From NCBI GenBank assembly GCA_018970045.1, contig JAGWXC010000002.1, positions 1-41,242 on the forward strand: DNA of 41,242 nt, written 5' to 3'. The translations under genes and the position numbers were made by a program. The DNA comes from Planctomycetota bacterium (lineage in GTDB: Bacteria; Planctomycetota; Phycisphaerae; Phycisphaerales; SM1A02). Under the pieces are notes generated by a model, which was not told where the DNA came from, made no database searches, and worked only from the letters and a program-made list of their open reading frames with translations. Of this stretch, positions 1 through 41,242 are shown piece after piece. Every line of letters starts with the position of its first letter. Position 1 is the first letter of the stretch.

Positions 1-521
1 AGGTCGCGCTCGACCTTCACGGGATCATCGTGCCTGGTCAGCCCGAAGCGCTTGGCGAGCCGCCCGACGTGCGTGTCGACGACCACGCCCTCGTTGATCG
101 CGAAGCAGTTGCCGAGCACCACGTTGGCGGTCTTGCGTGCCACCCCGCGCAGCGTGAGGAGTTCCTCCATGGTGCGCGGCACCTGACCGCCGAAACGGTC
201 GCAGATGGCGGCCATCGATTCGTGCACCGCGCGCGCCTTGTTGCGCCAGAAGTTCAGGCTCTGGACGAACGGCTCGATGTCGGCCGGAGTGGCGCGCGCG
301 TAGTCACGCGGCAGGGGAAAGCGCTTGAAGAGCGCCGGCGTGGCCTTGTTCACGCCCACATCGGTCGACTGGGCCGAAAGGATCGTGGCCACGAGCAGTT
401 CATGCGGCTGGGTCCAGGTGAGTTCGCAGGCTGCATCGGGATAGCGCTCCTTGAGCGCGGCGAGCAGCTCAAGCGCGCGGGTGCGCTTGGCAGGACCGGG
501 TCGGGGCAGGCGCTGCGTCAT
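1..521 (-). CDS. nth: Endonuclease III (partial, runs off the left edge of the window)
   Basis: Minus-strand translation MTQRLPRPGPAKRTRALELLAALKERYPDAACELTWTQPHELLVATILSAQSTDVGVNKATPALF...LLTLRGVARKTANVVLGNCFAINEGVVVDTHVGRLAKRFGLT; HhH and K/D catalytic region (VARKTANVV...VDTHVGRLA). Confidence 0.93.
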   Translation of the reverse strand, partial: MTQRLPRPGPAKRTRALELLAALKERYPDAACELTWTQPHELLVATILSAQSTDVGVNKATPALFKRFPLPRDYARATPADIEPFVQSLNFWRNKARAVHESMAAICDRFGGQVPRTMEELLTLRGVARKTANVVLGNCFAINEGVVVDTHVGRLAKRFGLTRHDDPVKVERD

Positions 522-1057
522 GAGCCGGCTCGGCGCGGGGCAGCGAACGAGAGCGCCACGGCACCCGCAGCGATCGCCGACAGGCTCGCAGCACCGTTGA
601 AGCGCTCCGCCCAAGGGTGCAAGGCATCCATCGTGCCCTTGTGCATGAGCGCACCCTCGGTGTTGCCTGCATGCACCGCGGCGTGCCACGCGGTGCCCAC
701 GGCAGCCGTACGCGTGTCAAGCACATGGCTCGCGGCCGTCATCACGCCTGCAGCCACAAGGAGCGCAATGGTCCAGGTTGGGCGGCGCAGCATCGATCTA
801 GCCAGCAGCACGAGCGCCACGGGAGCGATGGCGAGCTTGACCCACGCCATGGCCGCGAAGGCCGTTCCGGCAACCTGACCGGCCACGAAACTGCCCGAGC
901 CTGCGGCATCGCCGGCGAACCAGGCGCCGGCAGCCGGATCGACGGCGCCCATGCGCTTGAGCACCGTGAAGGACGTGATCGCCACCAGAGTCGGTGCGGC
1001 ACAGGCCATGCACCAGAGGCACCAGGTCACGCATGCTGCGAGCACCGTTCGGTTCAT
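518..1057 (-). CDS. Small integral membrane protein, 179 aa (DUF4149-like; family uncertain)
   Basis: C-terminal part of ORF 518..1918(-), starting at MNRTVLAACVTWCLWCMACAAPTLVAITSFTVL; several hydrophobic segments; ATGA overlap with nth. Confidence 0.7.
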   Translation of the reverse strand: MNRTVLAACVTWCLWCMACAAPTLVAITSFTVLKRMGAVDPAAGAWFAGDAAGSGSFVAGQVAGTAFAAMAWVKLAIAPVALVLLARSMLRRPTWTIALLVAAGVMTAASHVLDTRTAAVGTAWHAAVHAGNTEGALMHKGTMDALHPWAERFNGAASLSAIAAGAVALSFAAPRRAGS

Positions 1058-1063
1058 GCAGCA

Positions 1064-1069
1064 AGGGTA
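1064..1069 (-). promoter_or_regulatory. TAnnnT -10-like box (TACCCT), 6 nt before ATG 1057(-)
   Basis: Minus strand GCGTACCCT-tgctgc-ATG. Confidence 0.6.
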
Positions 1070-1075
1070 CGCCGC

Positions 1076-1081
1076 TACGCT
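1076..1081 (+). promoter_or_regulatory. TAnnnT box (TACGCT), 6 nt before GTG 1088
   Basis: CCGCTACGCT-tgcggc-GTG. Confidence 0.65.
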
Positions 1082-1087
1082 TGCGGC

Positions 1088-1867
1088 GTGCTGACCCAGC
1101 TCACGAGCGCGATTCCTGAACCGAGCGTGGCCATCGAGCATCTTGGCCTGTCCTTCGCCGATGCACTCGCGTGGTGCTCGACGGCCGGCGCGCATGCGGT
1201 GCAGCTTTCGGCCACCATGCCGCAGACCCGCGTGCGCACGATGGATCGCAGCGAGCGCAGGGGGATCGGTGATGCGGTCCGCGCCTCGAACGCAGCGGCA
1301 ACGGGGATCGACTGCATCCTGCCGCCCGAGCATCTGGCTGATCCGGCCCGCGCGGACACGGCGGCACAAGCGCTCCTGGCTGCGATCGAGTGGGCTGAAC
1401 TCCTTGGCCGCCTCACGGTCACGACCTGGTTGCCTGCGAGCGATGGTCAGGCGACGGCACTCGCCGTGCGCACGGCGGTCATTGCCGAAGCTCAACGACG
1501 CGGTGTGACGCTGGCCGTGCTCGGCGGCGGCCACGACACGGATGGGCCGGCCGCAATCGCGATCGATCCGCCCGTGCTGCTTGCGGCTGGTGAGTCGGTC
1601 GATGCAGCGTGCGCCCGGGCGGGCTCGCGCCTGGCTGGACTTCGACTGGTCGATCTCCTGCGCAGCGGTCATCGCGGCCCTGTGCTGCAGCCAGGCGACG
1701 CGCGCCTGGATGCGCTGGCGCTGGCGGCCACGCTCGCGACGATCGGCTTCCGGGCGCACCCCGTCATCGATGCGCGCGGATGGGCCGACGCGCAGACCGG
1801 CATCCGCTCCACGCTTGATCGCTGGCTCGATCGTCCCTTGGCCGCCCGAGGTGCTGCGCATGCATGA
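1088..1867 (+). CDS. Sugar phosphate isomerase/epimerase-like TIM-barrel protein, 259 aa (GTG start)
   Basis: In-frame part of ORF 617..1867; LGLSFADALAWCSTAGAHAVQLSA... pattern; GTG at 1088 directly after a TAnnnT box. Confidence 0.6.
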   Translation: MLTQLTSAIPEPSVAIEHLGLSFADALAWCSTAGAHAVQLSATMPQTRVRTMDRSERRGIGDAVRASNAAATGIDCILPPEHLADPARADTAAQALLAAIEWAELLGRLTVTTWLPASDGQATALAVRTAVIAEAQRRGVTLAVLGGGHDTDGPAAIAIDPPVLLAAGESVDAACARAGSRLAGLRLVDLLRSGHRGPVLQPGDARLDALALAATLATIGFRAHPVIDARGWADAQTGIRSTLDRWLDRPLAARGAAHA

Positions 1868-2258
1868 GGTGATCGGGATCGGCATCGACCTCGTCGACTG
1901 CGCGCGCATCGAGCGCATGCTGGGCGAGCATGAACAGGCGTTCCTGGACCGCGTCTACACCGCGGCGGAGCAGGCCTATTGCGCTCGCTCGCGCAACCGC
2001 ATCGAGCGCCTCGCCGCCCGCTACGCCGCCAAGGAGGCCGTGCTCAAGGCGCTTGGGACGGGCATGCGGGATGGCATGAGCTGGACCGAGATCGAGGTCA
2101 GCCATGATCTCCTCGGAGCCCCCGTGGTCAGCCTGACAGGGGCGGTGGCGCAAACGGCCTCCGAACGGGGTGTGGTGCGGCTGCACCTGTCGCTGACCCA
2201 TGCCGGCGGGGTCGCCATGGCGCAGGTCATGGCGATGGGTCCCGTCGGATCTTCCTGA
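1860..2258 (+). CDS. acpS: Holo-[acyl-carrier-protein] synthase
   Basis: MHEVIGIGIDLVDCARIERMLGEHEQAFLDRVYTAAEQAYC...RLAARYAAKEAVLKALGTG; hallmark G(I/T)D..(E/D)..R and W/A.KEA motifs; overlaps the previous CDS by 8 bp. Confidence 0.95.
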   Translation: MHEVIGIGIDLVDCARIERMLGEHEQAFLDRVYTAAEQAYCARSRNRIERLAARYAAKEAVLKALGTGMRDGMSWTEIEVSHDLLGAPVVSLTGAVAQTASERGVVRLHLSLTHAGGVAMAQVMAMGPVGSS

Positions 2259-2263
2259 ATCGC

Positions 2264-2269
2264 TACGAT
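2264..2269 (+). promoter_or_regulatory. TAnnnT box (TACGAT), 7 nt before ATG 2277
   Basis: CGCTACGAT-ccgcacc-ATG. Confidence 0.65.
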
Positions 2270-2276
2270 CCGCACC

Positions 2277-2912
2277 ATGCAGCGCCGTGGCAAAGCGACT
2301 CTGTATGAACTCATGCGCAAGGGCGTAGGCGATCCCACGCCGAGCCGTCCGTCAGGCGCGGGGTTCTCGCTCGGCAGCGGCGCCATCGAACCGCGTCGTC
2401 CGTGGAAGGCGTGGGCGATCCTCGGCGTGCTGGTCGCGGTGGCGGTCGTCGTCGTGGGCATCGTGCTCCTGCGTGATGGTGCATCGAATGATGCGGGGTC
2501 GGGCGCGCGGCCCGCACCGGCACCGGGCACGTCGCTGCAACCCGCTCCTTCCGCCAACGGCGCGCCCGCGTCCACGCCCGCGTTATCCACGGCAAAGCCC
2601 GCGCTTCCAGCCACGGCGGGTGGTGATCCGCGCAAGGCTGGTCTCAATTATCTGGTGGTCATGACTGGTGCCGCCACGCCAGCGGGGGAGCTCGCCGCGT
2701 TCCTGCGCGGCAAGGGGCTTGATGCGTGGCAGGTTTCCGGCAATAATGCCGGACTCTCCAAAGTGATCGTCCTGCCCGCGTCCACGACCGGGTCGGACCA
2801 AGCTGCGGAGGCGCTCAGGAACGAGGTCAAGGCCGTCGGTCGCCTGTGGAAGGCAGCCAAGGCGGGCAACCCGGACTTGAGCGACTGCTACTACGAGAAG
2901 TACAAGGGCTGA
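2277..2912 (+). CDS. Conserved-looking single-TM hypothetical protein, 211 aa
   Basis: One TM (AILGVLVAVAVVVVGIVLL), A/P-rich linker, compact C-terminal domain LNYLVVMTGAATPAGELAAFLRGKGLDAWQV...DCYYEKYKG. Confidence 0.75.
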   Translation: MQRRGKATLYELMRKGVGDPTPSRPSGAGFSLGSGAIEPRRPWKAWAILGVLVAVAVVVVGIVLLRDGASNDAGSGARPAPAPGTSLQPAPSANGAPASTPALSTAKPALPATAGGDPRKAGLNYLVVMTGAATPAGELAAFLRGKGLDAWQVSGNNAGLSKVIVLPASTTGSDQAAEALRNEVKAVGRLWKAAKAGNPDLSDCYYEKYKG

Positions 2913-2945
2913 GTCCCGCGCACGAACGACTGAAGGAACACGACC

Positions 2946-3209
2946 ATGAGCATTCACCCGAGCCTCAAGACCAAGTCCGGCGCCCTCGCGCAGCACCGCA
3001 ACGTGCTCACGCGCACCGAGCGCATCGCCAAGCTCAGCGCCGAAGAGCGCTTCAGCATGGAGAAGAACAGCGCGCTCGGCCTGGTCAAGGTGCGCAGCAT
3101 CAAGGCCGCCGCCGGCAAGAAGAAGGCCAAGGAAGGCGAAGCAGCAGCCGCCGATCCGAAGGCCAAGGGCGGCGCCAAGGCCGCAGCTCCGGCCGCCAAG
3201 AAGAAGTGA
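2946..3209 (+). CDS. PVC-type small basic protein, 87 aa, with Lys/Ala-rich tail
   Basis: MSIHPSLKTKSGALAQHRNVLTRTERIAKLSAEERFSMEKNSALGLVKVRSIKA followed by K/A-rich tail; SD (aagga) upstream. Resembles the 'small basic protein' family I recall as TIGR04137. Confidence 0.85.
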   Translation: MSIHPSLKTKSGALAQHRNVLTRTERIAKLSAEERFSMEKNSALGLVKVRSIKAAAGKKKAKEGEAAAADPKAKGGAKAAAPAAKKK

Positions 3210-3236
3210 GCCTCGGCTCCCATCGCTAGACTCCTC

Positions 3237-3262
3237 GCGCCCCCGGCAACCACCGGGGGCGC
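3237..3262. terminator. Strong GC hairpin GCGCCCCCGG-caacca-CCGGGGGCGC
   Basis: Perfect 10-bp stem, 6-nt loop, downstream of the small basic protein gene; lies in the leader of the aminotransferase gene. Confidence 0.7.
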
Positions 3263-3279
3263 TTCATTTCGGAGACCCC

Positions 3280-4422
3280 ATGAGCCACCCACTCGAACAC
3301 CTGATCTCTGATCGCGCCCGAGGCATGCAGCCCAGCGGCATCCGTCGCATCCTCGAGTCGGGGCTCAAGCTCCAGAATCCGATCAACCTCAGCATCGGCC
3401 AGCCGGATTTCCCGGTGCCCGAGCCCATGAAGCAGGCGGCGATCGATGCCATCCGAAACGACCGCAACGGCTACTCGCTGACCGTCGGCGTGCCGGAACT
3501 GCTTGAGGCTGCCTGGGCGCATGTCGGGCGGGATCTGGGTTGGCACAACGATGGCTCGCTGGGACTCTTCATCAATTCGGGCACGAGCGGCGCGCTGCTG
3601 CTCGTGGCGATGGCGCTGCTTGATCCGGGCGATGAGTTCGTGATGCCTGATCCGTTCTTCCTGCACTACCCGCAGCTGTGCTACATGACCAACAGCGTGC
3701 CGGTGTACTGCGACACGTACCCCGACTTCCGCATGACGGCCGATCGCATCGAGCGGTGCCTGACGCCGCGCACGAAGGCCGTGCTCATCTGCAGCCCAAG
3801 CAACCCGTGCGGCACGGTGCTCACCGAGGCTGAACTGCGCGACATCGTCGACCTCTGCAAGGGCCGCAACCTGCAGCTCGTGAGCGACGAGATCTACGAC
3901 GAGTTCGTCTTCGGCATGCCCGAGGCGCCGAGCCCGGCGCGGTTCTCGAAGGACGTGCTTGTGATCCGGGGCTTCGGCAAGACCTACGGCTGCACCGGCT
4001 GGCGGCTGGGCTACTCGGCCGGGCCGATCCACCTGATCCAGCAGATGACCAAGCTGCAGCAGTACACGTACGTCTGCGCGCCCACGCCGCTGCAGGTGGC
4101 TGCTGCGCACGCCTACCGCTGCGACCTGTCGGGCGCGCTCCTGGCGTACGAGCGCCGCCGCGACATGGTGCTCAAGGCGTTCGAGGGCGTGGTCGACCTG
4201 CCCAAGCCCGAGGGTGCGTTCTACGCGTTCGTGCCCGTGCCGGAACGTCTCGGCATGACCGGCACGCAGTTCTGCGAGAAGGCGCTCGAGCGGCGCGTGC
4301 TCGTGGTGCCGGGCGGCGTCTTCAGCGCGCGCGACACGCACTTCCGCATCTCCTACGCCGTGAACGATGCTCAGCTGGCCGAAGGGCTGCAGATCCTGCG
4401 CGATCTGATGCTGGGCGCCTGA
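3280..4422 (+). CDS. Class I/II pyridoxal-phosphate aminotransferase, 380 aa
   Basis: INLSIGQPDFPVPEPM...SPSNPCGTV...LVSDEIYDEF...VIRGFGKTYGCTGWRLGY (PLP-lysine region). Confidence 0.93.
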   Translation: MSHPLEHLISDRARGMQPSGIRRILESGLKLQNPINLSIGQPDFPVPEPMKQAAIDAIRNDRNGYSLTVGVPELLEAAWAHVGRDLGWHNDGSLGLFINSGTSGALLLVAMALLDPGDEFVMPDPFFLHYPQLCYMTNSVPVYCDTYPDFRMTADRIERCLTPRTKAVLICSPSNPCGTVLTEAELRDIVDLCKGRNLQLVSDEIYDEFVFGMPEAPSPARFSKDVLVIRGFGKTYGCTGWRLGYSAGPIHLIQQMTKLQQYTYVCAPTPLQVAAAHAYRCDLSGALLAYERRRDMVLKAFEGVVDLPKPEGAFYAFVPVPERLGMTGTQFCEKALERRVLVVPGGVFSARDTHFRISYAVNDAQLAEGLQILRDLMLGA

Positions 4423-4484
4423 CTGGCCGCGCGGCGGCGGGGCATGGCACCGCGCCGCCTGCACGACGCACTCCATGAACGACG

Positions 4485-4509
4485 ACGCCCCGGCTCGAGG
4501 CCGGGGCGT
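4485..4509. terminator. Hairpin ACGCCCCGGC-tcgag-GCCGGGGCGT between convergent genes
   Basis: Perfect 10-bp stem, 5-nt loop between 4422(+) and 4558(-). Confidence 0.75.
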
Positions 4510-4557
4510 TGCCGTGGATTGGACTGTGTCCGACGGCCCGTGCGAGCGGGCGGTCGA

Positions 4558-4770
4558 TCAGTTCTTCTTCGGGGGTTCGACGCCCGCCGCGCCGCTGCTC
4601 GACTGGAGCTTGCGGTTGGCGTTGAAGGCATCATCGGGCGCCTGGACCTGCGCTGCAGGCGGCTTGCGCTTCTGGTCTTCACGGATCGCGGTGCTCGACG
4701 ATCCGCCGCCGCCGCACGCGGTCAGCATGGATGCGCCGAGGATGCTGCACAGGATGAGAGTGGTCTTCAT
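4558..4770 (-). CDS. Small lipoprotein, 70 aa
   Basis: MKTTLILCSILGASMLTACGGGGSSS: signal peptide plus lipobox LTAC; SD aaggag upstream. Confidence 0.8.
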   Translation of the reverse strand: MKTTLILCSILGASMLTACGGGGSSSTAIREDQKRKPPAAQVQAPDDAFNANRKLQSSSGAAGVEPPKKN

Positions 4771-4794
4771 CGGTGGACTCCTTGGTTGGGTGGA

Positions 4795-4800
4795 ACGATA
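4795..4800 (-). promoter_or_regulatory. TAnnnT box (TATCGT), 24 nt before ATG 4770(-), with SD
   Basis: GCTATCGT-tccacccaaccAAGGAGtccaccg-ATG. Confidence 0.55.
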
Positions 4801-4819
4801 GCAGAAAGACGACGCGGGG

Positions 4820-6610
4820 TCAGCGTTGGTTCGCGTCAAGGGTCGCCGGGAGATCGCTCGGTGACAGCCACCTCCACTGGGTGTGGAAGGTGTCGTCGTT
4901 GTCGGCCACGCCGACGTTGATCGCGCCGACGCCCTTCAGGAGTCCGGCGGGGATGGTGCATCGCGCCGACCAGCCTTCGGTCGCGGGTACGCGTTCAAAC
5001 GTCGGGCCGCCGGGTGCACCGAGCAGGGAACCGGTCGAGGGTTCCCAGGTCCACACCGCGGGTTCGCCCGCCGCGTGCAATCGGATGGCCAATGCATCGA
5101 CCAAGGGATTCGTGGCCCGGTCGCGGCGCTTGGTGGCTGCAGGGAACGACTCGGCCACGCGGTCGTCGGGGACCCGCACGGTCAGGACGAGCGAGTCGCC
5201 AGCACGCTCGGCCGTGATCGTCGGCGGTGCGTCGTCGGTGGCGTAGGGGGTCCAATCCCATTCCTCCAGGGGAAGAGGCACACCGGTGGCCAGCGTGCGT
5301 GCGATCGGCAGGCGGCGACGCACGGCGACCGGCACGGTGCGGCCCTTTGAGTCGCTGAACGAGAGCTCCACCACGGCTTCGGGGGCCCGCAGCGGATCCT
5401 TGAGTGCGGGGCAGTTCACGGTCAGGGGGATGGTTGCCTTGGCGCGCGGTGCAATCGTGACTGGCGGGATCGGATCGAGCGTGACCGGCGTATCGAGGTC
5501 GGTCACGGCCGGGTTGTGCGTGTCGCGGGGCGTGCGGCTCACCGCGGGCTCGCCCGGCACGATCCACTCTTCGCCGCTGCCGTCACGCAAACGCACAGCG
5601 GCGGTGATCGGTTGATCGATGGGGTTGCTGATGGTCACCGTGAGCGGCGCGTCGACCAAGCCGTTTGTGCTGGGCTCGGGCAGGGATCCCGCGATCACCA
5701 CCGTCTTCTCGTCGCGCTTGAGCTTGAACGCGCGCTCCTGGTCCTCGGCCACGATGAAATCGCCCGGCAGCGTGGCACCAGCGAACTGGTGCCAGACCTC
5801 GGCGGAGCCATCCTTCAGATCGAGCATCGAGATGTGCTGGAGTTGGCCAGTCAGCGGGTGCTGGTCGATCGCGCCGCCGCAGGTGCCGAGGATGTGGTAC
5901 TGCACGCCGTCGCGATCGGGATCGCGCTGCATGCTGTGGAAGTGGCCGGCGATCACGGCAACGGTGCCCGCCGGCGCCAGCAGGGGGTGCACGCGATCGT
6001 CCCAGCCCACCTCGCGGTAGCGCCAGAGCGGGCGGTGCATGAGCAGGATCGACGGCACGTTGCGCGCCTTCGCGCGGTCCAGCTGGCCCTTGAGCCACGC
6101 GAATTGCTCGTCGCCAAGCGTGATCGAACGGTCGTCGAGGTTCTCGTCGGAGTAGACGATGATCGCGGTCATCCGATCAAGATCGACCGCGTACCACAGT
6201 GGGCCGACTTCACGGCGGTAGAGCTCGGCGAAGCGCCGGTCGGATGGATCGCGCGTGCCCGCGATCACGTCATGATTGCCGGCGGTCGGATACCACGGCA
6301 TGTCGAGCGCCTTCACGCGCGTGAGGTACGCGTTCATCTGCGACTGCCACACCTCGGGTCGGCGTGTGTAACCCTGGATCAGGTCGCCAACGCAGAACAC
6401 GGCATCAGGCTTGAGGCGATTGAGGTCCTCGACCGCGGCATCGAGGTAGGGCAGGCCCCAGTCGCGGCCCGTCGTGCGATCGGGCAGGATGGCAATCCGC
6501 AGATCGCGCTTGGCGGGCGGTGCTTGCACGACCTGCCCCTCGCGAGCGCCGCCATCCGGGGCATCGGTGAACGGAGGAACGACGACCAACGCCAAGAGGA
6601 GCGCAAGCAT
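4820..6610 (-). CDS. Secreted calcineurin-like metallophosphoesterase with C-terminal CBM9-like/Ig-like region
   Basis: VFCVGDLIQGY...WYPTAGNHDV...SILLMHRPLW...VIAGHFHS metallophosphoesterase motifs; signal peptide MLALLLALVVVPPFTDA; C-terminal region resembles CBM9-like domains. Confidence 0.88.
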   Translation of the reverse strand: MLALLLALVVVPPFTDAPDGGAREGQVVQAPPAKRDLRIAILPDRTTGRDWGLPYLDAAVEDLNRLKPDAVFCVGDLIQGYTRRPEVWQSQMNAYLTRVKALDMPWYPTAGNHDVIAGTRDPSDRRFAELYRREVGPLWYAVDLDRMTAIIVYSDENLDDRSITLGDEQFAWLKGQLDRAKARNVPSILLMHRPLWRYREVGWDDRVHPLLAPAGTVAVIAGHFHSMQRDPDRDGVQYHILGTCGGAIDQHPLTGQLQHISMLDLKDGSAEVWHQFAGATLPGDFIVAEDQERAFKLKRDEKTVVIAGSLPEPSTNGLVDAPLTVTISNPIDQPITAAVRLRDGSGEEWIVPGEPAVSRTPRDTHNPAVTDLDTPVTLDPIPPVTIAPRAKATIPLTVNCPALKDPLRAPEAVVELSFSDSKGRTVPVAVRRRLPIARTLATGVPLPLEEWDWTPYATDDAPPTITAERAGDSLVLTVRVPDDRVAESFPAATKRRDRATNPLVDALAIRLHAAGEPAVWTWEPSTGSLLGAPGGPTFERVPATEGWSARCTIPAGLLKGVGAINVGVADNDDTFHTQWRWLSPSDLPATLDANQR

Positions 6611-6660
6611 GGGTGGATGATCCGTGCGGCGTCGCGAGTCGGCAACTTGACGCACCAACG

Positions 6661-6697
6661 AAAAACTCCGCTGACCCAACGGATCGGGTCAGCGGAG
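6661..6697 (-). terminator. Intrinsic (Rho-independent) terminator on the minus strand
   Basis: Minus strand reads CTCCGCTGACCC-gatccgtt-GGGTCAGCGGAG-TTTTT: perfect 12-bp stem plus T5. Confidence 0.9.
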
Positions 6698-6808
6698 CGG
6701 AGGGGAGAAAGATGCTTGGTTGGGCAGCTCACGTCCTTGCTGCACCGTGTTATTCGTCAGCACCCCCCGTGAACCTTCAATTTTGATTGATCGCGATTGC
6801 GTGTCCGG

Positions 6809-7264
6809 TCAGCTCGTGGCGATGGCACCAGTGATCGAGCGCAGCGGCACGGGGCGCCGCGTGGCCAGGTCCACCAGTGCCCACGCCGTAAGTGCCGTCA
6901 GCACAACCTGTTCCGGCGTGCGCCAGATCGCCGTACGCCGCCAGGCTCGCGCACCATCGACACGCTCGATCCAGGTGGCGGCGTGCAGGTGGTCGCCCGC
7001 GAAACACTCCGCGCGGTAGTCGAGTTCATGTCGGGCCACGAACCACATGCGGCCCGCGTCAAGCATCGCCGGTCGTCCATGCCCGAGTTCCTGGGCGTGC
7101 AGCGCAGCGAGTTCATCGATCCACCGCACGTACTCCACATTGTTCACGTGAGCGACGCCCGAACTCAGTCGAACGCCATCGACCGTGGCACGTGCCGTGC
7201 ACGCACCGGCAGGGATCCCGAGCCGGCTCGGTCGCGGCAAGTCTGGATCGACGGCCCACTCCAT
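6809..7264 (-). CDS. Acyl-CoA thioesterase (hotdog fold, 4HBT-like)
   Basis: GVAHVNNVEYVRWIDELAALHAQELG...RHELDYRAECFAGDHLHAATWIERV: N..YVRWI hotdog signature. Confidence 0.82.
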   Translation of the reverse strand: MEWAVDPDLPRPSRLGIPAGACTARATVDGVRLSSGVAHVNNVEYVRWIDELAALHAQELGHGRPAMLDAGRMWFVARHELDYRAECFAGDHLHAATWIERVDGARAWRRTAIWRTPEQVVLTALTAWALVDLATRRPVPLRSITGAIATS

Positions 7265-7596
7265 CAGCCGGCTGCCCCTTGGGGATCGAGGCTCCGCAGG
7301 TACCGCCATGAGTAGATGCCGGTGTCGTGGCCATCGCTGAAGCGGATGCGCAACGCGTAGTTGCCCACAAGCTCGATCGACTCGGCGCGGATCGGCGCAT
7401 CGAAGGTCCGCGACGGGAGCACGGTCAGGGGATTCGAGGCCATCTCCTCGCGCAACTGCCGTTGGTCGGCGCTGGGCGACATGCGCCGCAGCAGCGCCAC
7501 GGGCAGACGGCTCGCGTGGCCGTCGTCCCACGTGATCGAGAGTGCTTCGTCACGCACCAGATCCAGGTGAACGGGGCGCGGATCCATGGCCGTCAT
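7264..7596 (-). CDS. DUF971 domain protein (gamma-butyrobetaine hydroxylase-like N-terminal domain)
   Basis: ALSITWDDGHASRLPVALLRRMSP...IELVGNYALRIRFSDGHDTGIYSWRYLRSL: typical DUF971 pattern. Confidence 0.9.
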   Translation of the reverse strand: MTAMDPRPVHLDLVRDEALSITWDDGHASRLPVALLRRMSPSADQRQLREEMASNPLTVLPSRTFDAPIRAESIELVGNYALRIRFSDGHDTGIYSWRYLRSLDPQGAAG

Positions 7597-9164
7597 CGCA
7601 CGGCTGCCTGCTCGAGCTGCTCGGCGCGCTCGGCGACCAACGCCGCGCAGCGACGGCGCAGATCGATCGCAGGCGAGGTGCCGGCAGGCCACAGGCCGGC
7701 ATCCTTCCACTCGCCCTTGAGCCAGCCCGCGCGCAGCGCCGCAAGGTTTGCAGGATCCCACAGCGCCATGGTGGATCCGCCGGGCGCCGGAAGGACTGGC
7801 ATGGCATCGAACGCCGTGAGCAAGCCCTTGAGTTCAGGATCATCGACATCGTCCGCCCGCACGAGCGCGGCGTGCTCGCCTGGTTTGGGCTTGGGATAGG
7901 CAGGGTGCTCGATGATCGTGCGCCACATGGCTCGCAGTGCCTTGTGGTGATCGATGCACAGGCCGCTGAAGAGCGGCGCGATGAAGCTGCGCATGTTCGA
8001 GTCCTTCGAGAGCGGTGCCGCGACGGCGAAGGGATCGATCCCATCGATCGTCTCCGTCACGAAGCGACCGATGAAGCGGCGCGTGGCGGGCAGGCGACGG
8101 AGTTCGTACTGCTCCGGCCCATCGATGCGGCCTGAGTAGCCGCGCGGAAGTTGCCACAGCGCCTGCGCCTCGTCGCTGATGCAGAACTCGATGAAACGGC
8201 GTGAGAGCTCTGGGTTCGGAGCCCCGCGCAGCATGGCTACCGGATCCGCGTCGATCGCGGTCTCGCCGACCGGATCGACGAAGGCCAGTCGCCCATCAGG
8301 CTCCTTGCCAGCCAGACGCGCATCGTCGATCAGGGCTTGGGCTTCGAAGCGACCGTAGAAGTCAATGCACACGCCGACGGCGGCCTCACCATCGGCGACA
8401 TCGACTGGGATGCGGCTGCTCGAGGCGGCGATGGTGCGCGCGTTGGCGGCCGCTCGACGCAGGATGCGCCAGCCATCCTGCCAGCCGCAACGGCGCAGGA
8501 TCGTCTCGAACGCCGTGGCCACCGAACCCGACTGCGCAGGATTGACCATGGCCACCCAGCCCGCAAGGCGAGGATCGGCCAGGTCTTGCCAGCGCGCCGG
8601 GGCTGGCACGCCGAGGGGTTCGAGGAGCCGCGCGTTGTAGACCATCCCGAAGCTCGAGAGCGCCGCGCCGTACCACGCACCATCGGGGGCGTAGAGCCGG
8701 TTGCCGGCGATGTCGTTGTCGCCGTAGGCCATATTGAGGAAGCCCTCGGGCAGCACCACCGGTTCGAGCACGGTCGCCGAGCGCTGCACACCATCGACCG
8801 TCACGCTGACGGGCTTCGACAAGAGGTCGAACTCATAACTGCCGCCGCCGAAGAGGAGGTCGGCGTCGCCGCCCACGGGCTTGCCCGAGAGCAGATCGCT
8901 CTCGACGCTCGCCACCAGCATTCGGCGGATCTCGCTGGTGCCGCCGGGGGTGCTCCACACCACCGCCGCGGGTGAGCCATGCACGCGCTCATGCCAGCGC
9001 GCAAAGGCACGGCCGAACTCATGACGGATCTGCTCGTTGTGGGGCGTGATGACCACGATGCTCGGCACGCCCTTGGCCACGCCGGGTGCGCTGCGGCGCA
9101 GGGCCAAGGGCAGCGAGACCAGCACCACAATGAAGACACCGATCAGGAGCCGAGGGAGGTTCAT
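7593..9164 (-). CDS. Extracellular solute-binding protein (Fe3+/ABC type), 523 aa
   Basis: N-terminal anchor; SIVVITPHNEQIRHEFGRAFARWHERVHGSPAAVVWSTPGGTSEIRRML...RFIEFCISDEAQALWQLPRGYSGR. Confidence 0.82.
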   Translation of the reverse strand: MNLPRLLIGVFIVVLVSLPLALRRSAPGVAKGVPSIVVITPHNEQIRHEFGRAFARWHERVHGSPAAVVWSTPGGTSEIRRMLVASVESDLLSGKPVGGDADLLFGGGSYEFDLLSKPVSVTVDGVQRSATVLEPVVLPEGFLNMAYGDNDIAGNRLYAPDGAWYGAALSSFGMVYNARLLEPLGVPAPARWQDLADPRLAGWVAMVNPAQSGSVATAFETILRRCGWQDGWRILRRAAANARTIAASSSRIPVDVADGEAAVGVCIDFYGRFEAQALIDDARLAGKEPDGRLAFVDPVGETAIDADPVAMLRGAPNPELSRRFIEFCISDEAQALWQLPRGYSGRIDGPEQYELRRLPATRRFIGRFVTETIDGIDPFAVAAPLSKDSNMRSFIAPLFSGLCIDHHKALRAMWRTIIEHPAYPKPKPGEHAALVRADDVDDPELKGLLTAFDAMPVLPAPGGSTMALWDPANLAALRAGWLKGEWKDAGLWPAGTSPAIDLRRRCAALVAERAEQLEQAAVR

Positions 9165-10018
9165 GCGCGAAGCCCTTCGGCGAGTTCGTGGTGCGTGGTC
9201 TCCGCGGCACGGCGGATGGAGCCCGCCCAGTCATCATCGTCGTTCGTGAACGCGTAGATGATGCTGCGGCTCGCGGTGATGATCGCGCCGCGTCCATCGG
9301 CATTGAAACAAGGCTTGATGTCGGCGATGCCGCCGCCCTGTGCGCCGTAGCCGGGCACGAGGAACAGCGTGTGTGGCATCCGCCCGCGCAGCCGAGCCGC
9401 ATCGGCGGGCTTGGTGGCGCCGACGACCGCCCCCAGCGAGCTGTAGCCCGCTCCACCGAGCGCGGCCTTGCCTGCATCAGCGACGAGGTCGGCCACCGCC
9501 TCGGCCACCGAGCGGCCGTCGCTCAAGCGCAACGACTGCAGCGCATCGCCGCCGGGATTGCTGGTTCGAACGAGCGCGAACGCCCCGTGGTCGTGCTTCA
9601 CGAAGGGGGCCAGGCCGTCGGCACCCAGGTACGCATTGACCGTGACCCAGTCGGCGCGAGCGGCCTCGAACGCTGCCGCGGCGTAGTGCTCCGCGCTGAT
9701 GCCGATGTCGCCGCGCTTGGCATCGAGGATCACCTCATACCCATGCTCGCGCGCCGACTCGAGCGTGGCGGCGAGCGCCTTCATGCCATCGACGCCGTAG
9801 CGCTCGTAGCAGGCGCTTTGGATCTTCACGACGGGTGCCACGCGCACGCAGGCAGCCAGCACGGCGAGCGAGAACGATTCGATGGCCGAGGCGGGCTTGG
9901 TCGCTCCCAAGGTCTGCAGCGCAGCGGGCAGCTTGCCCACGACAGGGTCGAGCCCAACGCACAACGGTGCGCCGCAACGCTGGACGGCGGAGAGCAAGCG
10001 ATCGGCCACGTGCATCAT
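9161..10018 (-). CDS. pyrF: Orotidine 5'-phosphate decarboxylase
   Basis: PLCVGLDPVVGKLP...VILDAKRGDIGISAEHYA: hallmark LDAKRGDIG motif. Confidence 0.95.
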   Translation of the reverse strand: MMHVADRLLSAVQRCGAPLCVGLDPVVGKLPAALQTLGATKPASAIESFSLAVLAACVRVAPVVKIQSACYERYGVDGMKALAATLESAREHGYEVILDAKRGDIGISAEHYAAAAFEAARADWVTVNAYLGADGLAPFVKHDHGAFALVRTSNPGGDALQSLRLSDGRSVAEAVADLVADAGKAALGGAGYSSLGAVVGATKPADAARLRGRMPHTLFLVPGYGAQGGGIADIKPCFNADGRGAIITASRSIIYAFTNDDDDWAGSIRRAAETTHHELAEGLRA

Positions 10019-10024
10019 GGGCGG

Positions 10025-10030
10025 AGTGTA
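10025..10030 (-). promoter_or_regulatory. TAnnnT box (TACACT), 6 nt before pyrF ATG
   Basis: CCGTACACT-ccgccc-ATG. Confidence 0.65.
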
Positions 10031-10062
10031 CGGAGCCTCGGCACGCATGGGCGATTGCGCCC

Positions 10063-10068
10063 TACGCT
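10063..10068 (+). promoter_or_regulatory. TAnnnT box (TACGCT), 6 nt before cinA ATG
   Basis: CCCTACGCT-tgccgc-ATG. Confidence 0.65.
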
Positions 10069-10074
10069 TGCCGC

Positions 10075-11340
10075 ATGGCCAAGGCTGCCATCCTCTCCGT
10101 TGGCGACGAGCTCTCGCTCGGCCAGTCGCTCGACACGCACGCGCAGTGGCTCTCGCAGCGGCTCGTGGAACTGGGCGTCGTTCCGATCCTGCACGCCACC
10201 GTGGGCGATGATGAGCAGGCGCTCGTCGATGCGCTCGCGGGTGCCATGCCGCGTGCTGAGGTGATCATCATCACGGGCGGGCTCGGCCCGACGGCTGACG
10301 ACCTCACCCGCGAGGCGCTCGCCGCCTTGGCCGGCCCCGGACTCGTGCACGAACCTGAAGCGGAAGTCGCGCTTCGAGCGCGCTTCGAAGCCCGCGGTCG
10401 CCGATTGCCCGAGAGCAATCTCAAGCAGGCGCTGCGTCCGCCATGGATGCGCATGATCCCCAATCCGCTCGGGACCGCGCCGGGCTTGATGGGCACGCTC
10501 GAAGGGGTGCTGGTGGCCAGCCTTCCGGGCCCGCCTGATGAGATGCACCCGATGTGGCGCGATCACGTTGCGGCTGCGGTGCGCGCGCACGTCGGTCAGG
10601 CGCCGGTGCGGTGCGAGACGGTGCTCGCGTGCGGTCTGCCCGAGAGCGTGGCGGCCGAGCGGCTCGGTGCGCTCATGGACCGAGGCCGCAACCCGATGGT
10701 CGGGATCACCGTGAGCGGCACCACGCTCGCGGCGCGCATCCGTGCAACCGGTGATGCGTGCACCGATGGCTCGGTCGAGTCGACCATCGCCGCGGTCGAG
10801 GCGGCGTGGGGGCCGCTGTGTTTCGGCCGTGATGCCGACACGCTTGCGGGTTCGATCGGTGCGCTGCTTGTGGAGCGGAGCGCTTCGGTCGCGACCTGCG
10901 AGAGTTGCACGGGCGGCGGCGTGGCGCGGGCGCTCACCGCCGTGTCGGGCTCGAGCGCGTGGTTCGGGTCCGGCTGGATCACCTACGCCAACGAAGCCAA
11001 GGTTCGGTTGGGGGTCGATGCTGCACTCATTGAACGTCATGGCGCGGTGTCGCCAGAGGTCGCCGAGGCGATGGCGCGTTCGGCGGCGCGCGCGGCGGGT
11101 GCACGATTCGGCATCGCCACCACTGGCGTGGCCGGTCCGACCGGCGGCAGCGAAGCCAAGCCCGTCGGCACGGTCTGGATCCAGGTGCACGATGAGACGG
11201 TGGCGTTGCGGCCTCGGCGCTTCCTCATCACGGGGGATCGGACGATGGTGAGAGATCGCGCGACCGCGCTCGCGCAGGTCATGCTCCGGCTGGCGATCCT
11301 TGGTCGCGATGAACGCAAGCTGCTGTGGGAGGTTGGATGA
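10075..11340 (+). CDS. cinA: CinA family protein (MoaB-like domain + nicotinamide-nucleotide amidohydrolase domain)
   Basis: MAKAAILSVGDELSLGQSLDTHAQWLSQRL...ITGGLGPTADDLT...; C-terminal ATCESCTGGGVARALTAVSGSSAWFGSGWITYANEAK. Confidence 0.95.
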   Translation: MAKAAILSVGDELSLGQSLDTHAQWLSQRLVELGVVPILHATVGDDEQALVDALAGAMPRAEVIIITGGLGPTADDLTREALAALAGPGLVHEPEAEVALRARFEARGRRLPESNLKQALRPPWMRMIPNPLGTAPGLMGTLEGVLVASLPGPPDEMHPMWRDHVAAAVRAHVGQAPVRCETVLACGLPESVAAERLGALMDRGRNPMVGITVSGTTLAARIRATGDACTDGSVESTIAAVEAAWGPLCFGRDADTLAGSIGALLVERSASVATCESCTGGGVARALTAVSGSSAWFGSGWITYANEAKVRLGVDAALIERHGAVSPEVAEAMARSAARAAGARFGIATTGVAGPTGGSEAKPVGTVWIQVHDETVALRPRRFLITGDRTMVRDRATALAQVMLRLAILGRDERKLLWEVG

Positions 11341-11864
11341 CGACGACGGTCGCGTGCATCGCCCTGGGCAGCAACCTTGACCTGCCCGAGGGCGACAGTG
11401 CGTGGATCCTCCGCGAGGCGGTGCGTCGCGTGCATGCGGCGCAGGCGGTCAGGGTCACGGCGGCCAGTTCGATCCATCGCACGGCACCCGTGGGTGGCCC
11501 GACGGGCCAGCGCGAGTACCTGAACGCCGTCATGGTCGTCGAAACGTCGCTCGCTCCGCGGGTGCTCCTGGACCTGCTGCTGGCCATCGAGTCCGGTCTG
11601 GGCAGGGTTCGTGATGCGGCGGTGCGCAACGGTCCAAGGACCCTCGATCTCGATCTCGTGCTGTTCGGGGATGCGGTCATCGATGAGCCGGGGCTCCACG
11701 TGCCGCACCCGCGGCTTGAGGAGCGGTCGTTCGTGCTGCGTCCTTTGCTTGAAGTGCAGCCCCTTGCGATCAACCCCCGCACGGGAAGGGCGTTAGCATC
11801 CGCGCTCCGATCATGTTCGCCCGAGGCAGTGTCGGTGTGCGGCAACCTTGGCGTTCCCCCTTGA
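11337..11864 (+). CDS. folK: 2-amino-4-hydroxy-6-hydroxymethyldihydropteridine diphosphokinase
   Basis: ACIALGSNLDLPEGD...NGPRTLDLDLVLFGDAVIDEPGLHVPHPRLEERSFVLRPLLEV. Confidence 0.95.
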   Translation: MTTTVACIALGSNLDLPEGDSAWILREAVRRVHAAQAVRVTAASSIHRTAPVGGPTGQREYLNAVMVVETSLAPRVLLDLLLAIESGLGRVRDAAVRNGPRTLDLDLVLFGDAVIDEPGLHVPHPRLEERSFVLRPLLEVQPLAINPRTGRALASALRSCSPEAVSVCGNLGVPP

Positions 11865-11892
11865 GCGGCCGCGCGCCGCGATGGAGCCTCAG

Positions 11893-13176
11893 ATGATGTT
11901 GACCACTGCCCGTGCAGCTGCCACGGTTCTTGCCCTTGGCCTGGCCATGCCGTGCCTTGCGCAGGACGGCGCACCCGATCCCAACGCCCCGATGGCCGAT
12001 CCGCTCGGCGCACTCGCTGGGCAGATGCCCGCCAACAACGCGTCCGGCTTCAAGGACGGCGAGAAGGATGCCGCCTCGGTCGCCAAGGGCCAGGCCGCCT
12101 TCGACGCGATGGTCAAGGCCTTCCGCGATGCACCCTGGATGACCGACACCTTCTCGTACACGGTCAAGACGCCGATGGGCGAGCAGAAGGATTCGTTCGA
12201 GGTCGTCATCGGCCCCGAAGGCTCGATGCAGATCAAGAACGAGCAGATGGAGTTCTACGCGGTCGACGGCAAGCTCAACATGGTCGTCCCGACCAACGAG
12301 AAGAAGTACCTCTCGCAGCCGATCGACGGCTCGGTGGCGAAGACCCTCTCGGGGATGGGCCTCGAACTGCCCATGCCGCACATCAAGCTGCGCGATGCCT
12401 CGGTGCCCCCGATGAGCGCGATGAAGTTGATGGTGCTGCAGGAGCCCAAGGTCGCTGGCTTCCGATCGGGAGCCGCCGGCAACGAGATCCTGCTCACCGA
12501 CGAGCGCGGCGACGTGCTCATCGTGACCGATGCCAAGACCAACCTGCCGAGCACGATGAAGCTCGTCTTCTCGCCCGAAGGCGCGCCTCCGGGCTTCACG
12601 GTCGGCATCGACTTCGCCATGGCTCCGAAGGTCGTGGAGAAGGGAACCGTCGCCTTCAGCGCTGGTGCGCGCAAGGCCGTGTCGAGCATGGGTGAGCTCG
12701 AGACGCTCGTCGCCACCGGTGACGTGGCCCCGGCGTTCTCGCTCAAGGATCTCGAAGGCAAGTCGGTCGAACTCGCGTCCTTCAAGGGTCGCGTGGTCGT
12801 GCTCGACTTCTGGGCGACCTGGTGCGGCCCGTGCCGCAAGGGCCTGCCGCTGCTCGAGAAGGTGGCCAAGTGGGCTGCCGAGAAGAAGCTCCCGGTGACG
12901 GTGCTCGGCATCAACACCTGGGAAGAGCAGGGCCCCGATGACGCCGAGGAGTCCGTGCTGGCCAAGGCCAAGGACTTCTGGACGAAGCAGGCCTTCACGT
13001 TCCCCGCGCTGCGCGACATGGGCGGCGCGTACATCAAGCAGTACGGCTTCACCGGCATCCCGGCGACCGTCGTGATCGGCCCTGACGGCACGATCGCGCA
13101 GATCCACTCGGGCTTCGCGCCGACGCTGGATGCCGACCTGCAGAAGGAGATCGAGGCGCTGCTCGCCAAGAAGTGA
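11893..13176 (+). CDS. Secreted DUF2092-like (LolA-type fold) + TlpA-like thioredoxin fusion protein
   Basis: Signal peptide MMLTTARAAATVLALGLAMPCLAQ; SYTVKTPMGEQKDSFEVVIGPEGSMQIKNEQMEFYAVDGKLN; C-terminal VVVLDFWATWCGPCRKGLPLLEKVA (CxxC). Exact start uncertain (11881/11893/11896). Confidence 0.85.
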   Translation: MMLTTARAAATVLALGLAMPCLAQDGAPDPNAPMADPLGALAGQMPANNASGFKDGEKDAASVAKGQAAFDAMVKAFRDAPWMTDTFSYTVKTPMGEQKDSFEVVIGPEGSMQIKNEQMEFYAVDGKLNMVVPTNEKKYLSQPIDGSVAKTLSGMGLELPMPHIKLRDASVPPMSAMKLMVLQEPKVAGFRSGAAGNEILLTDERGDVLIVTDAKTNLPSTMKLVFSPEGAPPGFTVGIDFAMAPKVVEKGTVAFSAGARKAVSSMGELETLVATGDVAPAFSLKDLEGKSVELASFKGRVVVLDFWATWCGPCRKGLPLLEKVAKWAAEKKLPVTVLGINTWEEQGPDDAEESVLAKAKDFWTKQAFTFPALRDMGGAYIKQYGFTGIPATVVIGPDGTIAQIHSGFAPTLDADLQKEIEALLAKK

Positions 13177-13197
13177 GCGCACCGATCGCACGGCCAA

Positions 13198-13233
13198 AGC
13201 GGGCGGTCTAGACTCCGGTCTGGGCCGCCCGCT
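13198..13233. terminator. Hairpin AGCGGGCGG...CCGCCCGCT with a TAGACT box in its loop
   Basis: 9-bp perfect stem (13198-13206 / 13225-13233), 18-nt loop, 22 bp after the stop codon at 13176. Confidence 0.6.
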
Positions 13234-13250
13234 GTCGTTGGAGAACCACC

Positions 13251-14039
13251 ATGCTTGCTGCCGTTGCTGCATCGCTTGTTGCCATGATCGCCCCGCCCGC
13301 GATGAACGCGGAGGGCTGGGATCCGTCAGCCCGGACGCCTGAATCGATCGCTGCCGCGACGAAGGCGATCGAGCGCGCCGAGTCGGCGTGCCGAGCGCTC
13401 GGCGATGCGGTCGTCACCGAGACCAACGCCGCACGCGGGGGCAGCGACACGGTGCGCTGGGAATCCCGCGCGGCCGCCCGCGCGTGGGCCTATCGCGCGG
13501 AGCGTGGCATCGACGTCGTCGGCCTCGATGACACGGCCTTCGTGACGGTCGATGCGCTGCCGGGCCAGATGGCGCTCGTCGAGTGCGCCAAGGGGTGTCG
13601 CGAGTCGTTCGCGGAGGCCGGGATCGTGCTGCCGGTCATGGCGTCGGTGCGCTTGGGCAGTGCTCTGGCGGACGCAGTCTGGAAGGATGAGCTGCCCGAT
13701 GCCGTGGTGGCCGGATCACGAACCACCGAGGCGGGCGCCGAGGTCCTGCTCATCGATGCCGCTGGCGGGGGTGATGTGCTGGTGCAGTTCGATGGAGCCA
13801 CCGGCTTGCCAACCCGGATCCGCGTGGTACGACGGCTCCCCGAAGCGATCGCCCATCCGGCGCTGAAGGCTTCGCCCATCATCGAGTGGTCGTGGACCGG
13901 CAAGGTTCGCCTCGTCGAGGCGAAGCCCGTGGCCCTCACCAAGCCCAATCGCACGATCGCGGCCTCGTTGAAGGCGCTCCTCGATCAACTCGATCCTGCG
14001 CCGCGCCGACGTCCGACGGGGTTGGAACCCACACCGTGA
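13251..14039 (+). CDS. Secreted hypothetical protein, 262 aa (possible LolA/DUF2092-like fold)
   Basis: Signal-peptide-like N-terminus MLAAVAASLVAMIAPPAMNAEG; short leader with SD ggaga; ends coupled to next CDS (GTGA). Confidence 0.7.
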   Translation: MLAAVAASLVAMIAPPAMNAEGWDPSARTPESIAAATKAIERAESACRALGDAVVTETNAARGGSDTVRWESRAAARAWAYRAERGIDVVGLDDTAFVTVDALPGQMALVECAKGCRESFAEAGIVLPVMASVRLGSALADAVWKDELPDAVVAGSRTTEAGAEVLLIDAAGGGDVLVQFDGATGLPTRIRVVRRLPEAIAHPALKASPIIEWSWTGKVRLVEAKPVALTKPNRTIAASLKALLDQLDPAPRRRPTGLEPTP

Positions 14040-16996
14040 CCGCGGTCCCGGCTGCGCTCACGATCCGCGGAGAGCCTGCGTCCGTGGACGCAGCGGCATT
14101 GGATCTGCTCGCGGGGCAGGTGCCGGACATTGAGGTGCTCACGTCGCGTCATGACCGAATGCTCTACGCGACGGACGCGAGCATCTACCAGGTCGAGCCG
14201 CTCGGCGTGGTGCTGCCTCGCACCCCGGAGGCCGCAGCCGAGGCGGCATGCTGGCTCCTCGCGCGCGGGATTCCCGTGCTTCCTCGCGGTGGCGGCACGG
14301 CGCTGGCGGGCCAGAGCGTCAATCGTGCGGTCGTGGTGGATTTCAGCAAGCACTGCCGCCGGATCGAGTCGATCGATGTGGAGGCTCGCCGCGCGATCGT
14401 CGAGCCCGGCGTCGTGCTCGATCAGCTCAATGCGGCGCTCGCCACGCATGGGCTCATGTTCGGGCCTGACGTCGCGACCTCGAGCCACGCCACCATCGGT
14501 GGCATGGTCGGCAACAATTCGGCAGGGGCCAACAGCATCCTCTATGGCCGCACCGTCGAGAACCTGATCGCGCTGCAGGTGGCGCTGCCGGATGGTCGGG
14601 TCACGTGGCTGCGTGAGGGCGGTGCGATGGATGACCCGATCCAGGCGGAACTTGCTGCGCGGCTCTGGGCCATCGTCGAGCCGATCGCAGCGGAGATCGA
14701 TGCGCGCGTCCCCACGATCCTGCGGCACGTCGACGGCTATAACCTCGATCTCTTCCTCAAGCAGGTCCGGGCGAGCACGCCGGGCACCTTCGATCGCGTG
14801 AATCTGGCGCACCTCGTGTGCGGCGCCGAGGGCACGCTGTGCACGGTGCTGCGTGCGGAGCTCGCGCTCGTGCCGCGACCGGCGCATCGCGGCCTGGCGA
14901 TCCTCGGCTTCCCATCGATCGACGATGCCCTGGCGTGCCTTGGCGCCTTGCTCGCGACCGGGCCATCGGCGGTCGAGCTGGTCGATGACGTGATCATCAG
15001 CATGGCCCTGCGCAACCGCGAGTACGCGGGCTATGTCCACGTGATGCCGCAGCCTGCCTCGGGCCAGCTCGGTGCCGTGCTCTACGTGCAGTACTTCGGG
15101 GACGATGCAGCCGCGATCCGCGCTCGATGCGACGCGGTCGCGGGTCTGGTGCCCGGCGCAGCGCATCGCACGTGCGTCGATGCCGCTTCCATGGAGCAGG
15201 CCTGGAAGCTGCGCAAGGCAGGGGAACCGCTGCTGCATGCCGTGCCGGGCGCGCGCAAACCCGTCACGTTCGTGGAGGACACGGCGGTTGATCCGTCGCG
15301 CCTGCCTGCGTTCGTCAAGGAATTCAGGGCGATCGTCGAGCGACATGGCACGACGGCGGCCTACTACGCCCACGCCTCGGTCGGGTGCCTGCACATCCGT
15401 CCGCTCATCGCGCTCGATGATGACCACGATCTGTCGGTCATGCGCGCGATCGCCGTGGAGATCGCCGAGCTCGTGGTGCGTCACCATGGCGCGATCAGCG
15501 GCGAGCATGGTGACGGCCGCGTGCGCACGCCGCTGCTGGGGATCGTGCTCGGCGAGCCCGTGTGCGCGGCGCTGCGTAGCGTGAAGGCGGTCTTCGATCC
15601 GACTGGATTGATGAATCCGGGGAACCTCGTCGACACTGATGACCCGGCCCGGATGACCGAGCACCTTCGGGTGCGCCCGCACGGGGCGTTCGTGAAGGTC
15701 GAGCCTCGTCCGACGTTCTTCCGCTTCGCCGCGGAAGAAGGCCTGGAGCACGCGGCATCGCAGTGCAACGGAGCGGGCATCTGCCGGCGGATTGCTCCCG
15801 GCGGCACGATGTGCCCGTCCTACCGCGTGCTGCTCGATGAGCGCCACACCACGCGTGGGCGCGGCAACGCGCTGCGCCTGGCGATCACGGGCCAGCTCGA
15901 GGGCGGCCGTGCCTCGTGGTCCGATCCGGCAACGCAGGAGACGCTGTCGCTCTGTCTCTCGTGCAAGGCGTGCGCCAGCGAATGCCCGAGCAACGTGGAT
16001 CTGGCCAAGATCAAGGCCGAGTACACCGCGCAGGGCTTCGCCGAGCGCGGGCGCGTGCCGTGGCGGGTGCGCGCGCGCGGCCGCGTTCGTGGGCTGCAAC
16101 GGCTGGGCAGCCGCATGGCGCCCTTGGCCAACGCGGTGGCCAGCGTCGTGCCGCTGCGAAAGCTGCTGCAATCGATCCTTGGGCTCGCGACCGATCGACC
16201 GCTGCCGGCCTTCGGCAAGGATGCCGCGCTGCGCATGCGCGGCGTGCCGCAACCGGTGGGTGCTCCGACCGTCCTGCTCTTCGGCGATTGCTTCACGCAG
16301 TACGGCGAGAGCGATGTGGCGATGGATGCCGTGGCGGTTCTGAATGCCTTCGGGTACCGCGTCGCCTTCGCCGATGCTGGGTGCTGCGCTCGGTCGCTCA
16401 TCTCGACTGGCATGCTCGCCGAGGCGCTTGCGACCGTCCCACGCACGGCTCGTGCGCTGCGTGACGCGATCGAGCGTGAGCGCGCCGTGGCCGTGCTCAT
16501 GCTCGAACCCTCGTGCATGAGCGCTGTCGTCGATGACTGGCAGGACCTGTCGTTGCCGCCCGCCGCGACCGACGACGCGCGCGCCGTCGCGACCCTCGTC
16601 GACTCGGTCGAGGGGTTCCTCGAGCGCCGGTGGAACGAGCACCCGCAGCGACCGCTGCCGGCACCGGGCATCGACGAGGCTCTGGCCGTGCACCTGCATT
16701 GCCATCAGAAGGCGCTCTGGGGCGGCGCCACCACGATGGGGCTGCTGCGCCGTTTCTACCCACGCGCTGAGCAGCTCGCCACGGGCTGCTGCGGCATGGC
16801 CGGGGCGTTTGGGTACGACGCTCACACGGCGGACCTGTCGGTACGCATCGCCAAGCAGGACCTGATTCCGGCCGTCGTGGCACGCCCCGGCCACCTGGTG
16901 TGTGCGCCCGGCACGAGCTGCCGCCATCAGGTGCAGGATCTCGCCGATCGCTCCGCGCTCCATCCGATCAGCCTCGTGCGCCGCGCCTTGCGCTAG
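14036..16996 (+). CDS. FAD-binding + (Fe-S)-binding oxidoreductase (GlcD-GlcF fusion, D-lactate/2-hydroxyglutarate dehydrogenase-like)
   Basis: PRGGGTALAGQSVNRAVVVDFSKH; GPDVATSSHATIGGMVGNNSAGANS; Cys clusters CNGAGICRRIAPGGTMCPS and CLSCKACASECPSNVD; C-terminal CCGMAGAFGY. GTG start overlaps the previous stop. Confidence 0.92.
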   Translation: MTAVPAALTIRGEPASVDAAALDLLAGQVPDIEVLTSRHDRMLYATDASIYQVEPLGVVLPRTPEAAAEAACWLLARGIPVLPRGGGTALAGQSVNRAVVVDFSKHCRRIESIDVEARRAIVEPGVVLDQLNAALATHGLMFGPDVATSSHATIGGMVGNNSAGANSILYGRTVENLIALQVALPDGRVTWLREGGAMDDPIQAELAARLWAIVEPIAAEIDARVPTILRHVDGYNLDLFLKQVRASTPGTFDRVNLAHLVCGAEGTLCTVLRAELALVPRPAHRGLAILGFPSIDDALACLGALLATGPSAVELVDDVIISMALRNREYAGYVHVMPQPASGQLGAVLYVQYFGDDAAAIRARCDAVAGLVPGAAHRTCVDAASMEQAWKLRKAGEPLLHAVPGARKPVTFVEDTAVDPSRLPAFVKEFRAIVERHGTTAAYYAHASVGCLHIRPLIALDDDHDLSVMRAIAVEIAELVVRHHGAISGEHGDGRVRTPLLGIVLGEPVCAALRSVKAVFDPTGLMNPGNLVDTDDPARMTEHLRVRPHGAFVKVEPRPTFFRFAAEEGLEHAASQCNGAGICRRIAPGGTMCPSYRVLLDERHTTRGRGNALRLAITGQLEGGRASWSDPATQETLSLCLSCKACASECPSNVDLAKIKAEYTAQGFAERGRVPWRVRARGRVRGLQRLGSRMAPLANAVASVVPLRKLLQSILGLATDRPLPAFGKDAALRMRGVPQPVGAPTVLLFGDCFTQYGESDVAMDAVAVLNAFGYRVAFADAGCCARSLISTGMLAEALATVPRTARALRDAIERERAVAVLMLEPSCMSAVVDDWQDLSLPPAATDDARAVATLVDSVEGFLERRWNEHPQRPLPAPGIDEALAVHLHCHQKALWGGATTMGLLRRFYPRAEQLATGCCGMAGAFGYDAHTADLSVRIAKQDLIPAVVARPGHLVCAPGTSCRHQVQDLADRSALHPISLVRRALR

Positions 16997-16999
16997 GAT
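16994..16999 (+). promoter_or_regulatory. TAnnnT box (TAGGAT), 6 nt before response-regulator ATG; overlaps upstream stop TAG
   Basis: CGCTAGGAT-cgcccc-ATG. Confidence 0.65.
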
Positions 17000-17005
17000 C
17001 GCCCC

Positions 17006-17488
17006 ATGGCTTCCGAAGGATCCGACGCACTCGACCTGGGCCTCGACCCAACCGCCGCAGGGGTTGACCTGGCTTCAGGCAAGGTGCTCATCGTCGACGA
17101 CAACCAGCAGAACCTCGAGCTGATCCAGGCCTACATGGAGTCGTTGCCGTGCCGGCTCGAGGTCGCCACCGACGGCGCCGAGGCCATGGCCTCGATCGCG
17201 CGCGAGCAGCCCGACCTCGTGCTGCTCGACGTCATGATGCCGCGCATGTCTGGCTTCGAGGTCTGCCAGAAGCTCAAGGGCAATCCTGCCACGCGCGACA
17301 TCGTGATCATCATGGTCACCGCGCTGCATGAGGTTTCGGACATGGAGCGCGCGGTCGAGTGCGGCTGCGACGACTTCGTGAGCAAGCCGGTGAACAAGGT
17401 CGAGCTGCTCGCCCGCGTGAAGGGGCTGCTCGCCTTGCGGCTCTTGAAGAAGCGCCTCGCCGACTACATGCGGGACCAGCGCGCCTGA
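17006..17488 (+). CDS. Single-domain response regulator (receiver only), 160 aa
   Basis: KVLIVDDNQQNLELIQAYM...PDLVLLDVMMPRMSGFEVCQKLK...DDFVSKPVNKVELLARV. Confidence 0.93.
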   Translation: MASEGSDALDLGLDPTAAGVDLASGKVLIVDDNQQNLELIQAYMESLPCRLEVATDGAEAMASIAREQPDLVLLDVMMPRMSGFEVCQKLKGNPATRDIVIIMVTALHEVSDMERAVECGCDDFVSKPVNKVELLARVKGLLALRLLKKRLADYMRDQRA

Positions 17489-17535
17489 CGCCGCGCGGCG
17501 ACCTGTCGGCCGATCCCCATTGCACCCAAACGACA

Positions 17536-17560
17536 GCGGCCCGCCATGATGGCGGGCCGC
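17536..17560. terminator. Bidirectional hairpin GCGGCCCGCC-atgat-GGCGGGCCGC
   Basis: Perfect 10-bp stem between convergent genes ending at 17488(+) and 17583(-). Confidence 0.8.
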
Positions 17561-17582
17561 GTTGCTTCACGTTGGGTTGGGA

Positions 17583-17783
17583 TCAGGCGGCGATGCGCAT
17601 GACCACCGGCGGGGTGTCGCCCTCGCGGTGCCAGACGCTGTCGGCGCCGCGTGGCATGCACGCATGATGAAGATGATCGAGGTAGCGCCGCAGATCGTCG
17701 GCATCGAAGAGCTCGAGCCAGTCGCGGCCGGCGCTCGGGTTCAGGCTGGTGATCTCGTCGATGAGGTGGTCCTTGTCGAGCAT
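17583..17783 (-). CDS. Small hypothetical protein, 66 aa
   Basis: MLDKDHLIDEITSLNPSAGRDWLELFDADDLRRYLDHLHHACMPRGADSVWHREGDTPPVVMRIAA; strong SD (aggagg) 5' of ATG. Confidence 0.75.
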   Translation of the reverse strand: MLDKDHLIDEITSLNPSAGRDWLELFDADDLRRYLDHLHHACMPRGADSVWHREGDTPPVVMRIAA

Positions 17784-17920
17784 GGTGCCTCCTGTGGCGT
17801 GCAGGATGCATCGGCCGCGCAAAACCGCGGCATTGAAAAAACAACGCGGTTCACAGGGATTCCTGCGTCACCGCGTCGATGGATGGGTGCTTTCGGGCGC
17901 GCACCCACTACAGGTTGTGG

Positions 17921-19567
17921 TCAGCCGTTGGCGGCCTCGGGATGGCCCGTTGCGGGCAGCACGTCGCGGTAGCGGTAGAACCGGCTCACGACCATGAAGA
18001 CGAGCGTGGCGCCGAGCATGAGGGCCGTGAAGAACCAGTAGTAGCTGGCTCCGGTCAGGGTGCTGTTGCCCTCGGCATCCTGCGTCAAGCGGTTGACGAG
18101 CGCCGTGAGCACGTTGCCGGCAGAGACCGAGAGCAGCCACAGGCTCATCACGATCGACTTCATCGATGCCGGCGCCTGCGTGTAGCTGAACTCAAGGCCC
18201 GTGATCGACACCATGACCTCCGCGGCGGTCAGCACGAGGTACGCGAGGAGCTGCCAGGCGATGCTCGGCCACTGGGCATCCATCCGCGTGCCGTCCTTGG
18301 TGACCGCGATGCCGCCGGCAGCGATCGTGTCGGCCACCTTCGCATCGCGCTCGGTGCCTGCGGGCTGGGTGCTCAGGGCTTCGAGCGTTGCGGCTGCCGC
18401 CATGCGCTCGACCTCCCGCAGCGCCGTCGCGGTCTTGGCCAGATCGACACCCTCGGCGGCGACGATCGGGGCGACCTTGGCGCGGAAGGCGACCTGCTCC
18501 TCGTCGATCAGCCGCTGCGCATGCGCCGAGATGCCGAACGCGACCACCGTGAGGAGGAAGCCCATGCCGATCTTGCGCAGCGGCGTGAGCGTGACGACCT
18601 TGCCCATGGCCGGATAGATCACGTAGGCGAAGAGCGGGACGAAGACCAGGATCAGCAGTGGATTCACGGCCTGGATCTGGCTCTCCAGCCAGCGCCTGCC
18701 GAGGAAGGTGCAATCCATCTGGCCCGCCTGGAGCACCCACGCGCTGCCGGTCTGGTCGTAGAGCGACCAGAACACGGCGACGAAGGCATAGACCATCACC
18801 AGTCGCAGGATCGCCGAGCGGCCCTGGGGCGACGCAGCCTCGCGCAGGAACGTGAACCCCTGCGGCGGCAGGTGGGCGTAGCGCTTGCGGCCGAGCCAGA
18901 ACACGAACGTGGCGATCGCCATGAGCACGCCGGGCACGCCGAAGGCCCATCCCGGCCCGTGGTTCTTGAGGAGCCACGGCGTGAGCAGCGTGCTGAAGAA
19001 CGATCCGAAGTTGATGGAGAAGTAGAACCAGCCGAAGACCCGGCTCATCAAGTGGCCGTTGCGGCGACAGAACTGGTCGCCCACGTGCGCGGACACGCAT
19101 GGCTTGATCCCGCCCGATCCGAAGGCGATGAGGAAGAGGCCCGCCATCAGCCAGCCGCGCGGGTCGAGGGTGGCCTGCAGCGCCGCCGGCGGCAGGTCGA
19201 TGCACGCCAGCGCGGCATGGCCCAGGCAGTACACCATCGACAGGATCATGATGGTCAGGTACTTGCCCAGGAGAGCGTCGGCCAGCAGCGCGCCGAGGAC
19301 CGGGAAGAAGTAAGCGCTCGCGACGAACCAGGCGACCCATTCGCGCGCCTCGGTGTCGGTCATGTAGTTCGGCGTCCCGGTGGCGCTGAGCATGTACTGC
19401 GTCATGAAGATCGCCAGGATCGTCTTCATGCCGTAGAAGCTGAAGCGCTCGGCCGCTTCGTTCCCGATGATGAACGGGATGCCCGGCGGCATGCGGTCCG
19501 TGTCGAGCGGGGCGGTCCGGAAGGCGCCGGTGGCGGACGGCGCAGGTCGATTCGACAGACTCGTCAT
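17921..19567 (-). CDS. POT-family (proton-dependent oligopeptide) MFS transporter
   Basis: IIGNEAAERFSFYGMKTILAIFMTQYM (E..ERFSFYG motif); FLIAFGSGGIKPCVSAHVGDQF; FYFSINFGS. Confidence 0.93.
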   Translation of the reverse strand: MTSLSNRPAPSATGAFRTAPLDTDRMPPGIPFIIGNEAAERFSFYGMKTILAIFMTQYMLSATGTPNYMTDTEAREWVAWFVASAYFFPVLGALLADALLGKYLTIMILSMVYCLGHAALACIDLPPAALQATLDPRGWLMAGLFLIAFGSGGIKPCVSAHVGDQFCRRNGHLMSRVFGWFYFSINFGSFFSTLLTPWLLKNHGPGWAFGVPGVLMAIATFVFWLGRKRYAHLPPQGFTFLREAASPQGRSAILRLVMVYAFVAVFWSLYDQTGSAWVLQAGQMDCTFLGRRWLESQIQAVNPLLILVFVPLFAYVIYPAMGKVVTLTPLRKIGMGFLLTVVAFGISAHAQRLIDEEQVAFRAKVAPIVAAEGVDLAKTATALREVERMAAAATLEALSTQPAGTERDAKVADTIAAGGIAVTKDGTRMDAQWPSIAWQLLAYLVLTAAEVMVSITGLEFSYTQAPASMKSIVMSLWLLSVSAGNVLTALVNRLTQDAEGNSTLTGASYYWFFTALMLGATLVFMVVSRFYRYRDVLPATGHPEAANG

Positions 19568-19573
19568 TCCCGC

Positions 19574-19579
19574 AGCGTA
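19574..19579 (-). promoter_or_regulatory. TAnnnT box (TACGCT), 6 nt before POT transporter ATG
   Basis: CGCTACGCT-gcggga-ATG. Confidence 0.65.
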
Positions 19580-19585
19580 GCGGGA

Positions 19586-20203
19586 TCAGGGCTGCGCGTC
19601 GGTGGCGGCGAGCTCGACGCCAGTGGGCAGGGCCGTGCCCGCATCGACCCAGCGGATTGCGCCGAGCGCGTTGGTCACGCGTTGCGTGGCGGCTCGGCGC
19701 ATGCGACGGGCCTGGGCCTCGTTGCGATCGACGGAGAACTCGCCGAGCAGTTCCGCCGGCGTGAGCCGGTCGACGAATCCCTTGGTGCGTGCGATCAGCC
19801 GCAGATCGGAGCCCTCAACCTCGAGCGACATCGAGCCCGACTCAGGGCTGCCGGACACCGCGGCGAATCCGCCGCCGCCGTAGAGGCCAGCTTCGCCGGC
19901 GCTCAGGACAAGCAGCCTCAGCGAGACGTTGGTGCTCGTGGGGTCGATGGCGGTACGACCGGGCAGCGGATTCCACAGGAACCCCACGTGGAGCACCTGT
20001 CCGCTCACGGCATCATCGGATTCCAGGCGAGCTGGATCGATGTCCGTGAGCACGATCGAGGCTCCGGCCTCTTCGATGCTGAACGATGCGGCCACGGGAG
20101 CAAGCCCAAGGACCTCCTCCGCACCGCCGCGACGGGTGACCTCGATGGGCGCGGCGGTGCCGCAACCGGCCGCGAGCACGGTGATCCATGCGAGGCGCTT
20201 CAT
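19586..20203 (-). CDS. Lipoprotein, ~205 aa, unknown function
   Basis: MKRLAWITVLAAGCGTAAPIEV: lipobox (LAAGC); ATGA coupling with the upstream amidohydrolase-like gene. Confidence 0.75.
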   Translation of the reverse strand: MKRLAWITVLAAGCGTAAPIEVTRRGGAEEVLGLAPVAASFSIEEAGASIVLTDIDPARLESDDAVSGQVLHVGFLWNPLPGRTAIDPTSTNVSLRLLVLSAGEAGLYGGGGFAAVSGSPESGSMSLEVEGSDLRLIARTKGFVDRLTPAELLGEFSVDRNEAQARRMRRAATQRVTNALGAIRWVDAGTALPTGVELAATDAQP

Positions 20204-21111
20204 CGTGCCGCTCCCGGAGTTCGACCAAGGAATCCGAACCGTGCATCGGCGGGGCGCCGGATGAGCGATGCCGGCTCTGGAATGCCGAGCGCACCGTAGG
20301 TGTCTCGCTCCACGATCTCGCGCAGCACCGCTCGCTGGATGCGCGGCAGCGGCGTGGCGAGCGCGAACGAGCCGAGCCCGTACACCGCTTCGGCTGCAGC
20401 CTTCGGGCTGGCGTATGGCCAGCCCGAGGCAAACAGCACGCGACTGGCGACACCGTGCTGCACGGCACCGAGCATGGCGTTGTAGAGCGCCCATGGCTGG
20501 CTCACGATGCCGCTCGTGTCGGTCCGCGCGTTCTCGAAGGCCGTCATCATGGCGATGCACTCATCGATCCAGGGCCATCCCATGCCGGAGAAGACGACCT
20601 TGAGCCGGGGCAGCTGGCGCATGGTCTCGGTCCACGCCGTCGGTCGGTCATGTCCGATGGCCGCGTTGCGCGTGTACGGAGCGGGTCGGCTGACGAACAC
20701 CGGGAACCCATCGGCCGCGCACTGCGCGAAGAGCCGCATGGCTGGTTCATCGGTCGGCATGAAGCCCTGCAGCGCGGGACTCACGCAGATGCCATACAGC
20801 CCGAGGTCGGTGCACCGTCGGAACTCATCCCAGGCATCGTCGCTGGTTGGATCGATGCCAGCGATGCCGACGTAGCGACCATTGCCTTGTCGGACGGCAT
20901 CGAGGATCGCGTCGTTGGGGATGTTTGCACCCACTCGGTCGGCTCGGAAGCCGTGCAGGATGGCGCCGGCGAGTGGCTCCGTGGCGCGCTCAAGGGCAGC
21001 CGGCGAGGCATCCAAAGGAAGCGACCCCGACGACTTCCGCACGGGGGCCGACAGCTCATTGCCGAGAAGGTCGAGGCCAGGCCAGGTGCGCGTGTGCGCG
21101 TCGATGATCAT
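20200..21111 (-). CDS. Amidohydrolase-2 family (TIM-like metal-dependent hydrolase)
   Basis: MIIDAHTRTWPG...YVGIAGIDPTSDDAWDEFRRCTDLGLYGICVSPALQGFMPTDEPAMRLFAQCAADGFPVFVS...SRVLFASGWPYASP. Confidence 0.82.
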   Translation of the reverse strand: MIIDAHTRTWPGLDLLGNELSAPVRKSSGSLPLDASPAALERATEPLAGAILHGFRADRVGANIPNDAILDAVRQGNGRYVGIAGIDPTSDDAWDEFRRCTDLGLYGICVSPALQGFMPTDEPAMRLFAQCAADGFPVFVSRPAPYTRNAAIGHDRPTAWTETMRQLPRLKVVFSGMGWPWIDECIAMMTAFENARTDTSGIVSQPWALYNAMLGAVQHGVASRVLFASGWPYASPKAAAEAVYGLGSFALATPLPRIQRAVLREIVERDTYGALGIPEPASLIRRPADARFGFLGRTPGAAR

Positions 21112-23108
21112 CGCGGGGCGATTGTACGGACGGCCGAGCCGGCTTGTGCACCGCTGGCGGTCGATTCCGCACGGCGTGGGGCGCCGCAACCCAGCGAGTC
21201 GATCAAGGCGCGGACCGTGCGAGCGATGCTGGCGCTGTCGATGCCGGCGTCCGCCATCTGCTCGGCACGCTCGCCGTGGCCGATCCAGGCGTCCGGAAGC
21301 CCCATGCGCACGATGCGCGAGGTGTCCAGGCCCATCTCGTTGCACGCCTCGAGCACGCAGGAGCCCAACCCGCCGCGCACCGAGTGATCCTCGATGGTCA
21401 CGATCGGGGTGCCCGCCTGGATCAGGCGGCGCAGGAGGCCAGCATCGACCGGCTTGGCGAAGCGGGCGTCGTAGACGGCCACGCGGTACTCAGGCAGCAT
21501 CGGAAGCGCGTCGAGGGCATCGAACGCCACCGTGCCGTAGGCGATGATGGCGACGTCGGCACCGGCTGGCTCGACCAGGGGTCGCGCGATGCCGAGTTGG
21601 AACGCGGGGCAGGGTTCATTGGCCAGGCGCGTGTCGACGTTGGCGCGCGGGTAGCGCATGGCCGACAGCCCTTGGTCGTAGCCGGCCATGAACTCGATGG
21701 CCGCCTTCATGCTGGCTTCGTCGATGGGCGCCAGCAGCGCGGCCTTGGGCAGCGTGGCCAGCAGCGACACGTCGCAGAAGCCGTGGTGCACCGCACCATC
21801 ACCGCCGACGAGCCCCGCGCGATCGAGGCACAGGCGCACGGCCAGCCCCTGCAGCGCCACTTCCTGGAACGCCTGGTCGTAGGCCCGCTGCAGGAAGGTG
21901 CTGTAGACCGCGAAGAAGGGCTTCCAACCCGTCTTCGCAAGTCCGGCCATCATGTCGAGCGCGTGGCTTTCGCAGATGCCCGTGTCCCACGTGCGCTCGG
22001 GGAACTTGGCCAGCGGCTTCGAGATGCCAGTGCCGTCGGGCATGGCGGCGGTGGCGGCGCAGACCTTGGGGTCGCGCGACATCAAATCGACCATCGCCTC
22101 GCCGAAGGCCGCGGTGAACGAACGTCCGCCCTTCTTGATCTCGACGCGGCAGCCCTCGTTCTCGAGATCGCCTTCCGCGACCGTGAACGGGCTGGGCGAG
22201 TGGAACGTGCACGAATCTTGCTCAGCGAAGCGGAAGCCCTTGCCCTTGACGGTCTTCACGTGCAGCACGATCGGCCGGTCGGTGTGCTTGGCCTCGTTCA
22301 GGAACTCGATCAGCGTGGGCAGGTCATGGCCATCGATCGGACCGACCGTGAGCAGGCCGAAGTGCTCGAACCATGCATCGTCGCTGAGGAAGCTCTTGCT
22401 GCTCTCGCCGACGCGGTGATAGAGATCGCGAGCCAGCCGGCCACCGGGAATGTTGTCGGTGATCTGCTTCGCGGCCTTCTTGAATTCACCGTAGGTGTGC
22501 GACAGCCGCACGCGGTCGAAGTACTGCGCCACAGCGCCCTGCGGCTTGGCGATGCTCATCCCGTTGTCGTTGAGGATCACCAGGAACTGCCGGTGGAGCG
22601 TGCCGGCTCCGTTGAGCCCTTCCATCGCCAGGCCGTTCACGATCGACGCATCGCCGATCACGGACACCACGCGCCGACCGGTGGGGTTCTCGTGCGACCA
22701 GCCCTCGCCGTTGAGCGAGTCGCCGCGCGCCATGCCGACGGCGGTGCTGATGGCCGTGCCGGCGTGACCGACGCTGAAGAGGTCATACGGACTCTCGACG
22801 GGAGCCGGGAAGCCCGCCATGCCACCGCGCTGGCGCAGCTTGGGCAGGAGGTGCTGGCGACCGGTGAGCAGCTTGTGCGTGTAGCACTGGTGACCGACGT
22901 CGAACAGCAGTCGATCGTGACCGAAGTCGAAGACATAGTGCATCGCCACGGTGAGCTCGACCACGCCCAGGTTCGGGGCAAGGTGACCACCGCTGCGAGA
23001 GACCTGATCGCAGATCGCAGCGCGGATCTCGGCGCACAGCTCCTGCAGTTGGGCGATGCTCAGGCGTCGGAGGTCGGCAGGAAATTGGATGGTCGGCAGG
23101 TGGGCCAT
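21108..23108 (-). CDS. dxs: 1-deoxy-D-xylulose-5-phosphate synthase
   Basis: SGGHLAPNLGVVELTVAMHYVF; DVGHQCYTHKLLTGR; VIGDASIVNGLAMEGLN; LCLDRAGLVGGDGAVHHGFCD. Start taken as second Met (MAHLPTIQFPADL). Confidence 0.95.
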   Translation of the reverse strand: MAHLPTIQFPADLRRLSIAQLQELCAEIRAAICDQVSRSGGHLAPNLGVVELTVAMHYVFDFGHDRLLFDVGHQCYTHKLLTGRQHLLPKLRQRGGMAGFPAPVESPYDLFSVGHAGTAISTAVGMARGDSLNGEGWSHENPTGRRVVSVIGDASIVNGLAMEGLNGAGTLHRQFLVILNDNGMSIAKPQGAVAQYFDRVRLSHTYGEFKKAAKQITDNIPGGRLARDLYHRVGESSKSFLSDDAWFEHFGLLTVGPIDGHDLPTLIEFLNEAKHTDRPIVLHVKTVKGKGFRFAEQDSCTFHSPSPFTVAEGDLENEGCRVEIKKGGRSFTAAFGEAMVDLMSRDPKVCAATAAMPDGTGISKPLAKFPERTWDTGICESHALDMMAGLAKTGWKPFFAVYSTFLQRAYDQAFQEVALQGLAVRLCLDRAGLVGGDGAVHHGFCDVSLLATLPKAALLAPIDEASMKAAIEFMAGYDQGLSAMRYPRANVDTRLANEPCPAFQLGIARPLVEPAGADVAIIAYGTVAFDALDALPMLPEYRVAVYDARFAKPVDAGLLRRLIQAGTPIVTIEDHSVRGGLGSCVLEACNEMGLDTSRIVRMGLPDAWIGHGERAEQMADAGIDSASIARTVRALIDSLGCGAPRRAESTASGAQAGSAVRTIAPR

Positions 23109-23193
23109 GGGCGGTTCTCGGGAGACGGGCAAGTCTAGTCGCCTTCGACGATTGGGCGCCGCTGGATTGAGGCGAGCGGAACGATTCCGGGGC

Positions 23194-24072
23194 TCAGCGC
23201 GTCCGGCCGGCGAGGTAGTCGGTCAGCCGACCGAGCGATTCGCCGGCGGGGCCCAGCGGAGCGATGGTGGCGAGTGCCTCGGTCCGCAGTCGCTCGATCT
23301 CGCTGCGCGTGCGCTCAAGGCCATGCACGATCGGGTAGGTGAGCTTGCCTGCGTCGCGGTCCTTGCCGACTGCCTTGCCGGCATGCTCGGCCGTCTGGGT
23401 CTCGTCGATCAGATCATCGACCGCTTGGAACATGACGCCGTTGAGCGTGCCCCACTGGGTCAGCTGGCTCAGGAGCTGCTCGGGAGCGCCGGCACTCAGC
23501 GCACCCATCCTGCACGAGCAGACCAGCAGCGCACCGGTCTTGTTCGCATGGATCCGTTCGAGGCGATCGACCGCGCTCAGGTCGGCGGGGAAGCCCCCGA
23601 GGGTGTCGTGCACCTGGCCGGTGATCATCGCGTTCGTGGCGCGGCTGAGCTCCATGACGATCCGAAGCGCACCCCGCGGCGACGCTGACGCGGCTTGGAA
23701 GGCGAGCGCCAGCAGCGCGTCGCCTGCGAGAATTGCCATCGCCTCGCCCATCGCCCGATGGAGCGTTGGGCGGCCGCGCCGGAGGTCGTCGTTGTCGAGC
23801 GCGGGGAGGTCATCGTGCACGAGGCTGAAGGCATGCACCATCTCGATTGCGGCAGCGGCATCGAGCGCGTCGTCGATCGAACCGCCGGCCGCGCGGGCAC
23901 AGGCCAGCACCAGCGTCGGGCGCAGGCGCTTGCCGCCGCCCAAGAGCGCGTACTCCACGGCGCTGCGCAGGTTCGGCGCGTAGTCGGCATGGGCCACGTG
24001 GTGGGCCAGCCGCGACTCGATCGCGGCAAGGTCCTGTTGGTCGAACACGTCCGGCTGCGTGGTCATGGTCAC
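23194..24072 (-). CDS. ispA: Polyprenyl (farnesyl/geranyl) diphosphate synthase (GTG start)
   Basis: GGGKRLRPTLVLACA; SLVHDDLPALDNDDLRRGRPTLH (DDxxD); QAVDDLIDETQTAEHAGKAVGKD. GTG at 24072 placed from the TACACT box. Confidence 0.93.
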   Translation of the reverse strand: MTMTTQPDVFDQQDLAAIESRLAHHVAHADYAPNLRSAVEYALLGGGKRLRPTLVLACARAAGGSIDDALDAAAAIEMVHAFSLVHDDLPALDNDDLRRGRPTLHRAMGEAMAILAGDALLALAFQAASASPRGALRIVMELSRATNAMITGQVHDTLGGFPADLSAVDRLERIHANKTGALLVCSCRMGALSAGAPEQLLSQLTQWGTLNGVMFQAVDDLIDETQTAEHAGKAVGKDRDAGKLTYPIVHGLERTRSEIERLRTEALATIAPLGPAGESLGRLTDYLAGRTR

Positions 24073-24078
24073 GGTTCG

Positions 24079-24084
24079 AGTGTA
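24079..24084 (-). promoter_or_regulatory. TAnnnT box (TACACT), 6 nt before polyprenyl synthase GTG
   Basis: CGTTACACT-cgaacc-GTG. Confidence 0.6.
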
Positions 24085-24099
24085 ACGCGACGGTGTCCC

Positions 24100-24105
24100 T
24101 ATGAT
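24100..24105 (+). promoter_or_regulatory. TAnnnT box (TATGAT), 10 nt before ATG 24116
   Basis: CCCTATGAT-gccacgctcc-ATG. Confidence 0.55.
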
Positions 24106-24115
24106 GCCACGCTCC

Positions 24116-24778
24116 ATGGGACCTGCTGCGCACTTCCTGAAGTTCATGAATCACGGCGGCTTCGTCATGTGGCCGCTGCTCGTGCTGAGCATCATCAGCG
24201 TGACCGCGACTGTGGAGCGAACGCTCTTCTGGATCAGGCTGCACGGGCCCCGGGGCATGCGCGAGTACGACACCGTCGTGACTCGACTGCGCAATGCCGA
24301 CGAGGATGGCGTGCGCAGCATGGACCGCGCGGGCGACAACCTGTACGCGGACGTGGCCGGCGGCCTGCTTGATGAAGGCACCGACGACGCCCACGCGCTG
24401 GCGGTCGTCGAGAACCAGCGGCCGCGGCTCGAGCGCTTCAGCGTGCTCATGAGCGCGATCATCACCGGTGCGCCGATGTTCGGCATCCTCGGAACCGTGC
24501 TCGGCATCATCGACAGCTTCGGCGTGCTCGGCGGCGAGGACACGCTCGCGGATCCACGCCTCGTGAGCAACGGCATTTCGGAAGCGCTGATCGCCACCGC
24601 GACGGGGCTGGTCGTCGCGCTCGTGACGCTCTTCCCCTACATGGCCTTCAAGGCGCAGTCCGACCGTGCGATGGGTCGACTCGAAGCCCTGATCGCCGCC
24701 GCCAAGACCGGCTTTCCCACGCGTCGAGCGCGCACGGCCCGACCAGCCGAAGCTCCGTCGCAGGCCTTCACCGCGTGA
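24116..24778 (+). CDS. MotA/TolQ/ExbB proton-channel family protein
   Basis: FLKFMNHGGFVMWPLLVLSIISVTATVERTLFW; APMFGILGTVLGIIDSFGVLGG...ISEALIATATGLVVALVTLFPYMAF. Confidence 0.93.
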   Translation: MGPAAHFLKFMNHGGFVMWPLLVLSIISVTATVERTLFWIRLHGPRGMREYDTVVTRLRNADEDGVRSMDRAGDNLYADVAGGLLDEGTDDAHALAVVENQRPRLERFSVLMSAIITGAPMFGILGTVLGIIDSFGVLGGEDTLADPRLVSNGISEALIATATGLVVALVTLFPYMAFKAQSDRAMGRLEALIAAAKTGFPTRRARTARPAEAPSQAFTA

Positions 24779-26130
24779 TCGGCATGATGGCCACGATCGC
24801 CGTGCAGCCCAGGTCGTTCCACCGCGCACTCCTCATCGCGGTCGTCGTGGTGTGGTCGCTCGGATCGCCTGTGCGCGGGCAGGATGCAGCACCCGTCAAG
24901 TCCGTGCCCGATGACCAGGCGTGGACCGCATCGCGCACGGAGGCTGATGGACGGATGGTGCTCGAGACGGCGACCCGGACCTTTACCCGTGACGGTGCTC
25001 CGTCGATCACGCTCGTCGGCGTGGCACACATCGGGACCGCTGACTATTACAAGGGTGTCCAGGCCATCCTCGATGCGCACGACCTCGTGCTCTACGAATC
25101 GGTGTACCCAACTGGTGCTGCCGCGCCCGGCGGCAGCGATGGGGCGTCGCGCGTGGCGTCGACGCGAGCCAGCATGCTCTGGCTTCGCGACCGCATCGAT
25201 GCGACCTGGCGAGCCGACCGAGCCGTGCCCACCATCGATCGTGTCGCCCAGCACGCCGGCATCGATGACTCGCGCGCACCGGCGTGGATCAAGGCAGCCT
25301 CGATCGATGCCTGGGGACAGCCGCTCACGATCATCGCGCTCGACGATGGGTTCTCGCTCGTCTCCCTCGGGGCCGACGGCCGCATCGGGGGCAGCGGCGA
25401 GGATGCCGACCTTCGGCTCCTGCAGCGATCACGCCAGCCCAAGGCCGACGGCGACGGGCTGCAGCGCGAGTTGGCCCGCATGCTGGGGCTCGAGTTCCAG
25501 CTCGACCGCATCAACTATGCGCAGCCCGCGTGGGTCGTGAGCGACATGACCTTCGCGCAGCTTGAGCAAGCCTTCAAACGCCGCGGCGTGACCGACGGCA
25601 TGGTGCAGGGGAGCCTGCGCGGTGGCGGCCTGAGCGGCGATGCCATCGGCACGGTCATGACGATCCTGAAGTTCATGGATGCTGCCTCGGGGGGCAGCGC
25701 GAGCGAAGCGGTCAAGGTGCTCATGGTGCAGGTCCTGGGCTCGAAGACCGCTGCGCAGGGCGACATGCTCGGCGAGGAAGGCAAGGTCATCCTCGATGAT
25801 CGCAACGAGGTCGTCTGGGCGGACCTCCAGCAGCGGCTTGCCGCGGCACCGCCGCAGCGCATCGCGATCTTCTACGGCGCAGCCCACATGGCGGATTTCG
25901 CGCGCAGGCTGGTGGAGTCTGGCTACACGGCCGGTGAGGTGACGTGGTCCACCACGCTTTCGGCGGATCCTCGGCGAGCCGGCATCGACGAAGCCACCAT
26001 GAAAAGCCTTCGTGATGCGATGGAGCGCGCAGGTCGGCGACCCGCCAAGGCGCAGCAGCCCACCCCGCCCGAGTCGGACGAGCCGTCTGGTCCGGCACCT
26101 GCAGCACCCACTCCCGCCACGGCGCCATGA
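24775..26130 (+). CDS. Secreted TraB/GumN (TIKI-like) family protein, 451 aa
   Basis: ITLVGVAHIGTADYYKGVQAILDAHDLVLYESV (GxxH) and IAIFYGAAHMADFARRLVESGYT (GxxH): paired motifs of the family; ATGA coupling. Confidence 0.85.
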   Translation: MIGMMATIAVQPRSFHRALLIAVVVVWSLGSPVRGQDAAPVKSVPDDQAWTASRTEADGRMVLETATRTFTRDGAPSITLVGVAHIGTADYYKGVQAILDAHDLVLYESVYPTGAAAPGGSDGASRVASTRASMLWLRDRIDATWRADRAVPTIDRVAQHAGIDDSRAPAWIKAASIDAWGQPLTIIALDDGFSLVSLGADGRIGGSGEDADLRLLQRSRQPKADGDGLQRELARMLGLEFQLDRINYAQPAWVVSDMTFAQLEQAFKRRGVTDGMVQGSLRGGGLSGDAIGTVMTILKFMDAASGGSASEAVKVLMVQVLGSKTAAQGDMLGEEGKVILDDRNEVVWADLQQRLAAAPPQRIAIFYGAAHMADFARRLVESGYTAGEVTWSTTLSADPRRAGIDEATMKSLRDAMERAGRRPAKAQQPTPPESDEPSGPAPAAPTPATAP

Positions 26131-27734
26131 GTTCGGGCGAACTCACGCTGCGCGTCCTCTCCGGACTTCCCTTGGGGACGGCACCGCTGGTCGTGGATCC
26201 CCAGTCGGGCGCTGTGCTCGGCCGGGGAAGCGACTGCTCGCTGGTCATCGATCACCCGGCAGTCAGTCGCCGCCACGCCCGCATCGAAGCCGTGGCTGGC
26301 ACGTGGACCGTGCGTGACCTGAGCAGCCGCCATGGCACCAAGGTCGACGGTGCGGCCCTCGCGCCGAACGAGCCTGTCCAGTTGCGCCCCGGATCGCGCA
26401 TCGACCTGGGACCGGTGGCATTGCGCGTCGAGCGGGGCGGTCCATCCTCGGCCGCATCGATCAGTTCCACGCTGCTCGATGGCGCCGGCCAGGCACGCGC
26501 GCGCGTCGTGCAGGGTGGCGGCGCAATGGCAGCGCGCCGGCTCGATGCGCTGATTGCGATCGTCGGAACGCTGCAGCGAGCAGGCACCGAGGACGCCGTC
26601 GTGGCGGCCGTGCTTCCTGAGCTCGTGAAGGCCACGGGCTTCGCGCGCTGCGTCTTCGTGCGTGGCATCGATGCATCGGGCTCCGCCGATGTCCGCGCGG
26701 CCTGCCCCGAGGGCTCTGCATCGAGGCCGCTCAGCCGCACGCTGCTCAACGCCGCCGCTGGCGGGCAGACCGTGGAACTTGCCGAGCAACCGGATCTTGC
26801 CGGTGCGGTGAGCCTCATCATGGCCGAGGTCGTGGGAGCCGTCTGCGCGCCGGTCGTCATCGACGGCGTGGCGGAGTCGTTCCTGTACCTCGATGCATCG
26901 GGAGAGCAGACCCCGGCATCCGACGCCGGACCGTTCTGCCGTGCCATCGCCGAGATCGTCTCGATGTGCGTCTCCAACATCAGGCGCGAAGCGGCCGAGG
27001 CGGAGCGCCGTGCGCTGGTGGAAGACCTCGGTGCAGCGCGCAGCGCACAGGAACGCCTGATGCCGGCGGTCGAGGGCGAGGTCGGCGGATTCCGCTATCG
27101 GCTCGCCAGCGTGCCCGGCCGATTCGTCGCGGGTGACATCGTCGGGCTGCACGGTTCCGATGAACGCCTCACGGCCTACCTCGGCGACGTCAGCGGCAAA
27201 GGTGCCGGCGCGGCCATGCTCATGAGTGCCATCCAGGCGCACATCGCCGCTCAACTTTCGTGCGGCCGCGCCCTGCAGGAATCGGTGAACGGACTCGGCG
27301 ACTTCGTCTGCGAGCACGCCGGTGCAGGTCGATTCGCCACCATGTTCTTCGCGTGCTTCGACGCGTCTTCGGGGAAGGCGACGGTCATCGATGCAGGGCA
27401 TGGGTATGCGGTCCTGGTCGATCCCGTCGAGGGCCCCAAGGCCATGACCTGCGATGGCGGGCCGCCGATTGGTGCCGTTTCGGGCTGGGCCTACGACCGC
27501 AGCGACGTGGCCTGGTCCATCGGCGCGCGATTGGTCATCTTTTCCGATGGGGTCGCCGAGCAGCTCGATGCGGATGGCCAGCAGCTGGGCATGGATCGCA
27601 TCGTCGACGTGCTGTCGCGCAGCGAGACCGTGGAGGGCGACGTGTCGGGGATCCTGGCCACGCTCGAGGCCCACGCCGGAGGCACGCAGTACGCCGACGA
27701 TGTGACGGTGCTCAGCATCGAGCGCATGCACTGA
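26127..27734 (+). CDS. FHA + GAF-like + PP2C/SpoIIE-type serine phosphatase, 535 aa
   Basis: GRGSDCSLVIDHPAVSRRHARIEAVAGTWTVRDLSSRHGTKVDG (FHA); AGDIVGLHGSDERLTAYLGDVSGKGAGAAMLMSAIQAHI...LVIFSDGVAEQLDADGQQLG (SpoIIE). Confidence 0.94.
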   Translation: MSSGELTLRVLSGLPLGTAPLVVDPQSGAVLGRGSDCSLVIDHPAVSRRHARIEAVAGTWTVRDLSSRHGTKVDGAALAPNEPVQLRPGSRIDLGPVALRVERGGPSSAASISSTLLDGAGQARARVVQGGGAMAARRLDALIAIVGTLQRAGTEDAVVAAVLPELVKATGFARCVFVRGIDASGSADVRAACPEGSASRPLSRTLLNAAAGGQTVELAEQPDLAGAVSLIMAEVVGAVCAPVVIDGVAESFLYLDASGEQTPASDAGPFCRAIAEIVSMCVSNIRREAAEAERRALVEDLGAARSAQERLMPAVEGEVGGFRYRLASVPGRFVAGDIVGLHGSDERLTAYLGDVSGKGAGAAMLMSAIQAHIAAQLSCGRALQESVNGLGDFVCEHAGAGRFATMFFACFDASSGKATVIDAGHGYAVLVDPVEGPKAMTCDGGPPIGAVSGWAYDRSDVAWSIGARLVIFSDGVAEQLDADGQQLGMDRIVDVLSRSETVEGDVSGILATLEAHAGGTQYADDVTVLSIERMH

Positions 27735-27818
27735 AGCGGCCGCAGCCGGCGACACGCAAGTCGCGCGCACCGCGCGGTCCGACGCCTGCGCGCCGCCGCG
27801 GCCGAACCGCATCAGCCT

Positions 27819-28871
27819 TCAGTTGCCGTGCGACCAGTTCGGCGTCGTCGCGCCGTTGGCCCAGCGTCGCATGTCCATGAGGTCGCGCAGGTTGACCAGG
27901 CCGGTGCTGCCGTCGGCGTTGGAGATCGTGGCGTTGGCTCCGTAGCGCAGGAGCGGCGCGGCTTCCTGCACGAGGATCTCCAGACCTCCGGCCTGCATCG
28001 GCGCAGGTGCGGGAGCGGGGGCGGGCGAAGGAGCGAGCACGGCCGACAGAGCGTCGTGCTCGCCGAACAGCGCAAGGTCAACCCCTTGCAGGTTGCCGCC
28101 GCCCATGCGCCAGATCTCGGTGGCACCGAGTCGCGGCGGCACCGACCACGCCGCACCCGGATAGGTGTCGCTGTCCTCGATGTACAGGCCCGCAGGTCGC
28201 AGCGCGGAACTCGAGAAGACGATCATCTCGCTGCTGCGCGCGATCTGGCCGATCGATCGCGCGACGATCTTGCCCCGAACGTTGGCTCCGTTGTCCTGGT
28301 AGATCGAATCGCGGAAGCGGTAGGCCGGGATGCCGATGGCCGGATCCACGTTCCACCAGCCGCCAAGGTAGTAGGCGTTGTAGCCAAAGCCAGGCTGCAG
28401 GGCGAGGCCGGCGCCATTGACGCCGGTGATCGCGGAGAACGCCGCCGGCAGCGTGGGCTCGTACTCCATGTCGGAGTAGTAGAGCGACTCATCGAGGTTC
28501 GTTTCCGCGGTGTCGCGGTAGCCGAGGAAGGGGTCGTACTCGTAGCCCAGGAACGCGGCCAGGCGCCAACCGTAGGTCTGGGCGAGTTCGGGCGCGAGCT
28601 GCTGGCCGTTCTGGTTCTGGTACTTGACCTTCCACGCGGTCTGCACGGCGGGGCTCAGGTAGCCGGGAAGGCACTGGTCGCCGTTGTTGTTGCCGTACTG
28701 CTGCCACGCCACGATGAGCTGTCGGGCACGAGACTGGTCCTTGGATGCCTTGCCCGTCTCGATGGCCTTCTGGATGCCCACCGTGAGCAGGCTGATCAGG
28801 ACCCCGATGATCGAGATGACGACGAGGATCTCGACGAGCGTAAAGGCGCGACCGTTCGTGCGGCGGTTCAT
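27819..28871 (-). CDS. Prepilin-type N-terminal cleavage/methylation protein (pseudopilin-like), 350 aa
   Basis: MNRRTNGRAFTLVEILVVISIIGVLISLLTVGIQKAIE: class III signal (FTLVE). Confidence 0.92.
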   Translation of the reverse strand: MNRRTNGRAFTLVEILVVISIIGVLISLLTVGIQKAIETGKASKDQSRARQLIVAWQQYGNNNGDQCLPGYLSPAVQTAWKVKYQNQNGQQLAPELAQTYGWRLAAFLGYEYDPFLGYRDTAETNLDESLYYSDMEYEPTLPAAFSAITGVNGAGLALQPGFGYNAYYLGGWWNVDPAIGIPAYRFRDSIYQDNGANVRGKIVARSIGQIARSSEMIVFSSSALRPAGLYIEDSDTYPGAAWSVPPRLGATEIWRMGGGNLQGVDLALFGEHDALSAVLAPSPAPAPAPAPMQAGGLEILVQEAAPLLRYGANATISNADGSTGLVNLRDLMDMRRWANGATTPNWSHGN

Positions 28872-28877
28872 GCCCGC

Positions 28878-28883
28878 AGCCTA
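28878..28883 (-). promoter_or_regulatory. TAnnnT box (TAGGCT), 6 nt before pilin-like ATG
   Basis: ACGTAGGCT-gcgggc-ATG. Confidence 0.6.
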
Positions 28884-29009
28884 CGTCAAACCCGTGGCGT
28901 CGCGACGACAGAAGTCGTGAGCATGCTCAGGCCTCGTTCGGCTGGGGACCGCGTGCCGCGCCGGCGGCGGGGCATCGACCTGGTCCGCCGAGCGCTCAAG
29001 GCGCGATGG

Positions 29010-30266
29010 TCACCCCGTCTGCCCGACGGAGACCTGCGCGACCTGGCCTGCAGCGATCTTGGCGGCACCGCTGCCGAGCTCGCCGATCGGATCGGGCGGC
29101 TTGATCTCGACCAGCTTCTCGCCGAGCCGCGCCTGGCCCGCACGGACCTTGGCTTCGAAAGCCTTGCATTCCTGCAGGAGGCGGGGAAGGATCTCCTCCT
29201 CGGTCACGTTGGCGACCTTCTGGCCCTGCACGTAGATGATCCCTCGGCGGTCGCCGGCGAACACCGCGACATCGGCGCCCTCGGCCTCGCCGGGACCATT
29301 CACGATGCAGCCCATCACGGCGACCTTCACGGGCAGCTCGAGCTCAGGCATGAGGACCTTCTCGACTTCCTTCACCAGCGTGAAGAGGTCGACCTGGATG
29401 CGCCCGCAGGTCGGGCAGGCAATCAGCTCGACGCCCTTGCGCTCGCGCATCCCGAGGCAGCAGAGCATCTCGATCGCGTCCTTGACCTCGTCGATGTGGT
29501 CGCTCGCGTACGAGATGCGCACGGTGTCGCCGATCCCGTTGGCCAGCAGCGTGCTGAGCGCCGAGATGGAGCGGATGCAGCCTGAGTCGCGCGTGCCGGC
29601 ATGGGTGACGCCGAGGTGCAAGGGATAGTCGAATCGCTTGGAGATCTCGGTGTAGATGTCGATCACGAGTGCCGCATCCATGCTCTTGGCGCTGATGCAG
29701 ACATCGTGGAAGTCACGCTCGGCGAAGATGTCGAGGTACTCCTCGAGCTTGGCGATCATGAGCGCGAGCAGGTGGCCCGACTTGTGGCCGGCGAAGAACT
29801 TGCCCAGTTCCTCGGCGCGGCGCGCCTTGTCCCGGCGCTCGATGATCGAGCCCTCGTTGACGCCGATGCGGATCGGGATGCCGCGTTCCTTGCAGGCGTC
29901 GATCACCTTGTTGACCTGGTCGCGGTCGCTGATGTTGCCCGGGTTGAGGCGGATCTTGTGGACCCCGGCCTCGACGGCCTCGAGCGCGCGCTGGTAGTGG
30001 AAGTGCACGTCGGCCACGACCGGCACCTTGACCTGGCGCATGACTTCCTTCAGCGCCTCGGTGTCCTTGCGCTCGGGCACCGCCACGCGCACGATGTCGG
30101 CGCCGGCCTTGGCGTAGCGGTTGATCTCGGCCACGCAGGCATCGATGTCATGCGTGTAGCCGGCGTTCATGGTCTGCACGACGACGGGAGCGCCGCCACC
30201 GATGCGCACGCGGCCGACGCGATCGTCACCGACGATGACCTGACGGGTGATCTTGCGGGGAGTCAT
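29010..30266 (-). CDS. ispG: 4-hydroxy-3-methylbut-2-en-1-yl diphosphate synthase
   Basis: VVVQTMNAGYTHDIDACVAEINRYAKAGADIVRVAVP; VPVVADVHFHYQRALEAVEAGVHKIRLNPGNI; ELIACPTCGRIQVDL; VAVMGCIVNGPGEA. Confidence 0.96.
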   Translation of the reverse strand: MTPRKITRQVIVGDDRVGRVRIGGGAPVVVQTMNAGYTHDIDACVAEINRYAKAGADIVRVAVPERKDTEALKEVMRQVKVPVVADVHFHYQRALEAVEAGVHKIRLNPGNISDRDQVNKVIDACKERGIPIRIGVNEGSIIERRDKARRAEELGKFFAGHKSGHLLALMIAKLEEYLDIFAERDFHDVCISAKSMDAALVIDIYTEISKRFDYPLHLGVTHAGTRDSGCIRSISALSTLLANGIGDTVRISYASDHIDEVKDAIEMLCCLGMRERKGVELIACPTCGRIQVDLFTLVKEVEKVLMPELELPVKVAVMGCIVNGPGEAEGADVAVFAGDRRGIIYVQGQKVANVTEEEILPRLLQECKAFEAKVRAGQARLGEKLVEIKPPDPIGELGSGAAKIAAGQVAQVSVGQTG

Positions 30267-30275
30267 GGGCCGGGG

Positions 30276-30281
30276 AGTGTA
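30276..30281 (-). promoter_or_regulatory. TAnnnT box (TACACT), 9 nt before ispG ATG
   Basis: GGCTACACT-ccccggccc-ATG. Confidence 0.55.
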
Positions 30282-30312
30282 GCCCCGAGCCACGTCCCGG
30301 TTCCATAACCGC

Positions 30313-30318
30313 TATCTT
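30313..30318 (+). promoter_or_regulatory. TAnnnT box (TATCTT), 21 nt before ATG 30340, with SD
   Basis: CGCTATCTT-cgcacgctcAGGAGaaccagc-ATG. Confidence 0.6.
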
Positions 30319-30339
30319 CGCACGCTCAGGAGAACCAGC

Positions 30340-31686
30340 ATGACCACCCCAGGAAACGGCTCAGCCAACGGACGGCTCTCGATCATGATGTTTCTGCAGT
30401 ACGCCATCTGGGGCGCCTGGCTGCCCTTGCTGTGGCCGTACCTCTCGAACCACCTGAAGTTCTCCGGCGCCGACATCGGCAACGCCTTCGCCCTGGGCGC
30501 GCTCGGCGCGATCTTCGCGCCCTGGATCGCCGGCCAGGTGGCTGACCGCTACTTCAACACCGAGCGCTTCCTCGGGCTGGCCCACATCGCCGGTGGCGTG
30601 CTGGTCTGGATGCTGGCGTCGATCCAGACCGTCGACCAGTTCCTCTGGTTCAGCTTCTTCTACAGCATCGTCTACTCGCCCACGCTGCCGCTCACGAACT
30701 CGCTCGCCCTCAGCCACTGCGACCGCGACCGTGACTTCGGCAAGGTCCGTCTCTGGGGCACGGTCGGCTGGATCGTCGTCGGCATCGCCATCGGACAGTG
30801 GCTGCTGCGGACCCACACCCCGTCAGCCGAGGCGCTCGCGGGCCTCGATGCCGCCGCCGCCAAGGCGAAGACCGATGCCGCGCACTTCGCCGGCATGGCC
30901 GACGCGTTCAAACTCTCGGGCTTCCTCGGTGTGGTGATGGGCGTCTACTGCTTGCTCGTCCTGCCCAGCACGCCACCTCAGCCTGGCCGCCAGAAGAGCG
31001 CCATCCGCGAAGCCATCCAGCAGGTCCGCCTGGCGCCGCTGGTCACGCTGTTCATGCTCGCGGTTCCCGTGAGCTGCATCCACCAGTTCTACTTCGTCCA
31101 CACGAGCGGTTTCGTGGGCGGCCTGCAGGGCGACACCGAGGATGGCTTCAGCAAGATCGTCAACTCGATCTTCGGCGTCGGTGGTGGCGGCCTCATGACC
31201 ATCGGCCAGATGAGCGAGATCGCCGTGCTCGCCTTCATCCCCACGCTCGCGGCGACCTACAGCCGCAAGACGCTGCTCGCGATCGGCCTCGGCGCCTACG
31301 CCGCCCGCATGTTCCTCTTCGCCTACGGCCCCGGCATGGCCGCGGGCGCCGGTATGAGCCCGCTGGCGTTTGTCATCCCCGGGATCGCGCTGCATGGACT
31401 GTGCTTCGGCTGCTTCATCTTCGTCGCCTTCATGATCGTCGATGAAGAGACCAGCGGCGACGTGCGCGCGAGCGCGCAAAGCTTGTTCAACCTTGTCATC
31501 ATCGGGATCGGGATCATCGTCGGCAGCAAGATCGCGAGCGCCGTATCCGACATCACCAAGGTCGACGGCGTGCAGGACTTCAAGGCCATGTTCAGCGTGC
31601 CGATGTGGGGCGCGCTCTTCTGCCTCGTCATGCTGTTGATGTTCTACCTGCCCAAGAGCCCGCGGCAGGCGACCGCCGCGAACTGA
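30340..31686 (+). CDS. MFS nucleoside permease-like transporter (NupG/Nuc_H_symport type)
   Basis: MMFLQYAIWGAWLPLLWPYLSNHLKFSGADIGNAFALGALGAIFAPWIAGQVADRYF; FGKVRLWGTVGWIVVGIAIGQWLL; 12-TM pattern. Confidence 0.88.
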   Translation: MTTPGNGSANGRLSIMMFLQYAIWGAWLPLLWPYLSNHLKFSGADIGNAFALGALGAIFAPWIAGQVADRYFNTERFLGLAHIAGGVLVWMLASIQTVDQFLWFSFFYSIVYSPTLPLTNSLALSHCDRDRDFGKVRLWGTVGWIVVGIAIGQWLLRTHTPSAEALAGLDAAAAKAKTDAAHFAGMADAFKLSGFLGVVMGVYCLLVLPSTPPQPGRQKSAIREAIQQVRLAPLVTLFMLAVPVSCIHQFYFVHTSGFVGGLQGDTEDGFSKIVNSIFGVGGGGLMTIGQMSEIAVLAFIPTLAATYSRKTLLAIGLGAYAARMFLFAYGPGMAAGAGMSPLAFVIPGIALHGLCFGCFIFVAFMIVDEETSGDVRASAQSLFNLVIIGIGIIVGSKIASAVSDITKVDGVQDFKAMFSVPMWGALFCLVMLLMFYLPKSPRQATAAN

Positions 31687-31937
31687 CGGCGCAAGGTGCG
31701 AGCGACGAATCCACGCGCATCCGTCGCGTGATCGTGCGCTCGTCCTCCCGCGACCTCGGGTTCCGGCCGCGCGGACGCGCGCGCTGCACCCGGCTCCGCG
31801 CGCGCTCCTCCTGCGTCGCTCGGCGGGGCTGGCACCCGCCTCCGATGATCGCGCACCGTGCCGCCATCGCGACTCCGCAGGCCGCGCAGCTCGGAACCGC
31901 TCGGTCGCTCCGGACGAGCGGGGGTTGCGCCTGCCCT

Positions 31938-32116
31938 GCGGCCGTCGCGGAAAGGGGGCGCGGCATGCCTCGCCGAGCGAGTTCCGCAGCCTGCGAGGAA
32001 AGCTGGCGCGCAGTGCCAGTCAGTGACCACAGGTTGACATCCGCGCCAGTTTCTGAGCAGGCGAGGACTGTCTGAGCGAACGAGGCATGCCGGCGCCCCA
32101 AAGGAGCGACGGCCGC
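31938..32116. repeat. Imperfect 179-bp inverted repeat in the long convergent intergenic gap
   Basis: Paired arms: GCGGCCGTCGC 31938-31948 / 32106-32116; CGGCATGCCTCG 31961-31972 / 32081-32092; CTGGCGCG 32003-32010 / 32042-32049, in nested order. Confidence 0.75.
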
Positions 32117-32157
32117 GAAGAAAACGGCAAGCACGCAGAGCGTCGAACCGCCCGCGC

Positions 32158-34926
32158 TCAGCCGGTCCAGGCCGGGAGCGTGGCCACGCCGCCTTCCATC
32201 GCGAGCGCCGACAGCGGCGTGCCCTCGGGCACCGGCGTCAGGCCATCGCGACGGGTGAGCGAGAGCTTGGTCTGCCCGCGCATGTGCTCCTCGAGCGCGA
32301 TCTCGAGTGCCTTGCGCCGGTCGTCCGGCAACTTGGCGAAGGCTTCGCGCCCGCGGCACTTGGGGAAGCCTCGGCAACCAAGCCACGGGCCCCGCTTGCC
32401 ATCGCGCAGGTTCATCACGTCGCCGCACTTGGGGCAGGGGATGTCCGTCACGACCGGCGGGGGCGAGGGGAACTTGAGCCCGCCCTTGCGGTCGAGATTC
32501 AGGATGAACGGCGGTGGCTCAGTCGGCAGCTCGGCTGCCTTCTTGCCCTTGGGCTTCACGGGGCGCGGCTTGTCCTCGACAAGGAACTCGCCGAAGCGGC
32601 CCGTGCGTTTGACCATCGGCACGCCTGCAGGCGAGAGCAGGTCGAGCTGCTCGGCCATGAGCGGTTCGCCGCGGCGATTGCAAGGCGATGCGAAGGAGCA
32701 CGCCGGGACCATCTTGGGTGGTTTCGGCTTGGCCTTGGAGGAAGCCTTCTTCGCGGGCTTGGCGGCGGCGGCCGGATCGGGGACCTTCTCGTTGTAGCCG
32801 CTGCACGACAGGAACTTTCCCGTTCGACCGAGTCGGTACTCGAGCCGACGCCCGCACTGCGGGCAGGCGTGCGGCGATGGCTCCGACGAAGCCTTGACGT
32901 GGTCGGCCTGCGCAGCGGTGCCCAGCAGCGGCTTGAGCGCATCGTGGAATCGGTGGAGCAGGTCCGTCCAGCGTTCCTTGCCCTGCGCGACCTCGTCGAG
33001 TTCGCGCTCGATGCCGCGGGTGTAGCCGAGTTCGATGAACTGGCTCTTGAAGCCGGCCTTCAGGAACTCGGTCACGGCCTCGCCGAGCGCGGTGGCGTAG
33101 AAGCGGCGATCCTGCTGCTCGACGTAGCCACGATCCTCGATGGTGTTGATCGTGCTGGCGTAGGTCGAAGGCCGGCCGATGCCCTCTTCCTCGAGTTTCT
33201 TGACGAGCGTGGCTTCGGAATAGCGCGGCGGGGGAGCTTGGAAGCGCTGGCGCGGCTCGATGTCGAAGGGCGCGAGCATCGCACCCTTCTCGAAGGCTGG
33301 CAGGACCTGGTCGCCATCGTCCTTGGGCAGGCCGCTGATCTTGTAGAAGCCGTCGAAGCGCAGGACCCGGCCGTTGGCCTTGAAGACCGCACCAGTGTCG
33401 CGATCCGATCGGCGCATGCGCACAGCGGTCGAATCCCATTCGGCATCAGTCGATTGGCACGCGACGAAGCACGACCAGATCAGCCGGTACAGCTTGAGCT
33501 GCTCGTCCGTGAGCGCACTGGCGATGCGGTCCGGCTCGCGGAACGCGTCGGTGGGACGGATCGCCTCGTGGGCTTCCTGCGCGGCCTCGTTGCTGCTCGC
33601 GTAGAAGCGGGGCTTCTCGGGAACGTACCGGTCGCCAACGCGATCCTTCAGGTACCGACGCGCCATGTCGACGGCCTCGCGCGACAGGTTGGTCGAGTCC
33701 GTTCGCATGTAGGTGATCAGGCCGACGCGGCCTTCGCCCGGAAGATCGATGCCTTCGTAGAGCTGCTGGGCGATCCGCATGGTGCGATCGGTCGACATGC
33801 CCAGCCGGCTGCTGGCGGCTTGCTGGAGCGTGCTCGTGATGAACGGCGGGTACGGCTTGGAGCGCGTGCGGGTGACGTCGATGGACTCGACGCGGTAGCG
33901 CGCCGCCGGATCGGGTCGGCCCACGATGCGCACGAGCTTCTGGCCGCGCCCCTTGGCGGCACCATCGCTTGCGCGGTCGGTGCGCAGGTCGATCAGACCA
34001 GCAGCCTCGGCAGCCGACTGGGCATCTGGTGCCAGATCGACCTCGCTCGTGTTCGGGGCTTCGATGCGCAGCGGCTTGCCGCCCACCTCGACGAGTTCGC
34101 ACGAGAGCGCGGTGTGCTCGGCCAGCCACGCCATGCGCTCGCGCACGAGTGGCGGACGGCCGCGCTCATCGCGGCGCGCGAGGAACGTGGACCATTCGCC
34201 GTGGAGGCCAACCGCCGCATCAACCTGGAAGGTCATGCAGGCGGAAAGCTCCCATGACTCGCTCGGTGTGAACGCACGAATCTCCTGCTCGCGCTCGACC
34301 ACGATCCGGGTGGCCACGCTCTGCACGCGGCCTGCGCTCAGGCCGCCGGCGACCTTCTTCCACAGGATTGGGGAGACCTGGTAGCCCACGATGCGATCGA
34401 CGATGCGGCGAGCCTGCTGCGCATCGACGCGGTCCATGTTGATGGCGCGCGGCGACTGGAACGCGCGCTGCACCTCGCTCTTGGTGATCGCGTCGAACGT
34501 CACGCGCTTGGCCTGGGCCGGCTCCACGCCGAGCACCTGGGTGAGGTGCCAGGCGATCGCTTCGCCCTCGCGGTCCAAGTCGGTGGCGAACCAGACCTCG
34601 TTGGCGCTCTTGGCCAGCCGACGCAGCTCCGACACGGTGCGCGTCTTGTCGTCGTCGATTTCGTAGGTCGGGGCGAAGTCGTGATCGAGATCAACCCCCG
34701 GGACCGGCTGCTTCTCGCCCTTGGGGGACTTGCTCGGCAGGTCGCGAATGTGGCCGATGGAGGCCTTCACCACGAAGCCGGGACCGAGGTACTTCTCGAT
34801 GGTCTTGGCCTTGGCGGGGCTCTCGACGATCACCAGCTGGTACGCGCCCTTGGGGGTCGGCGTGGGCTCGGCATCCCGGCGGCGGGAACCGGATCGCTTC
34901 GATGAGGAGGTGCGTGCTTTGGCCAT
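32158..34926 (-). CDS. topA: DNA topoisomerase I (type IA), 922 aa
   Basis: YQLVIVESPAKAKTIEKYLG; VWFATDLDREGEAIAWHL; GLITYMRTDSTNLS; C-terminal zinc-ribbon cysteines CPQCGRRLEY, CPKCGDVM. Confidence 0.97.
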   Translation of the reverse strand: MAKARTSSSKRSGSRRRDAEPTPTPKGAYQLVIVESPAKAKTIEKYLGPGFVVKASIGHIRDLPSKSPKGEKQPVPGVDLDHDFAPTYEIDDDKTRTVSELRRLAKSANEVWFATDLDREGEAIAWHLTQVLGVEPAQAKRVTFDAITKSEVQRAFQSPRAINMDRVDAQQARRIVDRIVGYQVSPILWKKVAGGLSAGRVQSVATRIVVEREQEIRAFTPSESWELSACMTFQVDAAVGLHGEWSTFLARRDERGRPPLVRERMAWLAEHTALSCELVEVGGKPLRIEAPNTSEVDLAPDAQSAAEAAGLIDLRTDRASDGAAKGRGQKLVRIVGRPDPAARYRVESIDVTRTRSKPYPPFITSTLQQAASSRLGMSTDRTMRIAQQLYEGIDLPGEGRVGLITYMRTDSTNLSREAVDMARRYLKDRVGDRYVPEKPRFYASSNEAAQEAHEAIRPTDAFREPDRIASALTDEQLKLYRLIWSCFVACQSTDAEWDSTAVRMRRSDRDTGAVFKANGRVLRFDGFYKISGLPKDDGDQVLPAFEKGAMLAPFDIEPRQRFQAPPPRYSEATLVKKLEEEGIGRPSTYASTINTIEDRGYVEQQDRRFYATALGEAVTEFLKAGFKSQFIELGYTRGIERELDEVAQGKERWTDLLHRFHDALKPLLGTAAQADHVKASSEPSPHACPQCGRRLEYRLGRTGKFLSCSGYNEKVPDPAAAAKPAKKASSKAKPKPPKMVPACSFASPCNRRGEPLMAEQLDLLSPAGVPMVKRTGRFGEFLVEDKPRPVKPKGKKAAELPTEPPPFILNLDRKGGLKFPSPPPVVTDIPCPKCGDVMNLRDGKRGPWLGCRGFPKCRGREAFAKLPDDRRKALEIALEEHMRGQTKLSLTRRDGLTPVPEGTPLSALAMEGGVATLPAWTG

Positions 34927-35039
34927 CGTCGGGGGCGGAGTGATACGGAGAAAGTGAAGGCGGTGTCAACGACCCACGGGCCCGGGAGTGACCGTGATGC
35001 ATGGGGCGTCGGCGTTTTTCGCCGCGTTTCTCCAGCGTT

Positions 35040-35975
35040 TCACGCGAAAGATATTTTTGCGATCTCAGCCATGCGCTCCTCCGTGAGCCCGTCGCCCGCA
35101 TCGATCCACGTCGAGCCCGGCGTGTCGGCGAAGCGCTTCAGCCACGTGCGCTGCTGCTTCGCGAGCTGACGCGTGGCGATCTTGATCGCCTCGAAGGCGT
35201 CGTCCTCGCTCGATGCCCCACGAAGGTGCGCGATCAGTTCGCGGTACCCGACGGCGGTCGCGGCTTGGGTACCGAATCCGCCGGCGGCGAGCAACGACCG
35301 GACTTCCTCGACGAGCCCCATCGCGCGCATGCCGCGCACACGTGCATTGATGCGACGATTGTTCGCCTCGACGCCCATGCAGAGGCCGATCAGCGACCAG
35401 CCGGCGGGCAAGGCCGTCGGTCGCTCGCGCCACTGCGCCTGCAACACGCTGATGGGTGTCCCGGTGGCACGATGGACCTCGATCGCCCGGATCGTGCGCC
35501 GCCGATCGTTGCGGTGGATGCGATCGGCGGCGGTCGGATCGATCCGCATGAGCTCGGTGCGGAGCGCATCGAGGTCCCACGCGGCGAGTTCCTCGCGCAG
35601 TGCGGGATCCGCCGGCGGCCCGTCGAATAGACCTTCCAGCAGCGCTTTGGCATACAGGTTCGTTCCACCCACCACGATGGCCACGCCGCCACGGCCGTGG
35701 ATCGCAGCGAGCGCCGCATGCGCGTGTTCCAGCCAATCCTCGACCGTGAAGCCATCGTGGGTCGGTTCGACGAGGTCGAGTCCGTGGTGGGCAACCTCGG
35801 CGCGCTCGGCAGCGGTCGGCTTGGCCGTGCCGACGTCCATGCCCCGGTAGACCTGCATGCTGTCAGCACTGATCAGCTCAGCCCGCGGCCCCGCGGCGCG
35901 GGCCATGGCCATGGCCAGCGCGCTCTTGCCGCTGGCGGTCGGTCCCATCACCACGATGACTCGGCCTTCAGCCAT
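35040..35975 (-). CDS. miaA: tRNA dimethylallyltransferase
   Basis: VIVVMGPTASGKSALAMAMA; ELISADSMQVYRGMDVGTAKPTAAE; HHGLDLVEP; VVGGTNLYAKALLEGLFDG. Confidence 0.96.
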   Translation of the reverse strand: MAEGRVIVVMGPTASGKSALAMAMARAAGPRAELISADSMQVYRGMDVGTAKPTAAERAEVAHHGLDLVEPTHDGFTVEDWLEHAHAALAAIHGRGGVAIVVGGTNLYAKALLEGLFDGPPADPALREELAAWDLDALRTELMRIDPTAADRIHRNDRRRTIRAIEVHRATGTPISVLQAQWRERPTALPAGWSLIGLCMGVEANNRRINARVRGMRAMGLVEEVRSLLAAGGFGTQAATAVGYRELIAHLRGASSEDDAFEAIKIATRQLAKQQRTWLKRFADTPGSTWIDAGDGLTEERMAEIAKISFA

Positions 35976-35981
35976 TCGCGG

Positions 35982-35987
35982 ACGGTA
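35982..35987 (-). promoter_or_regulatory. TAnnnT box (TACCGT), 6 nt before miaA ATG
   Basis: GGTACCGT-ccgcga-ATG; shares TA with the pgk box. Confidence 0.6.
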
Positions 35988-35991
35988 CCTT
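35986..35991 (+). promoter_or_regulatory. TAnnnT box (TACCTT), 21 nt before pgk ATG, with SD-like GGAG
   Basis: GGTACCTT-ccgtcgcccGGAGccccaatc-ATG. Confidence 0.6.
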
Positions 35992-36012
35992 CCGTCGCCC
36001 GGAGCCCCAATC

Positions 36013-37230
<1,218 letters not shown>

Positions 37231-37248
37231 TTCGACCCAGCTTCGGTC

Positions 37249-37254
37249 TATACT
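37249..37254 (+). promoter_or_regulatory. TAnnnT box (TATACT), 21 nt before ATG 37276, with SD
   Basis: TCTATACT-cgccccAGAGGActcgccgcc-ATG. Confidence 0.6.
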
Positions 37255-37275
37255 CGCCCCAGAGGACTCGCCGCC

Positions 37276-38313
37276 ATGCTGACCCACACGATCGCCGCGT
37301 TCACCTGTGTCGCCACCCTGTTCGCCGCAGCGCAGGAGCCTGAGAAGCTCAAGGTCGGCTCGGCCATGCCCAGCCTCGACAACGTCGAGATGGTGCAGGG
37401 TTCGAAGGACAACCTCACCGACGCCAAGGTCACGGTGGTGGAGTTCTGGGCCACGTGGTGTGGCCCGTGCCGCAAGGCGATCCCGCACATCAACGACGTC
37501 GCCGCCGCCAACGCCTGGCGTGGACTGCGCGTGCTCGGCGTGAGCACCGACTCGACCGACGACAAGTCGAAGGTCAAGCCCTTCGTCGACAAGATGGGTT
37601 CGCGCATGACCTACAACGTCGGTTGGGCCGGCGAAGGCATCAGCCGCAGCTGGATGGAGGCGTCGGGCCAGAAGGGCATTCCGACAGCGTTCGTCTGCAC
37701 CAACGGCAAGATCGCCTGGATCGGCCACCCGATGGACGACGGCTTCGAATCGGCGATCCGCAAGTGCCTGTCGGGCCGCTTCGACCCCGAGCTCTCCCCC
37801 AAGGGCGAGCAGTACCTCGAGGCCGGCCGCAACGCGGCCAAGAAGAAGAACTGGCGCGAGGCCTCGAAGCACTTCGATGACTGCATCGCGCTGAAGCCCG
37901 AGATCTTCGTCGACGCGATGGAAGCCAAGTACCAGATGCTCGCCGACCAGCAGAAGGATGCCGCCGCGGCGAAGGCGTGGGTCGCCGACGTCGCTGGCAA
38001 GCTCTCGTCGAGCCCCGTGGCCTTGGCCGAGTTCGCCGTCTTCATCGCGCAGGATCCGCGTCTGCAGCAGCACGACCCCGAGTCGGCGCAGACCCTGATC
38101 GAGGGAGCGATGGCGACAGGCGGCTCCAAGACCGACGTGCTCGTTGCCGCAGCGCGCGTTGCGGCCGCCTCGGGCAAGTTCGACGCTGCGGTCGATCTTC
38201 AGAACAAGGCATGGCGGCAGGCGACCCCTGAGCAGAAGCCCTACCTCAAGACCGACCTCGATGCCTACAAGCAGTCGCAGGCCAAGGGTGCCTCGGCCAA
38301 GGTCGGTCAGTGA
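37276..38313 (+). CDS. Secreted TlpA/ResA-like thioredoxin protein with C-terminal helical (TPR-like) region
   Basis: KVTVVEFWATWCGPCRKAIPHINDVAAANA; signal peptide; C-terminal repeats EAGRNAAKKKNWREASKHFDDCIALKPE. Confidence 0.88.
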   Translation: MLTHTIAAFTCVATLFAAAQEPEKLKVGSAMPSLDNVEMVQGSKDNLTDAKVTVVEFWATWCGPCRKAIPHINDVAAANAWRGLRVLGVSTDSTDDKSKVKPFVDKMGSRMTYNVGWAGEGISRSWMEASGQKGIPTAFVCTNGKIAWIGHPMDDGFESAIRKCLSGRFDPELSPKGEQYLEAGRNAAKKKNWREASKHFDDCIALKPEIFVDAMEAKYQMLADQQKDAAAAKAWVADVAGKLSSSPVALAEFAVFIAQDPRLQQHDPESAQTLIEGAMATGGSKTDVLVAAARVAAASGKFDAAVDLQNKAWRQATPEQKPYLKTDLDAYKQSQAKGASAKVGQ

Positions 38314-38981
38314 CCCACGGCCGGCTCGCGTTTCCCCCCGGGGTCGCGGTCGGTGCTTCGATCCTCAGCGCTGACTTCGCCGAGCTTGGCCACGAGATCG
38401 CAGCGGCGCTCGGCGCCGGTGCGGGCTTCATCCACGTCGATGTGATGGATGGACACTTCGTGCCGAACCTGTCCATGGGGCCGGCGGTCTGTGCTTCGGT
38501 GCGCCGCGCTGCGCCTCGGGCTCCCGTGGACGTGCACCTGATGGTGCAGCGTCCGCTCTCGTTCATCGAGCCCTTCGCCAAGGCCGGCGCCGATTGGTGC
38601 ACCGTCCACGTCGAAGCGCAGGACGACCCACGCGAATGCGCCGAGCGGTCACGATCGCTTGGCATGAAAGCGGGCCTCGCCTTCAACCCGCGCACGCCGA
38701 TCGAGCATGCGCTCGATGCTGGGCTGCTTGAAGCGGCGGACTTCATCCTCCTCATGAGCGTGCAACCGGGCTACAGCGGCCAGGCCTTCATGCCCGAGGT
38801 CTTGGCCAAGGCCAGGGTGCTGCGCCGGTCAGGCTGGCAGGGGCCGATCGAGATCGACGGCGGCGTCTCGCCGATGAACGCCGAAGCGTGCCGCGCTGCC
38901 GGCTGCACGCTCTTGGTGTCGGCAAGCGCGATCTTCGGCAGCGGTGACTACGCCGCTGCCATCCATGGCATGCTGGCCTGA
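38310..38981 (+). CDS. rpe: Ribulose-phosphate 3-epimerase (GTG start)
   Basis: VGASILSADFAELGHEIAAALGAGAGFIHVDVMDGHFVPNLSMGPAV; LMSVQPGYSGQAFMPEVLAKA; IEIDGGVSPMNA. Confidence 0.96.
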   Translation: MTHGRLAFPPGVAVGASILSADFAELGHEIAAALGAGAGFIHVDVMDGHFVPNLSMGPAVCASVRRAAPRAPVDVHLMVQRPLSFIEPFAKAGADWCTVHVEAQDDPRECAERSRSLGMKAGLAFNPRTPIEHALDAGLLEAADFILLMSVQPGYSGQAFMPEVLAKARVLRRSGWQGPIEIDGGVSPMNAEACRAAGCTLLVSASAIFGSGDYAAAIHGMLA

Positions 38982-39037
38982 GCGCTCCACGCGTTCCCGC
39001 TCCACGCGATGGCGTGTGGGCGATCGCCGGATCGCGC

Positions 39038-39043
39038 TAGGAT
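39038..39043 (+). promoter_or_regulatory. TAnnnT box (TAGGAT), 21 nt before accD GTG, with SD
   Basis: CGCTAGGAT-ccgtgccacaCGGAGGTcaac-GTG. Confidence 0.6.
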
Positions 39044-39064
39044 CCGTGCCACACGGAGGTCAAC

Positions 39065-39919
39065 GTGGCAGAGCAGTCGGCACCCGCATCGCGTGAACGC
39101 ACCTGGGAGGAAGAAGGCCTCGGCGACAAGCGCGCCGTGCCCGAGGGGCTGTGGACCCAGTGCGAGGGTTGTGGCGAGACGCTCTTCCGCAAGGCGCTCG
39201 AAACGAACCTCATGGTCTGCCCCAAGTGCGACCTGCACATGCGCATCTCCGGCACGCAGCGCATCGCGCAGTTGCTCGATGAGGGCAGCTTCGAACCGAT
39301 GGACGCGAACCTCACCGCGAACGATCCGCTCGGCTTCGTCGACATGAAGGCGTACCCCGACCGCATCAAGTCGGCGCAGCGCTCCAGCGGGCAGCCGGAG
39401 GGCCTCATCTCCGGGACCGGCTTCGTGAAGGGCCGCAAGGTCGTGGTGTGCGTCATGGATTTCTCGTTCCTCGCCGGCAGCATGGGGAGCGTGGTCGGCG
39501 AGAAGATCACCCGCGCCACCCTGTACGCGCTCGAGCACGGGTTGCCGCTCATCATCGTGTCATGCTCCGGTGGCGCGCGCATGCAGGAGTCGGGTCTTTC
39601 GCTGATGCAGATGGCCAAGACCAGCGCTGCGCTCGCCCGGCTCGACGAAGCGGGAGGCCTGTTCATCAGCGTGCTCACGGATCCGACCACCGGTGGGGTC
39701 ACCGCCAGCTTCGCGATGCTCGGCGACGTCATCATCGCCGAACCCAAGGCGCTCATCGGTTTCGCGGGCCCGCGCGTGATCAAGCAGACGATCCGCCAGG
39801 ACCTGCCCGATGGCTTCCAGACCTCGGAGTTCCTGCTCAACGCGGGCTTCATCGACCGCATCGTGCATCGCAGCGCGCTCCGCAGCGAGATCGCCCGCCT
39901 CATCGACTTCGCGGGCTGA
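39065..39919 (+). CDS. accD: Acetyl-CoA carboxylase carboxyltransferase subunit beta (GTG start)
   Basis: LWTQCEGCGETLFRKALETNLMVCPKCDLHMRIS zinc ribbon; MDFSFLAGSMGSVVGEKITRA; SCSGGARMQESGLSLMQMAKTSAAL. Confidence 0.96.
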   Translation: MAEQSAPASRERTWEEEGLGDKRAVPEGLWTQCEGCGETLFRKALETNLMVCPKCDLHMRISGTQRIAQLLDEGSFEPMDANLTANDPLGFVDMKAYPDRIKSAQRSSGQPEGLISGTGFVKGRKVVVCVMDFSFLAGSMGSVVGEKITRATLYALEHGLPLIIVSCSGGARMQESGLSLMQMAKTSAALARLDEAGGLFISVLTDPTTGGVTASFAMLGDVIIAEPKALIGFAGPRVIKQTIRQDLPDGFQTSEFLLNAGFIDRIVHRSALRSEIARLIDFAG

Positions 39920-39956
39920 TGCCCACGCTCCCCGCGCCACCGCGAGGCCCTTGCGC

Positions 39957-41242
39957 ATGAGCGACCAACGATCGATGCGCGCGGCAGCGGGGTGGTCGCT
40001 CGCGGCCGGTCTGCTGTTCTGCCTGCCGTTCTCGAGCATGGGGTGGTGGTGGTCCATCCCGGCGTTGGCCTGTCATGCACTCGCAGCCGGCGGATCCATG
40101 CCGTGGTGGAAGCGCCTCGTGGCGGGTTGGCTCGGCTGGTTGCCGTGCTGGATCATCCTCGAAGGCTGGCTGCACCAGGTCACCACCGCTGGCTGCATCG
40201 TGCTCATCGCCTACATGGCGCTGTGGTCGGCGCTCGTTCCGGTCATGGCCGCGCGACTGCGCACGAGCCTCGGCGAGCGTGCGGCGTGGCTCGGTTTTCC
40301 GCTGGCGCTCGTCGGCATCGAATGGGCCAGGTCGCGTCCCATCTGGGATGGCTACGCCTGGTTCCAGTCAGGTCATGCCTGGATCGACGCCACGCTTCCT
40401 GCTCAGGCTGCTGATCTCTTCGGGGTCGGCCTCATCAGCCTCATGGCTGCGTTGTCGGGCGAGGCCATCGCGCGCGTCTGGTCACGCCGCGCGCCGAGTG
40501 CCCCGTCACGTGCTCGGTCCTGGCGTGCGCCGGCGGCCCTCGCGATCGCACTCGTCAGCGCTGCCACGGCGTGGGGTGCGTACCGCGTGGCCACCACACC
40601 GAGCGCGGCACGCGTGCGGATCGTCGCGGTCCAGACCGATGTGCTGACCAGCAACAAGATCCGATGGACGCCGGAGCAGCAGGTCAAGGACATGCAGCAG
40701 GCGCTCGACCTGTCGGCACGAGCGGTGCTCGACCTTCGATCGGTCGGGGCGACGGATCCCGAACTCCCCACGTTGATCGTCTGGCCCGAGACCTCGGTGC
40801 CCGGCTTTGGCCTCGATCCTGCCACGGTGGAGACCGTGGTCCGCGTTCAGGCGTGGCCCGGCGACCGGTTCGTCGAACCCATCCTCGAGCTCAGCCGTGT
40901 GGCGGGCCCCGTGCTGGTCGGCAGCCCCGCGTTCGATGGGCTCCGAGAGAACGGGAACCGCTGGGCCTGGGATCGCCAGTTCAATGCGGCCTACCTCATC
41001 GACGACGGCGTGGTGACGGACCGTTACGACAAGGCCTACCTCACGCCCTTCGGTGAGCGCATGCCCTACATCAGCGCCTGGGACTGGCTCGAGGATCAAC
41101 TGCTGTCCTTGGGCGCAGCTGGCATGAGCTTCGACATGGACGCTGGCGATCGCCCGCGCAACGTGGCCTGGCCTGGCACCGAGCTGCGCATCGCGACGCC
41201 GATCTGCTTCGAGGACACGGTGTCGCATGTGGTCCGTCGCAT
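39957..41242 (+). CDS. lnt: Apolipoprotein N-acyltransferase (partial, runs off the right edge)
   Basis: Multi-TM N-terminus MSDQRSMRAAAGWSLAAGLLFCLPFSSMGWWW; RIVAVQTDVLTSNKIRWT; LIVWPETSVPGF; RYDKAYLTPFGERMPY; IATPICFEDTVS (nitrilase-type domain). Confidence 0.9.
   Translation, partial: MSDQRSMRAAAGWSLAAGLLFCLPFSSMGWWWSIPALACHALAAGGSMPWWKRLVAGWLGWLPCWIILEGWLHQVTTAGCIVLIAYMALWSALVPVMAARLRTSLGERAAWLGFPLALVGIEWARSRPIWDGYAWFQSGHAWIDATLPAQAADLFGVGLISLMAALSGEAIARVWSRRAPSAPSRARSWRAPAALAIALVSAATAWGAYRVATTPSAARVRIVAVQTDVLTSNKIRWTPEQQVKDMQQALDLSARAVLDLRSVGATDPELPTLIVWPETSVPGFGLDPATVETVVRVQAWPGDRFVEPILELSRVAGPVLVGSPAFDGLRENGNRWAWDRQFNAAYLIDDGVVTDRYDKAYLTPFGERMPYISAWDWLEDQLLSLGAAGMSFDMDAGDRPRNVAWPGTELRIATPICFEDTVSHVVRR

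Follow-up and report, generated by a model that had tools for sequence, protein, structure and literature searches.

Close TAnnnT hexamers as putative -10 elements of leaderless genes in the planctomycete order Phycisphaerales

TAnnnT hexamers in the window

We analyzed a stretch of 41,242 nucleotides (the window) from a freshwater metagenome-assembled genome of the order Phycisphaerales, in which pyrF, cinA, ispG, miaA and several other genes carry a TAnnnT hexamer a few nucleotides before the start codon. A first-pass annotation had reported nine hexamers separated from named starts by exactly 6 nt and a tenth by 7 nt, and all ten read as claimed. Three more close cases were absent from its list: 21111(-) and ispG 30266(-), both with a gap of 9 nt, and 24116(+), with a gap of 10 nt. 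These hexamers and that of pgk are given below, where the gap is the number of nucleotides between hexamer and start codon.

1064–1069, minus strand: putative -10 TACCCT, gap 6 to ATG 1057(-); identical in G347, a genome of the same genus
1076–1081, plus strand: putative -10 TACGCT, gap 6 to GTG 1088(+); back-to-back with the 1057(-) promoter
2264–2269, plus strand: putative -10 TACGAT, gap 7 to ATG 2277(+); gap 6 in G347
10025–10030, minus strand: putative -10 TACACT, gap 6 to ATG 10018(-), pyrF (OMP decarboxylase, PF00215)
10063–10068, plus strand: putative -10 TACGCT, gap 6 to ATG 10075(+), cinA (PF02464)
16994–16999, plus strand: putative -10 TAGGAT, gap 6 to ATG 17006(+), response regulator (PF00072)
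19574–19579, minus strand: putative -10 TACGCT, gap 6 to ATG 19567(-), POT-family transporter (PF00854)
21121–21126, minus strand: putative -10 TACAAT, gap 9 to ATG 21111(-)
24079–24084, minus strand: putative -10 TACACT, gap 6 to GTG 24072(-), polyprenyl synthetase (PF00348)
24100–24105, plus strand: putative -10 TATGAT, gap 10 to ATG 24116(+), a gene divergent from 24072(-)
28878–28883, minus strand: putative -10 TAGGCT, gap 6 to ATG 28871(-), prepilin-like protein (PF07963)
30276–30281, minus strand: putative -10 TACACT, gap 9 to ATG 30266(-), ispG/gcpE (PF04551)
35982–35987, minus strand: putative -10 TACCGT, gap 6 to ATG 35975(-), miaA (PF01715)
35986–35991, plus strand: putative -10 TACCTT of the divergent, leadered pgk (start 36013, PF00162); overlaps the miaA hexamer

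The window holds just 33 TAnnnT hexamers on both strands together, the ten reported sites among them, and base composition predicts far more. Start codons were picked solely from codon usage, without reference to the motif. TAnnnT stood at gap 6 before 8 of the 38 starts called in this way versus 1 of 2,806 other ATG or GTG triplets (Fisher p = 4e-15), in keeping with the earlier judgement that the same spacing would very rarely recur by chance. The exception among the reported sites is 1057(-), for which the codon-usage caller took GTG 985 instead of ATG 1057. ATG 1057 and its TACCCT are kept in the same-genus genome, with an identical hexamer and gap.

Two of the divergent gene pairs have unusual arrangements. 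At 1057–1088 two putative leaderless genes diverge from -10 hexamers that are separated by 6 bp, so simultaneous occupancy of both promoters is hardly possible. At 35982–35991, miaA(-) and pgk(+) appear to use one common palindromic -10 with a GGTACC core. Read on the minus strand as TACCGT, it would lead to a leaderless start, and read on the plus strand as TACCTT, to a leader that contains GGAG at 36001–36004. Both hexamers are kept in the same-genus genome.

Spacing across the genome and the order

We assessed the position of TAnnnT in 456 kb of the same genome, comprising contigs known to hold matches and contigs taken regardless of matches. Of 359 starts called without reference to the motif, 52 had the hexamer at gap 6, where 0.95 were expected (p about 4e-70), and a further 39 had it at gaps 7–9, giving 91 for gaps 6–9 together; no start had it at gaps 0–5. 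The start codons are predictions, and they match homology for ispG, miaA and cinA. A small second rise was seen at gap 9. The first-pass annotation had set beforehand, as the test of its reading, a sharp genome-wide peak of TAnnnT at -12 with a contrast to intra-operon starts. Such a peak was found, and it is strongest in genes that come first in a transcription unit: gap 6 occurs in 24 of 122 divergent genes, in 20 of 114 same-strand genes with more than 25 nt upstream, and more weakly, in 8 of 111, at operon-internal starts. Of the genes that come first in a transcription unit, about 34% are preceded by a close TAnnnT, and the share over all sampled genes is about 25%, high enough for “a major mode” to be a fair description of leaderless translation in this genome.

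RNA polymerase normally starts transcripts about 6–8 nt downstream of the -10 element. The sharp lower edge at gap 6 follows from this geometry, provided that the start codon may not lie upstream of the transcript start. Run with the same code, DNA of Deinococcus deserti and Thermus, known users of leaderless mRNA, gave a gap-6 peak, and a Sinorhizobium sample gave no gap-6 peak.

We considered whether the pattern could be an artefact of chance or composition, with starts read to fit the motif. The first sites were picked by eye, and half of the first contig sample was already known to hold matches, both of which could favor such an artefact. Against it, start calling took no account of the motif, and the match-independent contigs alone gave the same peak (14 of 128 starts at gap 6, none at gaps 0–5). 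Pattern counts over the whole genome, which need no gene calls, gave 246 occurrences of TAnnnT-N6-ATG versus 19 of TAnnnT-N4-ATG. The same N6 and N4 counts across the order, together with the statistics of observed against expected starts, refute this explanation, and we assign it a vanishingly small probability.

Across the order, the excess of TAnnnT-N6-ATG over TAnnnT-N4-ATG was significant after correction in 70 of 91 genomes, and in every family with several genomes the median excess was >100 sites. The AT-rich genomes of the order showed no N6-versus-N4 excess, and the test is also weak there. In Phycisphaera mikurensis NBRC 102666, a cultured member of the order, the counts were 321 and 18. 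Families beyond the order were surveyed by pattern counts, with G139 as a small additional sample. Among those sampled from the same class, the ratio of TAnnnT-N6-ATG to a reversed-pattern control was near 1, and in scattered families of high GC content in other parts of the phylum the pattern was 3–5 times as frequent as this control, with an excess of about 4–5-fold in, for example, genomes G094, G109, G150, G184 and G266.

The position of the hexamer is also conserved in orthologues. With the starts of ispG fixed by protein alignment, TAnnnT ended 6–10 nt before the ATG in 75 of 75 orthologues, while the flanks had diverged; because the orthologues are related, these are not 75 independent events. 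The hexamer shifts to TATACT or TACAAT in relatives and its T-A-N3-T form stays fixed. The ispG gap is bimodal in the 75 orthologues (L042–L121), with 32 genes at 6, 25 at 9 and fewer at 7–8. The related ispG loci belong to metagenome-assembled genomes labeled Phycisphaerae, Phycisphaerales, Planctomycetota or Planctomycetia, most of them recovered from lakes and ponds. In a comparison with the same-genus genome, 19 of 19 close sites were kept, 50 of 50 other starts were still without a close site, and the close spacing was kept at every window gene compared. Across the family, a close hexamer is present in only some orthologues of miaA (13 of 27) and of cinA (7 of 21). One of these seven cinA genes also has a Shine-Dalgarno (SD) word, as do 10 of the 14 others.

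Motif form, Shine-Dalgarno words and coding sequence

The fitted motif has frequencies of.92 for the first T,.97 for A and.99 for the last T, and accounts for 34% of first genes. A search for degenerate -10 sites at the remaining first genes gave no residual signal. That no consistent -35 hexamer would be seen, as the first-pass annotation had stated, was borne out by an alignment of 91 promoters: in their -35 zone no 5-mer was enriched after multiple-testing correction and TTGAC had zero occurrences. We therefore rejected a canonical sigma-70 promoter, in which a TTGACA-like -35 precedes the -10 by about 17 nt, since no word was enriched in that zone. A GGAAC-like -35 was also rejected, as such words precede some ispG genes and were not found at other genes.

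Two further base preferences surround the start codons. C occupies position -1 before 61–81% of start codons in all classes, including operon-internal and SD genes. Because it is about equally strong at operon-internal and SD starts, it is unusable as a transcription start signature. Nor do we attribute it to a special initiator tRNA: the fMet-like tRNA of a same-order relative (L156) has the usual CATAA loop, and the fMet-like tRNA pattern was not found in the draft genome under study. Gap-6 genes have C directly behind the start codon in 50% of cases, and SD and operon-internal genes mostly have A there.

SD-like words and close hexamers are nearly exclusive. An SD-like word was present in 1 of 76 first genes with TAnnnT at gap 6–9, versus 28 of 57 with TAnnnT 15–84 nt upstream (p = 7e-12). 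The exclusion is looser in the same-genus genome, where 7 of 53 close-TAnnnT genes have such a word. The 16S tail TGGATCACCTCCTT, which holds the anti-SD, is present in the genome; because it is intact, SD-led initiation coexists with the close-TAnnnT mode.

These counts bear on the explanation that the hexamers are promoters, yet secondary ones, with the main mRNAs starting further upstream. A second TAnnnT does lie further upstream at some genes, as this explanation expects. With an SD in just one of the 76 genes, however, a long leader on the close-TAnnnT genes would lack a start signal. The ispG spacing, kept in every orthologue while the surroundings change, argues in the same direction, and we consider upstream starts as the main source of these mRNAs very improbable.

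We compared the frequency of TAnnnT in coding sequence with that in within-gene synonymous shuffles. The ratio of observed to expected occurrences was 0.12 on the sense and 0.09 on the antisense strand in the genome under study, and 0.08 and 0.12 in P. mikurensis (L271–L290). For the other spacings, TA..T and TA....T, it was 0.63–0.82 and 0.90–1.04 in the two genomes, respectively. The depletion is thus 7–12-fold, affects both strands and is confined to this spacing. For comparison, we obtained sense/antisense ratios from 50–100 kb samples of other bacteria: 0.79/0.81 for E. coli (on annotated genes), 0.73/0.81 for Thermus, 0.59/0.52 for D. deserti, 0.48/0.67 for Sinorhizobium and 0.43/0.44 for Rhodococcus. 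The depletion in the genome under study and in P. mikurensis greatly exceeds that in any of these five. Two other planctomycete genomes that we sampled, G102 and G139, have a weaker purge (0.44–0.52). A test that needs no shuffling agreed. In the genome under study, T rather than C ended the next codon in 3.4% of cases after tyrosine versus 16.5% after other codons; the corresponding values were 0.4% versus 4.1% in P. mikurensis and 14% versus 24% in D. deserti. P. mikurensis therefore shows both features, the close TAnnnT and its purge from coding sequence. The unusually deep purge is the more surprising part of the finding.

Purging of the antisense strand as well requires that the motif act in DNA, and this argues against the explanation that it serves mainly as a translation signal. 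Under that explanation TAnnnT would be no promoter and would instead lie within a leadered mRNA, for example as an A/U-rich element for ribosomal protein S1. The hexamer does occupy the position of the SD and replaces it in cinA orthologues, and leaderless and S1 signals had been left unseparated for one planctomycete (PMC5397173). However, the purge is equal on the antisense strand of coding DNA, which is never read by the ribosome, and SD genes are enriched for the hexamer at 15–84 nt upstream, the pattern expected of a promoter. The T-A-N3-T form that persists through TATACT and TACAAT in relatives is likewise that of a -10 element. We therefore hold a translation signal to be very unlikely, and take the purge on both strands to indicate that TAnnnT acts in DNA, probably as a promoter.

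Proposed mechanism and comparison with known systems

From these sequence patterns, we are confident in proposing that TAnnnT is the housekeeping -10 element of this lineage, that it lies 6–9 nt before the start codon at about one third of transcription-unit-first genes, giving leaderless mRNAs, and that the other genes are leadered, many of them with an SD. The first-pass annotation was thus very probably right on the meaning of the hexamers. With the -10 so placed, RNA polymerase would begin at, or no more than about 3 nt from, the A or G of the AUG or GUG, so that the mRNA would be leaderless. Gaps of 7–10 nt, including that of ispG at 9, allow leaders of 1–4 nt, and some mRNAs may thus be near-leaderless. 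In leaderless mRNAs elsewhere, the 5'-terminal AUG is recognized by the 70S ribosome or by IF2/fMet-tRNA. By analogy, the ribosome would accept a 5'-terminal AUG or GUG here, and initiation presumably follows one of the same two routes. The remaining genes would be leadered, and many would have an SD motif that the normal anti-SD recognizes.

A broader proposal, for and against which we give equal weight, is that a bare TAnnnT, with no -35, starts transcription almost anywhere in Phycisphaerales DNA. If the hexamer were sufficient in this way, it would set both the transcription and the translation start at one third of promoters, and would for this reason have been purged from coding DNA, about ten-fold, to the point of dictating the codon that follows tyrosine. 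The depth of the purge makes the order suited to asking what minimal sequence the housekeeping RNA polymerase needs to start, and what this costs a genome. A clear mechanism is now proposed for one planctomycete order, with P. mikurensis as a cultured, fully sequenced test organism. Gene finders gain from it a start-site model that is needed for Phycisphaerales, and GeneMarkS-2 predictions may already flag such genomes.

We compared these results with previous studies. TANNNT about 12 bp upstream of the start was described as a sign of bacterial leaderless genes by Zheng et al. 2011 (PMC3160421), and planctomycetes are absent from the positive groups quoted from that study. Planctomycetes belong to the phyla regarded as poor in SD genes, and Nakagawa et al. 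2017 (PMC5397173) left “leaderless and/or S1” open for one planctomycete species. Zhong et al. 2025 (PMC12340547) put the function of the Deinococcus motif to experimental test and scanned all bacteria; planctomycetes are not named in their text. We found no paper that links P. mikurensis with leaderless genes, nor RNA data for the organism under study or its order; the literature searched was incomplete, so this absence of an earlier report is weak evidence. The best reading is that a known mechanism, leaderless transcription driven by the -10 and coexisting with an intact SD system, operates in a new lineage, for which we found no earlier report.

The closest likeness is to Deinococcus-Thermus (PMC12340547; PMC3160421). 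There too, TANNNT lies mostly 6–7 nt before the open reading frame at about one third of genes, T1, A2 and T6 are invariant, a -35 is not needed, GGAG SD genes occur alongside, and TACACT is a common form of the hexamer. Deinococcus-Thermus is a different phylum in which the motif has been tested by experiment, whereas the Phycisphaerales case is known here from DNA sequence. The purge differs as well: the ratios are 0.08–0.14 in this genus and P. mikurensis, versus 0.5–0.8 in the Deinococcus and Thermus DNA tested. Actinobacteria (Streptomyces, Mycobacterium; PMC3160421, PMC5741613) resemble the present lineage in their high GC content, TAnnnT motif, weak or absent -35 and a share of about 20% of genes. 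They are also a different phylum, and in a plasmid sample of R. jostii the peak was almost lacking (1 of 34) and the purge was milder (0.43–0.44). Finally, selection against spurious -10 motifs has been described in 42 genomes, in a text that does not mention planctomycetes (PMC1939733). As in Phycisphaerales, coding DNA loses -10 motifs that regulatory DNA retains. The purging known from that work is weaker, whereas the present one amounts to about ten-fold and is restricted to a single spacing.
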